This document shows positions 1 to 64,000 of a stretch of DNA of 64,000 nt, piece after piece (position 1 is the first letter of the stretch; the number at the start of each line of letters is the position of its first letter). Made by a program: the position numbers and the translations under genes. Source of the DNA: Brachybacterium sp. EE-P12. GTDB taxonomy: Bacteria > Actinomycetota > Actinomycetes > Actinomycetales > Dermabacteraceae. The stretch is from contig NZ_QXCP01000005.1 of the NCBI RefSeq assembly GCF_003711805.1, positions 186,001 to 250,000 of the forward strand. The letters are read 5' to 3'. The notes beneath the pieces were generated by a model. The model had not been told where the DNA came from. It searched no databases and worked only from the letters and a program-made list of their open reading frames with translations.

Positions 1-255
1 CCCGTCTGGGCGATCGGCACGGGAGAGGTCGCGACCCCGGACGACGCCCAGGAGGTGTGCGCTGCGATCCGCGAGGCGCTGCGGGCGATGCACGGCGACG
101 CCGTGGCCGACGCGGTCCGCGTCCTGTACGGCGGCAGCGTGAAGTCCTCCAACGTGGGCGAGCTCATGCAGCGCGCCGACGTCGACGGCGCACTCGTCGG
201 CGGGGCGTCGCTCAAGGCCGAGGAGTTCGCCAAGATCGCGGGTTTCCAGGGCTGA
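1..255 (+). CDS. tpiA: Triosephosphate isomerase, C-terminal part (cut by window edge)
   Basis: Interconverts dihydroxyacetone phosphate and glyceraldehyde 3-phosphate in the cytoplasm. Only the last 84 residues are present, read in frame 1 from the first base. The fragment opens with the mobile catalytic loop (VWAIGTG, fragment residues 2-8) and carries the phosphate-binding YGGSVK motif followed by a GGASLK motif, the normal C-terminal order for the family. secG follows after 164 bases, the usual actinobacterial arrangement in which gap and pgk would lie further upstream. The start codon and the N-terminal catalytic lysine and histidine are outside the window. Confidence 0.97.
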
Positions 256-374
256 TCTCGGCACTGTCCCGGACGGCCGGTCGAACGGCCGTCCGGGAGC
301 GCGGAGCCCGGCGAGCCCGGGCGACGTGCTGAGAGGCACGCGGGCCGGATCCTTCCGGGGCCCGGCCCGTGCCG

Positions 375-380
375 TATGCT
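375..380 (+). promoter_or_regulatory. Probable -10 hexamer for secG
   Basis: TATGCT lies about 40 bases upstream of the secG GTG, which leaves a short leader carrying the GGAAGGG ribosome binding site. No clear -35 box is visible. Inferred from position and TANNNT form only. Confidence 0.4.
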
Positions 381-419
381 TGACCGGTCCGTCCGACTCC
401 GTGGAAGGGTGACCCCCGC

Positions 420-668
420 GTGGATCTGTCCCTGGTGAAGCTCGTCCTCCAGATCCTGCTGGCCGTGCTCGGCCTGCTCACGATCATGCTCGTGCTCCTG
501 CACAAGGGGCGCGGCGGCGGCCTGTCGGACATGTTCGGCGGCGGCGTGTCCTCCTCCGCGAGCGCGTCGGGCGTCGCCGAGCGCAACCTCAACCGTCTCA
601 CCGTGACGATCGCGGTGGCCTGGGGGCTGAGCGCCGTCGGCCTCGGCATCGTCGAGAAGTTCCTCTGA
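420..668 (+). CDS. secG: Preprotein translocase subunit SecG
   Basis: Small accessory subunit of the SecYEG protein-conducting channel in the cytoplasmic membrane. The 82-residue product is of typical actinobacterial SecG length. It has two hydrophobic segments (about residues 5-27 and 59-78) separated by a glycine/serine-rich cytoplasmic loop containing GRGGGLSDMFGGG, the family's hallmark. The GTG start is preceded by GGAAGGG about 8 bases upstream. A TATGCT hexamer at 375-380 could give it its own promoter apart from tpiA. A strong hairpin at 714-749 ends the unit. Confidence 0.95.
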   Translation: MDLSLVKLVLQILLAVLGLLTIMLVLLHKGRGGGLSDMFGGGVSSSASASGVAERNLNRLTVTIAVAWGLSAVGLGIVEKFL

Positions 669-713
669 GCGGCAGGGCGGCCGTCGGCTGACGGCTCCGC
701 CCCGCCGCACGGC

Positions 714-749
714 GAACGGGCCGGTCACCTCACGGTGACCGGCCCGTTC
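714..749. terminator. Strong bidirectional hairpin between secG and opcA-pgl
   Basis: Perfect 16-bp inverted repeat (714-729 and 734-749) with a 4-base loop TCAC. It follows secG, so it probably terminates the tpiA-secG unit, and being symmetric it could also stop transcripts arriving from the opposite strand. There is no long T tract, as is common in GC-rich actinobacteria. Confidence 0.85.
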
Positions 750-839
750 CGCATGCCGGGGCCTCGCGAGGGCCGCGCTTCCCGCCGCGCTCGGGCGCGA
801 CCGGGTTCCTCACACGGTGCCACGGCCCGGTCAGCGGCG

Positions 840-917
840 GTTACCCGAAGGTATCCAGTGTGGGGTGTCGGTATGGCGCAGAATTCCGACACGCCACACT
901 GGATACCCAGGAGTAAC
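840..917. repeat. 78-bp interrupted palindrome of unknown function
   Basis: Two 22-base arms (850-871 and 886-907) are inverted copies with one mismatch, separated by 14 bases. After five unpaired bases on each side the pairing resumes with GTTAC at 840-844 against GTAAC at 913-917. It is far longer and less compact than the terminator at 714-749 and lies between that terminator and the 3' end of opcA-pgl. It could be an extragenic palindromic repeat, the remnant of a small mobile element, or a dimeric protein-binding site. No coding sequence is convincing here. Confidence 0.8.
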
Positions 918-927
918 ACCGATGACA

Positions 928-1000
928 GCGGGGCGGCCGGCGGCTCAAGGGGCGGGCGGCCGGCGGCTCAAGGGGCGGGCGGCCGGGGCCTCGGTGTCGC
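928..1000 (+). repeat. Short tandem repeat, unit about 23 bp
   Basis: A GC-rich unit containing GGCGGCTCAAGGGGCGG occurs twice in full plus partial copies, and a truncated copy (GGGCGGCCGGCGGC) recurs at about 1010-1023 inside the 3' end of opcA-pgl. This looks like replication slippage just downstream of the opcA-pgl stop codon. No function is apparent. Confidence 0.7.
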
Positions 1001-2719
1001 TCAGCCAGCGGGGCGGCCGGCGGCGGCCTCGTCGAGCACCCAGATGGTGGACTCCAGGCCCCGCACGGCGGAGGCGGGCACTGCCCACGGGTCCACGGCG
1101 GCGTGCGCGTCGCGCACGGCCTCGGCCTTCTCGGCCCCGGCCACGAGCAGCGCCACATGGCGCGAGGAGTTCAACACCGGCCAGGTCAGCGAGATCCGCT
1201 CCGACGGCGGCTTCGGCGAGCCGGTCACCGCGACGGCGCTGGCGAGCACGTTCTCCTGCCCGGGGTGCTGCGGGAACAGCGAGGCGATGTGGCCGTCCGG
1301 CCCCATCCCCAGCAGCAGCACGTCGAAGAACGCCTGTCCGCGGGTGCGGAAGGGCTCGTCGCCGCCCATCTGGTCCAGCTGCTGGCCGTACCAGGCCGCG
1401 GCGTCCTCGAGGGACATGCCGTCGGCGGGGGAGGGCATGATGTGGACGTTCCGCGCCGGGAGCCCGTCCTGCTCGCGCAGCACGTCCAGGAGGCTCTTGC
1501 GCACGCCCACCTCGTTGCGCTCGCTGGAGTCGGGGTCGACGAAGCGCTCGTCGCCCCACCACAGGTGCAGTCGGGTCATGTCGACCCCCGCGGCGCGCAG
1601 CGCGGCGGGCAGCGCCGCCGCGGTGAGGGTGCCGACGGTGCCGCCGGTGAGCACCAGGTGAGCCTGCGGCCGGGACTCGAGCGCCTCGGCGAGCTGCTCC
1701 GCGGCGGCGGAGGCGGCGGTCGCGGCGACCGCGTCCGCGTCGGCGACCACGACGTCCTGCGGGGCGGGCTTGCCGCTCGCGAAGGTCGCGGGGTCGTCGA
1801 TGCCGGAGAAGGCGGCGCCGAGCACCTCGCCGTAGACCTCGTCGGGGTCCAGGCGGCGCAGCTCCTCGGTGACGAGCTCCGCGAGGGTGCGGCGCGGCAT
1901 CGTCACGTGCTGACCCTGGTCGTCCCCGGGCAGCCTCATGATGATCGAGTCGTCGCTGACGCGGCTGAGCTCGATCGTGCCGTCCTCGCGCACCAGGCGC
2001 ACCGCGTGCACGCCGGCGAAGTCGGGATCGGCCTCGGGCGGCGGCACGATCGAGGCCGTCACGCCGAGGGTGTGCTCGAGCCAGGTCGCCATCAGCAGCA
2101 CCGAGGGGTCGCCCTCGGTGCCGGCGACCTCGATCGCGGTGGGGGTCGAGACCGGCGGGACCTCGTAGGCGCTCGCGACGAGGCCGCGCCAGCGGGTCAG
2201 ACGCGCCCAGGCGAAGTCCGAGTCGCCGCTGGCGTAGCCGCGGCGCAGGCGCTTGAGGGTCCCCAGCGGGTCCGCGCAGGCGGCCGAGTCGGTGATGCGG
2301 CGCTGGGACATCGAGCCGAGCACGTCATGGACGGGGGAGGACGGGGCGTTCTCCGGCCACCAGGTGACGATCGGCGCATCGGGCAGCAGCAGCGCCATGA
2401 CCAGGGTGTCCAGGGACCACAGCACGTCTCCGCGGGCCTGGAGGATCACGATCTCGCCGGCGCCCGCGTCCCGGCCCACGCGGATCTCCGCGTCGAGGCC
2501 GGAGGTCTCGGCGTCAGGATCGGCGTCCACCACGATGACCCGCGCGGGATGCTCGTGGCTCGCGGCGATAGCGGCCTCGAGCGGCTCCTCGATGTCCTCG
2601 GTCGAGATGATGATCAGGGTGAGGACCCGGCCGATGGTGTTCTCGCCGAAGGTCTCCCGCATCTCGGTCATGGTCTTGTCGACCGCGGACGCGGTGGTGT
2701 CGGTCAGGGTGGTGATCAC
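1001..2719 (-). CDS. opcA-pgl: Fused OpcA (G6PDH assembly protein) and 6-phosphogluconolactonase
   Basis: A single uninterrupted 572-residue frame joins two oxidative pentose-phosphate proteins. Residues 1 to about 310 match OpcA, the actinobacterial factor needed for glucose-6-phosphate dehydrogenase assembly or redox response (GENTIGRVLTL, VTWWPENAP, RRITDSA). Residues about 318-572 are a full 6-phosphogluconolactonase, which hydrolyses 6-phosphogluconolactone: LTGGT at 357-361, WWGDERFV at 387-394 and GMGPDGHIASLFP at 471-483. The linker at about 310-322 is short and alanine/proline-rich. The GTG start overlaps the zwf stop (GTGA), so the enzyme for the preceding step is translationally coupled. 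In most actinobacteria opcA and pgl are separate adjacent genes. Both halves look intact, so I read this as a true fusion, barring a sequencing error at the junction. Confidence 0.93.
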   Translation of the reverse strand: MITTLTDTTASAVDKTMTEMRETFGENTIGRVLTLIIISTEDIEEPLEAAIAASHEHPARVIVVDADPDAETSGLDAEIRVGRDAGAGEIVILQARGDVLWSLDTLVMALLLPDAPIVTWWPENAPSSPVHDVLGSMSQRRITDSAACADPLGTLKRLRRGYASGDSDFAWARLTRWRGLVASAYEVPPVSTPTAIEVAGTEGDPSVLLMATWLEHTLGVTASIVPPPEADPDFAGVHAVRLVREDGTIELSRVSDDSIIMRLPGDDQGQHVTMPRRTLAELVTEELRRLDPDEVYGEVLGAAFSGIDDPATFASGKPAPQDVVVADADAVAATAASAAAEQLAEALESRPQAHLVLTGGTVGTLTAAALPAALRAAGVDMTRLHLWWGDERFVDPDSSERNEVGVRKSLLDVLREQDGLPARNVHIMPSPADGMSLEDAAAWYGQQLDQMGGDEPFRTRGQAFFDVLLLGMGPDGHIASLFPQHPGQENVLASAVAVTGSPKPPSERISLTWPVLNSSRHVALLVAGAEKAEAVRDAHAAVDPWAVPASAVRGLESTIWVLDEAAAGRPAG

Positions 2720-4269
2720 GGTCGCCTCCAGGTGCGCCCGTCACGGGCGAGCATGTCGTGTGCGGTGTCGGGGCCCCAGGAGCCCGGACGATAGGGCGCG
2801 GGGTCGAGGTTCTCGGCCCAGAACTCGGTGATGGGGTCGAGGATCTTCCAGGAGAGCTCGACCTCCTTCTGGCGCGGGAACAGCGGCGGGTCTCCCAGCA
2901 GCATGTCGAGGATCAGCCGCTCGTACGCCTCGGGGGACTCCTCGGTGAAGTTCATGCCGTAGGCGAAGTCCATCGTCACGTCCCGCACCTCCATCTGGGT
3001 GCCGGGCACCTTGGAGCCGAAGCGCATGGTGACGCCCTCGTCGGGCTGGACGCGGATCACGATCGCGTTCTGGCCGAGGTCCGCGGTGTCGGTCGAGTGG
3101 AAGGGCAGGAACGGGGCGCGCTTGAACACGACCGCGATCTCCGTGACCCGTCGGCCGAGGCGCTTGCCGGCGCGCAGGTAGAAGGGCACACCGGCCCAGC
3201 GGCGCGTGGCGATGTCAAGGCGCATCGCGGCGAAGGTCTCGGTGGTGGAGTCGGCGGGGATGCCGTCCTCCTCGAGATAGGGGCGCACCTCCTCGCCGCC
3301 CTGCCAGCCGCCGACGTACTGGCCGCGCGCGGTGTGCAGCGCGAGGTCCTCCGGCAGCTCGACGGCGGCGAGCACCTTCTCCTTCTCGGCGCGCAGGTCG
3401 CTCGCGCGGAAGGTGACCGGCTCCTCCATCGCGGTGAGGGCGAGCAGCTGCAGGAGGTGGTTCTGGATCACGTCACGGGCGGTGCCGATGCCGTCGTAGT
3501 AGCCGGCGCGGGAGCCGATGCCGATGTCCTCGGCCATCGTGATCTGCACGTGGTCGACGTAGTTCGCGTTCCAGATCGGCTCGAACAGCTGGTTCGAGAA
3601 CCGCAGCGCCATGATGTTCTGGACGGTCTCCTTGCCCAGGTAGTGGTCGATGCGGAAGACGTCCTCGGGGCGGAACACCTTCTCGACCACGTCGTTGAGC
3701 TCCCGCGCGGAGGCGAGGTCGTGCCCGAACGGCTTCTCGATGACGACGCGGCGCCAGGAGCCGTCCTGCGGGGTGTTCAGCCCCGAGTTCGCGAGCTGCC
3801 CGCACACCTGGGGGAAGGCGTCCGGCGGGATCGAGAGGTAGAAGGCGTGGTTGCCGCCGGTGCCGCGCGTGCGGTCCAGCTCGCTGACGACCTCGGTGAG
3901 CCGCTCGAAGGCGGCGGTGTCGTCGAAGGTGCCGGTCACGAAGCGCAGACCGCCGCGCAGCTGCTCGAAGACGCTCTCCTCGAAGCCGGTGCGGGAGTGC
4001 TCGGACACGGACTTCTCGACGTAGTCGGCGAAGTCGTCGTCGGACCAGTCGCGACGGCCGTAGCCGACGAGGCCGAAGCTCGGCGGGAGCAGCCCGCGGT
4101 GGGTGAGGTCGTAGATCGCCGGCAGAAGCTTCTTGCGGGCGAGGTCGCCGGTGACGCCGAACATCACCATGGAGCTGGGCCCGGCGATCAGGGGCAGGCG
4201 ACGGTCGCGCGGATCCCGCAGCGGGTTCGGCGCGCCGGCCGCGGTGGCGGGGGTGGGGGAGTCGGTCAC
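2716..4269 (-). CDS. zwf: Glucose-6-phosphate 1-dehydrogenase
   Basis: Oxidises glucose 6-phosphate to 6-phosphogluconolactone with NADP, the entry step of the oxidative pentose-phosphate pathway. With the GTG start at 4269 the product is 517 residues, normal for the family. The N-terminal Rossmann motif GVTGDLA is at 38-44, EKPFG at 178-182 and the substrate/catalytic signature RIDHYLGKE at 206-214. A GAAAGGA ribosome site precedes this GTG; a longer frame reaching 4305 has no such site and adds an unconserved extension. The gene follows tal on the same strand past a hairpin (4300-4331) and is coupled to opcA-pgl by a 4-base overlap. Confidence 0.97.
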   Translation of the reverse strand: MTDSPTPATAAGAPNPLRDPRDRRLPLIAGPSSMVMFGVTGDLARKKLLPAIYDLTHRGLLPPSFGLVGYGRRDWSDDDFADYVEKSVSEHSRTGFEESVFEQLRGGLRFVTGTFDDTAAFERLTEVVSELDRTRGTGGNHAFYLSIPPDAFPQVCGQLANSGLNTPQDGSWRRVVIEKPFGHDLASARELNDVVEKVFRPEDVFRIDHYLGKETVQNIMALRFSNQLFEPIWNANYVDHVQITMAEDIGIGSRAGYYDGIGTARDVIQNHLLQLLALTAMEEPVTFRASDLRAEKEKVLAAVELPEDLALHTARGQYVGGWQGGEEVRPYLEEDGIPADSTTETFAAMRLDIATRRWAGVPFYLRAGKRLGRRVTEIAVVFKRAPFLPFHSTDTADLGQNAIVIRVQPDEGVTMRFGSKVPGTQMEVRDVTMDFAYGMNFTEESPEAYERLILDMLLGDPPLFPRQKEVELSWKILDPITEFWAENLDPAPYRPGSWGPDTAHDMLARDGRTWRRP

Positions 4270-4299
4270 GATGGTCCTTTCTCGGACACGGGACGGCGG

Positions 4300-4331
4300 G
4301 AGCACGGATCCGCCGCGGCGGATCCGTGCTC
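4300..4331 (-). terminator. Hairpin between tal and zwf
   Basis: 15-base arms (4300-4314 and 4317-4331) are perfect inverted copies with an effectively 4-base loop. It sits directly after the tal stop and 30 bases before the zwf start, so it may end or attenuate transcription from tkt-tal and leave zwf-opcA-pgl partly independent. Confidence 0.75.
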
Positions 4332-4342
4332 CGGCGGGCGGA

Positions 4343-5455
4343 TCAGGCGCGCGCGGCCTCGACGGACGCGGAGACCGTCTCCAGCAGCTCGTTCCAGGCC
4401 TTCTCGAACTTCTCGACGCCCTCGCGCTCGAGGACGGCGAAGACGTCGGCGAGGTCGACCCCGGCCTCGCCGATGCGCTCGAGCACGGCCTCGCCGGTGG
4501 TCGCGGTCTCGGCCGACAGCGGGGCCTTGAGCTCGGCGTGGTCGGCGGCGGCCTCGAGGGTCTTCTCCGGCATGGTGTTCACGGTCGGGTCCGCGACGAG
4601 GGAGTCGACGTAGAGCGTGTCGGAGTAGTCGGGGTTCTTGACCCCGGTGGACGCCCACAGCGCGCGCTGCACGTTCGCGCCCTTCGCCGAGAGGGCCTCG
4701 AAGCGCTCGGAGCCGAAGGCGGAGAGGTACACGCCGAAGGCGGCCTGGGCGTTGGCGACGCCGGCCTGGCCCTTGAGCTGGGCGGCCTCGCCGCCGAGGG
4801 CGTCCAGGCGCGCGTCGATCTCGGTGTCGACGCGGGAGACGAAGAACGAGGCGACCGAGTGGATGGTGGAGAGGTCCCTGCCGGCCTCCGCGGCCTGCTC
4901 GAGGCCGGTGAGATAGGCGTCGATCACGGCCTCGTAGCGCTCGACCGAGAAGATCAGGGTGACGTTCACGCTGATGCCCGCGGCGGTCACGGCGGTGATC
5001 GCGGGCAGGCCCTCCTCGGTGGCGGGGATCTTGATCATGACGTTCTCACGGCCGACGAGCTCGAAGAGGTGCTCGGCCTGCGCGATCGTCTTCTCCGTCT
5101 CGTGGGCCAGGCGCGGGTCCACCTCGATGCTGACGCGGCCGTCGAAGCCCTTGGAAGCGGCGTAGGCGTCGGCGAAGAGGTCCGCGGCCTCGCGCACGTC
5201 GTCGGTGGTGAGCACCTCGATGACCTCGTCGACGTCCTTGCCCTCGCCGGCGAGGCGGGCGATGTCGGCGTCGTACTCCTCGGAGCCGGAGATCGCGGCC
5301 TGGAAGATCGAGGGGTTCGTGGTCACGCCCACGATGTTGCGGGTGGCGACGAGCTCGGCGAGGTTGCCGGTGCGCAGGCGTGTGCGTGAGAGGTCGTCGA
5401 GCCAGATGGAGACGCCGGCATCGGTGAGGGCCTGGGTGGAGGGGTTCTGGGTCAT
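4343..5455 (-). CDS. tal: Transaldolase
   Basis: Transfers a dihydroxyacetone unit between sugar phosphates in the non-oxidative pentose-phosphate pathway. The 370-residue length fits the long actinobacterial/cyanobacterial transaldolase subfamily. Recognisable motifs are TNPSIFQ (46-52), EVDPRL (111-116) and IKIPATEEG, whose lysine at about 142 forms the Schiff base. The ATG at 5455 is chosen because GGAAGGA lies just upstream; an in-frame extension to 5533 reads as low-complexity leader. It lies between tkt and zwf on the same strand, a classic actinobacterial tkt-tal-zwf-opcA-pgl order. Confidence 0.96.
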
Positions 5456-5597
5456 GACGTTCCTTCCGGGCGCTGGGCGCCCTGGGTCGCATCTGCTGTC
5501 GTCGTGGTCAACGCCCTCGTGGGACTCCGGCATCCAGGAGGTGTCCGGAGGAACACCGCGGCGGCCGCAGCGCGAGGGGATGGGGGAGGGGAGAGAG

Positions 5598-5629
5598 GCG
5601 GGGGCGGGACCTGGCGGTCCCGCCCCCGC
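5598..5629 (-). terminator. Hairpin downstream of tkt
   Basis: Perfect 14-bp GC stem (5598-5611 with 5616-5629) and a 4-base loop, 6 bases beyond the tkt stop. It probably reduces read-through from tkt into tal, which starts 140 bases further on. Confidence 0.75.
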
Positions 5630-5635
5630 GGCGGA

Positions 5636-7735
5636 TCAGGCGCCGGCCGCTGCCAGCGACTCCTCGGCCGCCTCGACGACGGCCTCGGGGGTGAAGCCGT
5701 ACTCGCGGAACAGCGTCTTCGCGTCGGCGGAGGCGCCGTAGTGCTCGAGCGAGACGGCCCGGCCGTGCACGCCGAGGAAGCGGTGCCACGGCATCGCGAT
5801 GCCGGCCTCGACGGTGACGCGGGCGGTCACGGAGGAGGGGAGCACGGACTCCTTGTACTCCTCGGACTGCTCGTCGAACCACTCGACCGACGGCATGGAG
5901 ACCAGGCGGGTCGGGGTCCCCGCGGCCTCGAGCCGCTTCTGCGCCTCGGCCGCGTACTGCACCTCGGAGCCGGTGGCGATGAGGATCACCTTCGGGTCGC
6001 CGCTGGAGGCGTCCTTCATGACGTACCCGCCCTTGGCGACGTTCTCCGCCGAGGCGTACTCGGTGCGGTCGAAGGTGGGCAGAGCCTGGCGGGACAGGAG
6101 CAGGCCGACGGGTCCGCTGTCCCGCTCCAGCAGCACCTTCCACGCCTGCGCGGTCTCGTTCGCGTCGGCCGGGCGGACGATCGAGAGGTTCGGGATCGCG
6201 CGGTAGGCGGCGAAGTGCTCGACCGGCTGGTGGGTCGGGCCGTCCTCGCCCAGACCGATGGAGTCGTGGGTCCACACGTAGGTGACCGGGGTCCTCATCA
6301 GCGAGGCGAGGCGCACGGCGCCCCGCATGTAGTCGGCGAACTGGAAGAAGGTGCCGCCGTAGGGGCGGGTCAGCCCGTGCAGCGAGATCCCGGAGAGGAT
6401 CGCGCCCATGCCGTGCTCGCGGATGCCGAAGTGGAGGGTGCGGCCGTACTCGTCGCCGGGGAAGTCCTCGGAGCCGATCTCCTCGGGCAGGAACGACGGC
6501 TCGCCCTTCATGGTGGTGTTGTTCGAGCCGGCGAGGTCGGCGGAGCCGCCCCACAGCTCGGGCATGACCGCGGCGAGGTCGCCGAGGACCTTGCCGGAGG
6601 CGGCGCGGGTGGCGACGCCCTTCTCGTCGGCCTCGAAGGTCGGGAACGCCTCGGCGAAGCCCTCGGGCAGCTCGCGGGCGACCAGGCGGTCCAGCAGCGC
6701 GGCCTTCTCCGGGTCGGCGGTGCGCCAGGCCTGGTAGCGCTCGTCCCACTCGGCCTTCGCCGTCGCGGCGCGCTCGGCGAGGGAGCGGGTGTGGGCGAGG
6801 ACGTCCTCGTCGACCTGGAAGCTCTGCTCGACGTCGAAGCCGATGGCCTCCTTGAGGCCCTTGACGCCCTCGGGGCCGAGCTTCGCGCCGTGCACGGCGC
6901 CCTTGCCCTGGAGCTCGGGGATGGGCCAGCCGATGACGGTGCGCAGGCGGATGAAGGTGGGCTTGTCGGTGACCTTCTGGCCCTCGAGGATCGCGTCCTT
7001 CAGCGCGGCGACGTCCTCGACGTAGCCGGTGCCTCCCTGGGTCCAGTCCACGGTGCGCACGTCCCAGCCGTAGGCCTCGTAGCGCGCGGCGGTGTCCTCG
7101 GTGAACGCGATCGAGGTGTCGCCCTCGATCGAGATCTCGTTGTCGTCCCACAGGACGATGAGGTTGCCGAGCTGCTGCGTGCCCGCGAGGGAGCTCGCCT
7201 CGGAGGAGACGCCCTCCTGCAGGTCGCCGTCGGAGGCGATCACGTAGGTGAAGTGGTCGAAGGGGCTCGTGCCGGGAGCGGCGTCGGGGTCGAGCAGGCC
7301 GCGCTCGCGGCGCTGGGCCATGGCCATGCCGACGGCCGAGGAGATGCCCTGGCCGAGCGGGCCGGTGGTGATCTCCACGCCCTCGGTGTGGAAGTTCTCG
7401 GGGTGGCCGGGGGTCTTCGAGCCCCAGGTGCGCAGCTCCTCGATGTCCTTCTTCTCGAGGCCGAAGCCGCCGAGGAAGAGCTGGATGTACTGGGTCAGGC
7501 TCGAGTGGCCGGCGGAGAGGACGAAGCGGTCGCGGCCCAGCCAGGCCGGGTCCGCGGGGTCGTGACGCATGACGTCCTGGTAGAGCAGGTACGCCGCCGG
7601 GGCGAGGCTGACGGCGGTGCCGGGATGGCCGTTGCCGACCTTCTCCACCGCGTCGGCGGCCAGGACGCGGACGGTGTCGACCGCCCGCTTGTCGAGCTCG
7701 GTCCAGCCCTCGGGGGCCCTGAAGTTCTCCGTCAT
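5636..7735 (-). CDS. tkt: Transketolase
   Basis: Thiamine-diphosphate enzyme that moves two-carbon ketol units between sugar phosphates. The 699-residue product carries GHPGT (36-40), the cofactor-binding segment beginning GDLQEG (170-175) and ending DDNEISI (197-203), and FGIREHGMGA in the pyrimidine domain, in the right order for a full enzyme. The ATG at 7735 has an AAAGGAT ribosome site; a much longer reading frame upstream overlaps ctaB and is not real. First gene of the minus-strand pentose-phosphate block and divergent from ctaB. Confidence 0.97.
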   Translation of the reverse strand: MTENFRAPEGWTELDKRAVDTVRVLAADAVEKVGNGHPGTAVSLAPAAYLLYQDVMRHDPADPAWLGRDRFVLSAGHSSLTQYIQLFLGGFGLEKKDIEELRTWGSKTPGHPENFHTEGVEITTGPLGQGISSAVGMAMAQRRERGLLDPDAAPGTSPFDHFTYVIASDGDLQEGVSSEASSLAGTQQLGNLIVLWDDNEISIEGDTSIAFTEDTAARYEAYGWDVRTVDWTQGGTGYVEDVAALKDAILEGQKVTDKPTFIRLRTVIGWPIPELQGKGAVHGAKLGPEGVKGLKEAIGFDVEQSFQVDEDVLAHTRSLAERAATAKAEWDERYQAWRTADPEKAALLDRLVARELPEGFAEAFPTFEADEKGVATRAASGKVLGDLAAVMPELWGGSADLAGSNNTTMKGEPSFLPEEIGSEDFPGDEYGRTLHFGIREHGMGAILSGISLHGLTRPYGGTFFQFADYMRGAVRLASLMRTPVTYVWTHDSIGLGEDGPTHQPVEHFAAYRAIPNLSIVRPADANETAQAWKVLLERDSGPVGLLLSRQALPTFDRTEYASAENVAKGGYVMKDASSGDPKVILIATGSEVQYAAEAQKRLEAAGTPTRLVSMPSVEWFDEQSEEYKESVLPSSVTARVTVEAGIAMPWHRFLGVHGRAVSLEHYGASADAKTLFREYGFTPEAVVEAAEESLAAAGA

Positions 7736-8023
7736 GTCGTGGACATCCTTTCGCCGGGATGCGGCCGTCGCGGCCGCTCGGAAAGTACAGGCCTCGCCGC
7801 GCGGCGCCGGGGAACCGGCTGCGACGTGCGCGTTCCGCAGGCGAGACGACGGGGTACACCTTAGTCCGCGAGGCCGGTAGGGGTCATGCGCGTCCAGGCT
7901 GTTGCCGCCGTGGGCGGTGCCCACCGTCACCTTCGGCCTGCGCGCGCCTCCCGGGCGCTTCGGCCTAGACTGGGCGGTGCTCGCGCGATCGCGGGCCGTG
8001 ACGACGAGGAAGGACGGTGGGCG
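7736..8023. promoter_or_regulatory. Divergent tkt/ctaB intergenic region
   Basis: This 288-base gap holds the promoters for the pentose-phosphate block (minus) and ctaB (plus). On the plus strand TAGACT at 7966-7971 is a good -10 candidate for ctaB. On the minus strand a TACTTT hexamer (complement of about 7784-7789) could serve tkt. I see no riboswitch-like fold or small gene. Confidence 0.45.
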
Positions 8024-8974
8024 GTGACCGCCACCCAGGGTGCATCGCTGCGAGACGTTGGCCGGGACGGCGGGCGTCCTCCGCGGACCCTCCGCTCCGT
8101 CCTCGGCGCGTATGTCGCGCTGACCAAGCCGCGGATCATCGAGCTGCTGCTGATCACGACGGTCCCCACCATGTTCCTCGCGGCCGGGGGGTTCCCCTCG
8201 CCGTGGCTGATGATCGCGACGATGCTCGGCGGGTACCTCGCCGCCGGCGGCGCGAACACGCTGAACATGTACCTCGAGCGCGACATCGACGCGAAGATGA
8301 AGCGCACCCGCAACCGGCCGATCCCCTCGGGCGCCGTCACTCCGCGGGCCGCGCTGATCTTCGGGCTCACCCTCTCGGTGGTCTCCACGCTTTGGCTGGG
8401 CCTGCTGGTCAACTGGATGTCCGCCGCTCTCGGGCTCGGCGCCATCGCGCTGTACGTCGTCTTCTACACGATGATCCTCAAGCGCCGCACCAGCCAGAAC
8501 ATCGTCTGGGGCGGCATCGCGGGCTGCATGCCCGTGCTGATCGGCTGGTCGGCGGTGACCGGCACCGTCTCCTGGACCGCGGTGCTGCTGTTCCTGGTGA
8601 TCTTCTTCTGGACGCCCCCGCACTACTGGCCGCTCGCGGAGAAGTTCTCCTCCGACTACGCCAGGGCCGGCGTGCCGATGCTGCCGGTGGTCTCCTCCCG
8701 CACCAACGTCGCCGGCCAGATGCTCCTGCACACCGGCCTCATGATCGCCTCGAGCCTCGCGATCATCCCGCTGGGGGAGACCGGCTGGGTGTACGGGATC
8801 GTCGCACTCCTCTCCGGCGCCTGGTTCGGCTTCCTGGTGGTGCGCTACGCGCTGCGCGTGCGCCGCGGGCTGAGCGGGAAGGCGCTGGGGCCGATGAAGG
8901 TCTTCCACGGCTCGATCACCTATCTCACCGTGCTCTTCGTCGCCCTCGCGATCGACCCGTTCGTCACGTTCTGA
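8024..8974 (+). CDS. ctaB: Protoheme IX farnesyltransferase (heme O synthase)
   Basis: Adds a farnesyl group to heme B to make heme O for the aa3-type cytochrome oxidase. It is a UbiA-family membrane protein of 316 residues with eight to nine hydrophobic segments. The [17 protein letters not shown] segment (34-50) and the aspartate-rich prenyl-diphosphate site (N81 to about R96, with ERDIDAKM) are present, as is the second motif region [12 protein letters not shown]. The GTG at 8024 is chosen over an upstream ATG at 7886 because AGGAAGGA precedes it and conservation starts soon after. It sits next to tkt, a common actinobacterial position. ctaA is not in the window. Confidence 0.94.
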
Positions 8975-8978
8975 CCCC

Positions 8979-9998
8979 ATGAGCGCCGGGGAGGCCCCGC
9001 GCCCGGAAGGGGACGGACCGTCCTCCCGCCCGGGGGATCACCTCCGCCCGGGCGACGTGCGGATCCTCGAGCAGTATCTCGGCCACCTCCGGGTGGAGAG
9101 AGGCCTGGCGGAGAACACGCTCGCCGCCTACCGACGTGATCTGCGCCGCTATCTCGCCGATCTCTCGCGCCGCGACGCGGATCCCGCCGCCGTGGACCCG
9201 CAGGAGGTGGGGGAGTGGCTGCAGGCCCTGCGCACCGGGGCCGACGGCGGCGCCCCGCTGTCGGCGTCCTCGGCCGCCCGTGCCCTCGCCGCGGTCCGCG
9301 GGCTGCACTCCTTCCTCGACGCCGAACGGGTCTCCGCCACGGGCGACCCCTCCCGGCTCGTGCCGAGCCCGGCGCTGCCGCGCCGCCTCCCGCACCCGCT
9401 CACCATCGACCAGGTCGAGGCGCTGCTCGAGGCCGCGGGACGGCCCGGCACCGGACGGGACGCGACCGAGCGGGCGCTGCGCGACCGGGCTCTGCTCGAG
9501 CTGCTCTACGGTCTCGGGGCGCGGATCTCCGAGGCGACGGGGCTCGATCTCGACGACGTCGATCTCCGGGAGCGCTCCGCGGTGCTGCGCGGCAAGGGGG
9601 ACAAGCACCGGATCGTGCCCGTGGGGCGCTACGCCCTCGAGGCCCTCGGGGCATATCTCACGCGCGGGCGTCCCGCGCTGGCCTCGCGAGGGCGGGGCAC
9701 GGCCGCGATCTTCCTGGGCGCGCGCGGCACCCGCCTGACCCGCCAGGCCGCCTGGCAGGTGGTCCAGCGCTGCGCGCGCGAGGCCGATCTGTCCGATCTC
9801 GCGGAGCCGATCAGCCCGCACACGCTGCGGCACTCCTACGCGACCCATCTGCTGCACGGCGGGGCGGACGTGCGCAGCGTCCAGGAGCTGCTGGGCCACG
9901 CCTCGGTCACCACCACCCAGCTGTACACCCAGGTGACGGTCGACTCGCTGCGGGAGACGCATGCGGGCGCCCACCCCCGCGCCCGGCGGGGGGCTTAG
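8979..9998 (+). CDS. xerD: Tyrosine recombinase XerD-like
   Basis: Site-specific recombinase expected to resolve chromosome dimers at dif. The 339-residue protein has the SAM-like core-binding domain (about 25-115) and the catalytic domain with the full set R182, K206, H281, R284, H307 and nucleophile Y316 ([13 protein letters not shown]). A 20-residue proline-rich N-terminal extension is present. It starts 4 bases after the ctaB stop and is followed by parA, the conserved actinobacterial xerD-parA neighbourhood. A candidate target, dif, lies in this same window at 44923-44950. Whether the cell also has a separate xerC cannot be seen here. Confidence 0.93.
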
Positions 9999-10171
9999 AC
10001 TTGAGCGGCACCACGCCCCCGCACGGCCCCGGCCGCCGGGGGCTCGCCACGGGTGAGGCGGGGACGGGCGCGCAGCCGTCCCTCCCCGGGCTGGGACCGG
10101 AGCACCTCCGCGGCCCGCTCGCCCCGCCCCGTGCCCGCACCAGACCACGACGCCGACGACAGGACAACGAC

Positions 10172-11044
10172 GTGAGCCCGACCTCCCCTCAGCAGCTGGA
10201 CATCGATCTCGGCCCCACCGGCCGGCCGATGCCGGAGCTCCCGGAGCCGGCCCCGCTCGACTCCCACGGTCCGGCCCGGATCATCTCGATGGTCAACCAG
10301 AAGGGCGGGGTCGGGAAGACCACGAGCGTGATCAACCTCGGTGCGGCCCTGGCCGAGCTGGGCCGGAAGGTGCTGCTGGTCGACCTCGACCCGCAGGGAG
10401 CCCTCAGCGCCGGCACGGGCGTGAACCCGTACGATCTCGACATCACCGTCTACAACCTCCTCATGGAGCGCGGCCACGACGTGCGCACCGTGATCCAGGA
10501 GACGGAGACCGACAACCTCGACGTGCTCCCGGCGAACATCGACCTCTCGGCCGCCGAGGTCACGCTGGTCAACGAGGTCGCCCGCGAGATGGCGCTGGCG
10601 CGCGTGCTGCGCCCCGTGGCCGACGACTACGACGTGATCATCATCGACTGCCAGCCCTCGCTGGGCCTGCTCACCGTCAACGCCCTGGCCGCCAGCCACG
10701 GCGTCATCATCCCGCTGGAGGCCGAGTACTTCGCGCTGCGCGGAGTGGCGCTGCTGGTGGAGACGATCGAGAAGGTCCAGGACCGCATCAACCCGCGCCT
10801 CGAGCTCGACGGCATCCTGATCACGATGTTCGATCCGCGCACGCTGCACGCCCGCGAGGTGTGCCAGCGCGTGGTCGAGGCCTTCCCCGACCGGGTCTTC
10901 CACACCACGATCAACCGCACGGTGAAGTTCCCCGACGCCTCGGTCGCCGCCGAGCCGATCATCTCCTTCGCCTCGGCCAACAAGGGCGCCGCCGCCTACC
11001 GGCAGCTCGCACGCGAGCTCATCTCGCGCGGCGCCGCGGCCTGA
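10172..11044 (+). CDS. parA: ParA/Soj-family ATPase
   Basis: Walker-type ATPase of the chromosome-partitioning family. The deviant Walker A KGGVGKTT is at 44-51 of 290 residues, with LLVDLDPQG and IIIDCQPSLG following. The GTG at 10172 has AGGACA upstream; longer reading in this frame overlaps xerD and is spurious. In many actinobacteria this locus is followed by scpA and scpB; here the stop overlaps the rluB start by one base, so the kleisin genes are missing at this position. No parB lies nearby, so this is the orphan ParA of the xerD locus rather than the origin-proximal parAB pair. Confidence 0.92.
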   Translation: MSPTSPQQLDIDLGPTGRPMPELPEPAPLDSHGPARIISMVNQKGGVGKTTSVINLGAALAELGRKVLLVDLDPQGALSAGTGVNPYDLDITVYNLLMERGHDVRTVIQETETDNLDVLPANIDLSAAEVTLVNEVAREMALARVLRPVADDYDVIIIDCQPSLGLLTVNALAASHGVIIPLEAEYFALRGVALLVETIEKVQDRINPRLELDGILITMFDPRTLHAREVCQRVVEAFPDRVFHTTINRTVKFPDASVAAEPIISFASANKGAAAYRQLARELISRGAAA

Positions 11045-11934
11045 TGGCCGCCGAGCGTCCCCGGCGGGGGAGCGGCGGGGGGAGCCGTCCCGCCCGCCGC
11101 CGCAGCGCCTTCACCCCGCCCAAGCAGGTGCGCCTGCGCGACGCGGACGGGACCCGACGCCCGGGCCCGTCGACCGACGGGGAGGGCGAGGCGATCCACC
11201 GCGAGGGCGGCGAGCGGCTGCAGAAGGTCCTCGCCCGCGCCGGCTGCGGTTCCCGTCGTGCCTGCGAGGCGCTGATCGCCTCCGGGCGCGTCCGTGTCGA
11301 CGGGGCCGTCGTGCACGAGCAGGGGGTGCGCATCGACCCCGCCGTCCAGGTGGTCCACGTCGACGGGCGCCGCCTCCAGCTCGACGAGTCGAAGCTCACC
11401 CTCGTGCTGAACAAGCCGCGCCGGGTCGTCTCCGCGATGAGCGACCCCGAGGGACGGCGCGACCTGACCGAGTTCACCGCCGCCCACCCGCAGCGGCTGT
11501 ACCACGTGGGCCGCCTCGACTACGAGACGGAGGGCCTGCTGCTGCTGACCAACGACGGCGAGCTCGCCCATCGCCTGACCCATCCGAGCTTCGAGGTCGA
11601 CAAGACCTACGTGTGCCGCTTCGACGCCCCCGGCGGCCCGCCCCGCGGCCTGGTCAAGGCTCTGCGCGAGGGCGTCGAGCTCGAGGACGGGCCGGCCCGC
11701 GCGGATCGCGCCAGGGTCCTCGCCCAGGACGGCCGGGAGGCCGTGGTCGAGGTGACCCTGCACGAGGGGCGCAACCGCATCGTGCGGCGGATGTTCGCCT
11801 CCCAGGGCTTCGAGCTGACGGCCCTGGTGCGCACGCGCATCGGATCGGTGCTCCTGGGGGACCTGGCGCCCGGCGCGACGCGCGAGCTGACGGACCGGGA
11901 GCTCGGCACGCTGATGGCGGAGGTCGGGCTGTGA
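11044..11934 (+). CDS. rluB: 23S rRNA/16S rRNA pseudouridine synthase, RluB/RsuA family
   Basis: Converts a specific uridine of rRNA to pseudouridine. The 296-residue protein has a basic N-terminal tail (1-55), an S4 RNA-binding domain (about 57-115, RLQKVLARAGCGSRRACE) and the catalytic domain with GRLDYETEG at 156-164, where D159 is the catalytic aspartate. The ATG shares one base with the parA stop. The tyrA GTG overlaps its own stop, so rluB sits inside a tightly coupled operon. Confidence 0.94.
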   Translation: MAAERPRRGSGGGSRPARRRSAFTPPKQVRLRDADGTRRPGPSTDGEGEAIHREGGERLQKVLARAGCGSRRACEALIASGRVRVDGAVVHEQGVRIDPAVQVVHVDGRRLQLDESKLTLVLNKPRRVVSAMSDPEGRRDLTEFTAAHPQRLYHVGRLDYETEGLLLLTNDGELAHRLTHPSFEVDKTYVCRFDAPGGPPRGLVKALREGVELEDGPARADRARVLAQDGREAVVEVTLHEGRNRIVRRMFASQGFELTALVRTRIGSVLLGDLAPGATRELTDRELGTLMAEVGL

Positions 11935-13040
11935 GGACCCTCGTCCCCTCACCCGTGCGGATCATCGGCACGGGGCTGATCGGCGGGTCCCTCGGCATGG
12001 CCCTGCGCCGCGCAGGCGTGGACGTGCAGGTCGAGGACGTCTCCCCGGGCACCGCCGCGCTCGCGGTGGAGCTCGGCGTGGGCGCGCTGCCGACGGCCGC
12101 GGACCGCCGCCCCGAGCTCGTGCTCGTCGCCGCTCCGCCCGACGTCGCCGCGAGCCTCGTGGACGATGCGCTGCGCCGCTGGCCGGACGCTCTCGTCGCC
12201 GACGTCGCGAGCGTGAAGTCCACGGTGCTCGAGGGGCTGCGGCGACTGGCCCGCCCGGAGGACCTGCCCCGCTACATCGGCGCGCACCCCATGGCCGGGC
12301 GCGAGGTCTCCGGCGTGATCGCCGCCCGCGCCGACCTCTTCCAGGGCCGCCCCTTCGTGGTCGTGCCCCATGAGGACACGCTCGCGGACGCGATCAGCGT
12401 GCTCAAGGGTCTCGCCGCCGAGATCGGCTCGGTGCCGATCCTGCTGGACGCGGCCGCGCACGACACCGCCGTCGCCCACGTCTCCCACGTCCCGCAGGTG
12501 ATGGCGAGCCTGCTGGCGACCACGCTCCTGGAGCCCACCGAGCAGGCCTTGGGCCTGGCCGGACAGGGACTGCGCGACACCACCCGCATCGCCGACTCCG
12601 ACCCGCGGCTGTGGGTGGAGATCCTCGGCGCGAACGCGGCGGCCGTCGGCGAGGTGCTGACCGCCGTCTCGTCCCGGCTCGAGGAGGTGCGCGGCGCGCT
12701 CGCGACGCTCGAGGGGGACCCCGATCCCGGCACCGGCTCCCGCCGAGCCCTCGCCGACCTCGTCGCCGAGGGGAACCGGGGAGTGCGCCGCATCCCCGGC
12801 AAGCACGGCGGCGCGACGGACGCCTTCACGACCCTCGTCGTGCTCGTCCCGGACCGACCCGGGGAGCTCGCCCGCCTGCTCACCGAGATCGGGCAGATCG
12901 GCGTGAACCTCGAGGACCTCCGCCTCGAGCACGAGCTGGGCCGTGAGGTGGGCCTCGCCCACGTCGCGATCGACGCGACCCGTGAGGACCTGCTCACGCG
13001 GGAGCTCACCGCGCGCGGGTGGAGGGTCGCGGGGGCCTGA
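11931..13040 (+). CDS. tyrA: Prephenate dehydrogenase
   Basis: Oxidative decarboxylation of prephenate to 4-hydroxyphenylpyruvate in tyrosine synthesis. The 369-residue protein has an N-terminal NAD-binding [10 protein letters not shown] (13-22), the prephenate-site segment [13 protein letters not shown], and a C-terminal ACT-like domain (about the last 75 residues, beginning near [16 protein letters not shown]) that normally senses tyrosine. The GTG overlaps the rluB stop (GTGA). It is followed after 20 bases by cmk-der, as in many actinobacteria. Confidence 0.94.
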
Positions 13041-13048
13041 ACGCCCCG

Positions 13049-13054
13049 TATCCT
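13049..13054 (+). promoter_or_regulatory. Leaderless-type -10 for cmk-der
   Basis: TATCCT ends exactly 6 bases before the ATG of cmk-der, and no ribosome binding site is visible. In actinobacteria TANNNT 6-7 bases from a start codon marks leaderless transcription, so cmk-der may have a promoter inside the tyrA-cmk gap. Confidence 0.55.
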
Positions 13055-13060
13055 TGCGGG

Positions 13061-15319
13061 ATGCACACCAGCGCGCCGCACGACCCCGCCGAGGGCATCA
13101 CGATCGCTATCGACGGTCCGGCCGGCTCCGGGAAGTCGACCGTCTCCCGCCTCGTCGCCGAGGCGCTGGACGGCGGCTTCCTCGACACCGGCGCGATGTA
13201 CCGGGCGATCGCCTGGTCCTGCCTCGAGCACGACGTGGACCTCGCCGACCGCGAGGCCGTCGCCCGTGTCGCCGAGGAGATCGACCTCGAGCTCGGCACC
13301 GACCCGGCCGGTGCGACCGTCGTCGTCGCCGGCACCGACATCACCGCCGCGATCCGTGAGCAGCGGATCTCCCAGCACGTCTCCGCCGTCGCGACGAACA
13401 CGCTGGTGCGCCCGATCCTCCAACGCCGCCAGCGCGAGGTGCTCTTCACCACCGCGGCCGAGCGCGGCTTCTGCGTCGCCGAGGGACGGGACACGACCAC
13501 CGTCGTCGCCCCCGACGCACGGGTGCGGGTGCTGCTGACCGCCTCCGACGAGGAGCGGATGCGTCGCCGCGCGGCGGAGCTCGGCCTCGAGGACACCGAG
13601 GAGAACCGGGCGCGGATGGCTGACCAGGTGCTGCGCCGCGACCGCGACGACTCCGCCGTCTCCGAGTTCCTCACCGCGGCCGACGGCGTCGAGCCGATCG
13701 ACACCACGGGCCTCGGGATCGAGGACGTCGTCGAGAAGGTGCTCATGCTCGTCGCCGCCGCGGAGGCCGCCGACGAGGAGGCGGAGCACGGCGCGGCCGA
13801 GCCCGCCGCGCCCGCGGTCGTGGAGGCCGCAGCGACCGAGGCCCTCCCGGATCCCGCGCGGTCCGCGGTCTCCGGGGACGAGGGCCCGAGCGACGAGGAC
13901 GTCGAGGCCGCGCTGCGCGCAGGGCTGTCCGAGTACGAGCTGGACGAGGAGGACCTCGCCCTGCTCGGCGGGGCCGAGGGGGAGGAGCTGCTGCCCGAGG
14001 CGCGGCGCAACCTGCCCGTCGTCGCCGTCGTGGGTCGCCCCAACGTCGGCAAGTCCACCCTCGTCAACCGCATCCTCGGCCGGCGCGAGGCCGTCGTCGA
14101 GGACCGCCCGGGCGTGACCCGCGACCGCGTCTTCTACGAGGCCGAGTGGTCCGGGAAGGACTTCTGGCTCGTGGACACCGGCGGCTGGGAGGACAAGGTC
14201 CAGGGCATCGCCTATCGCGTCGCCGAGCAGGCCGAGGTCGCCGTCTCCCTCGCCGACGTGGTCATGTTCATCGTCGACGCGAACGTCGGCATCACCACCA
14301 CCGACGAGCAGCTGCTGAAGGTGCTGCGCAAGGCGAAGGTGCCGCTCGTCCTGGTCGCGAACAAGGTCGACGACCAGCGCGGGGAGATCGAGGCCGCCGC
14401 CCTGTGGAACCTCGGCCTCGGCGAGCCGTATCCCGTCTCGGCCCTGCACGGACGCGGCTCCGGCGACCTGCTGGACGCGGTGATCGCCGCGATGCCGGAG
14501 GAGGGCCGCGGCGCGCCCGTGGACCACGGCCCCCGCCGCGTCGCGCTCGTCGGCCGCCCCAACGTGGGCAAGTCCTCGCTGCTGAACCGCCTCGCGAAGG
14601 AGCAGCGGGTCGTCGTCGACGACGTCGCCGGCACCACGCGCGACCCGGTGGACGAGAGGATCACCCTGGGCGGGAAGGACTGGACCTTCGTGGACACCGC
14701 GGGGATCCGGCGCCGCGTCGCCCAGTCCCAGGGCGCGGACTACTACGCCTCGCTGCGCACCCACGCCGCGCTGGACCGTGCCGAGGTCGCCGTCGTGCTG
14801 CTGGAGGCCTCCGAGCCGATCTCCACCCAGGACCTGAAGATCATCGACATGGTGCTCGAGTCCGGGCGGGCCCTCGTGCTGGCCTTCAACAAGTGGGACC
14901 TGCTGGACGAGGAGCGGCACAAGGCGCTCGAGCGGGAGATCGAGCGGGACCTCGCCCACGTCGCCTGGGCCCCGCGCGTGAACATCTCCGCCGCGACGGG
15001 CCGCCACGCCGAGAAGCTCGTGCCCGCGCTCGAGCAGGCGTTGCGCTCCTGGGACCGACGTATCCCCACCGGTCGCCTGAACGCCTTCCTCGGCCAGCTC
15101 GTCGCCGCGCACCCGCATCCGCTGCGCGGCGGGAAGCAGTCCCGCATCCTGTTCGCGACGCAGGCGCGCACCCGCCCGCCGCGCTTCGTGATCTTCGCCA
15201 GCGGATTCCTCGAACACGGCTACCGGCGCTTCATCGAGCGCCGCCTGCGCGAGGACTTCGAGTTCATTGGCTCGCCGATCGTGATCGGCGTGAGGATCCG
15301 CGAGAAGCGTCGGCGCTGA
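13061..15319 (+). CDS. cmk-der: Fused cytidylate kinase and GTPase Der
   Basis: Bifunctional 752-residue protein. Residues about 11-232 are cytidylate kinase (P-loop GPAGSGKST at 19-27, DTGAMYRA at 42-49, EGRDTTTVV at 141-149), which phosphorylates CMP/dCMP. An acidic, alanine-rich linker covers about 233-315. Residues 318-752 are Der, a 50S-subunit assembly GTPase with two G domains (GRPNVGKST at 325-333, DTGG at 372-375, NKVD at 434-437; GRPNVGKSS at 498-506) and a C-terminal KH-like domain. The fusion is known from several Micrococcales. The start at 13061 rather than 13019 is favoured because the latter lies inside tyrA. Confidence 0.96.
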
Positions 15320-15394
15320 CAGGAGCCGTGCGAGCGCGCGAGAGCGGGGCGCCGGGTGCGTTCCGCCGGGATGCGGGCGACCGGAGCGAGCACG

Positions 15395-15400
15395 TATCGT
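15395..15400 (+). promoter_or_regulatory. Leaderless-type -10 for the TM2 gene
   Basis: TATCGT ends 7 bases before the ATG at 15408, with no ribosome binding site between. It fits the leaderless pattern seen at several genes in this window. Confidence 0.5.
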
Positions 15401-15407
15401 GGCAGCC

Positions 15408-16064
15408 ATGAGCAACCCCTCCGACGACAGCTCCTGGACGCCGCAGGACCACGACCCGTACGCCGCGCAGGACCCCTACGGCCAGTCTCCGCCGCCGGCG
15501 CAGGATCCGTCCGGTCAGGTCTCGCCGTACGACCAGTCCTCGCCGTACGGTGCCGCCTCCTCCGCGGAGCCCGACGACCAGGGAGGGTGGGCCCCCGCCC
15601 AGGGGACCGGCGCGTCCGACCCCTACGGCCGGTCCTCGCCCTACGGCGCACCGGCCGACGGGCAGGCCGATGACGGCCAGGCATCCCCGTACGGCCAGGC
15701 ATCCCCCTACGGCCAGGCGTCCCCCTACGGGCAGGCATCCCCCTACGGCGCCCCCGCTGGCGGCCAGTCCCCCTACGGCGGCCAGATCCCGCCGGGCGGC
15801 CAGGCGCCGTACGGCGCACCGGCAGGGCCGGCCGGCGGCCAGGCGCAGAGCCGCGTGCTCGTGGGCGTCCTCGGGATCTTCCTCGGCGGCTTCGGCGTGC
15901 ATCGCTTCCTCATGGGATACACCGCCATCGGCGTCATCCAGATCGTCGTGACCTTGGTGACCTGCGGCTTCGGTGCGATCTGGGGGTTCATCGAGGGAAT
16001 CATGGTGCTCGCCAAGGCGCAGGCCTTCGAGCGCGACGCCCACGGCCGCCCGCTGCAGGACTGA
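15408..16064 (+). CDS. TM2-domain protein with proline/tyrosine/glycine-rich tail
   Basis: A 218-residue membrane protein of unknown role. Residues 1 to about 145 are a low-complexity cytoplasmic-type region rich in P, Y, G, Q and S, including four in-line QASPYG hexapeptides. The C-terminal 70 residues form a TM2 domain: two hydrophobic helices (VGVLGIFLGGFGVHRFLMG and IQIVVTLVTCGFGAIWGFIEG) joined by a short turn. TM2 proteins are widespread in actinobacteria without an assigned function. The tail resembles the PYG-rich regions of DivIVA- or DnaJ-associated proteins, but this is only compositional. Confidence 0.85.
   Translation: MSNPSDDSSWTPQDHDPYAAQDPYGQSPPPAQDPSGQVSPYDQSSPYGAASSAEPDDQGGWAPAQGTGASDPYGRSSPYGAPADGQADDGQASPYGQASPYGQASPYGQASPYGAPAGGQSPYGGQIPPGGQAPYGAPAGPAGGQAQSRVLVGVLGIFLGGFGVHRFLMGYTAIGVIQIVVTLVTCGFGAIWGFIEGIMVLAKAQAFERDAHGRPLQD
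15678..15760 (+). repeat. In-frame 18-bp tandem repeat in the TM2 gene
   Basis: About four copies of an 18-base unit (GGCCAGGCATCCCCCTAC and near variants) encode consecutive QASPYG hexapeptides. The near-identity at DNA level suggests recent slippage, so copy number may vary between strains. Confidence 0.8.
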
Positions 16065-16155
16065 CCATCGCGCGCGGCCGACCCTCACCGCGCCCTCCCG
16101 CGCCCGTCTGCGCGCCGCCCCCGCCCCTTTCCCGTCCCCGACCAGGAGGAGCATC

Positions 16156-16632
16156 ATCGCCACCCCCGACTTCGTCCTCTCGCTGCGCGAGCGCATCGGG
16201 AACGAGCTGCTGTGGATGCCCGGGGTGACCGCGCTCGTCCTGGACCGGGAGCGCACCCGCATGCTCGCCGTGCGCCGCAGCGACGACGGCAGCTGGACCC
16301 CGGTCACCGGCATCATCGACCCGGGGGAGGAGCCCGCGCACGCCGCCGTGCGCGAGGTCGCCGAGGAGGCGGGGATCCGCTGCACGGCCGTGCGCCTGAT
16401 CGACGTGCGCGCTCTGCCGGAGGTCACCTACGACAACGGCGACCGGGCCCAATACCTCGACCTCTGCCTGCTGTGCGAGGCCGACGGCGCACAGGAGCCC
16501 TGGCCCGCCGACGGGGAGAACACCGCCGCGCAGTGGTTCCCCGTCCACGAGCCGCCGCCGATGAACGACCGCTTCGCCGCGCAGCTCGCGCTCGCCCTCG
16601 AGGACCGGCCCGAGGCGCGGTTCCGCCGATGA
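16156..16632 (+). CDS. Nudix hydrolase with apparent ATC start
   Basis: Nucleoside-diphosphate-linked hydrolase of the Nudix superfamily, about 158 residues. The Nudix box runs from GIIDPGEE to REVAEEAGI (about 53-75). Substrate is unknown; family members clean up oxidised nucleotides or NADH. The start is odd: a perfect AGGAGG at 16144-16149 is followed by AGC ATC ATC GCC ACC, and homologues usually begin M-x-x-PDFV at just this point, so ATC at 16156 (or 16153) seems to replace ATG. The only in-frame ATG upstream (15973) lies inside the TM2 gene and adds junk; the next (16216) would cut conserved sequence. The downstream gene overlaps its stop (ATGA). Confidence 0.85.
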   Translation: MATPDFVLSLRERIGNELLWMPGVTALVLDRERTRMLAVRRSDDGSWTPVTGIIDPGEEPAHAAVREVAEEAGIRCTAVRLIDVRALPEVTYDNGDRAQYLDLCLLCEADGAQEPWPADGENTAAQWFPVHEPPPMNDRFAAQLALALEDRPEARFRR

Positions 16633-17240
16633 GCACGACGGACCCCCTCCCCGGCACCCGGGTGCGGATCCCGCTGACCGACCGGCCCGGCGACGACGCG
16701 GTCGTGCGCGTGATCGCCGCGCCTCGCCGCGACCTGGCCCGCCGCGGACAGCTCGGGGAGCCGCTGCGCCCCTTCGCCGACGCGCTCCTGGTCGACGTCC
16801 ACGCCGGGGACCGGATGCTGCTGCCCGGCGCCTGGGTCCAGCACGAGGTGCTCCAGCGCGGCGAGCCCCTCGCGCCCGTGCCCGTCGCCGCGGCCGATCT
16901 GCGTCCGCCTGCGGTGATCGCGGGAACCCCCGAGCGGGCCGCGCTGCACTGGGGCGAGACCGTGTGGCCGCTGGAGCTCGGCGGCGCGGTCGCGATCCCC
17001 GCCGCAGGCCGCGCCGACCCCCATCCGCTCTCCCGACTGCGCCGGCTGCTGCTGGTCGCCGCCGGCCGCCGCGCAGAGATCGCCCTGACCCTGTGGCAGG
17101 CCCCCGACTTCGAGATCCCCTGGCAGGACGTGCGCCTCCTGCCGCGGGCCGCCTCCTGGTTCGAGCTCGCCCAGGTCCCGGCCGGCATGCGCTACGCGGA
17201 TGCGGAGCGAGCTCAGGGAGTGGGCCGCGCCCGGGGCTGA
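16629..17240 (+). CDS. Conserved-looking hypothetical protein coupled to the Nudix gene
   Basis: I do not recognise this 203-residue protein. It starts with ATGA overlapping the Nudix stop, which argues that it is translated. It has no signal peptide or membrane helix. It is alanine/arginine/proline-rich with alternating beta-like stretches (DALLVDVHAGDRMLLPGAW, ALTLWQAPDFEIPWQDVRL), suggesting a globular cytoplasmic protein. Codon use matches the neighbours. Its tight coupling suggests a shared job with the Nudix hydrolase. Confidence 0.7.
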   Translation: MSTTDPLPGTRVRIPLTDRPGDDAVVRVIAAPRRDLARRGQLGEPLRPFADALLVDVHAGDRMLLPGAWVQHEVLQRGEPLAPVPVAAADLRPPAVIAGTPERAALHWGETVWPLELGGAVAIPAAGRADPHPLSRLRRLLLVAAGRRAEIALTLWQAPDFEIPWQDVRLLPRAASWFELAQVPAGMRYADAERAQGVGRARG

Positions 17241-17300
17241 CCCGCGGGGCGGCGACGCGCCGAGCGCGGACCGGACATGCGCGTGACCTACGCCACCGGC

Positions 17301-17306
17301 TAGGGT
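17301..17306 (+). promoter_or_regulatory. Probable -10 of the sugar ABC operon
   Basis: TAGGGT about 35 bases upstream of the GTG of the solute-binding protein, followed by a good GAGGAGG ribosome site. No certain -35 or operator is visible. Confidence 0.4.
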
Positions 17307-17340
17307 CATGGGGCCGAGAGACGTCGACGAGGAGGTCCGC

Positions 17341-18735
17341 GTGGTTCCATCCCTCTTCCCCCGCAGCGGCGGCGACCGCCGCTCGTTCCTGCGGCTGACT
17401 GCGGGAGCGGCCGTGCTGCTGCCGCTGGGAGCGCTGGCCGGCTGCTCCGGGGGAGCGCGCGACGCGGGCACCCTGCGCATCGCCTTCCAGCAGTTCGGCT
17501 CCAACACGATCAAGCAGGAGTGGATCGAGCGCGCCGCGCAGGAGTTCTCCGCCCAGAACCCGGATCTCGTGATCGACCTCGTCCCGATCGTCGCCTCGGA
17601 GAACGACTACTTCACGAAGAACGAGCTGCTGATGAGCTCGCCCCGCACCAGCCCCGACCTCGTCTACGAGGACTCCTTCATCCTGCTCTCCGATGTGGGT
17701 GCCGGCTACCTCCAGCCCATGACCGACCTGGTCGAGGGCTGGGACCACTGGGACGACATCGCCGAGGCCTCGAAGCTCGCCGTGACCGGCGAGGACGGGG
17801 AGGTCTACGGGGTGCCGATCACCACCGACACCCGGGCGATCTGGTTCCACCGCGAGGTCTTCGAGGAGGCGGGCCTGCCCGCCGAGTGGCAGCCCACCTC
17901 CTGGGAGGACATCCTCGAGGCCGCTCGCGCGATCAAGGACTCCGACTCCGAGGCGATCCCGTTCTTCATGTACGCGGGCACGCCGCAGGGGGAGAAGGCC
18001 TCGATGCAGGGCTTCGAGATGCTGCTGTACGGCACCGGCGACGGCACCGGGCTCTACGACGAGGAGAGCTCGACGTGGATCCTCGGCTCGCAGGGCTTCA
18101 TCGACTCCCTCGCCTTCCTGAAGACGATCGTGGACGAGGAGCTCACGGCCTCGCTCGGCCAGCTGCTGGACCCCAACATCTCCGAGCAGATCTACACCTC
18201 GATGCTTCCCGACGCGAAGCTCGGCATGCTCATCGACGGCTCCTGGATCTCGCAGAACTGGACCGAGAGCGCCGGCCGGCCTTGGCCCGAATGGCCCGAG
18301 GTCGTGGGGCTCGCGGACATGCCCACCCAGGACGGCGGCGGCACCGGCACCGTCACCCTCGCCGGCGGCTGGGGCCTGTCGATCCCGCAGCACGTCACCG
18401 ACCGGGAGACGGCCTTCCGCTTCCTCGAGGTGCTGGTCTCGACCGAGACCCTCGTCGAGTACGCGATCGCCGACAACCACATCACGGTGCGCGCGGACGT
18501 CGCGGAGGTGGAGGACTACCTCAGCTACTCACCGGCCGTGGAGTACTTCACGAACCTGCTGGAGACCGCCTACTACCGGCCGGCGCTGCCGGCCTATCCG
18601 GAGGTCTCCTCGGCGATCCAGGAGGCGATGGAGGCGGTGCTCACGGGGGCCACCCCCGAGGCGGCGGCCGCCGCCTACGACGCCACGGTGCGGGACATCG
18701 TCGGCGAGGAGAACGTGCAGGAGGCCCAGGGATGA
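17341..18735 (+). CDS. ABC transporter solute-binding lipoprotein (CUT1 sugar family)
   Basis: Extracytoplasmic sugar-binding lipoprotein of 464 residues, SBP family 1 (MalE/UgpB-like). A twin-arginine RRSFLRL at 13-19 precedes a hydrophobic stretch and lipobox LAGC with Cys35, so it is probably exported by Tat and lipid-anchored. The mature part begins GTLRIAFQQFG and has the usual EAIPFFMYAG and AGGWGLSIP segments. GTG at 17341 is chosen for the GAGGAGG site 6 bases upstream. It is coupled by ATGA to the first permease. The sugar cannot be read from the sequence. No ATPase is encoded; CUT1 importers in actinobacteria often share one elsewhere (MsiK-type). Confidence 0.92.
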   Translation: MVPSLFPRSGGDRRSFLRLTAGAAVLLPLGALAGCSGGARDAGTLRIAFQQFGSNTIKQEWIERAAQEFSAQNPDLVIDLVPIVASENDYFTKNELLMSSPRTSPDLVYEDSFILLSDVGAGYLQPMTDLVEGWDHWDDIAEASKLAVTGEDGEVYGVPITTDTRAIWFHREVFEEAGLPAEWQPTSWEDILEAARAIKDSDSEAIPFFMYAGTPQGEKASMQGFEMLLYGTGDGTGLYDEESSTWILGSQGFIDSLAFLKTIVDEELTASLGQLLDPNISEQIYTSMLPDAKLGMLIDGSWISQNWTESAGRPWPEWPEVVGLADMPTQDGGGTGTVTLAGGWGLSIPQHVTDRETAFRFLEVLVSTETLVEYAIADNHITVRADVAEVEDYLSYSPAVEYFTNLLETAYYRPALPAYPEVSSAIQEAMEAVLTGATPEAAAAAYDATVRDIVGEENVQEAQG

Positions 18736-19670
18736 CCGCGACCCACACGACGGCGACCCACCGCGCCGCTGCGCGCAGCGGGAGGAGGACCCGCCTCGGC
18801 GACGGGCTCTCGCCGCTGCGGGCGGTGCCGATGCTCCCGGCGGCGCTGCTGCTGCTCGGCTTCATGCTCGGACCGATCCTGTACTCCCTCTATCTCGCCT
18901 TCACCGACAGCGCGATCCGCGGCGAGGGCGCCTCCGACACCAGCTTCGTCGGGGTGCAGAACTTCCTGGACGCCTTCGCCGACGGGGACTTCTGGAACTC
19001 TGTGGTCCTCACCCTCGTGTTCACGCTGGTGTCCGCAGTGGTCGGCCAGAACCTCCTCGGCATGGGCCTGGCGCTGCTGATGGAGCGGACCCACCGCCTG
19101 GTCACCTTCACCGTCACCTCGATCGTGATCGCCGCCTGGATCCTGCCCGAGGTGGTCGCCGGCTACCTGCTCTACACCTTCTTCGCCGACGACGGCAGCC
19201 TGAACACGATCCTCACCTCGATCGGGCTGCCCTCCCAGGACCTGCTGTTCAGCGCCCCGATCATCGCGGTCTCCTTCGCGAACATCTGGCGCGGGGCGGC
19301 GTTCTCGATGCTCGTCTACTCCGCGGCGCTGAGCTCGGTGCCCGGGGACGTGTACGAGTCCGCGGCGCTGGACGGCGCCGGGCCGGTGCGCCGCTTCGTC
19401 TCCGTGACCGTGCCGCTGCTGCGCCCCGCGATCGCGACCAACCTGATGCTCACCACGTTGCAGACCCTGTCGGTGTTCGGGCTGATCTTCATCATGACCG
19501 GCGGCGGCCCCGCCCGGCAGAGCCAGACCCTGCCGCTGTACATGTACGAGCAGGCCTTCTCCTACGGGCAGCTGGGCTACGGCACCGCCGTCGCGCTGCT
19601 GCTCCTGCTGATCGGCGCGCTCGCCTCGATCGCCTACCTGCGCCTGCTGCCCGAGGAGGACAAGCGATGA
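18732..19670 (+). CDS. Sugar ABC transporter permease (MalF/UgpA type)
   Basis: Inner-membrane permease subunit, 312 residues, with a cytoplasmic N-terminus of about 38 residues and six membrane helices. The EAA loop that docks the ATPase reads ESAALDGAGPVRRF and is followed by VTVPLLRP. It overlaps the solute-binding gene by ATGA and the next permease by ATGA, so the three are one translationally coupled operon. Confidence 0.92.
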   Translation: MTATHTTATHRAAARSGRRTRLGDGLSPLRAVPMLPAALLLLGFMLGPILYSLYLAFTDSAIRGEGASDTSFVGVQNFLDAFADGDFWNSVVLTLVFTLVSAVVGQNLLGMGLALLMERTHRLVTFTVTSIVIAAWILPEVVAGYLLYTFFADDGSLNTILTSIGLPSQDLLFSAPIIAVSFANIWRGAAFSMLVYSAALSSVPGDVYESAALDGAGPVRRFVSVTVPLLRPAIATNLMLTTLQTLSVFGLIFIMTGGGPARQSQTLPLYMYEQAFSYGQLGYGTAVALLLLLIGALASIAYLRLLPEEDKR

Positions 19671-20578
19671 CCGCCGGCCTGTCGACCACCGCCGCCGCGG
19701 AGCAGCCGCGACCCGCCGAGACCGCGGCGCCCCGGCCCGCCCCGAGGACGGGCCGCTGCCGCGCGGCAGGCACCCGCCTCGCCAGCAACCTCGTCATGGC
19801 CGCGATCGGCCTCGCTTTCCTGGTGCCGCTGCTGTGGGTGGTGCTGGCCTCCTTCGACACCGAGGCCTCGCTGTCCGTGGCCTGGCCGGAGACGTGGAGC
19901 CTCGGCAACTACTCGGCGATCTGGAACGCCGAGACCACCTTCCGCCCGCTGGGCAACTCGCTGCTCCTCTGCGGCGGCGCGACGCTGCTGACGATGGTCT
20001 CCGCGGTGCTGTGCGCCTACCCGCTCTCCCGCTACAGCTTCCGGGCCAAGCGCCCCCTGCTGCTGACGATCATCTTCTCCACGGGCCTGCCGATCACCGC
20101 GATCATGATCCCCGTCTACTCGATGTTCGTGCAGGTCAACCTCATCGACTCGATGGGCGGGGCGATCCTGTTCCTCGGGGCGAGCTCCCTGCCCTACGCC
20201 ATCTTCCTCACCAAGGGCTTCATGGACGGGGTGCCGATGGAGATCGAGGAATCGGCCTGGACCGAGGGGGCGGGCGTCTACCGCACCCTGTGGTCGGTGG
20301 TGCTGCCGCTGATGCGCTCGGGCCTCTCGGTCGCCACGATCTTCACCTTCGTCTCCATGTGGGGGAACTTCTTCGTCCCCTTCATGCTGCTGCTCAGCCC
20401 GGACAAGCTCCCCGCCGCGGTGACGCTGTACACCTTCTCCTCCCAGTACGGGCAGGTCGCCTACGGCCAGCTCGCCGCGTTCTCCATCTTCTACTCGCTG
20501 CCGGTGGTGGTGCTGTACCTGTTCCTGGGCCGGAACCTCGGTCAGGGCTTCGCCGCGGCGGGCGGTGTCAAGGGCTGA
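19667..20578 (+). CDS. Sugar ABC transporter permease (MalG/UgpE type)
   Basis: Second permease half, 303 residues, six helices. The EAA loop is EESAWTEGAGVYRTLW followed by VVLPLMR. The N-terminal 40 residues are alanine/arginine-rich and cytoplasmic. The 3' end overlaps the convergent acyltransferase gene by 11 bases. With the preceding two genes it forms an importer that lacks its own ATP-binding subunit. Confidence 0.92.
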   Translation: MTAGLSTTAAAEQPRPAETAAPRPAPRTGRCRAAGTRLASNLVMAAIGLAFLVPLLWVVLASFDTEASLSVAWPETWSLGNYSAIWNAETTFRPLGNSLLLCGGATLLTMVSAVLCAYPLSRYSFRAKRPLLLTIIFSTGLPITAIMIPVYSMFVQVNLIDSMGGAILFLGASSLPYAIFLTKGFMDGVPMEIEESAWTEGAGVYRTLWSVVLPLMRSGLSVATIFTFVSMWGNFFVPFMLLLSPDKLPAAVTLYTFSSQYGQVAYGQLAAFSIFYSLPVVVLYLFLGRNLGQGFAAAGGVKG

Positions 20579-21788
20579 GCAGCACGCTCCGGTGCCGGTG
20601 CCCGTTCAGCCACCGGCCCACCCAGGTGCCGCGCACGCCGAGGTCGTAGCTCAGCAGCGTCGCCGCGAGGACGACGCCGAGGGAGAGGCCCAGCTCGAGC
20701 GGTATCGGCCAGTCGGTGCCCGCCAGCGGCACCGCCACGAGCAGCAACAGCGGGAAGTGCCACAGGTACACCCAGTAGGAGGCGTCGGCGAGATAGCGCA
20801 CGACGGGCCGCTCCCGGCGCAGCACCCGGCCGCACAGCCCCAGCAGACCGTGCACCCACGCCCAGGCCGCCAGCGCATGCGCCGCCGCGGAGAGCGGGAG
20901 GGGCATCGCGATCAGCAGCGCGGGGCCGGTGAGCGCGACGGCCAGCACCAGATGGGCCCTCCAGTGCCGCTCGGCGCGGGCGAGGCCGTCGGGCGCGGCG
21001 TGCAGGAACCAGCCCACGAGGAACGCGCCGGTGTAGCCGATGCTCGCCCCGGGCACGGGGACCAGCGTGTACGGCTCGACGATCCCCATGAGCGTGTCGC
21101 CCTGCACGAGCAGCGCCAGCGCGTAGGGGAGCGCCGCGAGCAGCATCCCGCCCGGGGCGGAGAGCAGCGCGCCGATCCGCTCGGCCCAGCGCCCGGAGCG
21201 CTCCGCCCCGAGCAGGCGCACGAGCACGGCGCGCACCGCGACCACGACCAGCACGATCTCGAGCAGGAGCAGCAGGAACCACAGATGCATTGTGGGCAGG
21301 TCCAGGACGGTCCCCGTCGCCTGCGGGGAGGGCTGCTGGGCGCCGGTGACGACGCCCGGACCGTGGACCGCCTCGGCCAGCACGACCGCGGCGATCAGGA
21401 GGCCGAAGAGCACCGGCCACAGCGCGACCAGCGGCAGGCCGAGCCGCTGCAGACGGTCCCGCAGATACGCGCCGGCACCGCGACGACGCAGCACCATCCG
21501 CCCGAAGTAGCCCGCGAGCATCATGAACAGCACCATGCGGAAGAGGTGCACCACCCCCACGACGAGCGCGGCCAGGGGCGATCGGGAGCCGTCCTGGACG
21601 AGCCAGCCGCCCCAGGGCATGTACGGCATCAGGGCGTGCAGCAGCACGCCCAGCAGCAGCGCCCCGCCGCGCAGAGCGTCCAGGTGGTGCAGCCGCGCAC
21701 CGGGCCTCGGCCCGGGGGCGGTGTCGGTCGCGGGGGCGTCGCCGACAGCGGGGGCGGCGTGCGCGGGAGGTCTCGGCAGGGAGGACAT
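20568..21788 (-). CDS. Membrane acyltransferase, acyltransferase-3 family
   Basis: Integral membrane protein of 406 residues with about ten hydrophobic helices. The N-terminal segment LHHLDALRGGALLLGV is the acyltransferase-3 signature, and ADASYWVYLWHFPLL near the C-terminus is also typical. Such enzymes O-acylate exported polysaccharides, peptidoglycan or glycolipids; the acceptor cannot be inferred. A 30-residue proline/alanine-rich tail precedes the first helix. It is convergent with the sugar permease and divergent from the histidine kinase. Confidence 0.88.
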   Translation of the reverse strand: MSSLPRPPAHAAPAVGDAPATDTAPGPRPGARLHHLDALRGGALLLGVLLHALMPYMPWGGWLVQDGSRSPLAALVVGVVHLFRMVLFMMLAGYFGRMVLRRRGAGAYLRDRLQRLGLPLVALWPVLFGLLIAAVVLAEAVHGPGVVTGAQQPSPQATGTVLDLPTMHLWFLLLLLEIVLVVVAVRAVLVRLLGAERSGRWAERIGALLSAPGGMLLAALPYALALLVQGDTLMGIVEPYTLVPVPGASIGYTGAFLVGWFLHAAPDGLARAERHWRAHLVLAVALTGPALLIAMPLPLSAAAHALAAWAWVHGLLGLCGRVLRRERPVVRYLADASYWVYLWHFPLLLLVAVPLAGTDWPIPLELGLSLGVVLAATLLSYDLGVRGTWVGRWLNGHRHRSVLLSP

Positions 21789-21873
21789 GGAACGACGGTA
21801 TGCACGAGCCCCGGGGCCGCACCTCCCCCGATCGGAGGAGGACTATCCGGTGGTGCTCCGTGCCCGGGCACGG

Positions 21874-21879
21874 GAGACT
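21874..21879 (+). promoter_or_regulatory. Leaderless-type -10 for the histidine kinase
   Basis: GAGACT ends 6 bases before the ATG at 21886, with no ribosome site. The identical hexamer and spacing occur at 45463-45468, which supports it as a promoter. Confidence 0.45.
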
Positions 21880-21885
21880 GGCCGC

Positions 21886-23178
21886 ATGTCCGCCCCGCCC
21901 GCCCCGCCCGCCCCGACGTCGTCGCCGCCCGACGCCGCGACCGGTGCCGCGCACGCGGGGACGGATCGCGGCGCGACCGTCGCCGACGGCATCCTCTCGG
22001 ACGGGTCCGCGCGCACCCTCGGGGACCGCCTCGTGATCGTCATCCCGCCGGTGCTGCTGATCCTCGCCACGTTCCTCGGGCTCGTCCTGCCGCGCGAGGG
22101 CGTCGTGCCCCACGACGGGCTGTGGGCGCTCCTGCCCGCCGCTGTGCTGCTCGTGCTGCGGCCCGTGCTCGGGCGCAGCCTCGCCGCGACAGGACCCGAC
22201 AGCTCCGCTCTGCGTGCGCTGTACACGCTGCACCTGCTGACCCTCGCCGCCGGCGTGGTGCTGAACCCCTATCTGTGCATCTATGCCTTCGTCGGCTACA
22301 TCGACGGCGAGCGCTTCCTGGCCGGCGCCCGGAGCCATCTGGTCCTCGTCCTGACCGCCCTGGTCAGCGCGGCAGGGCAATCCGGCGGGCTCCTGGTGAT
22401 GCTGCATGCGCCGTGGCTGTACGTGCTCCTCGCGGCCGTGAACCTGCTGCTGGCCGGGGCGATGAGCCGCGTGGCCCGGGAGCGCGGGGTGGTGCTGGAC
22501 GCGCGCGAGCGGGCGCTCGAGGAGCTCGCCCGCAGCCAGCGGGAGAACGCGAGGCTGCACGAGGAGCTGCTGGAGCGGGCCCGGCTCTCCGGGGTCGAGC
22601 AGGAGCGCACCCGGCTCTCGCGCGAGATCCACGACACCGTCGCCCAGGGCCTGGTCGGCGTGATCCGCCAGCTCGAGGCCGTCGGCCCCGGCATCGACGA
22701 GGACTCGCGCCGTCGGGTGAGCACTGCGGAGGAGACCGCGCGCGACGCCCTGCTGGAGGCGCGTCGGGCCGTCGAGGCGCTCTCCCCGCACCAGCTGGGC
22801 GTCGACGACCTGCCCGAGGCGCTCGGCGTGCTCGTGGCACGCTGGGCGAGGGCCCACCGCATCGTCGCGGCCGTCGACGCGGACGAGGCCGATCCGGACG
22901 GGCCGCATGCCGAGGTGCTGCTGCGCATCGCCCAGGAGGCGCTCGCGAACGTGGTTCGGCACGCGCGGGCGGACAGCGTCGCGCTCACGCTGAGCGGGGG
23001 AGAGGGGCAGCAGGTGCTGCGCATCGTCGATGACGGCATCGGCGCCGACCTCGGCAGCGTCGGGCGCGGGCACGGCCTGGACAACATGAGGGCGCGCGCC
23101 CGTGCCGTCGGCGGCGACCTCGCCGTCGACTCCCGCCCGGGGCACGGCCTCGCGATCACCGCGCGGGTGCCGGCATGA
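21886..23178 (+). CDS. Sensor histidine kinase, NarL-type two-component system
   Basis: Membrane sensor kinase of 430 residues. Hydrophobic helices span about 48-190. A short coiled region (about 196-240) leads into a HisKA_3 dimerisation domain with phospho-acceptor H249 in SREIHDTVAQG, and a HATPase domain with EALANVVRHA and DDGIGAD. Helices are closely spaced with no large extracellular domain, suggesting an intramembrane-sensing kinase. Its stop overlaps the response regulator start (ATGA). The signal is unknown; the neighbouring acyltransferase may be a target but this is a guess. Confidence 0.92.
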   Translation: MSAPPAPPAPTSSPPDAATGAAHAGTDRGATVADGILSDGSARTLGDRLVIVIPPVLLILATFLGLVLPREGVVPHDGLWALLPAAVLLVLRPVLGRSLAATGPDSSALRALYTLHLLTLAAGVVLNPYLCIYAFVGYIDGERFLAGARSHLVLVLTALVSAAGQSGGLLVMLHAPWLYVLLAAVNLLLAGAMSRVARERGVVLDARERALEELARSQRENARLHEELLERARLSGVEQERTRLSREIHDTVAQGLVGVIRQLEAVGPGIDEDSRRRVSTAEETARDALLEARRAVEALSPHQLGVDDLPEALGVLVARWARAHRIVAAVDADEADPDGPHAEVLLRIAQEALANVVRHARADSVALTLSGGEGQQVLRIVDDGIGADLGSVGRGHGLDNMRARARAVGGDLAVDSRPGHGLAITARVPA

Positions 23179-23798
23179 GTTCCCCGGTGCGGGCTGTGGT
23201 GGTCGACGACCATCCGGTGGTGCGCGACGGGCTCGTGGCGATGCTCGGCTCCGATCCGGGCATCGAGGTGGTCGGCAGCGCGCAGGACGGCACCGACGGG
23301 CTGCGGCTGATCGAGCGCACCGCTCCGGACGTGGTGCTCATGGACCTGCGCATGCCCGGCACCGGCGGCACGGAGGCGATCCGTCAGCTGCGTCGCCGTG
23401 ACCGCCTGCGCCCCCGGGTGCTGGTCCTGACCACCTACGACACCGACCGCGACATCCGCGGCGCCCTCGAGGCGGGAGCGGACGGCTACCTGCTCAAGGA
23501 CGCCCGACGGGACGATGTGCTGCGGGCGGTGCACGACCTGGCCGCCGGCCGGCCCGTCCTCGCCGCGGCCGCGCTCGCGGTCCTCGCCTCCGGCCGGGAT
23601 CCGCGCCGCGAGCTGAGCGGACGCGAGGTGGAGGTGCTGCGGCTGGTCGCCGACGGATGCACGAACCGGGCCGTCGGTTCCCGCCTCGGGATCGGGGAGG
23701 CGACGGTGAAGACGCACCTCGGGCACGTCTACGAGAAGCTCGGCGTCACCGACCGCGCCTCCGCGGTGCGCACGGCCTGGGAACTGGGTCTGGTCTGA
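23175..23798 (+). CDS. Response regulator, NarL/LuxR family
   Basis: Transcription factor of 207 residues partnered with the upstream kinase. The receiver domain (about 5-120) has acidic pocket D11/D12, phospho-acceptor D57 (LMDLRMPG) and a conserved lysine in YLLKDA. The C-terminal LuxR-type helix-turn-helix covers about 138-203 (LSGREVEVLRLVADG, GEATVKTHLGHVYEKL). Coupled to the kinase by ATGA. Confidence 0.95.
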   Translation: MSSPVRAVVVDDHPVVRDGLVAMLGSDPGIEVVGSAQDGTDGLRLIERTAPDVVLMDLRMPGTGGTEAIRQLRRRDRLRPRVLVLTTYDTDRDIRGALEAGADGYLLKDARRDDVLRAVHDLAAGRPVLAAAALAVLASGRDPRRELSGREVEVLRLVADGCTNRAVGSRLGIGEATVKTHLGHVYEKLGVTDRASAVRTAWELGLV

Positions 23799-23964
23799 CC
23801 AGGCACGATCCGTCCTGGCGGCCCCGGAGGGTGCGTCCTGCTTGACGGGGAGCACCTCGGGCTGTGAAGGTCATCACACCGGGCCGTATCGGCACCAGAG
23901 GCGGTCTTCGCTCTCGGCCCGGTCGCGGAGATCGGGCCGCCTCCTGAGCGAGAAGAGGTCTCCC
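23799..23964 (+). promoter_or_regulatory. Upstream region of the aminotransferase operon
   Basis: A 166-base gap. TTGACG at 23842-23847 is a good -35 box, with GAAGGT about 18 bases downstream as a poor -10. An AGAAGAGG ribosome site precedes the ATG at 23965. I see no clear operator. Confidence 0.4.
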
Positions 23965-25224
23965 ATGGACACCGCAGTCTTCGAGAACCACGAGTCCGAG
24001 ATCCGCGGCTACTGCCGCCACTACCCGACCGTCTTCGCCTCCGCGTCCGGGGCCCGACAGGTCGACGAGGACGGCCGCAGCTATCTCGACTTCTTCGCCG
24101 GGGCCGGGGTGCTGAACTTCGGACACAACCATCCCGCGATGAAGCAGGCGCTGATCGAGTTCCTCGAGGCCGACGGCGTCGCCCACTCGCTGGACACCTA
24201 CACCACCACCAAGCGCGACTTCATCGCCCGCTTCCACGAGGCGGTCCTCGCGCCCCGCGGCATGGACCACCGGCTGCAGTTCATGGGGCCCACGGGCTCG
24301 AACGCCGTCGAGGCGGCGATGAAGCTCGCCCGCGCCGCGACCGGCCGGCGCGAGATCGTGGCCTTCAGCCACGGCTTCCACGGCATGACCCTCGGCTCCC
24401 TCGCCGCGACCGCGAACGACGCGTTCCGCCGCTGGGCGGGGGTGCCGCTGGAGAACGTCCTGCGCCTGCCCTTCGAGACCGCACCGGGCGGGGACACCGC
24501 CGTGGCCGAGTACCGCCAGGCGCTGCATGACCCCTCCAGCGGGCTGCTGCCGCCGGCCGCGTTCCTGGTCGAGGTCGTCCAGGCCGAGGGCGGGGTCAAC
24601 GTCGCCAGCGCCGAGTGGCTGCACCAGGTCCAGGATCTCGCTCGCGAGATCGGGGCGCTGCTGATCATCGACGACATCCAGGCCGGGATCGGCCGCACCG
24701 GCAGCTTCTTCTCCTTCGACGGGATGGGGCTGGACCCGGACATCATCACGCTCGCCAAGGGCCTGGGCGGCTACGGCACACCGATCGCGATGAACCTCAA
24801 CAAGCCCGAGGTCGATCAGCACTGGAGCCCCGGCGCGCACACCGGCACCTTCCGCGGGCAGGGGCTGTCCTTCGTCGCCGGGAAGGTGGGCCTGGACCTG
24901 CTGGCCGAGGAGGGCTTCCTCCCGGGCGTCGAGGCCAAGGGGCGCCTCATGCGCGAACGGCTCGAGCGGATCGTCGCCGCACACCCCGAGCACGAGTGGG
25001 CCGTGCGGGGACGCGGCATGATGCAGGCGCTGGACACGGGCGACGGCGCCTTCGCCGCCGCAGTCCAGCGAGAGTGCTTCGAGCACGGCCTGCTGATCGG
25101 TCCGTGCGGCAGCGGAGGCCGGGTGATCAAGCTGATCCCGCCGCTGATCATCTCCGAGGAGGACCTCTCGGAGGGACTGGACCTGCTCGAGGGCGCCGTC
25201 GCCCGCGTCGCGGAGGCGCAGTGA
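23965..25224 (+). CDS. Class III aminotransferase, diaminobutyrate transaminase-like (EctB/DoeD)
   Basis: PLP enzyme of 419 residues. The start (MDTAVFENHESEIRGYCRHY) and GAGVLNFGHNHP closely follow EctB/DoeD-type diaminobutyrate-2-oxoglutarate transaminases. PLP contacts are GPTGSNAVE (108-116), IIDDIQAG (234-241) and TLAKGLGG with Schiff-base K265. EctB makes diaminobutyrate for ectoine synthesis; DoeD runs the reverse when ectoine is eaten. Because ectA and ectC are absent and a DoeA-like hydrolase plus an aldehyde dehydrogenase follow, breakdown is more likely. ATG 23965 has a purine-rich ribosome site. Confidence 0.88.
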   Translation: MDTAVFENHESEIRGYCRHYPTVFASASGARQVDEDGRSYLDFFAGAGVLNFGHNHPAMKQALIEFLEADGVAHSLDTYTTTKRDFIARFHEAVLAPRGMDHRLQFMGPTGSNAVEAAMKLARAATGRREIVAFSHGFHGMTLGSLAATANDAFRRWAGVPLENVLRLPFETAPGGDTAVAEYRQALHDPSSGLLPPAAFLVEVVQAEGGVNVASAEWLHQVQDLAREIGALLIIDDIQAGIGRTGSFFSFDGMGLDPDIITLAKGLGGYGTPIAMNLNKPEVDQHWSPGAHTGTFRGQGLSFVAGKVGLDLLAEEGFLPGVEAKGRLMRERLERIVAAHPEHEWAVRGRGMMQALDTGDGAFAAAVQRECFEHGLLIGPCGSGGRVIKLIPPLIISEEDLSEGLDLLEGAVARVAEAQ

Positions 25225-26432
25225 TGCGCCGCCGCCATGACATGACCTTCGCCCCGGAGGAGTACGAGCGCCGGGTGGGCGAGCTGCGCGAGCGGATGGC
25301 GCAGCGCGAGCTGGACGCGGTGATCATCACCGATCCGGAGAACCTGATGTACCTCACCGACCATCAGACCACCGGCTACTCCTTCTTCCAGGCTCTGATC
25401 CTCCCGCTCGAGTCGGAGCCGGTGATGATCACCCGCGCCCTCGAGGAGTCCAACGTCGTCTCCCGCACCTGGCTCGAGCACTCCCGCGCCTATCCCGATT
25501 CGGGCGACGCGATCCTCGAGCTCGTCTCCACCCTGCGGGACCTGCGGCTGGACGACTCCCGCGTGGGCTACGAGCGCAACAGCTACTACTTCCCGGCCTA
25601 TCAGCAGGACCGCTTCCACGACGCCTTCGGGGAGGGGCTCGTGGACTGCTTCGGCATCGTCGAGGAGGGGAGGGTCCGCAAGTCCCCGGCGGAGATCGAG
25701 GTGATGCAGCTGGCCGCCTACGCCGGGGAGGCCGGGATGGCGGCGGGCCAGCAGGCCGCGATCTCCGGCGCGACCGAGAACGAGGTCGCCGCGGAGATCA
25801 CCTCGGCGATGTTCCGCGCCGGCGGGGAGTTCCCGGCCGTCGTGCCCTATGTCGCCTCCGGTCCCCGCTCGATGATCGGCCACTCCACCTGGGAGGGGCG
25901 CATGATCCGGCCCGGCGAGCACGTCTTCCTCGAGGTCGCCGGCTGCTACCGCCGATACCACGCGGCGATGATGCGCACCGTCGTCAACGGCGCCCTGTCG
26001 GAGTCGATGCGCTCGGCCCAGGACCTCATGAAGCACACCCTGGCGGAGCTGCGCGCCCTGATGCGGCCGGGCGTGACCGTCTCCGAGGTGGACCGGCTCA
26101 CCCGGCGGCTCATCGAGAGCAACGACGTCGGCGCGAGCCTCGCCACGCGGGCCGGCTACTCGATCGGGATCGCCTTCCCGCCCTCCTGGGACGAGGGCTA
26201 CATCCTCTCCCTCCTCGAGGGGGACGAGCGCCCGCTCGAGGAGGGCATGACCTTCCACCTGATCCCCTGGATGTGGGGGGTGGACGGCGACAAGACCGTC
26301 GGGATCTCCGACACCGTCCGCATCACCGCCGACGGCTGCGCCTCCTTCCTCACCCTGCCGGAGGACTTCACCGTCCACGAGAGCTCGGCCCGAACCCGCC
26401 CCGCGCACGCCGTCGGCGCCGCCCGAGACTGA
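25224..26432 (+). CDS. M24-family hydrolase, ectoine hydrolase (DoeA)-like
   Basis: Creatinase/prolidase-fold protein of 402 residues: creatinase N-domain (about 10-150) and pita-bread domain (about 160-395). YYFPAYQQ, LEVAGCYRRYH and GYSIGIAFPPSWDEG resemble ectoine hydrolase DoeA, which opens ectoine to N-acetyl-diaminobutyrate. The two aspartates that bind metal in M24 peptidases are not evident: the usual D-x-G and D-x-T-R positions read EVAG and HAAMMRT, so a metal-free creatinase-like mechanism is likely. It starts at the aminotransferase stop (TGATG). It could alternatively be a Xaa-Pro peptidase-like protein of other substrate. Confidence 0.82.
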   Translation: MRRRHDMTFAPEEYERRVGELRERMAQRELDAVIITDPENLMYLTDHQTTGYSFFQALILPLESEPVMITRALEESNVVSRTWLEHSRAYPDSGDAILELVSTLRDLRLDDSRVGYERNSYYFPAYQQDRFHDAFGEGLVDCFGIVEEGRVRKSPAEIEVMQLAAYAGEAGMAAGQQAAISGATENEVAAEITSAMFRAGGEFPAVVPYVASGPRSMIGHSTWEGRMIRPGEHVFLEVAGCYRRYHAAMMRTVVNGALSESMRSAQDLMKHTLAELRALMRPGVTVSEVDRLTRRLIESNDVGASLATRAGYSIGIAFPPSWDEGYILSLLEGDERPLEEGMTFHLIPWMWGVDGDKTVGISDTVRITADGCASFLTLPEDFTVHESSARTRPAHAVGAARD

Positions 26433-26444
26433 CAGGAGCACACC

Positions 26445-27821
26445 ATGACCGTCCTGACCGCGATCGACCCGACCACCGGGGCCGTCGTGCGCGAGCAGCC
26501 CGCCGCCACCGCCGCACAGATCGACGCGGTGCTGGCCCGAGCCCGCACCGCCTTCCTCGACTGGCGCGGGACGAGCTTCGCCCAGCGCGCCGCGCTGCTG
26601 CGTGCCCTCGCCGCGCACCTGCGCGAGAACATCGAGGAGCTCGCACCGCTGATGACCGAGGAGATGGGCAAGCCCCTCGCCGAGGCCCGCGGCGAGGTGG
26701 GCAAGGCCGCGTGGGCCGCCGAGCACTATGCCGAGCACGGGGAGGAGTATCTCGCTGCGGAGCACATCGCCTCCGACGCCGCCTCCTCCTACGTCCAGCA
26801 CCTCCCGCTGGGCACCGTGCTCGGGGTGCTGCCCTGGAACGCCCCGTTCTGGCTCGCGCTGCGCTTCGCCGCCCCGGCCCTGATGGCCGGCAACACCGCG
26901 GTGATGAAGCACGACCCGCACGTGCCCGGCTGCGCGGCCGCGATCGAGGAGGCGTTCCGCGCCGCAGGCTTCCCGGAGGGGGTCTTCCAGACCCTCCACG
27001 CCGCGACCGAGGACGTCGAGTCCGTCATCCGCGATCCGCGGATCCAGGCCGTGTCCTTCACCGGCTCGGACCGGGCCGGGTCGACGGTCGCCGCGATCGC
27101 GGCGAGCGAGATCAAGCCCGCCGTGCTCGAGCTCGGCGGCTCCGACCCCTGCATCGTGCTGGCCGATGCGGACCTCGAGCAGGCTGCCCGGGTCTCGGCG
27201 CTCTCGCGGATCATCAACGCCGGTCAGTCCTGCATCGCGGCGAAGCGGGTGATCGTCGAGCGGTCCGTGCACGACCGCTTCGTCGAGCTGCTCGCGGCGG
27301 AGCTGGGCGCGCTCGTCGTCGGCGATCCGCGCGAGGAGACCACCCAGGTGGGCCCGATCGCCCGCGAGGACCTGCGGGAGAACCTCCACCGCCAGGTCAC
27401 CGCCTCGGTGCAGGCAGGCGCGTCCCTGGTGCTCGGCGGGGAGATGCCGGCGGGGGAGGGGTTCTTCTATCCCGTCACCCTGCTGACCGGGGTGCGAGCG
27501 GGGATGAGCGCGTGCACGGAGGAGACCTTCGGCCCGGTCGCCGTGGTGATGGTCGCCGAGGACGCCGAGGAGGCGCTCGCGATCGCCAACGACACCCCGT
27601 ACGGGCTCGGGGCGAGCATCTGGACCGAGACCCGGCGCGGCGAGGAGCTCGCACGGCGGATCGAGGCGGGGCAGGTGAGCGTCAACGGGATCGTGAAGAC
27701 CGATCCGCGCCTGCCCTCCGGCGGCATCAAGCGCTCCGGCTACGGGCGCGAGCTCGGCCCCCACGGCATCCGCGAGTTCGTCAACGCCCAGCAGGTGTGG
27801 GTGGGGCCGGCGAACTCCTGA
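26445..27821 (+). CDS. NAD(P)-dependent aldehyde dehydrogenase (succinate/aspartate-semialdehyde type)
   Basis: Aldehyde dehydrogenase of 458 residues, short like succinate-semialdehyde dehydrogenases. Catalytic C263 lies in NAGQSCIAAKR and the general base E229 in LELGGSDP; GVLPWNAPFW is the cofactor-entry motif. In the ectoine-degradation pathway the analogous DoeC oxidises aspartate semialdehyde to aspartate, which would fit the two preceding genes. AGGAG precedes the ATG, 12 bases after the M24 gene stop. The true substrate is inferred from context. Confidence 0.88.
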   Translation: MTVLTAIDPTTGAVVREQPAATAAQIDAVLARARTAFLDWRGTSFAQRAALLRALAAHLRENIEELAPLMTEEMGKPLAEARGEVGKAAWAAEHYAEHGEEYLAAEHIASDAASSYVQHLPLGTVLGVLPWNAPFWLALRFAAPALMAGNTAVMKHDPHVPGCAAAIEEAFRAAGFPEGVFQTLHAATEDVESVIRDPRIQAVSFTGSDRAGSTVAAIAASEIKPAVLELGGSDPCIVLADADLEQAARVSALSRIINAGQSCIAAKRVIVERSVHDRFVELLAAELGALVVGDPREETTQVGPIAREDLRENLHRQVTASVQAGASLVLGGEMPAGEGFFYPVTLLTGVRAGMSACTEETFGPVAVVMVAEDAEEALAIANDTPYGLGASIWTETRRGEELARRIEAGQVSVNGIVKTDPRLPSGGIKRSGYGRELGPHGIREFVNAQQVWVGPANS

Positions 27822-27852
27822 ACCGCGCGCCGCGCCCGGGAGCCGCACCGCG

Positions 27853-27874
27853 CCGGGCCCTCCGACGGGCCCGG
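27853..27874. terminator. Hairpin between convergent aldehyde dehydrogenase and purU
   Basis: 8-bp perfect GC stem (27853-27860 with 27867-27874) and a 6-base loop in the 63-base gap between two convergent genes. Probably a shared terminator. Confidence 0.65.
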
Positions 27875-27884
27875 CACGGTCCGG

Positions 27885-28754
27885 TCAGCGGAAGACGATG
27901 GTGCGCGTGCCGTCCAGCAGCACCCGATGCTGCGCGAAGAGACCCACGGCCTGGCGCAGCGTGCGCACCTCGGTGTCCTGTCCGATCGCCATCAGCTCCC
28001 GCGGCGAGCGGGTGTGATCCACGCGGATGACCTCCTGCTCGATGATCGGGCCCTCGTCGAGGTCGTCGGTGACGAAGTGCGCGGTCGCCCCGATCTGCTT
28101 CACACCGCGGGCATAGGCCTGCCGGTAGGGGTTCGCGCCCTTGAAGCCGGGCAGGAAGGAGTGATGGATGTTGATGCAGCGTCCGGCGAGCTCGGCGCAC
28201 AGCTCGGGGGAGAGGATCTGCATGTAGCGGGCGAGGACCACGAGCTCGATGTCGTGCTCGTCGATCGCCTCGCGCACCCGGTCCTCGAAGGCCGCCTTCT
28301 CCTCGGGGGAGGTCACCGGGCGGTGCTCGAAGGGGACGCCGTGGAACTCGGCGTAGCGGGCCGCGGTGTCGTGGTTGGCGAGCACGAGCGGCACCTCGAT
28401 CGGGAGGTTCCCGATCGAGGTCTGGTACAGCAGGTCGTTCACGCAGTGCGTCGACTTCGAGGTGAGCACCAGGGTGCGCACCGGGCGGCCCACCTCGTCG
28501 ACGGTCACCTCCATGGCGTGACGCTCGAGAGGGCCGGTGAGCGCCGCGCGGATCTCGTCGGACGAGGCGGCGGTGAGGATCTCGACGCGCATGTAGAAGC
28601 GACGGGAATCGCCGCTCTCGAACTGGCGGCTCTCGACGATGTTCCCGCCGACTGCGACGATCGCTCCGGTGATCGCGTGGACGATGCCGGGGCCGTCCGC
28701 GCACACGAAGGTCAGCACGTAGCGATGGGCGGAGGCGGGCGGAGCAGTGGTCAT
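27885..28754 (-). CDS. purU: Formyltetrahydrofolate deformylase
   Basis: Hydrolyses 10-formyltetrahydrofolate to tetrahydrofolate and formate, balancing one-carbon pools. The 289-residue protein has an N-terminal ACT domain (about 11-85, VCADGPGIVHAITG) and a formyltransferase-type catalytic domain with INIHHSFLPGFKGANPY and TAHFVTDDLDEGPII, containing the catalytic Asn, His and Asp. The ATG at 28754 begins just before the ACT domain. It stands alone, convergent to the aldehyde dehydrogenase. Confidence 0.96.
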   Translation of the reverse strand: MTTAPPASAHRYVLTFVCADGPGIVHAITGAIVAVGGNIVESRQFESGDSRRFYMRVEILTAASSDEIRAALTGPLERHAMEVTVDEVGRPVRTLVLTSKSTHCVNDLLYQTSIGNLPIEVPLVLANHDTAARYAEFHGVPFEHRPVTSPEEKAAFEDRVREAIDEHDIELVVLARYMQILSPELCAELAGRCINIHHSFLPGFKGANPYRQAYARGVKQIGATAHFVTDDLDEGPIIEQEVIRVDHTRSPRELMAIGQDTEVRTLRQAVGLFAQHRVLLDGTRTIVFR

Positions 28755-28862
28755 GGGGTGAGTGTAGGAGCCGGCCGGCGGTTTGCGCCGCCGGGACCGC
28801 GCTGAGGCACGCGGGTTGCCGCGCAGCTCACGTCCGGCCGGGTGACGGCCGGGGACGACGAA

Positions 28863-28896
28863 GGCCGCCGACCAGTTCCGTCACTGGTCAGCGGCC
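28863..28896 (-). terminator. Terminator of the tRNA-Pro gene
   Basis: 14-base arms (28863-28876 and 28883-28896) form a stem with one G-U wobble and a 6-base loop, beginning 9 bases beyond the tRNA 3' end on the minus strand. Confidence 0.8.
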
Positions 28897-28904
28897 TCTC
28901 TCGG

Positions 28905-28978
<74 letters not shown>

Positions 28979-29136
28979 AGATCCTCCGTCACCGGAGGAC
29001 CGAGGAATACAGTACCCCGCTGCGGGCTCGGGAGCGAATCGAGAGGGGCGTGACCTGCGGCACCCGTGGCGCAGCCGGGCTCCGGCACGTGAATGGGATA
29101 GAGCGGAGCCTGAGCCCGTCGGTCTCCCCCAGCTCC

Positions 29137-29142
29137 TAGACT
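29137..29142 (+). promoter_or_regulatory. Leaderless-type -10 for the DUF881 operon
   Basis: TAGACT ends exactly 6 bases before the ATG at 29149, with no ribosome site in between, so the operon message probably starts at the A of the ATG. Confidence 0.6.
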
Positions 29143-29148
29143 CCAGGC

Positions 29149-30117
29149 ATGCGAGGACGAGGGACGACGCGGGGCGAGGAGCACTCGACGCCGCACGGCG
29201 AGACGCCCTACTCTCCGACCTCGCTCCTGCGCGCCCTCACCGCCGATCCGTACTCGGTCGACACCTTGCGGGAGGAGGAGCACCCCGTCGCCTCCGCCAC
29301 TCCGCCCGACACCCGCTGGATGCGCACCGTCACCCTGCTGCTCGCCGTGCTGCTCGGATTCTCCGTCGCGGTCTCCGCCGTCGACCTGCGCGAGGAGGCG
29401 GCCAGTGCCGACAGCCCCCGCGCCCTGCTGGAGCAGGAGGTCCTCGACGTCCGCGCGGAGACCGACGAGCTCGAGGAGCGCCGAGCCGAGCTCGAGGGGG
29501 AGATCGCCCTCGCCCAGGAGCAGGTCCTGGACGAGGGCGACGACGACGCTGCGCAGCGGCTGGGGGAGTACGAGCAGGCCGGGGCCGGTGCCGCGCTGAG
29601 CGGCAGCGGCGTCGTGCTCACGCTCGAGGACTCCGCCCCGCTGCCCTCGCGATCCGGGGCAGGCCCGGGGGCCGTGAACCGCGTGACCGACGGGGACCTC
29701 CAGATCGCCGTGAACGGGCTCTGGGCCGCCGGCGCCGAGGCCGTCGCCGTCAACGGGCAGCGCGTCAGCGCCACCACGGCGATCCGCACCGCAGGCTCCG
29801 CGGTGCTGGTCGACTTCCGCCCCCTCTCGCCGCCCTACGAGGTCACCGCGCTCGGCGACCCCGAGCTGCTGCGCAGCGGGGTCGAGGACGCCGAGACCGG
29901 CGCCTATCTCTCCGAGATCTCGACCCGCTACGGCATCGGCGTCTCCTGGACGGCGGGGGAGGACCTCTCCGTTCCCGCCCGCAGCCTCGGCACCCTGCGC
30001 GAGGCCGAACGGTCCGACGACGAGGCGGAGGGCGCCTCGGACCCGTCGGCCGCACCGACCGCCACGACCCCCGACAGCGCCGCCGAGGGCGGCGCGGAGC
30101 AGGAGGACTCCCCGTGA
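29149..30117 (+). CDS. DUF881 membrane-anchored protein (first copy)
   Basis: Protein of 322 residues with a single signal-anchor helix (about 60-80, TVTLLLAVLLGFSVAVSAV) after a cytoplasmic tail, then a coiled coil (about 88-130, rich in E/L/R) and a globular extracytoplasmic DUF881 domain (GVVLTLEDSAP, AVNGQRVSATTAIR). The C-terminal 35 residues are acidic and disordered. DUF881 genes sit in a conserved block with DUF1290, GarA-type FHA and MerR genes in actinobacteria; their function is not established. The stop overlaps the next gene (GTGA). Confidence 0.9.
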   Translation: MRGRGTTRGEEHSTPHGETPYSPTSLLRALTADPYSVDTLREEEHPVASATPPDTRWMRTVTLLLAVLLGFSVAVSAVDLREEAASADSPRALLEQEVLDVRAETDELEERRAELEGEIALAQEQVLDEGDDDAAQRLGEYEQAGAGAALSGSGVVLTLEDSAPLPSRSGAGPGAVNRVTDGDLQIAVNGLWAAGAEAVAVNGQRVSATTAIRTAGSAVLVDFRPLSPPYEVTALGDPELLRSGVEDAETGAYLSEISTRYGIGVSWTAGEDLSVPARSLGTLREAERSDDEAEGASDPSAAPTATTPDSAAEGGAEQEDSP

Positions 30118-30446
30118 TCGCCATCCTCGGCCTGGTGGTCGGCATCGTGCTGGGCGTCGTCGTCCAGCCCGACGTGCCCGCCGGCCTCCAGCCCTATCTC
30201 CCCATCGCGGTCGTCGCGGCGCTCGACACCCTCGCCGGAGGGCTGCGTGCGAGCCTCGACGGCGCCTTCGACTCCCACGTCTTCATCACCTCGTTCCTCT
30301 TCAACGTGCTGATCGCCTCGTTCCTGGTGTTCCTCGGGGACCAGCTCGGAGTGGGCTCCCAGCTCTCCACCGCGGTGATCGTCGTGCTCGGCATCCGGAT
30401 CTTCTCCAACGCCGCCGCGATCCGGCGGCTCCTGTTCCGGTCATGA
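30114..30446 (+). CDS. DUF1290 small membrane protein (Sbp family)
   Basis: Protein of 110 residues with three to four hydrophobic segments and little else, matching the small basic protein/DUF1290 family always found between two DUF881 genes. GTG at 30114 overlaps the upstream stop and the downstream ATG overlaps its own stop (ATGA). It may form a membrane complex with the DUF881 proteins. The precise role is unknown. Confidence 0.88.
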   Translation: MIAILGLVVGIVLGVVVQPDVPAGLQPYLPIAVVAALDTLAGGLRASLDGAFDSHVFITSFLFNVLIASFLVFLGDQLGVGSQLSTAVIVVLGIRIFSNAAAIRRLLFRS

Positions 30447-31195
30447 GCGAGGGCACGCGCACCCCGCAGAGCCGGGACGAGCAGAGGATCGTGTGGCGCC
30501 GGCTGAAGGAGACCCTCCGCCCCCAGGCCACCGCGTCGCAGGTGATCGTGGGTCTGCTGTGCCTCCTGCTCGGCGTGTCGATCGCCGCGCAGATGGGCCG
30601 CAACGACGAGTCCCTCGAAGGGGCCACGCAGCAGGAGCTGGTGCGGCTGCTGGACGAGTCGGGCCGCCATTCCTCGGACCTCGAGGTCGAGAACGCCGAG
30701 CTCGAGCGCACGCTCGAGACCCTCCGCTCGGGGCAGGAGGGCGACGCCGCCGCCCGCGACGCCGCCGAGCAGCGCCTCGGCGACCTCGAGATCCTCGCCG
30801 GCACCGCACCGGCCCACGGGCGCGGCATCGTCGTCTCCATCGCAGATCCCGAGTCGGGCGTGCGCGCCTCGACCCTGCTGGGCGTCCTCCAGGAGCTGCG
30901 CAACGCCGGCGCCGAGGTGGTCCAGATCGGCGATGTGCGGGTGGTGGCCTCCACCTCGATCACCACCGGGCCCGGCGGCGAGCTGCTCGTGGACGGCACG
31001 CCCGTTCCGGCCCCCTACACCCTCCGCGCGATCGGGGACCCCGCCGTGATGGAGCCCGCGCTGCGGATCCCCGGCGGCGCCGCCGATTCGGTCTCCGGCG
31101 ACGGCGGCACCCTCGCCGCGACCGCCGAGGACGAGGTGAGGATCGACGCCACGGTCACGCTGAGCCGACCCGAGCACTCGCAGGTGGTCAAGTGA
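30443..31195 (+). CDS. DUF881 membrane-anchored protein (second copy)
   Basis: Protein of 250 residues with a cytoplasmic tail, one membrane helix (about 33-50, VIVGLLCLLLGVSIAAQM), a short coiled coil (about 60-110) and a DUF881 domain (GRGIVVSIADPESGV, VVASTSITTGPGGELLVDG). It is shorter than the first copy and lacks its acidic tail. Coupled by ATGA to the DUF1290 gene. A 125-base gap with no strong hairpin separates it from the FHA gene. Confidence 0.9.
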   Translation: MSEGTRTPQSRDEQRIVWRRLKETLRPQATASQVIVGLLCLLLGVSIAAQMGRNDESLEGATQQELVRLLDESGRHSSDLEVENAELERTLETLRSGQEGDAAARDAAEQRLGDLEILAGTAPAHGRGIVVSIADPESGVRASTLLGVLQELRNAGAEVVQIGDVRVVASTSITTGPGGELLVDGTPVPAPYTLRAIGDPAVMEPALRIPGGAADSVSGDGGTLAATAEDEVRIDATVTLSRPEHSQVVK

Positions 31196-31320
31196 TCGTC
31201 AAATCCTTTCGTGGTGCAGGCCGCGAGCACCCGGACCAGGCGTCGGACGTGCGAGAATGACGAGGCGGAGGCCTGCACCGCCACCACGCAGGGTCGCAGC
31301 AGCCAAGGAAGGGGTGTGAG

Positions 31321-31764
31321 GTGTCAGAGAACACCGAGTGGAACGAGGCGAACCTCGACCACACGTCGAAGCTGAGCGCGATCTCGCCCAGCGACCCCCT
31401 CGAGGAGGCCGAGCCCGGCCTGTCCTCGCAGGATCGCCGGGCGATCGAGAACCTGCCCCCGCGCAGCGCGCTGCTCATCGTGCGGAAGGGGCCGAACCTC
31501 GGCGCCCGCTTCCTCCTGGACTCCGAGACGACCATCGCCGGGCGCCATCCCAAGAGCGAGATCTTCCTCGACGACGTCACCGTCTCCCGCCGCCACGCGG
31601 CCTTCGTGCGCGACGGCGACGGCTTCCTCGTGCGCGACCTCGGATCCCTCAACGGCACCTACGTGGGCAAGGACCGGGTCGACGAGTCCCGCCTCCACGC
31701 CGGGCAGGACGTCCAGATCGGCAAGTACCGCCTGACCTACCACCCGTTCCCCGGGACGGCCTGA
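31321..31764 (+). CDS. garA: FHA-domain protein, GarA-like
   Basis: Cytoplasmic phosphothreonine-binding protein of 147 residues. The FHA domain covers about 50-145 with TIAGRHPKSEI, TVSRRHAAF and DLGSLNGTYV, holding the Arg, Ser, His and Asn of the phosphopeptide site. GarA/OdhI proteins are phosphorylated on an N-terminal threonine by PknB/PknG and then control 2-oxoglutarate metabolism. Here the N-terminus has NLDHTSKLSAIS rather than a standard ETTSVF motif, so regulation may differ. GTG start at 31321. Lies before two MerR genes as in other actinobacteria. Confidence 0.88.
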   Translation: MSENTEWNEANLDHTSKLSAISPSDPLEEAEPGLSSQDRRAIENLPPRSALLIVRKGPNLGARFLLDSETTIAGRHPKSEIFLDDVTVSRRHAAFVRDGDGFLVRDLGSLNGTYVGKDRVDESRLHAGQDVQIGKYRLTYHPFPGTA

Positions 31765-31768
31765 CCCC

Positions 31769-32458
31769 ATGCCGGCTGCCGCCTCCCGCAGGCCCAGCTC
31801 CGCCGCCGCACGTCTGAGCATCGGACAGGTGCTGGAGATGCTGCGCGACGAGTTCCCCGACCTCGCCCACTCCAAGCTGCACTACCTGGAGTCCGAGGGC
31901 CTGATCATGCCCGATCGCACCCCGGCCGGGTACCGCAAGTACAGCCGCGAGGACGTGGACCGACTGCGCTTCGTGCTGCGCGCCCAGCGCGACCGGTTCT
32001 GGCCGCTGAAGGTCATCAAGCAGCACCTGCTCGAGCACGGCGTGGACCCCGAGATCACCTCGATCGCCTCCCGTCCCGGCCCCAGCTCGACCCTGCAGGC
32101 GGTGCGCCTGGACCGTCGCGGCCTCGCCCGGGAGGCCGGTGTGGAGGAGGACTTCCTCGCCGAGCTCGAGCAGTTCGGGTTCCTCGGCGACGACCTGCTC
32201 TTCTACGGCACGACCGAGCTCGAGATCGTCACCGCCGCCCGGGACCTGGCCGACGAGGGCCTGCACCCGCGCCACCTGGTCATGCTGCGCACCGCCGCCG
32301 AGCGCGAGGCGCACATGATCCGCTCCGTCGCCCGCCCCCGCAGCCGCGCGGGGGATGCGGCCGCCCGGGGAGAGGCCGAGGACTACGCCCGCGACCTCGG
32401 GGAGTCCATGATCACCCTGCACGGGGCCGTCCTGCGTACCAGGCTGCGGGAGGTCTGA
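31769..32458 (+). CDS. ftsR: MerR-family regulator, FtsR-like
   Basis: Transcription factor of 229 residues with a MerR helix-turn-helix at about 15-80 (LSIGQVLEMLRDEFPDL, LHYLESEGLI, GYRKYSREDV). Position directly after garA and the long non-metal-binding C-terminus match the FtsR family, which activates ftsZ in Corynebacterium. It starts 4 bases after the FHA stop, so the two are cotranscribed. Confidence 0.88.
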   Translation: MPAAASRRPSSAAARLSIGQVLEMLRDEFPDLAHSKLHYLESEGLIMPDRTPAGYRKYSREDVDRLRFVLRAQRDRFWPLKVIKQHLLEHGVDPEITSIASRPGPSSTLQAVRLDRRGLAREAGVEEDFLAELEQFGFLGDDLLFYGTTELEIVTAARDLADEGLHPRHLVMLRTAAEREAHMIRSVARPRSRAGDAAARGEAEDYARDLGESMITLHGAVLRTRLREV

Positions 32459-32482
32459 GCGGGCGCAGGGGATCCGAGCACG

Positions 32483-32500
32483 GGTCGGGCGGCCCCGACC
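32483..32500 (+). terminator. Possible weak terminator after ftsR
   Basis: 7-bp stem (32483-32489 with 32494-32500) and 4-base loop, 24 bases beyond the ftsR stop. A second imperfect palindrome (GAGGTC..TCAC and GTGACCTC, about 32517-32540) follows and might be an operator for the next MerR gene. Confidence 0.4.
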
Positions 32501-32580
32501 TCAGCACCTGACCGGGGAGGTCGTCACCTCTCCGTGACCTCCGCGCGGCGCGTTGCTACCGGAGCGGGGTCACTTCGCGC

Positions 32581-32586
32581 TACTCT
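32581..32586 (+). promoter_or_regulatory. Probable -10 of the second merR gene
   Basis: TACTCT lies 52 bases upstream of the GTG at 32639, and a strong GGAGG ribosome site sits 5 bases before that GTG. No good -35 is seen. Confidence 0.4.
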
Positions 32587-32638
32587 GGGCAGGCGCTCTC
32601 ATCCTTCCCCCTCTGAGAGCCGGAACCCGGAGGTAGAC

Positions 32639-33223
32639 GTGAACGCCACCCGCGGCGATGATCGCACTGAGCAGACCACTGTTCCCGCCGAGCCCGCCCA
32701 GGGCGTGCTCTTCGACGACGTGGTGGACACTCCCGGCGAGCTCGGCTACCGCGGCCCCGCCGCGTGCAAGGCCGCCGGCATCACCTACCGCCAGCTCGAC
32801 TACTGGGCTCGCACCGGCCTGGTCGAGCCGAGCGTGCGCGCCGCCCACGGCTCCGGCAGCCAGCGCCTCTACGGCTTCCGCGACATCCTCGTGCTCAAGG
32901 TCGTCAAGCGGCTCCTCGACACGGGCGTGTCCCTCCAGCAGATCCGCATCGCCGTCGGCGCGCTGCGCGAGCGCGGCATCGACGACCTCGCCGGGATCAC
33001 CCTCATGAGCGACGGCGCCTCCGTCTACGAGTGCACCTCCGCCGAGGACGTCTTCGACCTGGTCCAGGGCGGTCAGGGAGTGTTCGGCATCGCCGTCGGC
33101 CGTGTCTGGCGCGAGGTCGAGAACGACCTGGCCGTGCTGCCCGGCGTGGATCCGGCCGACGACGCGGCCCTCGCGCTCCAGGACGAGCTCGCAGCGCGCC
33201 GCCGCTCCCGTCAGGCCGGCTGA
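32639..33223 (+). CDS. MerR-family regulator (Rv1830-like)
   Basis: Transcription factor of 194 residues with a MerR helix-turn-helix at about 38-105 (CKAAGITYRQLDYWARTGLV, SQRLYGFRDILVLKVVKRLL). Its place two genes after garA matches the second MerR of the mycobacterial block, linked there to cell division or growth control. GTG at 32639 is chosen because GGAGG lies 5 bases upstream; the longer frame from 32534 has none. The DUF151 gene usually lying between the two MerR genes is absent. Confidence 0.87.
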   Translation: MNATRGDDRTEQTTVPAEPAQGVLFDDVVDTPGELGYRGPAACKAAGITYRQLDYWARTGLVEPSVRAAHGSGSQRLYGFRDILVLKVVKRLLDTGVSLQQIRIAVGALRERGIDDLAGITLMSDGASVYECTSAEDVFDLVQGGQGVFGIAVGRVWREVENDLAVLPGVDPADDAALALQDELAARRRSRQAG

Positions 33224-33247
33224 GCGCCGTCCACCGCAGACCCACGA

Positions 33248-33283
33248 GAACGGCGGGCCCCCGGGGAAGGGGGCCCGCCGTTC
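33248..33283. terminator. Bidirectional terminator between merR and parA-like gene
   Basis: Perfect 15-bp stem (33248-33262 with 33269-33283) and 6-base loop GGGGAA, in the gap between two convergent genes. Confidence 0.85.
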
Positions 33284-33329
33284 CGTCGTGCCGGGACTGT
33301 CTCTCGGGCCGATGTGCCGGAGAGCAGGC

Positions 33330-34121
33330 TCAGGAGTTCTGGCGGGAGTCCATGACGGTCTTCAGCAGCGCGTCGAAGTCCTCGGTGAGCCGCGCACCGG
33401 AGGCGCCCTCGTAGCGGTGCAGCGGCACCGCCCCGCCCTGCGCCTGCTGCAGGCCCACCCGCTCCTCGATCACCGGGTCGAGGACCGCGTCGCCGAAGAG
33501 GTCGCGCAGCTCCGCCAGGCGGTACTGGTGCTCCACCGAGCGCGGACGGTACCTGTTCACCACCAGGCCCAGCGGCTGCAGACGCGGGGCGACGCCCTCC
33601 TCGTGCATCTCGGCGGAGAGCTTCAGGGCGCGGTCCGCCGCGGTCACCGCGAAGAACCCGGGCTCGGCGACCACGAGCGCGCGGTCCGAGGCGGCCAGCG
33701 CCATCTGCGTGAGCCCGTTGAGGGAGGGCGGGCAGTCGATCAGGACCAGGTCGTACTGGTGGGTGCGCTTGTCCAGCGCCTGGTGCAGCCGGCTCACGTC
33801 CTTCGGGCCCGGGGCGGGGGAGTCCATCACGGCGGAGCGGCTCGTGCCCGGGATGATGTCCAGGTGCGAGGCCGCGTCCTTCGCCCACGGGGTGGGGATG
33901 ATCGCCCGGTCGATCGTCTCGGTGCGCGGCGAGGAGAGCACCTCGGCGATGTCGAGCGTCGTCGCCGGCTCCCCGAGCAGGCCGAGCGTCGAGTCGCCCT
34001 GGGGGTCGAGGTCGATCACGAGCGCGTTCACCCCCTGGTGGAGGGCGGCAGAGGCCAGGCCCAGGGTCACGGACGTCTTGCCGACGCCGCCCTTCAGGGA
34101 ACACACACTCACGATGAACAC
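33330..34121 (-). CDS. ParA/MinD-family ATPase (second copy)
   Basis: Cytoplasmic ATPase of 263 residues with a deviant Walker A (LKGGVGKTS, 9-17), LVIDLDPQGDST and LVLIDCPPSLNG. It is an orphan: no ParB or MinE-like partner lies beside it. A gene of this type convergent to the MerR block is common in actinobacteria, where some position cell-pole or division proteins. The GTG at 34121 is preceded by TAGACT 6 bases away, suggesting leaderless transcription. Confidence 0.9.
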   Translation of the reverse strand: MFIVSVCSLKGGVGKTSVTLGLASAALHQGVNALVIDLDPQGDSTLGLLGEPATTLDIAEVLSSPRTETIDRAIIPTPWAKDAASHLDIIPGTSRSAVMDSPAPGPKDVSRLHQALDKRTHQYDLVLIDCPPSLNGLTQMALAASDRALVVAEPGFFAVTAADRALKLSAEMHEEGVAPRLQPLGLVVNRYRPRSVEHQYRLAELRDLFGDAVLDPVIEERVGLQQAQGGAVPLHRYEGASGARLTEDFDALLKTVMDSRQNS

Positions 34122-34127
34122 CCCCGC

Positions 34128-34133
34128 AGTCTA
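34128..34133 (-). promoter_or_regulatory. Leaderless-type -10 for the second ParA gene
   Basis: Reads TAGACT on the minus strand and ends 6 bases before the GTG, the same hexamer and spacing as at 29137-29142. Confidence 0.6.
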
Positions 34134-34214
34134 CCGATCCCCGCCAGCGCTCCGGTGCTGCGACGGGCGGGTAGCCTGCCGGAATCGCCCGCACGTCGCC
34201 CCGGAGGGACCCAG

Positions 34215-35234
34215 ATGACCCCCATCACCCACGATCTCGTCCTCGAGGTGCTCGAGGGATGCGCTTCGAGCGCCCTCGCGGAGGCGCGGGAGCTGGGACC
34301 GGTGCGCACCGTTGCGGCGACCGAGCTGCTGCTGCGCACGAGCGACCTCGACGCGGTGCGCTCCCTGCGCTGCACGGTCGCCGCCTCGACCGCCCTGACC
34401 GTCCCGGCGCGCAGGCCCCGCGAGCTGCTGGAGACCTCCGTGCAGCAGCGCCTGGCCGCAATGCTCGAGGAGCTGCGCCGCCAGCGCCCGCGCCAGGTCT
34501 TCCACGGGCTGCGCCTCGAGGCCGCCGGCGCCGGCAGCCCCGACATGCGCCGTCTCGCGGGCGCACTGGCCGAGCTCGCCGCTCTCCCGGTCGACGACGC
34601 CGACGGCGATCTCGTGGCCCGGGTGCGCCGCGGCGCCTCGCCGGGGACCTGGCAGGTGCTGCTGCGCACCACCCCGCGCCCCCTGGCGACCCGGGCCTGG
34701 CGCACGGTGGACTATCCCGGCGCCGTCAACGCCACGATCGCCGCGACGGTGCTGGACCTGCTGGACGTGCGCGCCGAGGACGCGGTGCTCGACATGACCT
34801 GCGGATCAGGGACCTTCCTCGTCGAGCAGCTGCACCGGGCGGCACCCGCTCGCGCCGTCGGCGTGGACCTCGAGCCCGCAGCGATCGAGGCGGCGCGCCG
34901 TCACCAGCGCGAGGCCCGACGACGCGGACGCATCGACTGGGTGACCGGCGACGTGCTCACCACGCCGCTCGAGGGAGGCTTCACCCGGATCCTCAGCAAC
35001 CCGCCGTGGGGCACGCTCCACGGCGAGCACGAGAGCAACGAGCGCCTGCTCGCCGACCTGCTCGCCCGGGCCGCGGAGCTCGCCGCGCCCGGCGCGCGCC
35101 TCGGCGTGCTCACCCACGAGATCAGCCGCATGCACCGCGTGCTCGAGCAGGACGCTGCCGGGTGGCGGCGCCTCGGCGAGCACCGCTTCTTCCAGAAGGG
35201 GCACCACCCCCGCCTGTTCCTGCTCGAGCGCTGA
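34215..35234 (+). CDS. SAM-dependent RNA methyltransferase, Trm14/RlmKL-like
   Basis: Protein of 339 residues. The N-terminal half (about 1-165) looks like an RNA-binding THUMP-related region with weak similarity. The C-terminal half is a Rossmann methyltransferase with VLDMTCGSGTFLVE as the SAM motif, VGVDLEP, and catalytic LSNPPWGTLHGE, the N-P-P-W form used by guanine-N2 and adenine-N6 methyltransferases. WRTVDYPGAVNATIAA corresponds to the linker of tRNA/rRNA guanine-N2 enzymes. The ATG has GGAGGGA upstream. The exact nucleotide modified is unknown. Confidence 0.85.
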   Translation: MTPITHDLVLEVLEGCASSALAEARELGPVRTVAATELLLRTSDLDAVRSLRCTVAASTALTVPARRPRELLETSVQQRLAAMLEELRRQRPRQVFHGLRLEAAGAGSPDMRRLAGALAELAALPVDDADGDLVARVRRGASPGTWQVLLRTTPRPLATRAWRTVDYPGAVNATIAATVLDLLDVRAEDAVLDMTCGSGTFLVEQLHRAAPARAVGVDLEPAAIEAARRHQREARRRGRIDWVTGDVLTTPLEGGFTRILSNPPWGTLHGEHESNERLLADLLARAAELAAPGARLGVLTHEISRMHRVLEQDAAGWRRLGEHRFFQKGHHPRLFLLER

Positions 35235-35273
35235 CCCCGTCGTGTCCGGAGGAGGATCCCGGGCCGGGACGCC

Positions 35274-35903
35274 TCAGAGGCCGCGCCGTCCTTCGGCGAG
35301 CGCCCGCCGGGCCGCCTCGTCCCCGTGGATCCGCACCCGGGCGACCTCGTCGCGGCCGGTCACCCACAGCAGCAGCTCGAGCGGCTCGCCGTGGACGCGC
35401 AGGCTCCCCTGGGCGCGGCGCGACCCGAGGCGCCGGCCGCCGAGCGGGGAGACGAGCGTGACCTCGGCGCGGATACGCATGGCCAGCGGCGCCATGAGGC
35501 CGGTGGCCCTCCATGCCGCCCGGTCCCGCTCAGGCTCCGATCGCCGCGGCTCCCAGCCGTCCTGCGCGCGGCGCAGGTCCTCGTGGTGGATCAGCAGCTC
35601 GGCCTGTCCGCTGAGCGCATCGAGCCGTCCGACGGGGGAGAGGGGGCCGGGTCCGCGCCGGAACCCCATCACCCGCTCCTCCCAGTCCAGGGCCCGCCAT
35701 CGTGCCTGCGCCTCGCGGGCCGCCCTCCCGAGGACACCGGGCAGGCGCGCGCCCAGCATGAGCTGGGGCGCGCTCTCGCGCTGCACGAGATGCTCCAGCA
35801 GGTCCTCGGCGTCCCAGCCGGGGAGGATCGTCGGCGCCTCGGGACCGAGCGAGAGGAAGCTCGCGGCGAACGCCTCGCGCTCCTCCGTGCGTGTCTCGCC
35901 CAT
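35274..35903 (-). CDS. TIGR03085-family DinB-like protein
   Basis: Protein of 209 residues of the mycothiol-dependent maleylpyruvate-isomerase-like/DinB fold. The N-terminal FLSLGPEAPTILPGWDAEDLLEHLVQRE is split by family signatures: GW followed by a helix with metal-ligand histidine (HLVQRE) and a later HHED. Actinobacterial TIGR03085 proteins are uncharacterised and probably use mycothiol or a metal. The ATG at 35903 lies 4 bases after the stop of the TIM-barrel isomerase, so the two may be cotranscribed. Confidence 0.82.
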   Translation of the reverse strand: MGETRTEEREAFAASFLSLGPEAPTILPGWDAEDLLEHLVQRESAPQLMLGARLPGVLGRAAREAQARWRALDWEERVMGFRRGPGPLSPVGRLDALSGQAELLIHHEDLRRAQDGWEPRRSEPERDRAAWRATGLMAPLAMRIRAEVTLVSPLGGRRLGSRRAQGSLRVHGEPLELLLWVTGRDEVARVRIHGDEAARRALAEGRRGL

Positions 35904-35907
35904 CGGC

Positions 35908-36909
35908 TCAGCCCTGGTTGCTGAAGGCGGCGTCGAAGGACTGCTCGGAGACCGGGTAGTCCAGGTCCCGCAGCAGCTCGAGCGCCTCCTTCGCGCCGTG
36001 GAGGCGGTCCATGCCCGCGTCCTCCCACTCGATGGAGATGGGCCCCTGGTATCCGATCGAGCGCAGCGCCCGGAAGGCCGCGTCCCACGGCACGTCACCG
36101 CGCCCGAAGGAGACGAAGTCCCAGCCGCGCCGCGGATCGCCCCACGGCAGGTGGGAGCCCAGGCGGGTGTTGCGCCCGGTGGTGCGCACGCGGATGTCCT
36201 TGCAGTCCACGTGGTAGATCCGGTCCGCGAAGTCGGTGATGAAGGAGACCGGGTCGATCTCCTGCCACATGAAGTGGGAGGGGTCCCAGTTCAGGCCGAA
36301 GGACTCCCGGTGGCCGATCGCCTCGAGGGTGCGCTGCGTGGTCCAGTAGTCGTAGGCGATCTCGGAGGGGTGGACCTCGTGGGCGAAGCGCACGCCGCAC
36401 TCCTCGAAGACGTCGAGGATCGGGTGCCAGCGGTCGGCGAAGTCCTGGTAGCCCTCGTCGATGACGTCCTGGCCGACGGGCGGGAACATCGCCACGTACT
36501 TCCAGGTCTTCGAGCCGGTGAAGCCGACCACGGTGTCCACGCCGAGCTTCTGCGCGAGGCGGGCGGTGTTCTTCATGTCCTCGGCGGCGCGCTGCCGCAC
36601 CCCCTCGGGGTCCCCGTCGCCCCAGACCTGGCTGCCGACGATCGCCTGATGGCGGAAGTCGATCGGGTCGTCGCAGATGGCCTGGCCCTTGAGGTGGTTG
36701 GAGATCGTCCACACCTTCAGCCCGTGCTTCTCGAGGATCCCGAGCCGCTCGGCGACGTACGCCTCGTCGTCCCAGCGGCTCGCGTCGAGGTGCTCGCCGG
36801 AGACGGCGATCTCGAGGCCGTCGTAGCCCCAGCCGGCCGCGAGCTCCGCGACCTCCTCGAGGGTCAGATCGGCCCACTGGCCGGTGAACAGGGTGTGCGG
36901 GTGCGCCAT
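35908..36909 (-). CDS. Sugar phosphate isomerase/epimerase (xylose isomerase-like TIM barrel)
   Basis: Protein of 333 residues with the AP-endonuclease-2/xylose-isomerase fold. Metal-ligand segments are visible: EVHPSE, NWDPSHF, HVDCKDI and SIEWED. Such proteins isomerise or epimerise sugars or inositol derivatives. AAGGAG lies upstream of the ATG. It is 34 bases after a Gfo/Idh oxidoreductase on the same strand, a frequent pairing in inositol and rare-sugar catabolism. Confidence 0.9.
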   Translation of the reverse strand: MAHPHTLFTGQWADLTLEEVAELAAGWGYDGLEIAVSGEHLDASRWDDEAYVAERLGILEKHGLKVWTISNHLKGQAICDDPIDFRHQAIVGSQVWGDGDPEGVRQRAAEDMKNTARLAQKLGVDTVVGFTGSKTWKYVAMFPPVGQDVIDEGYQDFADRWHPILDVFEECGVRFAHEVHPSEIAYDYWTTQRTLEAIGHRESFGLNWDPSHFMWQEIDPVSFITDFADRIYHVDCKDIRVRTTGRNTRLGSHLPWGDPRRGWDFVSFGRGDVPWDAAFRALRSIGYQGPISIEWEDAGMDRLHGAKEALELLRDLDYPVSEQSFDAAFSNQG

Positions 36910-36943
36910 GGCGGTGATGCTCCTTCTCGTCGGTGAGGGATGG

Positions 36944-38089
36944 TCAGAGGCGGACGGTGCTGCCGCCCGCCGCGTCGGAGTCGATGATCGCCTCGAGGAT
37001 GCGCTGCAGGGCCAGGCCGTCCTCGAAGTCGGGGGAGTAGGCGGCCGGGTCCCGGTCGGTGACGGCCAGCAGCAGGTCGCGGGCCTGGTTGGTGAAGGCG
37101 TTCTCCCAGCCCAGCACGTGCCCCTGCGGCCACCAGCCCTCGAGATAGGGGTGCTCCGGCTCGGTGACCACGATCCGGGTGAAGCCCTGCTCGGTCACGG
37201 GACGGGTCGCGTCCAGGAACCACAGCTCGTCGAGGCGCTCGAGGTCGAAGCGCAGGGCGCCGTCGGTGCCGTACACCTCGAGGCTCAGCTCGTTCTTCCG
37301 GCCGGTCGCCATGCGGCTCGCCTCGAGCGAGGCGATCGCGCCCCCGGAGAGCTCGAGGCTCGCCCAGGCGGCGTCGTCGACGGTGACGGGCTCGGGGCCG
37401 TCCGCGCCGGGACGCTCGGGGACCATGGTCGCGAGCCGGCCCCGCACGGCGGCGACGCTCTGACCGGTGACGAACTGGATCTGGTCGACGGCGTGGGAGC
37501 CGATGTCGCCCAGCGCCCCCGAGCCCGCGGTCTCCTTCCGCAGCCGCCAGGACATCCCCGCCTCGGCATCGACGAGCCAGTCCTGCAGATAGGAGGCGCG
37601 CACCTGGCGGATCTCGCCGAGCCGGCCGGCGGCGACGAGGTCGCGGGCATGGGCGAGGGCGGGCACGCGACGGTAGGTGTGCCCGAGCGCCGCCACCTGG
37701 CCCCGCTCGCGGGCGGCGCGCGCCGCCTCGACCATCCGCACGGCCTCGTCGGTGTCGTTCGCCAGCGGCTTCTCGCACAGCACGTGCTTGCCCGCCTCGA
37801 GCGCGGCGATCGCGATCTCGGCGTGCAGGAAGCCGGGGGTGCAGATGTCGACGATGTCGACGTCCTCGCGGGCGATCACCTCGCGCCAGTCGGTGGCGTG
37901 CTCCTGCCAGTCCAGGCGGCGAGCGGCCTGCGCGACTGCGGACTCGTCACGTCCCACCAGGACTCGCCGCTCGATCTCCGGGACGTCGAAGGCCGCGCCG
38001 ACGCTGCGCCAGGCCTGGGAGTGGGCGCGGCCCATGAACGCGTAGCCGATCAGGGCGATGCCGAGGGGACGGGCAGGGGACTCGGGCAC
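36944..38089 (-). CDS. Gfo/Idh/MocA-family oxidoreductase
   Basis: NAD(P)-dependent dehydrogenase of 381 residues. The nucleotide motif is GYAFMG at 15-20, CEKPLAND carries the catalytic lysine, and DIGSHAVDQIQF the conserved histidine region. Family members oxidise inositol, glucose derivatives or amino-sugars. The GTG at 38089 has AAGGAG 5 bases upstream. It is the first gene of a minus-strand pair with the TIM-barrel isomerase. An AT-richer patch (about 38163-38185, GGTCATAACACTATGCC) upstream likely holds the promoter. Confidence 0.92.
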   Translation of the reverse strand: MPESPARPLGIALIGYAFMGRAHSQAWRSVGAAFDVPEIERRVLVGRDESAVAQAARRLDWQEHATDWREVIAREDVDIVDICTPGFLHAEIAIAALEAGKHVLCEKPLANDTDEAVRMVEAARAARERGQVAALGHTYRRVPALAHARDLVAAGRLGEIRQVRASYLQDWLVDAEAGMSWRLRKETAGSGALGDIGSHAVDQIQFVTGQSVAAVRGRLATMVPERPGADGPEPVTVDDAAWASLELSGGAIASLEASRMATGRKNELSLEVYGTDGALRFDLERLDELWFLDATRPVTEQGFTRIVVTEPEHPYLEGWWPQGHVLGWENAFTNQARDLLLAVTDRDPAAYSPDFEDGLALQRILEAIIDSDAAGGSTVRL

Positions 38090-38233
38090 GGGCTCTCCTT
38101 CAGGACGTGTGTCGTGGCCGCACGGGCGGGCGTCCTCGGAGCACGGTCGCCGATGACGCCTGGGTCATAACACTATGCCGCTGATCACGCCCGCGCCAAG
38201 GAGCGGAGAGTCCGCCGGAGTCCGCGCATGCCG

Positions 38234-38239
38234 GACACT
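38234..38239 (+). promoter_or_regulatory. Leaderless-type -10 for the transglutaminase gene
   Basis: GACACT ends 6 bases before the ATG at 38246, with no ribosome site. It follows the pattern of other leaderless candidates here but with a weaker hexamer. Confidence 0.35.
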
Positions 38240-38245
38240 GGACGG

Positions 38246-39043
38246 ATGGAACGACACGTGCGCGCATGGATGAGGGCCGAGGTCCAGGAGAGGACGGACG
38301 TCGCGCTGCTCGTGGGCGTCTCGGACGCCCCCGCGGCGCGGGAGTCGCTCAGCGTGCGCATCGGCGGCGCGGAGCACCCGGTGACCGAGGCGCGCGACCG
38401 CTTCGGCAACAGGCTCCATCTCCTGCACGGTCTGCCCGGCGGGGAGGTCGAGATCGCCTACGACGCCCACGGCATCGCGCCTGCCTCTGCCCCGCGGGTG
38501 CTCGAGACGGACTCGGTGCTGCACCTGCGCCCCTCGCGCTACTGCGAGGTGGACGAGCTCGCGCACGTCGCAGAGGAGATCGTGGGGGAGCGGCAGGGCG
38601 GCGAGGCGCTCGACGCGGTCGTCGCCTGGGTGGCCGGGCATCTGCAGTACGTGCCGGGCTCGAGCACGATCACCGACTCGGCGCTCAGCACCTTCGCGGC
38701 CCGCCGCGGCGTGTGCCGCGACTACGCCCATCTCACGGCGACGCTGCTGCGCGCGGCCGGGATCCCGGCCCGCTGCTCCTCGGTGTACGCCCCGGGGCTG
38801 AGCCCGATGGACTTCCACCTGGTCGTCGAGGCGCTCGTCGAGGGGCGCTGGCTCGTGGCGGACGCGACGCATCTCGCGCCGCGTGCCTCGATGGTGCGGA
38901 TCGCGACCGGTCAGGACGCGGCCGACACCGCGTTCATGACGACCCTGGCCGGGGACGTGGCCCTCACGAGCATCCAGGTCACCGCGGTGGTGGATCCGGA
39001 GCTGCCGCTCGAGGACGCGGCCGAACGGCTCGAACTGCGCTGA
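38246..39043 (+). CDS. Transglutaminase-like protease-fold protein
   Basis: Cytoplasmic protein of 265 residues. An N-terminal beta domain (about 1-95) precedes the transglutaminase core with catalytic C157 (RRGVCRDYAH), H191 (MDFHLVVE) and D206 (VADATH). This arrangement matches bacterial transglutaminase-like proteins often paired with circularly permuted ATP-grasp genes, which are absent here. The ATG at 38246 is preferred to 38228 on leaderless spacing and conservation. It is convergent with the PAC2 gene. Confidence 0.88.
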   Translation: MERHVRAWMRAEVQERTDVALLVGVSDAPAARESLSVRIGGAEHPVTEARDRFGNRLHLLHGLPGGEVEIAYDAHGIAPASAPRVLETDSVLHLRPSRYCEVDELAHVAEEIVGERQGGEALDAVVAWVAGHLQYVPGSSTITDSALSTFAARRGVCRDYAHLTATLLRAAGIPARCSSVYAPGLSPMDFHLVVEALVEGRWLVADATHLAPRASMVRIATGQDAADTAFMTTLAGDVALTSIQVTAVVDPELPLEDAAERLELR

Positions 39044-39056
39044 GGGGCCCGCCCGC

Positions 39057-40016
39057 TCAGGTGCCCGTGGCCTCCGGACCGCCGGACCGCTCGGGCCCGC
39101 CGTCGCCCTCGGGCCCGCCGGGGTCCTGCCCGTCCTCGTCGCCGAAGCTCGCGAGATACTGCTCGACCTCGGCGGCGATGTCCTCGGCGCTCGGCACGAC
39201 GGAGCCCACGCCCGAGGTGATCATCTTGTCGAAGCGGTGCTCGAGTCCGGAGACCATCTCCTGCAGCGCCGGCTGCGCATCGATCTGCGCGGTGATCGCC
39301 TCGCGCACGGGGCCGGCCTGCGCCTCGAGCGCCTCGGCGGCGATGTGCGGCCCTCTCTCCTCGCCGACCGCGGCGAGCAGCGCGATCGCGGCATCGGGAT
39401 AGGACATCTCGTGGAGGTACTGGGGCACGTGCACCGTCAGCCCCACCACGTCGTGGCCGCCCTCGGCCAGCCGCATCGTGAGCAGGGCCGTGAAGGGGGC
39501 GCGCAGGCGGAAGGTGCCGGGCATGGTGCGTCGCACGGCGATGGTCTCGGGGTCCCCGGCGAAGCGGGTGACCGGCAGCTCCCGAGTGTGGGGGACCGGG
39601 GCGGGGAAGCCCTGCAGCAGCAGGGTGCGCTCGATGCCGAGCTGCTCGACCACGATCCGCAGCGCGCTCGCCACCCGCTCCCACTGGAAGGACGGCTCGG
39701 GCCCGTTGAGCAGGAAGAAGGTCTGTCCGTCCGCGTCGGTGACCTCGTGCAGCAGGATCTCGGGACGCTCGTAGTCCTCGAAGTGGTCCAGGCTCAGGGT
39801 CACCTCGGGGCGGCGCCCGGCGTAGTCGTGGACCTGATCCATGTCCAGGCGCCCCACGACGCGGCTCGAGAGGGTGTTGAGCAGGTGGTCGTCCAGCAGA
39901 CGCTGCGCATCGCCCGCATCGGTGAAGGCCCCGAGGGTGACCAGCAGCGTGCGGCCGTTGAGGGAGCGCGAGTCGACATGGCGCTCGTAGCTGAACAGGG
40001 ACGTCGGATCCATCAT
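39057..40016 (-). CDS. PAC2-family protein
   Basis: Protein of 319 residues of the PAC2 (proteasome-assembly-chaperone-like) family. LLQGFPAPVPHTRELPVT and HDVVGLTVHVPQYLHEMSYPDAA are typical. The last 45 residues are acidic and G/P/E-rich, probably disordered. Actinobacterial PAC2 proteins occur with or without proteasomes and have no proven role. No proteasome or Pup gene is in the window. Convergent with the transglutaminase gene. Confidence 0.85.
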   Translation of the reverse strand: MMDPTSLFSYERHVDSRSLNGRTLLVTLGAFTDAGDAQRLLDDHLLNTLSSRVVGRLDMDQVHDYAGRRPEVTLSLDHFEDYERPEILLHEVTDADGQTFFLLNGPEPSFQWERVASALRIVVEQLGIERTLLLQGFPAPVPHTRELPVTRFAGDPETIAVRRTMPGTFRLRAPFTALLTMRLAEGGHDVVGLTVHVPQYLHEMSYPDAAIALLAAVGEERGPHIAAEALEAQAGPVREAITAQIDAQPALQEMVSGLEHRFDKMITSGVGSVVPSAEDIAAEVEQYLASFGDEDGQDPGGPEGDGGPERSGGPEATGT

Positions 40017-40132
40017 GACCTCCGGGGCGACTGAGCGGCCGGTGCGGGCCGGCGCGGGGTGACCTCCTGGTCAACGGCCCGCCGCCGCGAACTATTCCGC
40101 CGCCGGCGGGGACGGGGGAGAGGTAGCGCACC

Positions 40133-40936
40133 TCACAGCAGCATCAGGACGGTGTCGGCCCCGAGGCGGAGCGCGAGCGCGCCGGTCACCACGAGGAACA
40201 CGAGGCGGACGAAGCGGGAGCCGAGACGCAGGGCGAGCCGTGCGCCCAGGAAGCCGCCGGTGAGGTTCGCGAGCGCGAGCACGGCGCCGAGCAGCCACCA
40301 CACCTGCCCCTGCAGGCCGAACACCGCCAGCGCCCCGAGGTTCGTGGTGAGGTTCGCGAGCTTCGCGTGGACGCTCGCCTCGAGGAAGCCGTAGCCCAGC
40401 AGCGCGACCATCGCGATGATGAAGAAGCTCCCGGTGCCAGGGCCGAGGATGCCGTCGTACACGCCGACCCCCGCGCCGATCGCGCCCGCCCGCAGCGCAT
40501 GGGAGCGGCCCTGGTGGCGCGGTGCATGCTCGAGCCCCATCGTCGGCCGCAGCAGCGTGTACGCGCCCACCGCCAGCAGCGCGACCAGCACGATGGGGGT
40601 CAGCCACGGCCTGGGGATCAGGCTCGCCATCGCGGCTCCGGCCGCGCTGCCGCCGAGCGCGCAGATGACCAGCGGCGCCGCGGTCGCCGCGACCGGCGTG
40701 ATGCGGCGCACATACGTCCAGGAGGAGACCGCCGTGCCGGCGGCGGAGGCGATCTTGTTCGTGCCCAGCACAGCCCCGCTCGAGGCGTCGGCGGGCATCG
40801 CGGTGAGCAGGGCGGGCAGCTGGATGAGACCGCCGCCGCCGACGACAGCGTCCACCCAGCCGGCCACGAACGCGGCGGCGACGAGCAGGACGAGGGTCAG
40901 GGCGGAGAGCTGGGTCAGCTCGGCGAGCAGCGGCAC
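40133..40936 (-). CDS. TauE/SafE-family membrane protein
   Basis: Integral membrane protein of 267 residues with eight hydrophobic helices and the two repeated halves typical of TauE/SafE (FVAGWVDAVVGGGGLIQLP and GVGVYDGILGPGTGSFF). The family exports or imports sulfite, sulfoacetate or other organosulfur anions. The GTG at 40936 is the likely start, but no strong ribosome site is visible. It is divergent from the ABC exporter. Confidence 0.9.
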   Translation of the reverse strand: MPLLAELTQLSALTLVLLVAAAFVAGWVDAVVGGGGLIQLPALLTAMPADASSGAVLGTNKIASAAGTAVSSWTYVRRITPVAATAAPLVICALGGSAAGAAMASLIPRPWLTPIVLVALLAVGAYTLLRPTMGLEHAPRHQGRSHALRAGAIGAGVGVYDGILGPGTGSFFIIAMVALLGYGFLEASVHAKLANLTTNLGALAVFGLQGQVWWLLGAVLALANLTGGFLGARLALRLGSRFVRLVFLVVTGALALRLGADTVLMLL

Positions 40937-41072
40937 CGCACCAGTGAACCATCACCCCGGCGAGCTCCGGGCGGCCGCGGCACAGGGTCTCGGGGCGTTG
41001 CCCCCGGGGAGGCGGGAGGGGACGCCCCCTGCCGGCCGCGGGGGCTCTCCGTACACTTCCACGACCAGCCGG

Positions 41073-41094
41073 TAACCCCTGGTCACGCGCTTGC
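41073..41094. promoter_or_regulatory. Possible operator upstream of the FtsX-type exporter
   Basis: GACCAG (41073-41078) and CTGGTC (41089-41094) form a 6-bp inverted repeat with a 10-base spacer, 56 bases before the permease start and near a TACCGT hexamer. It could bind a dimeric regulator of either divergent gene. Confidence 0.3.
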
Positions 41095-41149
41095 GCCGGC
41101 CCTACCGTGACGTTCGAGGCACCGCATCGGGCGGCGCGGAGGAGGCGGC

Positions 41150-43516
41150 GTGATGCTCATCAGGATGGCCCGGGCCGCGCTGCGCAGCGAGCGCTCCGTC
41201 CTCACGGTGCTCGGAGCGCTGCTGCTGCTCGCCGCGCTGCTGGCCTGCACCGGCGCGGCGCTCATGGCGCGGCTGTCCGGCGCGGGCGAGGAGCTGCTGG
41301 ACCGTGCCGACGCCCCCGACCTCGTCCAGATGCACGCCGGGGAGCTCGACGAGGAGGAGATCGACCGCTTCGCCGAGGGACGGCCCGAGGTTAGCGCGCA
41401 CCGGGTCGCACCCCTGCTTGGCATCGACGGCGCCGAGCTGCAGCTGGACGGCGAGAGCCAGGCCGGCAGCGTCCAGGAGATCTCGCTCGCCGTCCCCGAT
41501 CCCGAGCGCGACCTGATGCTCGTCGCCGAGGACGACAGCCCGCTGACCGAGGTCGAGCCCGGCACCGTCTGGCTGCCGGTCTTCCACCGGACCGAGCAGG
41601 GGATCCAGGTGGGCTCGACCCTCGTGATCACAGCGCCCGACGGATACCGCCTCGAGCTCACCGTGGCCGGCTTCGTGCGGGACTCGACGATGAACACGCC
41701 CATCGCCGGCTCCAAGCGGCTGGCCGTCGCCGCGCAGGACCTCGCCGCGGTCGCCGCGCACACCGGCACCTTCGAGCACCTGATCAGCTTCTGGGTCGAG
41801 GATCCCGCCACGGACATCGCCGCGCTGCGCACCGCCTACCAGACGCAGGGTCTGCCCTCGGCGGGCCCGCTCGTGGACCGCTCGGCCTTCGCCCTGTTCA
41901 CCGTGATCGCCGAGGGACTGGTCGCCTCGGTGGTGCTGCTCGCCGCAGCGCTCGTGCTGATGGTCGCCCTGCTGTGCCTCCGGCTCGCGCTGCGCACGGC
42001 GCTCGAGCGGGACCGCCGCGAGCTCGCGGTGATGAGCGTGATCGGGATCGCCGCCCGGGACCAGCGCCGCGTGCACCTGCTCGTGCACGGGGCCGTCGCC
42101 CTCGCTGCGAGCACGCTCGGGCTGCTCGGCGCGCTCGCTCTCGAACCGCTGCTCTCGGCCGGGCTGACCGCCTACGTGGGCGAACGGGGAGGGCCGCGCA
42201 TGGTGCTGGTGCCGGCCGCGGTCGCGGCGCTGCTCGTCGGGGCGGTGTGCGCGAGCGTCGAGCTGCAGCTGCGCCGGGTGCAGCGCACCGGGCCGCTCGC
42301 GGTGCTGCGCGGTGAGGGCAGGACCGGCACGCGGCCGGGCCGGCTGCGGCTGCACCGCTCGCCGCTGCCGGTCGGGATCAGCCTGGGGGTGATGGCGCTG
42401 CTGCGCCGCGGCGGCGGCACCGTGCTGCTGACCGGCGTGCTCGCCGTCTCGACGGTCCTGGTCATGCTCCCCTCCGCGGTCACGTCCACGCTCTCCTCCC
42501 CGCAGTTCTCCTCCTACCTGGGGCTCGGTGCCGAGCAGCTGCGCCTGGACATCCCGCACGCGGGGGCCGCCGACGAGGAGCGCTTCGCGCAGGCGCAGCG
42601 AGTGCTCGCCGAGGACCCCCGCGTCCAGGCGCACTCCGCCCGGGTGGCCACGCACCATCTGGTCACCGCGGCCGACGGGACACGGCTCGCGCTCCCGGTC
42701 ATCAGCGGCGACCACGTCGACGCCCCCGGCCGCCACGTCGAGGGTCGCAGCCCCCGGGAGCCGGATGAGATCGCCCTGTCGCTGCTCGCGGCGGACGAGG
42801 CCGGGGTCGGCGTCGGCGACCGGCTCGCCGTCGAGGTCGCCGGCCAGGAGCGGGCGCTGGAGGTCGTCGGGACGTACCAGGACCTCACCTATGGGGGCCT
42901 GACCGCCGAGGGTCGGCTGTCCACAGCGGGGGAGCAGGTGCTCTGGTACGTGCTCTCGGCGACGCCCGCCGCCGGCGAGCACCACGATGTCCTGGCCACG
43001 GAGCTCGCCGCCGCGCTCCCGGGCGTGCGGGTCTCCGACGCCGACGACCATCGCGAGCAGCTCCTGGGCCCCCTCGCCGAGCGGATGCGCATCGCCGCCG
43101 GAGGTGCGATCCTCGCGGGGCTCGCCCTCGCGGTGCTCCTGTCGGCGATGACCTCCCGTCTCTGGCTCGCCGCCGAGGCGGGACCGCTCGCGATCCGCAG
43201 CGCCCTCGGCGCCTCGCCCGCCTCGCTGCGCGCCCCGTACCTCACCCGGATGCTGCTCAGCCTCGCGGCGGGAGTGCTGCTCGGGACCGCCCTGACGCTC
43301 ACGGCCGGGCAGGGGCTGCTGAACCTGATGCTCGAGGGCATGTTCGGAGGGATCCAGCGGCTCTTCTCGGGCACCAGCCGGGTCCCGCTGCTCATCGACC
43401 CGCTCACCACCGCTCTCGCCCTGCCCCTCGCGCTCGTCGCAGCGGTGACGATCACGACCCTGCTCGTCTGCCGGCGGATCCGCACCGCCGACGTGCGCAC
43501 GCTGACCGCCGAGTGA
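41150..43516 (+). CDS. ABC transporter permease, FtsX/MacB type
   Basis: Membrane protein of 788 residues made of two FtsX-like units: helix 1, a periplasmic domain (about 45-250), three helices, then a second copy (about 430-788). It resembles LolE/MacB-type permeases that export lipoproteins, peptides or antibiotics from the outer face of the membrane. GTG 41150 and ATG 41153 are both possible, with GGAGGAGG upstream. The stop lies 17 bases before the partner ATPase. Confidence 0.9.
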   Translation: MMLIRMARAALRSERSVLTVLGALLLLAALLACTGAALMARLSGAGEELLDRADAPDLVQMHAGELDEEEIDRFAEGRPEVSAHRVAPLLGIDGAELQLDGESQAGSVQEISLAVPDPERDLMLVAEDDSPLTEVEPGTVWLPVFHRTEQGIQVGSTLVITAPDGYRLELTVAGFVRDSTMNTPIAGSKRLAVAAQDLAAVAAHTGTFEHLISFWVEDPATDIAALRTAYQTQGLPSAGPLVDRSAFALFTVIAEGLVASVVLLAAALVLMVALLCLRLALRTALERDRRELAVMSVIGIAARDQRRVHLLVHGAVALAASTLGLLGALALEPLLSAGLTAYVGERGGPRMVLVPAAVAALLVGAVCASVELQLRRVQRTGPLAVLRGEGRTGTRPGRLRLHRSPLPVGISLGVMALLRRGGGTVLLTGVLAVSTVLVMLPSAVTSTLSSPQFSSYLGLGAEQLRLDIPHAGAADEERFAQAQRVLAEDPRVQAHSARVATHHLVTAADGTRLALPVISGDHVDAPGRHVEGRSPREPDEIALSLLAADEAGVGVGDRLAVEVAGQERALEVVGTYQDLTYGGLTAEGRLSTAGEQVLWYVLSATPAAGEHHDVLATELAAALPGVRVSDADDHREQLLGPLAERMRIAAGGAILAGLALAVLLSAMTSRLWLAAEAGPLAIRSALGASPASLRAPYLTRMLLSLAAGVLLGTALTLTAGQGLLNLMLEGMFGGIQRLFSGTSRVPLLIDPLTTALALPLALVAAVTITTLLVCRRIRTADVRTLTAE

Positions 43517-43533
43517 CCCCGGAGGACCACGCC

Positions 43534-44259
43534 ATGAGACCCCGCACAGACCGTCCCCTCCTGCGAGCGAGAGGACTCGCCCGGTCCCTGGGCGGACGCA
43601 CCGTCCTGCACGACATCGACCTCGACGTCCACGCGGGTGAGCACCTCGCGGTCGTCGGCGCCTCCGGGAGCGGGAAGTCCACGCTCCTGCACACGCTCAG
43701 CGGGCTCGAGGCACCGAGCGCCGGGACGCTGCGCTGGGCGGGGGAGGACCTCGGCGCGCTCGGGGAGGCGCAGCGGGCACGGCATCGTCTGCTCGAGATC
43801 GGCGTCGTCTTCCAGCAGTTCCACCTGCTGCGCACCCTCACCCTCTTCGACAACGTGGTCATGCCGGGCCTGCTCGCCCGCGCCCGGCCGCGCCGCGAGG
43901 TGCTCGCGCGAGGGCGCGAGCTGATGGCCGCGCTCGGCGTGGACGCCCTGGCCGAGCGCGGGGTGGGGGAGGCCTCGGGCGGCCAGCTGCAGCGGGTCGC
44001 CATCGCGCGCGCCCTGATCAACCGGCCCCGCCTCGTCGTCGCCGACGAGCCCACCGGCGCTCTCGACACGGCGGCGGGCGAGGGCGTGATCGACGCGCTC
44101 GCCGAGGTGGCCGCAGGCGGGACGGCGCTGCTCGTGGTCACCCACGATCCGGCGATCGCCGCGCGCGCCTCCCGGATCATCACGATGAGCGACGGACGGA
44201 TCACCGGGCTCGAGGAGGTCCCCGTGCCGGCCGCGACGTCCCGCGCACCGATCGCCTGA
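43534..44259 (+). CDS. ABC transporter ATP-binding protein (MacB/LolD type)
   Basis: ATPase subunit of 241 residues. Walker A GASGSGKST is at 42-50, Q-loop FQQFHLLRTL, signature ASGGQLQR (A in place of the usual L), Walker B LVVADEPTGALD and H-switch THDP. ATG 43534 is preferred because GGAGGA lies 8 bases upstream; a GTG overlapping the permease stop at 43513 is the alternative. It energises the preceding FtsX-type permease. Confidence 0.93.
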   Translation: MRPRTDRPLLRARGLARSLGGRTVLHDIDLDVHAGEHLAVVGASGSGKSTLLHTLSGLEAPSAGTLRWAGEDLGALGEAQRARHRLLEIGVVFQQFHLLRTLTLFDNVVMPGLLARARPRREVLARGRELMAALGVDALAERGVGEASGGQLQRVAIARALINRPRLVVADEPTGALDTAAGEGVIDALAEVAAGGTALLVVTHDPAIAARASRIITMSDGRITGLEEVPVPAATSRAPIA

Positions 44260-44291
44260 GCGAGGGAGCAGCGCAGCGGCACCAGGGGAGT

Positions 44292-44297
44292 TAGGTT
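44292..44297 (+). promoter_or_regulatory. Leaderless-type -10 for the maltokinase-cap gene
   Basis: TAGGTT ends 6 bases before the ATG at 44304, with no ribosome site. Confidence 0.55.
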
Positions 44298-44303
44298 GGA
44301 CCC

Positions 44304-44876
44304 ATGGCGATCATCTTCCGGGCCGAGCTCACCCCCACGAAGCCCGAGGTCCTGCGGCACCTGCTGTCCTCCCGTCCCTGGGGCGAGGCGGGGGAGATCA
44401 CGGTGCTGGGCGCCTACCGCTTCGACGACCCGGCGGGGGAGGTGGGGGTCGAGTGCCATCTGGTGCGCCTCGGCGAGAGCATCTACCACGTGCCGCTCAC
44501 CTACCGCGGGGCACCGCTCGAGGCGCCCGGGGCCGAGCCCGTCACCACGATGGAGCACTCGGTGCTCGGCACCCGCTTCGTCTACGACGGGCTCGAGGAC
44601 GAGCTCGCGATCGAGTGCTTCGCCCGTGCGCTCGCCGGGGAGCAGCAGCAGGCCGAGCTCGAGATCCACGAGCCCGACGGAACGGCCGCGGGGACGCGAG
44701 CGCAGGCTGTCCGCCTGCGGCTCGAGGTCGACGAGGGGGCGCGGCCGCCGCGCCTGGACGAGCTGCTCGAGGACGGCCAGCCGTTCACGATCGCCCGCAC
44801 CGTGGACGGGCTCGATGGTGCGGTGCGCCTGGTCGCCGCCTGGGAGGGCGGGGAGGGCGTCGTCGCCGCCTGCTGA
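44304..44876 (+). CDS. Stand-alone maltokinase N-terminal cap-like protein
   Basis: Protein of 190 residues resembling the N-terminal cap domain of mycobacterial/actinobacterial maltokinase (Mak_N_cap): ELTPTKPEVLRHLLSSRPW, FRLDD-like FDDPAGEVGVE, YHVPLTYRGAPLE and TMEHSVLGTRFVYDG. The kinase catalytic domain is absent, so it cannot phosphorylate maltose by itself. Similar short genes exist in actinobacteria under the label 1,4-alpha-glucan branching-like; their role is not known. It ends 46 bases before the dif site. Confidence 0.82.
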   Translation: MAIIFRAELTPTKPEVLRHLLSSRPWGEAGEITVLGAYRFDDPAGEVGVECHLVRLGESIYHVPLTYRGAPLEAPGAEPVTTMEHSVLGTRFVYDGLEDELAIECFARALAGEQQQAELEIHEPDGTAAGTRAQAVRLRLEVDEGARPPRLDELLEDGQPFTIARTVDGLDGAVRLVAAWEGGEGVVAAC

Positions 44877-44922
44877 GCGCAGGCTCTCGGCCGGCACGAT
44901 CGGGGCAGAGGCCACGCCGTCC

Positions 44923-44950
44923 ACTTTACATAACGTGCATTATCGGCGCG
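44923..44950 (-). other. dif: Candidate dif site (XerCD recombination, replication terminus)
   Basis: On the minus strand the 28 bases read CGCGCCGATAA (XerC arm), TGCACG (6-base centre), TTATGTAAAGT (XerD arm). The arms are 11 bases with an inverted ATAA/TTAT core. The XerD arm matches the widely conserved TTATGTTAAAT at 9 of 11 positions. It is the most AT-rich stretch of an intergenic gap in otherwise very GC-rich DNA. The polarity of GGGGGAG motifs reverses here. Chromosome dimers would be resolved at this point by the XerD-like recombinase, probably activated by FtsK. Confidence 0.88.
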
Positions 44951-45098
44951 ATTCTCGGGAGAGCCTGGAGCGGGCCCGCGCCGAGGTGCACACCCGTCGG
45001 GCCCTCGCCGAGTGCTGCATCTCAGTCGCTACGCGTCGTTCATGACGGTCGACATGCAGCACTCGATGACTGTTCGCATCGCTCGGCGCGTACGGATA

Positions 45099-45335
45099 TC
45101 AGGTCGCCCTGTCGTCGATGTCGTCTGCGCCCGCCTGGCGCTGCTCGAGGGTTATTCGACCAGAGTCCAGAAAGTCGTCGTCCGTGTCCGCGTCGGGATC
45201 CACGAGACTCGTCGTCCCCGCCTCATGGGCGACCTCCACCGACTCGACATCCTTCTCGCCGGGATACAGCTCGGGCAGGGACGGCGTCCCACCCGGGCTG
45301 AGCCGCTCTCGGATCCGTCGCCACATCTCGCCCAT
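45099..45335 (-). CDS. Small acidic hypothetical protein
   Basis: Possible 78-residue protein starting MGEMWRRIRERL, then an acidic stretch (PDADTDDDFLD, ADDIDD). An AAAGGA-like ribosome site lies about 10 bases before the ATG. It has no membrane helix or recognised domain. It sits between dif and the divergent pentapeptide/DinB gene. Codon use looks normal, with G/C at most third positions. Real but unrecognised is my best reading. Confidence 0.5.
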   Translation of the reverse strand: MGEMWRRIRERLSPGGTPSLPELYPGEKDVESVEVAHEAGTTSLVDPDADTDDDFLDSGRITLEQRQAGADDIDDRAT

Positions 45336-45462
45336 CAGAACGTCGTCCTTTCGTCCGGACAGGATCTTCCCCGCGTGCGGAGATCCCCGTCGTCTGTGCT
45401 CCGTCAGCATGCCCGTGGATGCCTTCTGAACAGGAACCGTAGCGGTCGTCACAGCGAGGGGC

Positions 45463-45468
45463 GAGACT
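45463..45468 (+). promoter_or_regulatory. Leaderless-type -10 for the pentapeptide/DinB gene
   Basis: GAGACT ends 6 bases before the ATG at 45475, the same hexamer and spacing as at 21874-21879, with no ribosome site. Confidence 0.45.
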
Positions 45469-45474
45469 GCCGCC

Positions 45475-46260
45475 ATGAGCGAGCACACCGATGACGTCCG
45501 CCGATTCCGGCCGGACGTCGGCGCACAGCTGCGAGGAGCCCTGCTGCGCGGCGCAGACCTGAGCGGGCTCGAGATCCGTGACAGCGACGTCTCGGGCCTG
45601 CGGATCGTCGACTGCCTGGCCGACGAGATCTCCGTCAGCGGCGCCCTGGGCAGGGTGTTCGTCTCCGACGTCGACGTCACAGACCATGTGCGCGAGGTGC
45701 TCGACGCACGGCTTCCCGTGCGCCGGCTCGCCCGTGAGGCGACGACGCTCCTTCAGCTCCGCCGGGCCTGGGATGCCGTGCAGCAGGAATGGGACGCGCT
45801 GATCGCGTCGGTCCGGGACTCCCCCGCACTTGTATCGGCACAAGTCGGTGGTGAATGGTCCCTCCTGCAGACCCTGCGCCACCTGCGGTTCGCGGCCGAC
45901 GCCTGGATCGGCACCGCCGTGCTCGGCGAGATCAGCCCGCACCACCCCTGGGGGCTTCCCGCCGACGGCACCGATCACGCGGTGATCACGACGCTCGACC
46001 TCGCTCCGGACGCGGACCCCGATCTCGACGCCGTCCTCGCCATCCGCGCTGAGCGTCGTGCGGTGATCGATCAGCTGCTCGCCGACCTCACCGAGGACGA
46101 GCTCGACCGCGTCTGCGAGCGGACGCCCGGACCGGGCTATCCGCTTCGGGAGTACACGGTGCGGCGCTGCCTGCGAGTGATGCTCTCCGAGGAGGTCGAG
46201 CACCTGCGCTACACGCTGCGGGATCAGACCGCGCTCCGGGACGACCCGGCGACCGACTGA
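45475..46260 (+). CDS. DinB-like protein with N-terminal pentapeptide-like segment
   Basis: Protein of 261 residues. Residues about 17-65 show a pentapeptide-like periodicity (LRGALLRGADLSGLEIRDSD). From about 95 a DinB/mycothiol-dependent helical bundle follows, with the family's WSLLQTLRHLRFAADAWI containing the first metal-ligand histidine and VMLSEEVEHLRYTL the later one. DinB-fold enzymes use thiols such as mycothiol in conjugation reactions; the substrate is unknown. First plus-strand gene right of dif. Confidence 0.8.
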   Translation: MSEHTDDVRRFRPDVGAQLRGALLRGADLSGLEIRDSDVSGLRIVDCLADEISVSGALGRVFVSDVDVTDHVREVLDARLPVRRLAREATTLLQLRRAWDAVQQEWDALIASVRDSPALVSAQVGGEWSLLQTLRHLRFAADAWIGTAVLGEISPHHPWGLPADGTDHAVITTLDLAPDADPDLDAVLAIRAERRAVIDQLLADLTEDELDRVCERTPGPGYPLREYTVRRCLRVMLSEEVEHLRYTLRDQTALRDDPATD

Positions 46261-46273
46261 GCGGGAGGCCCGT

Positions 46274-47692
46274 TCAGGCCTGCCCCGGCATGCGACCGGT
46301 GTCGGCGCCGCTCCCCCGGCCCGCCATGACGAAGAACGCGCCGGAGATCAGCACGCCGCACACCATCGCGATCGCCATCGGCAGCGAGGAGTGCGTTCCC
46401 GCGACGCCCACCAGCGGCGCGGCGATCGAGGCCGAGAACGAGAAGCCGAGCCCCAGCATCGCCGAGCCCGTCCCGGCGAACTCGCGCGCCTGGTCCGAGG
46501 CGAGCGCGCCGCCGTTGCCGAAGATCATGCCCTGCGGCGCGACGGTGAAGAAGAACGCCGGCAGCACGATCCATGCCGGGGTGTCCAGGAACAGGCTCCC
46601 GATCAGCAGGGAGAAGCTCGCCAGCGACACCACGATCAGTCCCACGCGGATGAGCTTGCGCGGATGGATGGTGCGGGTCAGCCTCGCCGAGAGCAGCGAC
46701 ATCGCCATCATGCCCATCGAGTTGATCGCGAAGCTGACCGAGTACTCGCTCGAGGTGAAGCCCAGCATCTCCTGGACCACGAACGAGGAGGCGGAGACGT
46801 AGGCCATCAGCGCGAAGGCCGAGAAGGCGTTGACCAGCATGTACGCGACGAAGATCCGTCGGCCCAGCAGCGTGCGGCAGTTGCGCAGGAAGGTGCGGAA
46901 GCCGCCCGAGTGCCGCCTGGAGACCGGCAGCGACTCGGGGATCAGGAAGATGACGCCGATCAGCGAGATCAGGGACATCGCTGCGATGACCAGGAAGATC
47001 TCGCGCCACTGCCCGAACACCAGGATGATCCCGCCCAGCAGCGGGGCGACGATCGGGGCGACCCCGCCCACGCCCTGCATGATGTTCATGATCCGGAACA
47101 GCTCGGGGCCGTCGGTCATGTCGATCAGCACGGCGCGGCCCAGCACCATCCCGAAGCCGCCCCCGATCCCCTGCAGCACGCGCAGCACCAGCAGCACCTC
47201 GACCGAGGGCGCCAGCGCGCAGCCGATCGAGGCGAGCAGACACAGCATGATGCCGATCAGCAGCGGGCCGCGCCGTCCCAGACGATCCGAGAGGGGGCCT
47301 GCGACGATCTGCCCGCTCGCGGTGCCGAGGAAGAACGCGGTGATCGTCAGCTGCATCCGCGAGGCGGTGGTGCCCAGCTGCTCCGCGACCTCGGGGAAGG
47401 CCGGGATGTACATGTCGGTGGCGAGCGGCCCGATGGCGCTCAGCGTGGTGAGCACCAGGATCACGATCGCGGTGACCTTGGAGCGGGTGCGGCGCAGCTC
47501 GCCCTCGTCGGGCAGGTGCGCGATGTCGGTGTCGGCGGGATCCTCGAGCACCGGGATCGCCCCGGTGATGGTCGGGATCGACCCGGTGATCGTGGGCAGG
47601 GAGCCGGTGGTGGGGGCAGGTTCCTGCGGGGTCCGCTCGTGGGACTGCTCGGGGGTCTCCTCGGGCGGGGTGTCGTCGGCGGCGGTGGCCAC
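46274..47692 (-). CDS. DHA1-family multidrug exporter (Bcr/CflA type)
   Basis: Major facilitator exporter of 472 residues with twelve helices. Motif A is GPLSDRLGRRGPLL, DMYIPAFPEVAEQL in the first loop and RVLQGIGGGFGMVLGRA are typical of Bcr/CflA drug-proton antiporters. The first 75 residues are a cytoplasmic, acidic tail with a repeated TITGSIP/TITGAIP peptide. GTG 47692 is chosen because AGAGGAG lies upstream. The gene is convergent with the pentapeptide/DinB gene. Confidence 0.9.
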   Translation of the reverse strand: MATAADDTPPEETPEQSHERTPQEPAPTTGSLPTITGSIPTITGAIPVLEDPADTDIAHLPDEGELRRTRSKVTAIVILVLTTLSAIGPLATDMYIPAFPEVAEQLGTTASRMQLTITAFFLGTASGQIVAGPLSDRLGRRGPLLIGIMLCLLASIGCALAPSVEVLLVLRVLQGIGGGFGMVLGRAVLIDMTDGPELFRIMNIMQGVGGVAPIVAPLLGGIILVFGQWREIFLVIAAMSLISLIGVIFLIPESLPVSRRHSGGFRTFLRNCRTLLGRRIFVAYMLVNAFSAFALMAYVSASSFVVQEMLGFTSSEYSVSFAINSMGMMAMSLLSARLTRTIHPRKLIRVGLIVVSLASFSLLIGSLFLDTPAWIVLPAFFFTVAPQGMIFGNGGALASDQAREFAGTGSAMLGLGFSFSASIAAPLVGVAGTHSSLPMAIAMVCGVLISGAFFVMAGRGSGADTGRMPGQA

Positions 47693-47719
47693 TGTGCTCC
47701 TCTCAGGCGTGCAGACGAC

Positions 47720-47754
47720 GAGCCGGGCGGGACCAGAAGGGCCCCGCCCGGCTC
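47720..47754 (-). terminator. Terminator of the CPBP protease gene
   Basis: 12-bp stem (47720-47731 with 47743-47754) and 11-base loop, 13 bases beyond the CPBP stop and just before the exporter start on the same strand. Confidence 0.65.
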
Positions 47755-47766
47755 GATCGGACCATC

Positions 47767-48735
47767 TTAGGAGCGCTGCCGCCGCTCGTACAGCCACACG
47801 AGGCCGACGGCCACGAGGTCCACGCCGATGAACACCAGCATGAACGGGCCGCCCATCCCGACGCTGCGGTCGATGACGATGCCCTCCCCGCCGGCGAAGA
47901 GCGCACCGACGATCATCATGATCAGGTTGTTCATGACGTGGAAGGCGATCGGCGCCTCGAGCCCGCGGCTGATCACGGCCATCGCGGCCATGCTCAGGCC
48001 GAAGACGGCGTAGTAGGTCAGCAGCCAGGGGTCCACGGACATGTGCGCGAGGCCGAACAGGACGCTCGAGCCGATCATGCCGAGCACCAGGGCGGGTCGC
48101 ACGGCGCGGATCCACGAGGCCAGCAGCGGCATCAGCGCGCCGCGGAACAGCAGCTCCTCCCCCGCCGCCTGCAGCGGTGTGGTCAGCAGCGCCACGACGA
48201 CCAGGCCGACGGTGGTCGCCGAGAGCCCGAAGGCGCCGATCCCGGCGGATTCCGGGGCGATCAGCGCCGACAGGCCCAGCGCCGCCCCGACGAGCACGGC
48301 GAACGTGCCGCACCACATGGTCAGGCGCCGCAGGCTCGCTCCCCGCGGCACGGCGATCAGCGAGCGCCATGGGACCCGCGCCATGAGCGCGGTGAGCACC
48401 ACCGCGAGCAGCCCGGTCGCGGCGAGGCTGAGGTTCATCACGGCCATCATCGCCGGGCTGATCGAGATGTCCATCGGGTCGCGGCCGACGAGGAGCACCT
48501 CGGCGATCGTGACGACGAGGACCAGAGCCGTCTGGAGCACCACCATGGTCACGAGCAGGCCGGGCACGAGCAGCAGCGGCTTCCACCAGGACAGGCGCAG
48601 GTGGGCGCCGAAGGGACGCTCGGCGTCCAGGCCGCTCGGGCGCGGGGCCTCGGTGGGGGCGGCAGGCGCAGAGGCGGAGACGGACGAGCGGAGGGGATCG
48701 AGGGGCGGGGGCGAGGAGGGGGTCGTCGTGGTCAT
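47767..48735 (-). CDS. CPBP-family intramembrane metalloprotease (CAAX-like)
   Basis: Membrane protein of 322 residues with a disordered proline-rich N-terminal tail (1-45) and about eight helices. The glutamate pair of the active site is in AAGEELLFRGAL (E193, E194, R198), with LAHMSVDP and IAFHVMNN as the metal-binding histidine motifs. Actinobacterial members may process peptides or act in bacteriocin immunity. ATG 48735 is preferred to the longer frame to 48909, which overlaps the yhhQ end. Confidence 0.88.
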   Translation of the reverse strand: MTTTTPSSPPPLDPLRSSVSASAPAAPTEAPRPSGLDAERPFGAHLRLSWWKPLLLVPGLLVTMVVLQTALVLVVTIAEVLLVGRDPMDISISPAMMAVMNLSLAATGLLAVVLTALMARVPWRSLIAVPRGASLRRLTMWCGTFAVLVGAALGLSALIAPESAGIGAFGLSATTVGLVVVALLTTPLQAAGEELLFRGALMPLLASWIRAVRPALVLGMIGSSVLFGLAHMSVDPWLLTYYAVFGLSMAAMAVISRGLEAPIAFHVMNNLIMMIVGALFAGGEGIVIDRSVGMGGPFMLVFIGVDLVAVGLVWLYERRQRS

Positions 48736-48862
48736 GGCTCCACTGTTCCCGCCGGGCGCCGCTCCCGTCAGCGACGTTTCGTCGGCCCGATGCTCGACCT
48801 TGGTCGGCGGACCGGAGGACGCAGCCCCGCCGTCCGTCGGCCGGGGGCCCTCGGGCGCCGGG

Positions 48863-49630
48863 TCAGCCTGCGGCGGCCTGCTCGGCGAGCCGACGCTGGT
48901 AGCTCGCATCGGTGCGCTTCAGCCAGCGGATCACGGCGGAGGTCACGGGGATCATCGCGTACTGGACGATCACCTTGTAGAGCACCCCGAGCACGGTGTA
49001 CTCGACGTACTGCTCGAAGGTCGTGATGCCGATCGCGACGGAGGCGATCGCGCAGAAGATGATGGTGTCCACGAGCTCGCCGAGGCCGCTCGAGGTGAAC
49101 AGGCGGGCGATCAGCCCCCGCTCCCCCATCCGACGCTTCATGCGGGAGACGACCAGGGAGTTCAGGGTCTGCCCGGCGAGGAAGCCCGCGAGACCGGCGA
49201 GCACCACGATCCAGACCGGCCCGAGCGCGATCTCGAGCGCCTCCTGCTTGGCGAGCCCGTACTCGTCGGGGAAGGGCGGCAGCGCGATGATCACCTGGTA
49301 GCTGAGCGAGGCGAGGATGCTCACGGCGAAGGAGGTGAGGATCGCCCGTCGGGCGCTGCGGGGGCCGTACAGCTCGGTGACGATGTCGCCGAGCACATAG
49401 GCGAGGGGGAAGAGGAAGAAGCCGCCGTCGGTGATGATCTCGAAGCCGGTGCCGGGCACGTCGCCGAAGCTGACGCCCTTTGCGGCACCGATGCCGGAGA
49501 GGATCACCACCGTGACCATGGCGGCCAGGAGGATGTCGAAGTGGGAGGAGCCCCGGTCGGCGTAGACGGCGCCGGCCGGGCGTCCAGACGGCGGGGCGGC
49601 GGGCGCGGTGAGGTTCTGTTCTGCAGTCAC
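48863..49630 (-). CDS. yhhQ: Queuosine precursor transporter
   Basis: Membrane protein of 255 residues of the YhhQ/QPTR (DUF165) family, with six helices; FPLAYVLGDIVTELYG and LGELVDTIIFCAIAS are signatures. It imports queuine or preQ0/preQ1 for tRNA queuosine modification. No preQ1 riboswitch is evident upstream in the 38-base gap before the GH25 gene. Queuosine synthesis genes are not in the window. Confidence 0.92.
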   Translation of the reverse strand: MTAEQNLTAPAAPPSGRPAGAVYADRGSSHFDILLAAMVTVVILSGIGAAKGVSFGDVPGTGFEIITDGGFFLFPLAYVLGDIVTELYGPRSARRAILTSFAVSILASLSYQVIIALPPFPDEYGLAKQEALEIALGPVWIVVLAGLAGFLAGQTLNSLVVSRMKRRMGERGLIARLFTSSGLGELVDTIIFCAIASVAIGITTFEQYVEYTVLGVLYKVIVQYAMIPVTSAVIRWLKRTDASYQRRLAEQAAAG

Positions 49631-49668
49631 CGGGGAAGGCTACACAGCGCCGCGCCGCCCCGCCGGGC

Positions 49669-50463
49669 TCAGATCCCGATCGCGTCGTAGTCCGAGGCGG
49701 CCACGAAGCTCTCGAACTGGCTCTCGCTGCCGTGCCAGCGGTTGGAGTCTCCCGCGAAGGGCCCGGAGTCGGAGTACTGCCACAGCTCCCAGGCCCACCA
49801 GCGGCCGGGCAGGGTGCTCGGGCTCGAGGAGCTGTAGGAGGCGAGGAACAGGGGCGAGTTCGTCGGGGTCCAGTCCCCGACCACGTCGTTCCACCAGTGC
49901 AGGTTCGTGTAGAGCACGGGCCTGCGGCCGGTCGCCTCGCGATACGCGATCGAGAAGCCCGAGATCCATTCCCGCATCTCCTGCGCGGACAGGCCGTAGT
50001 CGCGGGGCAGCCCGGAGTAGGCCTCGAAGTCGACCATGCCCGGCAGGGTGACCCCGTCGCCGGTCCAGCCGCCGCCGTTGTTCAGGAAGAACTCGGCCTG
50101 CTCCTCGGGGCCGCCCGAGTCGGGGCGTGCGAAGTGGTAGCCGCCGCGCACGAGGCCGGCGTTCCCGGCCCCGGTGTACTGGTGGTCGAAGTCCGGGCTG
50201 CGATAGCTGCGCCCCTCGGTCGCCTTCACGTAGGCGAAGCGGGAACCGAGCGCGGCCTGCGCCGCCCAGTCGACGCGGCCCTGCCAGCCGGAGACGTCCT
50301 GTCCGTGGATCCCGGCGGCGTTCGCGGCGGGGGCGCCGAGGGCGACGGTGCCGGTGCCGAGGGCGACCGCGCCGAGCGCACCGCCGCGCAGCACGGAGCG
50401 GCGCGACGTCCCCCCGGCGTCGTCGGCGGGCTGGGCGAGGTGTCGCGGACGGTAGGACGACAT
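49669..50463 (-). CDS. Secreted glycoside hydrolase family 25 lysozyme
   Basis: Muramidase of 264 residues that cuts peptidoglycan. A twin-arginine signal (SRRSVLRGG, R21-R22, hydrophobic stretch 26-45, AXA near 47-49) predicts Tat export. Catalytic-site motifs are IHGQDVSGWQG with D56 and MVDFEAY with the second acidic pair, and WWAWELWQYSD near the end. There is no cell-wall-binding repeat, so it is a minimal enzyme. AGGAG lies 7 bases before ATG 50463. Confidence 0.9.
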   Translation of the reverse strand: MSSYRPRHLAQPADDAGGTSRRSVLRGGALGAVALGTGTVALGAPAANAAGIHGQDVSGWQGRVDWAAQAALGSRFAYVKATEGRSYRSPDFDHQYTGAGNAGLVRGGYHFARPDSGGPEEQAEFFLNNGGGWTGDGVTLPGMVDFEAYSGLPRDYGLSAQEMREWISGFSIAYREATGRRPVLYTNLHWWNDVVGDWTPTNSPLFLASYSSSSPSTLPGRWWAWELWQYSDSGPFAGDSNRWHGSESQFESFVAASDYDAIGI

Positions 50464-50616
50464 GAGGAGGCTCCTGGGGGGAAGGGAAGACGTCACTGCG
50501 AGGAGGGTGCGATGGGGATCACACCTCGTCCACCGTAGGGGGCGCTCCCGGATCCCGCCAGGGCGGTGCTCCGATCCGGCGTGTCGCGGCGAATCGGTCG
50601 GATCGTGCGGAACCGG

Positions 50617-51282
50617 TCACTCCTCCTGCGGGGCGATGAACGCGCGCAGGGTGCCCAGGATCGTGGTCGCAGCGAGCTCGGTGACGTCCAGGTGCTCGAG
50701 CTGCTCGCGCACCAGCAGGTCGATGAAGATGCCCACGAGCAGCTGGGCGAGGTCCTCGGCAGGCAGCAGCGCCCGCTCCCCGGTGGCCTCCAGGCGCGTG
50801 GTGAGGAGGGTCCCGATCTGGTCCCGCATGCGTTCGCGCTGCACGGCCAGCTCGGCGCGCAGCTCCTCGTCCCGCAGGGAGCGGGCGATCGCGTCGGAGT
50901 ACAGCAGGTACCACTGCCGGCCGAAGGGGCGGATCCCCTCGAAGACCGCGATCATGACCTTCGCGTCGTCGACCTCGAGGATCGAGCACTGCTCCTGGTC
51001 CTGCAGGCCCGCGACCGCGCTCTCGACGGAGCTGTTCGCGATCGCCATGAGCTCGGAGGTGACCTCGTCGAACAGGGCGATGAACACCTCCTCCTTGCTC
51101 GAGAAGCTCGAGTAGAAGGCGCCGCGCGTGAAGCCGGCGGCCTTCACGAGGTCGTCCACGGTCGCGCCGTCGATCCCCTTCTCGACGAAGACGTCCAGCG
51201 AGGCGCGCACGAGTCGCGCCCGGGTGTTCTCCCGGCGCCGCGTGCCCGAGGACTCCGGCAGGGGTTCGAACAGATCGGTCAT
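50617..51282 (-). CDS. TetR-family transcriptional regulator
   Basis: Repressor of 221 residues with N-terminal helix-turn-helix (about 17-63: RARLVRASLDVFVEKG, ATVDDLVKAAGFTRGAFYSSFSSKEEV) and a helical ligand-binding domain. It is divergent from the MMPL-YhgE operon and probably represses it and itself through the palindrome at 51365-51384. Ligand unknown. Confidence 0.9.
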   Translation of the reverse strand: MTDLFEPLPESSGTRRRENTRARLVRASLDVFVEKGIDGATVDDLVKAAGFTRGAFYSSFSSKEEVFIALFDEVTSELMAIANSSVESAVAGLQDQEQCSILEVDDAKVMIAVFEGIRPFGRQWYLLYSDAIARSLRDEELRAELAVQRERMRDQIGTLLTTRLEATGERALLPAEDLAQLLVGIFIDLLVREQLEHLDVTELAATTILGTLRAFIAPQEE

Positions 51283-51364
51283 GGCTCCTCGGTGGGCGGA
51301 TGTGCGACGCGTCTCACGAGCACGCCGTGTTTGAACGGGGTGGGATGCGGTCGATAGTATCCCA

Positions 51365-51384
51365 TCGATACATCTTCGTATCGA
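51365..51384. promoter_or_regulatory. Likely TetR operator
   Basis: Perfect 7-bp inverted repeat TCGATAC (51365-51371) and GTATCGA (51378-51384) with a 6-base centre, in the divergent gap. An extra TCGATA at 51351-51356 is a direct repeat 14 bases away, allowing two dimers to bind. A TATCCC-like -10 overlaps. Confidence 0.65.
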
Positions 51385-51446
51385 GTGCGCGGACGTCTCG
51401 AGCGGGGCTGTCCCTCGCCCGATGCCCTGCTCGCCCTGGAGGTCGC

Positions 51447-54218
51447 GTGTCCTCGTCCCTGTACCGCCTCGGCCGCCTCATGGCCACGCTGCGCTGGAAG
51501 GCCGTCGGGGCATGGATCGCCCTGCTCGTCGTCGTCGGAGGGCTCGCCGTCGGCCTCGGCGGGACCTTCACCTCCGACATCGAGATCCCCGGCACCGAGG
51601 GCCAGCGCGGCATCGACGCGCTGGCGAACCGCTTCCCCGAGATGGGCGGCACCTCCGGACAGGTGGTGCTCGTCGCGGCGGACGGCACGACGGTCGATCA
51701 GCACGAGGACGAGATCGACGAGCTCATGGAGCGGATCGCCGAGGTCGACGGGGTCGAGGTCGCCACCTCCCCCTTCGACGACCTCTCCCCCGGCACCCGC
51801 ACCGACGACGACGGCGCGATCATCGCCCAGTTCCAGATGACCGGCCAGACCGGCTCCTTCCCCGAGGGCTCCGTCGAGGAGATCACCGAGCTCGTGGACG
51901 AGGCGAGCACCCCGAGCCTCGAGGCGCACCTCGGCGGGCAGGTGCTGCAGAGCGCCGAGGTGCCCTTCGGCGCCGGAGAGGTCTTCGGCATCATCGCGGC
52001 GCTCATCATCCTCGCGATCGTGTTCCGCTCGCTGATCCCCGCGTTCATCCCGATCGTCACCGCGATCGTCGGCGTCGGCGTCTCCATGCTCGCCCTGGTC
52101 GCCCTCTCGGCCGGGCTCGACATCCCCTCGGTCACCACCGCGCTCGGGGCGATGCTCGGGCTCGCCGTCGGCATCGACTACGCCCTGTTCATCCTCTCCC
52201 GCCACCGCGACCAGCTCGCCCACGGCGATGACGTGCACGAGTCGATCGGGAAGTCGCTGGCCACCTCCGGCAGCGCCGTCATCTTCGCCGGCCTGACCGT
52301 GATCATCGCCCTGGTGGGACTGTTCATCACCGGCATCCCGTTCCTGACCGTGATGGGCGTCGCGGCCGCCGCGACCGTGGCCCTGTCGGTGGTGGTGGCG
52401 CTGACGATGCTGCCCGCGATCATGGGGATCCTCGGCGAGCGGCTGCGGCCCCGCAGCGCCCGCCGGCTGATGGAGGACAACGGCGGCGTCATGCCCGAGG
52501 CCGGACCGGAGCCCGCGCACGCCGCGCGCGGGGGCTTCGGCCGCACCTGGGTGCGCCTGGTGACCAAGGTGCCCGCCCTGACGATCCTGCTCGTCGTGAT
52601 CGGCGTCGGCGCGCTCGCCATCCCGATCAAGGACCTCGAGCTCGCGCTGCCGGACCTGGGCACCGAGCCCGCCGGCACCGATGCCCGCGACACCTACGAC
52701 CTGGTCGCCGAGGAGTTCGGGCCCGGCTACAACGGCCCGCTGCTGCTGACCGCCGACATCATCAACACCACCGACCCCCTCGGCGTGGTCGACGAGCTCG
52801 AGACTGACATCTCCGCGCTCGACCACGTCAAGGAGATCCAGCTGGCGACCCCGAACCAGGGCGCCGACATGGCCGTGGTCGTCGTGATCCCCGAGGGCGG
52901 CCCCACCGAGCAGTCCACCAAGGACCTCGTCGCCGAGATGCGCGCGAGCGCGGAGGACTGGGAGCAGGAGCTGAAGATCTCCGACGTCACCGTGACCGGC
53001 TCGACCGCCGTCGGCATCGACGTCACCGACAAGCTCTCCGGCGCGCTGCTGCCCTTCGCGCTGTTCGTCGTCGGCCTGTCCCTGATCCTGCTCGCCCTGG
53101 TGTTCCGCTCGATCTGGGTGCCGCTGAAGGCCTCGGTCGGCTACCTCTTCTCCGTCGTCGCCGCCTTCGGCGTGACCTCGATGGTGTTCGAGTACGGCTG
53201 GTTCAACGGCCCGCTGTTCGTGGACGTGAACGGTCCGGTCGTCTCCTTCATGCCGATCATGGTGATGGGCGTGCTGTTCGGCCTCGCGATGGACTACGAG
53301 GTCTTCCTCGTCTCCCGCATGCGCGAGGAGTTCGTGCACACCGGCGACGCGAAGGGCGCGATCGAGCGCGGCTTCACCGCCAACGCCCCCGTCGTCACCG
53401 CGGCGGCGCTGATCATGGTCTCGGTGTTCGCCGGCTTCGTCACCTCGGGCTGGTTCATGCTGCAGCCGATCGCCGTGGCGCTTGCCGTGGGGGTGCTCGT
53501 GGACGCCTTCGTGGTGCGCATGACCTTCGTGCCCGCCGTCCTGGCGCTGCTGGGACGGCACGCCTGGTGGCTGCCGGGCTGGCTCTCCCGCCTCCTGCCC
53601 ACCGTGGACGTGGAGGGCGAGGGCCTGGCCGGGGTGCTCGAGCACCGCCGCTGGACCGAGGAGCACGGCGAGCACGCCCTGCGCATGGACGAGACCGTGG
53701 CCCCGCTGCTCGGGGCGAAGGGGACCCTCGGCCCGCTCACCGGCGCCGTGCGGCCCGGCTCCCTGCTCGTCGTCCGCGCCCCGGACGACGCCGCCCGTGC
53801 GACCTTCCTCGCCCTCGCGGCGGGACGGATCGCCCCCACCTCCGGCGTCCTCGCCGTCCACGACCGCCTCTCCCCCGACGATCTCGGCGCGGTCCAGGGG
53901 CGCGCCCACTGGATCGGGGCCGGTGCCCCCGTCGCCCGACGGCTCGCCGAGATCGACGGCCGCGGCGTGGAGCGCGCCGTGGTCGTGATCGAGCAGCTCG
54001 ACGACCTCGCCCATGCCGCCTCGAGCGTCGACGACACCCTGATCGAGCGCCTCGACGCGCTGCTGGCCGAGGGGGCGACCGTGATCGTCGGCTCCCGCAC
54101 CGCCTCCCCCGCCGACGCCGAGCGCGTCCTGCACGAGCGGCTGCGCGACCCGCGCCGTCTGCTCGCCCTCTCCGTCCAGCGCTCCGCCGCCGCGACCCCC
54201 GAAGGAGCTCTCGCATGA
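51447..54218 (+). CDS. MMPL/RND-family exporter with degenerate ABC-ATPase-like C-terminal domain
   Basis: Membrane transporter of 923 residues. Twelve helices arranged as two RND halves: extracytoplasmic loops at about 38-170 and 395-525, with GIDYALFILSRHRDQ and AMDYEVFLVSRMREEF as the two matching MMPL motifs. Residues about 750-923 do not belong to MMPL. They follow an ABC nucleotide-binding domain plan (LTGAVRPGSLLVVRAP, LALAAGRIAPTSGVLAVHD, AVVVIEQLDDL) but the Walker A lysine is lost (APDDAARATF), so ATP binding is doubtful. GTG 51447 has GGAGG upstream. Coupled to yhgE by ATGA. Confidence 0.9.
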   Translation: MSSSLYRLGRLMATLRWKAVGAWIALLVVVGGLAVGLGGTFTSDIEIPGTEGQRGIDALANRFPEMGGTSGQVVLVAADGTTVDQHEDEIDELMERIAEVDGVEVATSPFDDLSPGTRTDDDGAIIAQFQMTGQTGSFPEGSVEEITELVDEASTPSLEAHLGGQVLQSAEVPFGAGEVFGIIAALIILAIVFRSLIPAFIPIVTAIVGVGVSMLALVALSAGLDIPSVTTALGAMLGLAVGIDYALFILSRHRDQLAHGDDVHESIGKSLATSGSAVIFAGLTVIIALVGLFITGIPFLTVMGVAAAATVALSVVVALTMLPAIMGILGERLRPRSARRLMEDNGGVMPEAGPEPAHAARGGFGRTWVRLVTKVPALTILLVVIGVGALAIPIKDLELALPDLGTEPAGTDARDTYDLVAEEFGPGYNGPLLLTADIINTTDPLGVVDELETDISALDHVKEIQLATPNQGADMAVVVVIPEGGPTEQSTKDLVAEMRASAEDWEQELKISDVTVTGSTAVGIDVTDKLSGALLPFALFVVGLSLILLALVFRSIWVPLKASVGYLFSVVAAFGVTSMVFEYGWFNGPLFVDVNGPVVSFMPIMVMGVLFGLAMDYEVFLVSRMREEFVHTGDAKGAIERGFTANAPVVTAAALIMVSVFAGFVTSGWFMLQPIAVALAVGVLVDAFVVRMTFVPAVLALLGRHAWWLPGWLSRLLPTVDVEGEGLAGVLEHRRWTEEHGEHALRMDETVAPLLGAKGTLGPLTGAVRPGSLLVVRAPDDAARATFLALAAGRIAPTSGVLAVHDRLSPDDLGAVQGRAHWIGAGAPVARRLAEIDGRGVERAVVVIEQLDDLAHAASSVDDTLIERLDALLAEGATVIVGSRTASPADAERVLHERLRDPRRLLALSVQRSAAATPEGALA

Positions 54219-56926
54219 AGCGCCTCGCGCACCCCCGCACCCTGATCGTCGTCCTGGTGCTGCCGCTGCTGGTGGCGGGCCTGGGCATGTGGGCCCTCAG
54301 CGGCCGCGTGGACCGGCTCGACGCCGTGCCCGCGGCCGTGGTGAACCTCGACGAGGGCGCGGAGATCACCGACGCCGACGGGGAGGCGCAGACCGTCCCC
54401 TTCGGGCGCCTGCTCGCCGGCTCGCTCACCCAGCCCGGCACCGTCGAGGACCAGGACGCCCCGGAGACCACCGGCTTCGACTGGCAGCTGACCAGCCAGG
54501 ACGACGCCGAGCAGGGGCTCAAGGACGGCAGCTACTCCGCCGTGGTCGTGATCCCGAAGGACTTCTCGGAGCACCTGGCCACCCTCGGCACGCCCGAGGC
54601 GACCCAGGCGATCCTCGAGGTCACCACCAATGATGCGAGCGGCCAGATCAACGCGCTGGTGGGCACCGCCGTCGCCGAGGCCTCGGCGAGCACCATGGGC
54701 GGGCAGATGGCGCAGCAGTACCTCGACCAGCTCTACATCGGCTTCAACGACCTCGGCGACGGCTTCTCCGATGCGGCCGACGGCGCCGAGGAGCTCGCCG
54801 GCGGCACCTCCGACCTCGCCGAGGGCACCTCCGAGCTCGCCGGCGGCACCCGCGAGCTCGCCGAGGGGACCACGCAGGCCGCCGAGGGCGCCCGCCAGTA
54901 CTCCGGCGGGGTGTGGAGCTTCGCCGACGGCACCTGGCAGGCCGCCGACGGCACCCGCACCCTCGCGGACGGGCTCGACGACCTCGCCACCGGCAGCGAG
55001 GACCTCGCCGACGGCGCCGGCGAGCTCCGCACCGGGCTGCGCGGCACCGACGACCAGCCCGGCCTGCTCACCGGCGTCGAGCAGCTCGCCGCCGGCGTGG
55101 AGGGCGACGGCACCGCCGAGAACCCCGGCCTCGAGGAGGGCGCCGACCAGCTCGCCACCGGGCTCGAGCAGTTCGCGGGCGGCGTCGAGCAGGCCGGCAC
55201 CGCGGTCGCCGGCGACGGCACCGACCAGAACCCCGGCCTCGCCCCGACGGCCCGCCAGGTGAACCAGGGCATGACCGAGCTCGGCGACGGCGCGCAGCAG
55301 GCGGCCGACGGGCTGGCCGGCACCGAGGACCAGCCCGGCCTCGCCCAGGGCGCCGAGGGCGTGGTCGCCTACGCCGAGGGCGTGGACCAGGCCGCCGGCG
55401 GCCTGGACACGGCTCTGGAAGGCGACAGCAGCGAGACGAACCCCGGCATGACGGCGATGTCCGCATCGATGCAGGAGAGCGCCTGTGCTCTCGCCGAGCG
55501 CTATCCCGATGATCCCCAGGCTGCCGCGCTGTGCCAGCAGGCGGAGGGCATGACCGGCTATGTCGACGGCGTCGACGAGGCCCGGGACGGTCTGCGCACC
55601 GTCGTGGACGGCGACGGCACCGCGCAGAACCCGGGACTCGCCGCGACCGCGCAGGGCGTCGGCGAGGGCGCGAGCGCCGCCGCCGACGGCGTCCAGCAGA
55701 TCGCCGACGGCATCAACGGCACCGACCAGCAGCCCGGCCTCGTCCAGGGCACCGAGGGCATGGTCACCTACGCCGAGGGCATCGAGACGGCCTTCGCCGG
55801 CGACGGCACCGAGTCCAACCCTGGCCTGACCGCCTCGGCCCAGCAGCTCGCCACCGGCGCCCGCTCGAGCGCCGACGGCGCCGGCGAGCTCGTCACCGGC
55901 GTCACCGGGCTGCGGGACGGCCTCACCCAGTACGCCGACGGCGTGGACCAGCTCGCCGACGGCGCGGACCAGCTCGCCGAGGGGACCCGCGGCGCGGCCG
56001 ACGGCGCCGAGGAGCTCGCCGACGGCAGCACGCAGCTCGCCATGGGCGCCGACCAGCTCGGCGACGGCGCGGACCAGCTCGCCGACGGCAACGAGCAGCT
56101 CGCCGGCGGTGCCGGGGAGCTCGCCGATGGCACCGACGAGCTGGCCGACGGCACCGGGGAGCTCGCCGAGGGCAGCGACGAGCTGGCCGGCGGGCTTCGC
56201 GAGGGCGCGGACGAGGTCCCCTCCTACAGCGAGACCGACCGGGACCGCATGAGCGAGATGGCGGCCGCCCCCGTCGGCACCGACGCGCAGCGGCAGAACG
56301 AGGCCAGCGGCGCGGACACCGCGACCTTCCCCTTCGTCACCGCGCTCGCGCTGTGGCTGGGCGCCTTCGCGACGTTCCTGCTGCTGCCGGGCCTCTCGCG
56401 CCGCCTGCTCGACCGGGCGCTGCCGATGTGGCAGGTGGTGCTGCGCTCCCTGGCGCCGGCGGTGGTGATCGCCCTGGTGCAGACCGTCGCGGTGCTCGCC
56501 GTGCTCACGGCGATCGGGATCTCCCCCGTCTCGCCGCTGTCCGTGGGCGTGGTCGCCTTCGCCGGGGCGGTGATGTTCGCGGCCCTGCACCAGGCGCTGC
56601 TGACGGCGCTCGGGGCGCGGATCGGCCGGATCGCCTCGATCGTGCTGATGGTGCTGCAGGTGGTGACCCTGGTCGGGATCGTGCCCGTGCAGACGGCGCC
56701 CGAGCTGCTGCAGTCGGTCAGCTCGCTCATGCCGCTGTCGATCGTCACGCAGGGCCTGGTCCATGCCGCGCTCGGCGGCAGCCTGGTGAGCACCTCGGGG
56801 GTCCTGCTCGCGATCCTCGCCTGGGGCGCGGTCTCGCTGCTGGTGACCTTCGCGGTCTCCCGCGGGGCGCGCCTGGCGAACCGCTCCGAGCACGTGGCCG
56901 TCGGAGCGGTGCCCGCCGCCGCCTGA
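54215..56926 (+). CDS. YhgE/Pip-family membrane protein with long repeat belt
   Basis: Protein of 903 residues. One N-terminal helix (about 7-28), an extracytoplasmic globular region (about 35-180), then about 480 residues of heptad-like ELADGTxELAEGT repeats that should form a long helical rod, and a C-terminal five- to six-helix membrane domain (about 705-890). The topology matches YhgE/Pip proteins, related to phage-infection protein and type VII secretion EsaA. AAGGAG precedes ATG 54215. Export partner of the MMPL protein is inferred from coupling. The substrate is unknown. Confidence 0.9.
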   Translation: MKRLAHPRTLIVVLVLPLLVAGLGMWALSGRVDRLDAVPAAVVNLDEGAEITDADGEAQTVPFGRLLAGSLTQPGTVEDQDAPETTGFDWQLTSQDDAEQGLKDGSYSAVVVIPKDFSEHLATLGTPEATQAILEVTTNDASGQINALVGTAVAEASASTMGGQMAQQYLDQLYIGFNDLGDGFSDAADGAEELAGGTSDLAEGTSELAGGTRELAEGTTQAAEGARQYSGGVWSFADGTWQAADGTRTLADGLDDLATGSEDLADGAGELRTGLRGTDDQPGLLTGVEQLAAGVEGDGTAENPGLEEGADQLATGLEQFAGGVEQAGTAVAGDGTDQNPGLAPTARQVNQGMTELGDGAQQAADGLAGTEDQPGLAQGAEGVVAYAEGVDQAAGGLDTALEGDSSETNPGMTAMSASMQESACALAERYPDDPQAAALCQQAEGMTGYVDGVDEARDGLRTVVDGDGTAQNPGLAATAQGVGEGASAAADGVQQIADGINGTDQQPGLVQGTEGMVTYAEGIETAFAGDGTESNPGLTASAQQLATGARSSADGAGELVTGVTGLRDGLTQYADGVDQLADGADQLAEGTRGAADGAEELADGSTQLAMGADQLGDGADQLADGNEQLAGGAGELADGTDELADGTGELAEGSDELAGGLREGADEVPSYSETDRDRMSEMAAAPVGTDAQRQNEASGADTATFPFVTALALWLGAFATFLLLPGLSRRLLDRALPMWQVVLRSLAPAVVIALVQTVAVLAVLTAIGISPVSPLSVGVVAFAGAVMFAALHQALLTALGARIGRIASIVLMVLQVVTLVGIVPVQTAPELLQSVSSLMPLSIVTQGLVHAALGGSLVSTSGVLLAILAWGAVSLLVTFAVSRGARLANRSEHVAVGAVPAAA
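54780..56205 (+). repeat. Degenerate in-frame repeat region of the YhgE gene
   Basis: Many imperfect copies of a 21-base unit (GCCGACGGC..GAGCTCGCC type) encode the ELADG/QLADG heptads. Interspersed longer blocks recur (GTxxQPGLxxG and GDGTxxNPGL), at about 55020-55340 and 55600-55840, giving a second-order repeat. Length changes by recombination are likely. Confidence 0.85.
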
Positions 56927-56938
56927 TCCGGGCCGCTC

Positions 56939-59900
56939 TCACTGGAAGTCCCTGGACCGGCCCGCCGCGGCCAGGTCCAGGGGCTCCACCGCGTCGGCGA
57001 CGAGGTTCACGGCCCCGGTGCGGTTCTCGACGATCCCGCGCAGCACGACCGCCCGCGCGGTGCGCAGCAGCGCCCGGTGCCGCACCCAGAACCCCTGCGA
57101 GCAGACCACGTTGAGGATCCCCGTCTCGTCCTCGAGGCTGAGGAAGGTGACGTTCCCTGCGGTCGCGGGGCGCTGCCGGTGGGTGATCGCCCCGGCCACC
57201 CGGATCCGGGTGGTGTCCTCCGCCTCGCGGGTCCCGGCGATCGTGAGCACCCCGCTCTTCGTGAGCTGCTCGCGCACGAGCACCATCGGATGGTCCGCCA
57301 GGGTGATCCCGGTGGCCCAGGCGTCGGCGGTGGCGAGCTCCGCGTCGCTCATCCCCGGCAGCATCGGGGCCTGCGCGCCGACAGCGAGATGCGGGAGCGT
57401 GCCCGGGGACTCCTGGGCGGCCGCACCCGCGGCCCACAGCGCCTGCCGACGCGAGCTCGCGAGCCGATCCAGCGCCCCCGCGGTCGCGAGCGCCTCGAGC
57501 TGCCGGGCCGTCAGCCGCACCCGCCGGGCGAGGTCCGGCACCGAGGCGAAGGGCCCGCCGCGCTCCCGCTCGGCGACGATCCCCTCGGCGGTCTCGGTGC
57601 TGATGCCGCGCACCTGGTCCAGGCCCAGCCGGATCGCGGGGCCGCGCGCCGCGGCCTCCCCCTGGACCTGCTCCCCCGGCGCCTCGATCCGGTAGCCGTG
57701 GTGCTCGGCGTCGGTCTCCAGATCGGTGCGGGCACGGGAGGCCAGCACGTCCGGGCCGCGGGTGAGCACGCCGTGGCGGCGGGCGTCGGCGACCAGCGAC
57801 TGCGGCGAGTAGAAGCCCATCGGCTGGGAGCGCAGCAGCGCGGCGGTGAACGCGGCCGGGTAGTGGCACTTGAGGTAGGAGCTCGCGTAGACGAGATACG
57901 CGAAGGAGTAGGCGTGCGACTCGGGGAAGCCGTAGTTCGCGAAGGCGAGCAGCTTGCGGTGGATCGCCTCGGCGTCCTCGCCGGTGATGCCGTGGCGGGC
58001 CATCCCCTCGAAGAGGGCGTCGGACAGCTCGAGCATCTTCTGGGTGGAGCGCTTGGAACCCATCGCGCGCCGCAGCTGGTCGGCCTGGGCGGGGGTGAAG
58101 TCGGCGACGTCGACCACCATCTGCATCAGCTGCTCCTGGAACAGCGGGATCCCGAGCGTGCGGTCCAGGGACTTCTCCAGCTTCGGGTGCAGGAAGGTGA
58201 CCTCCTCCTCGCCGGCGCGGCGGCGGATGTAGGGGTGCACGCTCCCGCCCTGGATGGGGCCGGGCCGGATCAGCGCGACCTCGACCACCAGGTCGTAGAA
58301 CACCCGCGGCTTCAGCCGCGGCAGGGTGGAGATCTGCGCCCGGGACTCCACCTGGAACACGCCCACGCTGTCCCCCGCGCAGAGCATGTCGTAGACCGCC
58401 GGATCCTCCTGCGGCAGGGTGCGCAGCTCGAAGTGCTGGCCGTGGTGCTCGGCGACGATCCGCAGCGCATGGTCGAGCGCCGTGAGCATCCCGAGCCCGA
58501 GCAGGTCGAACTTCACCAGGCCCGCGTCGGCGCAGTCGTCCTTGTCCCACTGCAGCACGGAGCGGTCCGCCATCGCCGCCCACTGCACCGGGCACACCTC
58601 GATCACGGGCCGGTCCGCGAGCACCATCCCGCCGGAGTGGATGCCGAGGTGGCGGGGCGCATCGCGCAGCTGCTGGGCGAGGGTGATCACGTCCGCGGGG
58701 ATGTCGGCGTCGGCGAGGGAGGAGAAGGAGCGCTCGATCCGCTTGGCGAAGGCGTCCTGCGCGCCGGGGTCGTGGCCCAGCGCCCTCGCCGCGTCGCGCA
58801 CGGCGAGCTTCGCCCGGTAGGTGATCACGTTGGCGACCTGGGCGGCGTTCTCCCGCCCGTAGCGGTCGTAGACGTGCTGGATCACCTCCTCGCGGCGGTC
58901 CGAGGCGATGTCGATGTCGATGTCCGGCGGGCCGTCCCGCTCCGGCGCGAGGAACCGCTCGAACAGCAGATGGTGGCCGACGGGTTCGACCGCCGTGATC
59001 CCCAGCGCGTAGCAGACCGCGCTGTTCGCGGCCGAGCCGCGGCCCTGGGCGAGGATCCCCTCCCCGGCGCAGAAGTCGACGATCTCGTGGACGATCAGGA
59101 AGTAGCCCGGGAAGTGCAGATCAGTGATGACCTTCAGCTCGTGGTCGATCTGCGCCCACGCGCCGGGCACCCGCTCGGGTCGTCCCGGCGCGGGCCGCGG
59201 CCCGTAGCGCTCCCGGCCCTCGATCTCCACCAGCTCCACCAGCCAGCTGGCCTCGTCGTGCCCGGCCGGGACCGGGAAGGGCGGCAGGTCCGGGGCGAGC
59301 AGACGCAGGTCCAGGGCGCAGTCCCGGCCGATCCGTGCCGCCTGCGCGATCGCGGCGGGATAGCGGGGCAGCAGCTGCGCCATCTCCTCCCCGCTGCGCA
59401 GGTGCGAGGGCCGGGAGGCGAGATAGGGGTCGGCGCTCTCCAGCGATCCCCCGGAGCGCAGGGCGGCGTGGGTGTCGGCCAGGCGCTTGTCCGTGGGGCG
59501 GGCGTAGTGCGCGTTCGTGCTCGCCACCAGCGGCAGCGAGACCGCGTCGAGCCCGCTCTCCTCGCGCACCAGGCGGGCGCCCTGGGCGAGCGCGTCGTGG
59601 AGCTCGTCAGCCTCTCCCCCGCCGCCGACGATCAGCTCGACGGCGACGTTGCCGGGTCCGAACAGCTCCACCAGGCGGGCGATCTGCTCCGCGGCGGCAT
59701 GCGCGGCGCCCTCGAGGTCCCCCTCGGCCAGGCGCGCGCTCGCGGCCCGGGGCACGGCGCCCTTGCGGCAGCCGGTGAGGATCAGCCAGTGCCCCTCCCG
59801 GGCGATCCGGGAGAGCTCGGCGAGACGGTAGCGGGGCGCGGCCTTCTGCCCGCTGTCCAGGTGGGCGCGGGCGATCGCGGCGGAGAGCCGGCGGTATCCG

Positions 59901-60364
59901 GTCTCGTCCCGCACCAGCACCAGCAGGTGCTCCCCCTCGGGGTCGGGGACGCCGGTGCGGGGTGCGGAGACCACGGGCGTGCTCCCGGCCGTCGACGCGC
60001 CGGGCTCGAGGCCGAGGGTCAGCTCCGCACCGAACACGGTCGCGATCCCCGCCTCGGCCGCGGCCTTCGCCGCCCGCACCACGCCGGGCAGCCCGTCGTG
60101 GTCGACCAGCGCGATCGCGCCGAGCCCGAGGCGGGCCGCCTGGGCGGCCATGTCCTCGGGGCTCGAGGCGCCGTCGAGGAAGCTGAAGTGCGAGTGGGCG
60201 TGCAGCTCCGCGTACTCGACATGGCGGGAGGGACGGTAGGGGTCCTCCGTCCGCTTCCCGGTGTGCTCGACGACGATCGGCGGGGAGACCAGCTCGGCCG
60301 GACGGTCCGAGAGGATCGCCTCGAGGTCCTTCCACGCGGGCGGGCCCAGGAACCAGCGGGCCAT
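56939..60364 (-). CDS. dnaE2: Error-prone DNA polymerase DnaE2 (ImuC)
   Basis: Alpha-subunit-like polymerase of 1141 residues for mutagenic repair synthesis after DNA damage. PHP domain with LHAHSHFSFLDG (54-65), palm domain with catalytic aspartates in PDIDIDIASDRRE at about 478-490, fingers, helix-hairpin-helix region and a C-terminal OB fold. It follows imuB and the 39-residue ORF in the SOS-driven imuA'-imuB-dnaE2 cassette. The ATG shares bases with that ORF's stop (TGATG coupling on the minus strand). It ends 12 bases from the convergent yhgE. Confidence 0.96.
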   Translation of the reverse strand: MARWFLGPPAWKDLEAILSDRPAELVSPPIVVEHTGKRTEDPYRPSRHVEYAELHAHSHFSFLDGASSPEDMAAQAARLGLGAIALVDHDGLPGVVRAAKAAAEAGIATVFGAELTLGLEPGASTAGSTPVVSAPRTGVPDPEGEHLLVLVRDETGYRRLSAAIARAHLDSGQKAAPRYRLAELSRIAREGHWLILTGCRKGAVPRAASARLAEGDLEGAAHAAAEQIARLVELFGPGNVAVELIVGGGGEADELHDALAQGARLVREESGLDAVSLPLVASTNAHYARPTDKRLADTHAALRSGGSLESADPYLASRPSHLRSGEEMAQLLPRYPAAIAQAARIGRDCALDLRLLAPDLPPFPVPAGHDEASWLVELVEIEGRERYGPRPAPGRPERVPGAWAQIDHELKVITDLHFPGYFLIVHEIVDFCAGEGILAQGRGSAANSAVCYALGITAVEPVGHHLLFERFLAPERDGPPDIDIDIASDRREEVIQHVYDRYGRENAAQVANVITYRAKLAVRDAARALGHDPGAQDAFAKRIERSFSSLADADIPADVITLAQQLRDAPRHLGIHSGGMVLADRPVIEVCPVQWAAMADRSVLQWDKDDCADAGLVKFDLLGLGMLTALDHALRIVAEHHGQHFELRTLPQEDPAVYDMLCAGDSVGVFQVESRAQISTLPRLKPRVFYDLVVEVALIRPGPIQGGSVHPYIRRRAGEEEVTFLHPKLEKSLDRTLGIPLFQEQLMQMVVDVADFTPAQADQLRRAMGSKRSTQKMLELSDALFEGMARHGITGEDAEAIHRKLLAFANYGFPESHAYSFAYLVYASSYLKCHYPAAFTAALLRSQPMGFYSPQSLVADARRHGVLTRGPDVLASRARTDLETDAEHHGYRIEAPGEQVQGEAAARGPAIRLGLDQVRGISTETAEGIVAERERGGPFASVPDLARRVRLTARQLEALATAGALDRLASSRRQALWAAGAAAQESPGTLPHLAVGAQAPMLPGMSDAELATADAWATGITLADHPMVLVREQLTKSGVLTIAGTREAEDTTRIRVAGAITHRQRPATAGNVTFLSLEDETGILNVVCSQGFWVRHRALLRTARAVVLRGIVENRTGAVNLVADAVEPLDLAAAGRSRDFQ

Positions 60365-60483
60365 CAGCGTGGCTCCTGTTCCCGAGAGCCGACGATCGGG
60401 GGGAACACGGACGTCCCTGTTCTCGTATGACGGAGGACATCCTCCATTGTTCGGATACCCAAGAAGTCCTGGAGCTCAGTCAT
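60364..60483 (-). CDS. Micro-ORF (39 residues) coupling imuB to dnaE2
   Basis: Starts MTELQDFLGIRTM and ends SREQEPR. Its ATG overlaps the imuB stop by 8 bases and its stop overlaps the dnaE2 ATG, leaving dnaE2 without a free leader. GGAGGGG lies about 4 bases before its ATG, inside the imuB end. Both overlaps and the ribosome site suggest that it is translated. It may be a small accessory protein of the mutasome or only a coupling device. I do not recognise it. Confidence 0.6.
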   Translation of the reverse strand: MTELQDFLGIRTMEDVLRHTRTGTSVFPPIVGSREQEPR

Positions 60484-62257
60484 AGAGCCCCTCCAGCGTC
60501 CAGTCGCCCGTGCGGGACAGGGCGAGCACCGCGGTCTCCTCGGCGCTCGCGGCGCGGACCACGAGCTGGAGGCGGGCGGCACGTGTCCCGCCCGGAGTCC
60601 ACCAGCGCTCGTCGAGCACGGTGGGGGCGCCGTGGGCGAGCACGGGATAGCCGGAGCCGGCCCGGAGCCCGGCCCGCTGCAGCGCCGACGCGCCGGGGGC
60701 GAGGACCTGCAGCCGGGCCGGCGCACTGCTCAGCAGCCCCCGCGCGGTGACCACCACCGGCTCCCCCGCCGCGTCCTCGAGGCGCACCGACGGTCGTTCG
60801 CGGAACACGGTGGCGGGCACCGGGCGGGGCAGGGTTCCGGGCCAGGGACCCTCTCGCCGTTCGGGCTTCTCGCTGCGCCAGGGCACCAGGGCGACTTCGT
60901 CGGCCAGCAGCCTCCCCCCGACGAGGGCCGGGACCTGCACCGCCTCCTCCCCCGCCAGGCCCTGCGCGCGGGCGAGCGCCCGGGAGGCCCTCTGGGCCGC
61001 TTCCCCCGCGCTGCCCCACAGCGCGGGCGCGTTCTCCCCCGCCGGGGCCAGCTGCAGCGGGTGCAGCCCGATCCGGGTGATCGCCCCGGTCGCAGGACCG
61101 CCGAGCCGCGCCCGGGTGATCCAGCCGTCGCACTGCCAGCGGATGCGGTCCACGACGTCGGCGACGGTGAGCGCCCCGTCGTGCCGCCAGGTGCGCTCCA
61201 TCTCCTCGCCGCCCTCGGTGCGGGCCACGATCCGCAGCCTGGTGCACACCAGTCCCCGCTCGACCAGCATCGTGTGCAGCTGCTCGGCCAGCGGGCGGGC
61301 GATGAAGGCCGCCTGGTCGGTGCGCACCAGCGGGGTCTCGAGCGTCGTCTCGGCCAGCAGCGGCTGGGTCGGGTGGTGCGCGGCGGGCGGGGCGGGCTCC
61401 TGCCCGCGGGCGAGCAGGTGCAGCGTCGCCACGTCCGGGCCGAAGCGGTCGGCGACGGCGGCCGAGGGCAGCGCGGCGAGGTCCCCGAGGGTCGTGATCC
61501 CGAGCCGCTGCAGCAGGTCGACGGTCTCGGCGAGGTCCAGGCGCCGCTGGTCACGGGTGGCAGAAGGCTGGCCGCGGTGCCCCCAGCCGGGGCCGACGGG
61601 GGCGCTGCGCAGGGCGGCGATCGGGTGCGGGGCGAGGTACTCGCCGCTGCGGCCCTCGTGCACGATCCGGCCCGGGCCGGAGGCGAGCAGCGCGGCGAAG
61701 GGGCCGTCGGCGATCCCGACGGCGCAGTCCCAGCCGGTGAGCTCGGCGACCGCGTCGAGGATCCGCTCGGCCAGGCGCCCTTCCCCGCCCTGGTGGCGGG
61801 CCGGACCGCGGGCGGACATCAGCAGCACCCCGGGGCGCAGTACGTCCACCCCGGCGGCGATCGTGTCCACTGCGGCGGCGACCAGCTCGAACAGCGCGGT
61901 CTCCTGCTCGCGATCGGCTTCCAGCACGAGCGCCTCGGGGCAGGCCGCACGGGCGGCGCGGCGCGTCATCCCCGGCCGCACCCCGGCCTCGATGGCCGCG
62001 GTCCCGGCATGGGTGACGCGGTGCTGGTCGAGCAGGATCACCGGGACGGCGGCGAGGTCGAGCGGGGCCGGCGCGGGGGCGTCCTCCTCCCCTGCGGCGG
62101 CCTCGAGGCGTCGCTGGTGGCGGTCCAGCGCGGCCAGCAGCGGCCAGTCCGGGACGGTCACGGCGACGGTGCGGGTCGCCCGGGCGGTGGTGGCGTCGAC
62201 AGCAGCGGGGCCGGCCGCGGCGGGGGCGTGGAGGTCGGCGGGGACGTGCACGCTCAT
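60476..62257 (-). CDS. imuB: ImuB, Y-family polymerase-like mutasome protein
   Basis: Catalytically inactive Y-family polymerase homologue of 593 residues that links DnaE2 to the beta clamp. The N-terminal region (about 30-320) has the palm and finger-like segments (VRPGMTRRAARAACPEA, LQRLGITTLGDLAALP), followed by a little-finger and C-terminal interaction domain. ATG 62257 overlaps the imuA' stop. It is transcribed with imuA' from the SOS box at 63128-63143. Confidence 0.92.
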   Translation of the reverse strand: MSVHVPADLHAPAAAGPAAVDATTARATRTVAVTVPDWPLLAALDRHQRRLEAAAGEEDAPAPAPLDLAAVPVILLDQHRVTHAGTAAIEAGVRPGMTRRAARAACPEALVLEADREQETALFELVAAAVDTIAAGVDVLRPGVLLMSARGPARHQGGEGRLAERILDAVAELTGWDCAVGIADGPFAALLASGPGRIVHEGRSGEYLAPHPIAALRSAPVGPGWGHRGQPSATRDQRRLDLAETVDLLQRLGITTLGDLAALPSAAVADRFGPDVATLHLLARGQEPAPPAAHHPTQPLLAETTLETPLVRTDQAAFIARPLAEQLHTMLVERGLVCTRLRIVARTEGGEEMERTWRHDGALTVADVVDRIRWQCDGWITRARLGGPATGAITRIGLHPLQLAPAGENAPALWGSAGEAAQRASRALARAQGLAGEEAVQVPALVGGRLLADEVALVPWRSEKPERREGPWPGTLPRPVPATVFRERPSVRLEDAAGEPVVVTARGLLSSAPARLQVLAPGASALQRAGLRAGSGYPVLAHGAPTVLDERWWTPGGTRAARLQLVVRAASAEETAVLALSRTGDWTLEGLYD

Positions 62258-63084
62258 CACCCGGCCCTCCGCACGCTCGGCAGGAGCTGCATCGCCGGAC
62301 GCCGCTCCGAGACCGCCGCCGGACGGGCCGCAGCCCCCGCCGACGCACCGGCGGGAACCGCTGCGAGCATCCCGTCCACCTGCGGCAGCAGCACCTCGGC
62401 TGACCGGTGACCGGCGATGCCGCGGCCCTCGGCGGTGATCTCGAGGCGGCGCCGGCGCAGCCGCCCCGAGCCCTGGCCGAGCCCGACCCAGCCCTGGGCG
62501 GCGGCGCGCAGCGTGAGGTCGGCGCGGCCGGGTGGGGCGGCGGCGAGGACGAGGGTGTCGGCGGTGCGGGCCCGGCCCAGCAGGTTGCGCCAGAGAGCGG
62601 GGGCGAGGTCCAGGTCGGGGCCGAGCACGAGCACGCCCACCCCGTCGGCGAGGGCGGAGAGCACCTGGGGGCGCTGCTCGCCGTCCGCCGCGGTGAGGGC
62701 GAGACGGCAGGGGTCCAGGCCCGCGTCCATCGCGGAGCGCAGGCCCAGGTCGGGCATCCCGGCGATCGCGCACCAGGAGTCCTCCCCCGCCGCGGCGACC
62801 GCGAGGGACAGCAGCAGCGAGGTGCTCGCGGCGCCCTCGAGCGCCACGGAGCTGCCGGCGCGCAGGCTCCCGCGCGGGAACAGCGTCTGGAGCGGCCCCG
62901 GGACCGGCAGGCGAGTGCCGAGCCCGTCGTCGGCGGCCTCGGAGACGGAGCGCGCCGAGGGCTGCAGGGCGGTGCGGTCGATCCGTCCGCCCCAGCGGGC
63001 GGCGGAACGCTCGGCCGCACCGAGCGCGGCCCGGGCCCGGGACAGCCGCTGCTCGCGGTCCTCGATCTGCAGGGCGGTGCCCAT
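62257..63084 (-). CDS. imuA': ImuA', RecA-like mutasome protein
   Basis: RecA-related protein of 275 residues required with ImuB and DnaE2 for damage-induced mutagenesis in actinobacteria. It has a RecA-type core without a proper P-loop (FPRGSLRAGSSVALEG in its place), as in other ImuA' proteins. ATG 63084 is preferred since AAGGAGGAG lies just upstream. First gene of the cassette, with the SOS box 44 bases before its start. Confidence 0.9.
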   Translation of the reverse strand: MGTALQIEDREQRLSRARAALGAAERSAARWGGRIDRTALQPSARSVSEAADDGLGTRLPVPGPLQTLFPRGSLRAGSSVALEGAASTSLLLSLAVAAAGEDSWCAIAGMPDLGLRSAMDAGLDPCRLALTAADGEQRPQVLSALADGVGVLVLGPDLDLAPALWRNLLGRARTADTLVLAAAPPGRADLTLRAAAQGWVGLGQGSGRLRRRRLEITAEGRGIAGHRSAEVLLPQVDGMLAAVPAGASAGAAARPAAVSERRPAMQLLPSVRRAG

Positions 63085-63127
63085 CGCGCTCCTCCTTCCG
63101 GCCCTCGCCATTCCTTCGCACACATGT

Positions 63128-63143
63128 TCGAACAGGGGTTCGA
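63128..63143. promoter_or_regulatory. LexA binding site (SOS box)
   Basis: TCGAACAGGGGTTCGA is a perfect actinobacterial SOS box: 6-bp arms TCGAAC and GTTCGA with a 4-base centre. It lies 44 bases upstream of the imuA' ATG and should repress the imuA'-imuB-dnaE2 operon until DNA damage. Confidence 0.92.
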
Positions 63144-63387
63144 ACTGTACGCCTCGGCGGGGCGGCGCTCAAGGCGCCCAGGTCGTGACTTCGAACGTGC
63201 ATACGAAGCCTTGGGGAGGGGTGCGACAGACGAGGGCGGGTGGGGTCGTGGGCTGGATCTCGCACGACACATTCCCTCCGCGCCGGGCCCCGCCGTCGTG
63301 CTCGGGGTGCGCGACAGCACCCGGAGCGCTGGGCGCGCCGAGGCGACGAGCCCGAGAGCGGACGGGGGTGTCCGGCGAGAAGTGCGC

Positions 63388-63414
63388 GTACGTGATGTAC
63401 ATGATGTACGTGGA
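63388..63414. repeat. Triple 9-bp GTAC repeat
   Basis: GTACGTGAT, GTACATGAT and GTACGTGGA in tandem, with GTAC cores one 9-base step apart and a self-complementary flavour. It may be a binding site for a regulator that contacts the same helix face at nearly one turn. Confidence 0.6.
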
Positions 63415-63440
63415 GAAACAAACGCATACACCTGTTTCTC
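63413..63440. promoter_or_regulatory. Inverted repeat upstream of the dehydrogenase
   Basis: GAGAAACA (63413-63420) and TGTTTCTC (63433-63440) are perfect 8-bp arms with a 12-base spacer. A regulator of the polyol dehydrogenase or its operon is plausible. Confidence 0.5.
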
Positions 63441-63554
63441 GGGGGTGGCAGGGCAGATGGAGCGGGAGGCGCTCTGTCCGCCGTCGGACCTCCCCTCCTC
63501 CCCCGCCGCGCCTCTGCGATCATGAGACGGACCGCACCCCGAGGAGAGGACTGA

Positions 63555-64000
63555 GATGCGAGCGCTGGTGCTGCACGAGAAGGGCCGGATGTCGATCGAG
63601 GAGGTCGAGGCACCCGGGACCCCCGGCCCCGGCGAGGTGCGGATCGCGATGCACACCGTCGGCATCTGCGCCTCGGACGTGCACTACTGGACCGACGGGA
63701 AGATCGGCCCGTTCGTGGTCGAGGCGCCGATGATCCTCGGTCACGAGGGCGCCGGCACCGTGCTCGAGGTGGGTGAGGGCGTCACCGCTCTCGCCGTCGG
63801 CGACCGCGTCGTCATGGAGCCGGGTGTGCCGGATCCCACCTCCCGCGCGGTCAAGGAGGGCAACTACAACGTGGACCCGGGCGTGCAGTTCTGGGCGACT
63901 CCGCCCGTGCACGGCTGCCTCGCCGACGAGGTCATCCACCCCGCCGCCTACACGTACAAGCTCCCGGACGCCATGAGCTTCGCCGAGGGCGCGCTGATCG
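63555..64000 (+). CDS. Zinc-dependent polyol (sorbitol/xylitol) dehydrogenase, N-terminal part
   Basis: Medium-chain dehydrogenase/reductase cut at the window edge (about 148 residues seen). [16 protein letters not shown] holds the catalytic-zinc cysteine and HY pair, [10 protein letters not shown] the second zinc ligand, and MEPGVP the motif typical of sorbitol/xylitol dehydrogenases. It oxidises a polyol to a ketose with NAD. ATG 63555 has GAGGAGAGGA upstream. The coenzyme domain and later genes are outside the window. Confidence 0.88.

Follow-up and report, generated by a model that had tools for sequence, protein, structure and literature searches.

GGGGGAG, a polar heptamer pivoting at the predicted dif site, is a likely FtsK-orienting sequence of Brachybacterium and much of its phylum

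The heptamer GGGGGAG points toward the predicted dif site from both chromosome arms, and it is likely to serve as an FtsK-orienting (KOPS-like) signpost in Brachybacterium and in much of its phylum. In the window, the whole 64-kb stretch covered by the initial annotation, the plus strand carries 29 copies (1427-44435), all to the left of dif, and a count over the window finds none on that strand to the right of 44435. The minus strand carries 21 copies, two to the left of dif (21823 and 29124) and 19 to the right (45819-63498), such that 48 of 50 copies read dif-ward (binomial, 2e-12). The counts given in the initial annotation (29 and 2 on the left, 0 and 19 on the right) are reproduced exactly, as is the switch that it placed between 44435 and 45819, which are the last copy on the left and the first on the right. 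The features are as follows, with GGGGGAG copies taken from the window count.

44923..44950, plus, predicted dif ACTTTACATAACGTGCATTATCGGCGCG, 28 bp, polarity pivot (core uniqueness, pooled pivot, Frankia likeness)
8979..9998, plus, XerD-like tyrosine recombinase gene, 339 aa (NF001399 and TIGR02225 profile scores)
1427..1433, plus, GGGGGAG toward dif
2333..2339, plus, GGGGGAG toward dif
4255..4261, plus, GGGGGAG toward dif
5582..5588, plus, GGGGGAG toward dif
8773..8779, plus, GGGGGAG toward dif
9209..9215, plus, GGGGGAG toward dif
11066..11072, plus, GGGGGAG toward dif
11078..11084, plus, GGGGGAG toward dif
13978..13984, plus, GGGGGAG toward dif
16323..16329, plus, GGGGGAG toward dif
17449..17455, plus, GGGGGAG toward dif
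17988..17994, plus, GGGGGAG toward dif
21823..21829, minus, GGGGGAG away from dif, exception
22996..23002, plus, GGGGGAG toward dif
27452..27458, plus, GGGGGAG toward dif
28206..28212, plus, GGGGGAG toward dif
28305..28311, plus, GGGGGAG toward dif
29124..29130, minus, GGGGGAG away from dif, exception
29496..29502, plus, GGGGGAG toward dif
29562..29568, plus, GGGGGAG toward dif
29955..29961, plus, GGGGGAG toward dif
33816..33822, plus, GGGGGAG toward dif
35634..35640, plus, GGGGGAG toward dif
37031..37037, plus, GGGGGAG toward dif
38584..38590, plus, GGGGGAG toward dif
40114..40120, plus, GGGGGAG toward dif
42928..42934, plus, GGGGGAG toward dif
43740..43746, plus, GGGGGAG toward dif
43965..43971, plus, GGGGGAG toward dif
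44390..44396, plus, GGGGGAG toward dif
44435..44441, plus, GGGGGAG toward dif, last on left
45819..45825, minus, GGGGGAG toward dif, first on right
46311..46317, minus, GGGGGAG toward dif
48157..48163, minus, GGGGGAG toward dif
49121..49127, minus, GGGGGAG toward dif
51767..51773, minus, GGGGGAG toward dif
51785..51791, minus, GGGGGAG toward dif
53870..53876, minus, GGGGGAG toward dif
54104..54110, minus, GGGGGAG toward dif
56521..56527, minus, GGGGGAG toward dif
57656..57662, minus, GGGGGAG toward dif
57671..57677, minus, GGGGGAG toward dif
59614..59620, minus, GGGGGAG toward dif
59930..59936, minus, GGGGGAG toward dif
60761..60767, minus, GGGGGAG toward dif
60912..60918, minus, GGGGGAG toward dif
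60947..60953, minus, GGGGGAG toward dif
61034..61040, minus, GGGGGAG toward dif
62782..62788, minus, GGGGGAG toward dif
63498..63504, minus, GGGGGAG toward dif

The claim that the word reads toward dif on both arms extends to the whole contig of 412,638 bases, where 203 copies run toward dif and 9 away (binomial, 6e-49) at a density of about 0.5 per kb. GGGGGAG ranks first for polarity among the 6,380 7-mers with any dif-ward excess, a ranking that covers this one complete contig, or 10% of the Brachybacterium genome. Genome-wide, 966 copies lie on the plus and 678 on the minus strand (513 and 485 for the reversed word GAGGGGG). The heptamer shows the strand bias typical of KOPS-type words (ori to dif on both arms) and of architecture imparting sequences (AIMS; leading strand).

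As with KOPS-type sequences, the orientation switches at dif. Shifting the pivot off dif lowers the polarity score at all seven places tried on the contig. When 96 loci are pooled, the best polarity break is offset from the dif centre by +50 to +200 bp; within 3 kb, 9 of 282 copies are misplaced at the best break and 10 at the dif centre itself. Even allowing up to three mismatches, the 25-base core of the dif candidate occurs only once in the window, and 25 of the 28 bases of the candidate are identical, by eye, to the proposed Frankia dif as quoted in PMC3025954. The XerD-like gene scores 337.5 bits for tyrosine recombinase NF001399, above the cut-off of that profile, and 313 bits for XerD TIGR02225, below the cut-off of 329.6; a second Xer-like gene, on contig C18, is likewise below the XerD-specific cut-off. 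By homology, then, the parts for Xer/dif dimer resolution (a dif-like site, Xer-type recombinases and FtsK) are all encoded.

All 20 additional genomes examined, spanning 14 families, show the same polarity (311:10 when summed); they were chosen for family spread before counting. Sixteen of these came from a phylum-wide scan for the dif pattern and four from elsewhere; because only 29 of the 298 genomes scanned, our own included, contain the pattern, clades with other dif spellings lie outside the sample. The signal is weak in genome G233 (6:2, rank 1236). It is strong in one relative (G021, 207:12) and chromosome-wide in a second, complete one (G002, 162:11 over 20 samples along the chromosome). 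Individual copies turn over without loss of orientation: only 61 of 144 alignable copies are shared with G021, and the unshared copies are still dif-ward (83:2 in our genome, 63:6 in G021). Their excess conservation is modest, with 61/144 shared vs 64/257 for three permuted words (p 0.0005) or 112/422 for all six, and does not reach significance when the comparison is with every word that has a single A or T (35%, p 0.08). In a 9.17 Mb Streptomyces-like chromosome, GGGGGAG is the most polar 7-mer from dnaA outward (75:28) and the dif pattern has no match; thus, dif may be unnecessary for some of the polarity. In E. coli K-12 the word is itself 8:1 dif-ward, so such a bias is not unique to actinobacteria.

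Density is less uniform than orientation. KOPS and AIMS characteristically become denser toward the terminus or dif, and in AIMS the strand bias grows as well. GGGGGAG density rises toward dif on our contig (rho -0.77, p 0.016), follows a trend that is not significant in G021 (rho -0.46, p 0.21), and shows no rise along the complete G002 chromosome (rho -0.08, p 0.74). The near-dif rise is partly compositional, because the reversed control word, counted over the 20 genomes, also shows mild polarity (76:47) and a higher density near dif.

An FtsK gamma domain is present in 23 of 23 genomes (77-81 bits in our own). A sequence comparison with the PDB at E 0.001 relates it to just three entries, all of them FtsK gamma: 2J5O, 2VE8/2VE9 and 2J5P. 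The predicted DNA-reading helix is near-invariant in all 23 and differs from those of the solved gamma structures. Specifically, among the residues that we take to be the three KOPS contacts (N1296, R1300 and E1303), N1296 is replaced by A and E1303 by D, while R1300 is kept. A literature search for GGGGGAG together with FtsK turned up two papers, neither related by its title. We propose that the gamma domain would bind the heptamer and thereby fix the direction in which FtsK loads, with its motor facing dif; FtsK would then pump DNA toward dif until translocation joins two dif sites, whereupon gamma would activate XerD. The KOPS-like reading in the initial annotation stands firmly as to geometry, which is strongly supported by two-arm polarity, a sharp pivot at dif, independence of gene direction, FtsK gamma and a XerD-like gene; its FtsK component is probable.

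Could codon usage, the orientation of genes or a mutational strand bias instead produce the pattern as a by-product? Genes do lean the right way, with 236 of 348 called on the contig running toward dif. However, synonymous-codon shuffles yield 110:82 vs the 203:9 observed, and in 300 shuffles the toward-dif count never exceeds 134 and the away count never falls below 62. Copies antisense to genes stand at 65:5 where 100 codon shuffles predict 29:60, in keeping with the earlier assertion that codon bias alone is an insufficient explanation. GC skew on the contig ranges from about -0.08 to +0.06 per 20 kb, and no switch in skew is found along it. Nor do other G-rich heptamers switch to the same degree: GAGGGGG stands at 61:60, and 19 of 21 single-substitution neighbours lie at 35-62% toward dif vs 96% for GGGGGAG. 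The other two neighbours are AGGGGAG, with partial polarity (40:12), and GGGGGGG, with two copies only (2:0). Any of the four bases can flank the heptamer on either side. The polarity is independent of gene direction and codon use, and the polar unit is the heptamer core. Codon bias, gene direction, GC skew and general G-richness are each rejected by these shuffles and word controls, and an origin as a by-product is exceedingly improbable.

An alternative that we regard as unlikely is a Chi-kind replication or repair word, read by a recombination nuclease and held on the leading strand throughout, with the pivot at dif merely marking where forks meet. The flat density along G002 and the polarity of the Streptomyces-like chromosome without a dif-pattern match agree with it, and Chi is described in a passage of PMC5993296 as strand-biased without a gradient. 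Against it, the RecC family (PF04257) is not found in the genome by a search that is positive in E. coli. Two adjoining ORFs with PDDEXK_1 nuclease domains resemble AdnAB, which is not known to depend on Chi, and GCTGGTGG, presumably the E. coli Chi word, is evenly split on our contig (33:34). Moreover, the pivot holds to about 200 bp of dif over many genomes, tighter than expected of fork meeting points, and density peaks near dif in our contig and in G021. Slightly less probable still is that a different protein of the terminus or of chromosome organisation, and not FtsK, reads the word: to our knowledge FtsK is the sole factor with such geometry, and its gamma helix is near-invariant across the genomes that share the word.

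The FtsK-orienting reading may reach further. Tentatively, GGGGGAG could be the single KOPS of the whole Actinomycetota, kept over deep time by a frozen gamma helix and orienting FtsK even on linear, dif-less Streptomyces-type chromosomes; under this proposal its primary role would therefore be to direct pumping of DNA outward from the origin, and service to dif would come second. The word is a precise, testable candidate for a chromosome-pump steering sequence in a phylum that includes many members of industrial or clinical importance. Where high-GC genomes lack a usable GC skew, it marks dif and the arms to about 1 kb, and can therefore aid assembly checks and dif finding. Because one DNA word is paired with one altered helix, the co-evolution of KOPS and FtsK becomes directly testable.

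None of the established words tried is clearly dif-ward on our contig, whether the E. coli KOPS, Chi, or GAAGAAG (53:60) and GAGAAGGG (9:6), which we take to be the Lactococcus lactis KOPS and Bacillus subtilis SRS words. Like GGGGGAG on the proposed reading, those last two are lineage-specific segregation words, and the L. lactis KOPS is also described as a heptamer in a passage of PMC5357621. The E. coli/Vibrio KOPS GGGNAGGG is likewise short, G-rich, non-palindromic and skewed on both arms, reversing at dif, and Brachybacterium resembles its hosts in having FtsK gamma, a XerD-like recombinase and a dif-like site. Its consensus is species-specific, and L. lactis does not share it. GGGGGAG is nevertheless not that KOPS: on our contig GGGNAGGG is not polar (73:73) and GGGCAGGG runs the opposite way (14:42), whereas the same procedure in E. 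coli K-12 recovers KOPS (GGGNAGGG 21:0; GGGCAGGG the top 8-mer). The E. coli KOPS is also sparser, at one per 13 kb according to PMC5357621 vs about 0.5 per kb for GGGGGAG on our contig.

The closest relatives are the published actinobacterial AIMS octamers (T/C)GGGGGAG and G(A/T/C)GGGGGA, credited by PMC2830990 and PMC3164646 to Hendrickson and Lawrence 2006 and used to locate dif in Corynebacterium (passages in PMC2830990, PMC3164646 and PMC3350403); the initial annotation, which knew of no characterised equivalent for this lineage, is to be corrected on this point. These octamers contain or overlap GGGGGAG, are likewise leading-strand biased, and are polar on our contig (TGGGGGAG 46:2, CGGGGGAG 119:2). 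The passages cited here assign them no FtsK role. Whereas the AIMS unit is an octamer, that of Brachybacterium is a heptamer with any flank tolerated: G(A/T/C)GGGGGA stands at 96:4 when followed by G and at 30:24 when followed by A, C or T. The skewed word was therefore already known from corynebacteria, and the new elements here are that its core is a heptamer, that it pivots broadly at dif, and that it is paired with an FtsK helix specific to the lineage.

On the contig that carries the window (joined whole, 412,638 bases), a ranking of all words by their excess of copies pointing toward the predicted dif site (window 44923-44950) places GGGGGAG first among 7-mers, with 203 copies toward dif and 9 away (203:9; later counts follow this order). 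The initial annotation had proposed that this word reverses strand at dif, and the reversal is borne out, with binomial p values of 6e-49 for the contig and 2e-12 for the window. The reversed word GAGGGGG is evenly divided (61:60), no switch of GC skew was seen along the contig, and at each of seven alternative pivots, set about 50 to 170 kb away, the score is lower. The polarity of GGGGGAG is real and unusually clean. At the right end of the contig (about pieces L017-L020), which is perhaps acquired DNA, G+C falls to 0.63-0.69 over the final 60 kb, and dif-ward copies number 10, 6 and 6 per 20 kb.

Codon use and gene direction can be excluded as the cause. A simple purpose-written caller yields 348 genes on this contig, 236 of them directed toward dif, and the word is polar whether it lies in the same sense as the gene (115:1), antisense (65:5) or between genes (23:3). 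When synonymous codons are shuffled inside genes 300 times, with intergenic sequence, overlaps and the terminal codons of each gene unchanged, the mean is 110:82 compared with the observed 203:9. Similarly, 100 shuffles predict 29:60 for the antisense copies, opposite in direction to the observed 65:5. Thus codon bias alone is insufficient, as the initial annotation had argued.

Nor do other G-rich heptamers switch equally, a possibility raised at the same time. Among the 21 single-substitution variants on the contig, AGGGGAG is still clearly polar (40:12) and GGGGGGG has only two copies (2:0), whereas the remaining 19 have 35%-62% of their copies toward dif. Several one-base neighbours also point away, for example GCGGGAG (132:201). 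Either flank accepts any base: polarity holds with a 5′ A (29:5), C (119:2), G (9:0) or T (46:2), and with a 3′ A (48:3), C (60:2), G (69:4) or T (26:0). The published actinobacterial octamers G(A/T/C)GGGGGA are polar on the contig mainly when G follows (96:4, versus 30:24 with another base), and therefore the heptamer is the better description.

The genes of interest around dif and for its putative machinery are as follows.
Window 8979-9998: XerD-like recombinase gene, 35 kb from dif
Window 44304-44876: gene with a maltokinase N-cap domain, on one side of dif
Window 45475-46260: DinB_2 gene, assigned by domain, on the other side of dif
Contig C18 of the same genome (piece L001): FtsK gene with alpha, motor and gamma domains

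The pivot at dif recurs widely. In a first set of 91 dif loci, including our own copy and duplicates, toward exceeds away in 82, eight are tied (six without any copy), and the sole reversed locus belongs to a record labelled Phycisphaera. The loci take in Brachybacterium, Dermabacter, Helcobacillus and many records of Acidimicrobiales, which we take to be a different class from Brachybacterium. In a pooled set of 96 loci, with longer flanks added and 15 duplicates removed, the best switch point lies +50 to +200 bp from the dif centre; of the 282 copies within 3 kb, it misplaces 9, compared with 10 for a switch at the centre itself, and two misplaced copies come from the Phycisphaera record. 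An actinobacterial-type dif is also present in two Acidobacteria-labelled records and in one each under the labels Saccharibacteria and Phycisphaera (L071, L088, L095, L106). The first three carry dif-ward GGGGGAG (1:0, 6:1 and 2:0) and may therefore be mislabelled bins; the Phycisphaera record has 0:2. Immediately beside dif, in window 44435-45819 and the dif loci of 24 Brachybacterium relatives (L027-L049, L051), the word is thin (0.25/kb within 250 bp versus 1.74/kb at 500-1000 bp) at nearly equal G+C, perhaps because this zone is kept clear for the loading of FtsK or for the Xer complex.

Across 20 genomes from 14 families, with flanks of 12 to 20 kb either side of dif (one flank of 4.8 kb in G145), toward exceeds away in every genome, with a sum of 311:10 compared with 76:47 for the reversed word. 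GGGGGAG ranks first among 7-mers in 11 genomes and within the top 4 in 16; the others are G237 (rank 17), G040 (rank 18), G079 (rank 18, 19:5) and G233 (rank 1236, 6:2). The relative G002 is complete at 3.61 Mb, with dnaA at 1.4 kb and dif at 1.76 Mb; sampling both arms at 20 places, 20 kb each, gives 162:11. A single 9.17 Mb contig with central dnaA (G080, L173-L192), by inference a Streptomyces-like chromosome, gave no match to the dif pattern, although another dif spelling is possible; in 20 samples its most polar 7-mer is again GGGGGAG, 75:28 outward from dnaA. One of these samples, 300 kb to the left of dnaA, runs the other way (1:7).

Individual copies turn over while orientation persists. 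Counts within 200 kb of dif are 207:12 in the relative G021, and of our own 144 alignable dif-ward copies, 61 are shared with it. Unshared copies remain polar, both our own (83:2) and those of G021 (63:6), as expected if orientation is selected. The shared fraction exceeds that of three permuted words (64/257, p 0.0005 by Fisher's test; 112/422 with all six permutations together), but is not clearly higher than that of the full set of one-A/T words (35%, p 0.08). Because single words range from 0 to 51%, copy-sharing is the weakest argument. Density on the contig declines from 0.92 toward-copies/kb inside 20 kb of dif to 0.3-0.5 past 80 kb (rho -0.77, p 0.016). G021 is similarly high near dif (1.02/kb), with no significant trend, and none was found in G002. 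Over the 20 genomes the word thins out between 0.5-2 kb from dif (0.77/kb) and 10-20 kb (0.34/kb), as does the reversed word (0.18 to 0.08). The gradient is thus at best a local one.

The likely reader of GGGGGAG is FtsK. At E 0.001 its gamma domain matches three entries among PDB sequences (2J5O, 2VE8/2VE9 and 2J5P), all named DNA translocase FtsK and presumably from Pseudomonas aeruginosa and E. coli. All 23 genomes examined carry the gamma helix GSTSMLQRKL(R/K)(V/M)GFA(K/R)(A/G)GRLMD, which differs from the ASIS.VQR..(K/R)IGYNRAAR of solved FtsK proteins. N1296, R1300 and E1303, which we take to be the KOPS contacts of E. coli FtsK gamma, align here with A, R and D. One study describes three gamma domains binding one KOPS, and a region between helices 2 and 3 that binds KOPS and XerD alike (PMC5052618). 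Contig C18 also holds, at ~756-760 kb (L219, L221), two neighbouring AdnAB-like helicase-nuclease ORFs with PDDEXK_1 domains.

As a control, the same method was applied to the region up to about 100 kb from dif in E. coli K-12. It gives 21:0 for the KOPS consensus GGGNAGGG and ranks GGGCAGGG as top 8-mer, and thus detects a known KOPS where one is present. In contrast, GGGNAGGG is non-polar on our contig (73:73). There (window plus L002-L020), GGGCAGGG points away from dif (14:42). GGGGGAG has few copies in the E. coli control (8:1), and its dif-ward bias is not unique to actinobacteria.

The skew is already known: earlier reports use actinobacterial architecture imparting sequences, octamers that contain or overlap this heptamer, to locate dif in Corynebacterium, with 856 leading and 61 lagging copies in C. 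aurimucosum (PMC3164646, PMC2830990, PMC3350403). Titles and abstract openings name no actinobacterial KOPS in the two matching Streptomyces and Mycobacterium papers (few subscription papers) or among the best 10 of 260 Brachybacterium or Dermabacter papers. A search for GGGGGAG with FtsK, poor in subscription papers, returned two papers, unrelated by title, and recent Corynebacterium and Mycobacterium FtsK work, in the portions available, treats KOPS in general terms only. KOPS are described as a subclass of architecture imparting sequences, most of which lack a known function (PMC5993296). Our best reading is that GGGGGAG would act as the actinobacterial KOPS; to the known skew we add its core of seven bases, the breadth of the pivot at dif and a matching helix in FtsK.
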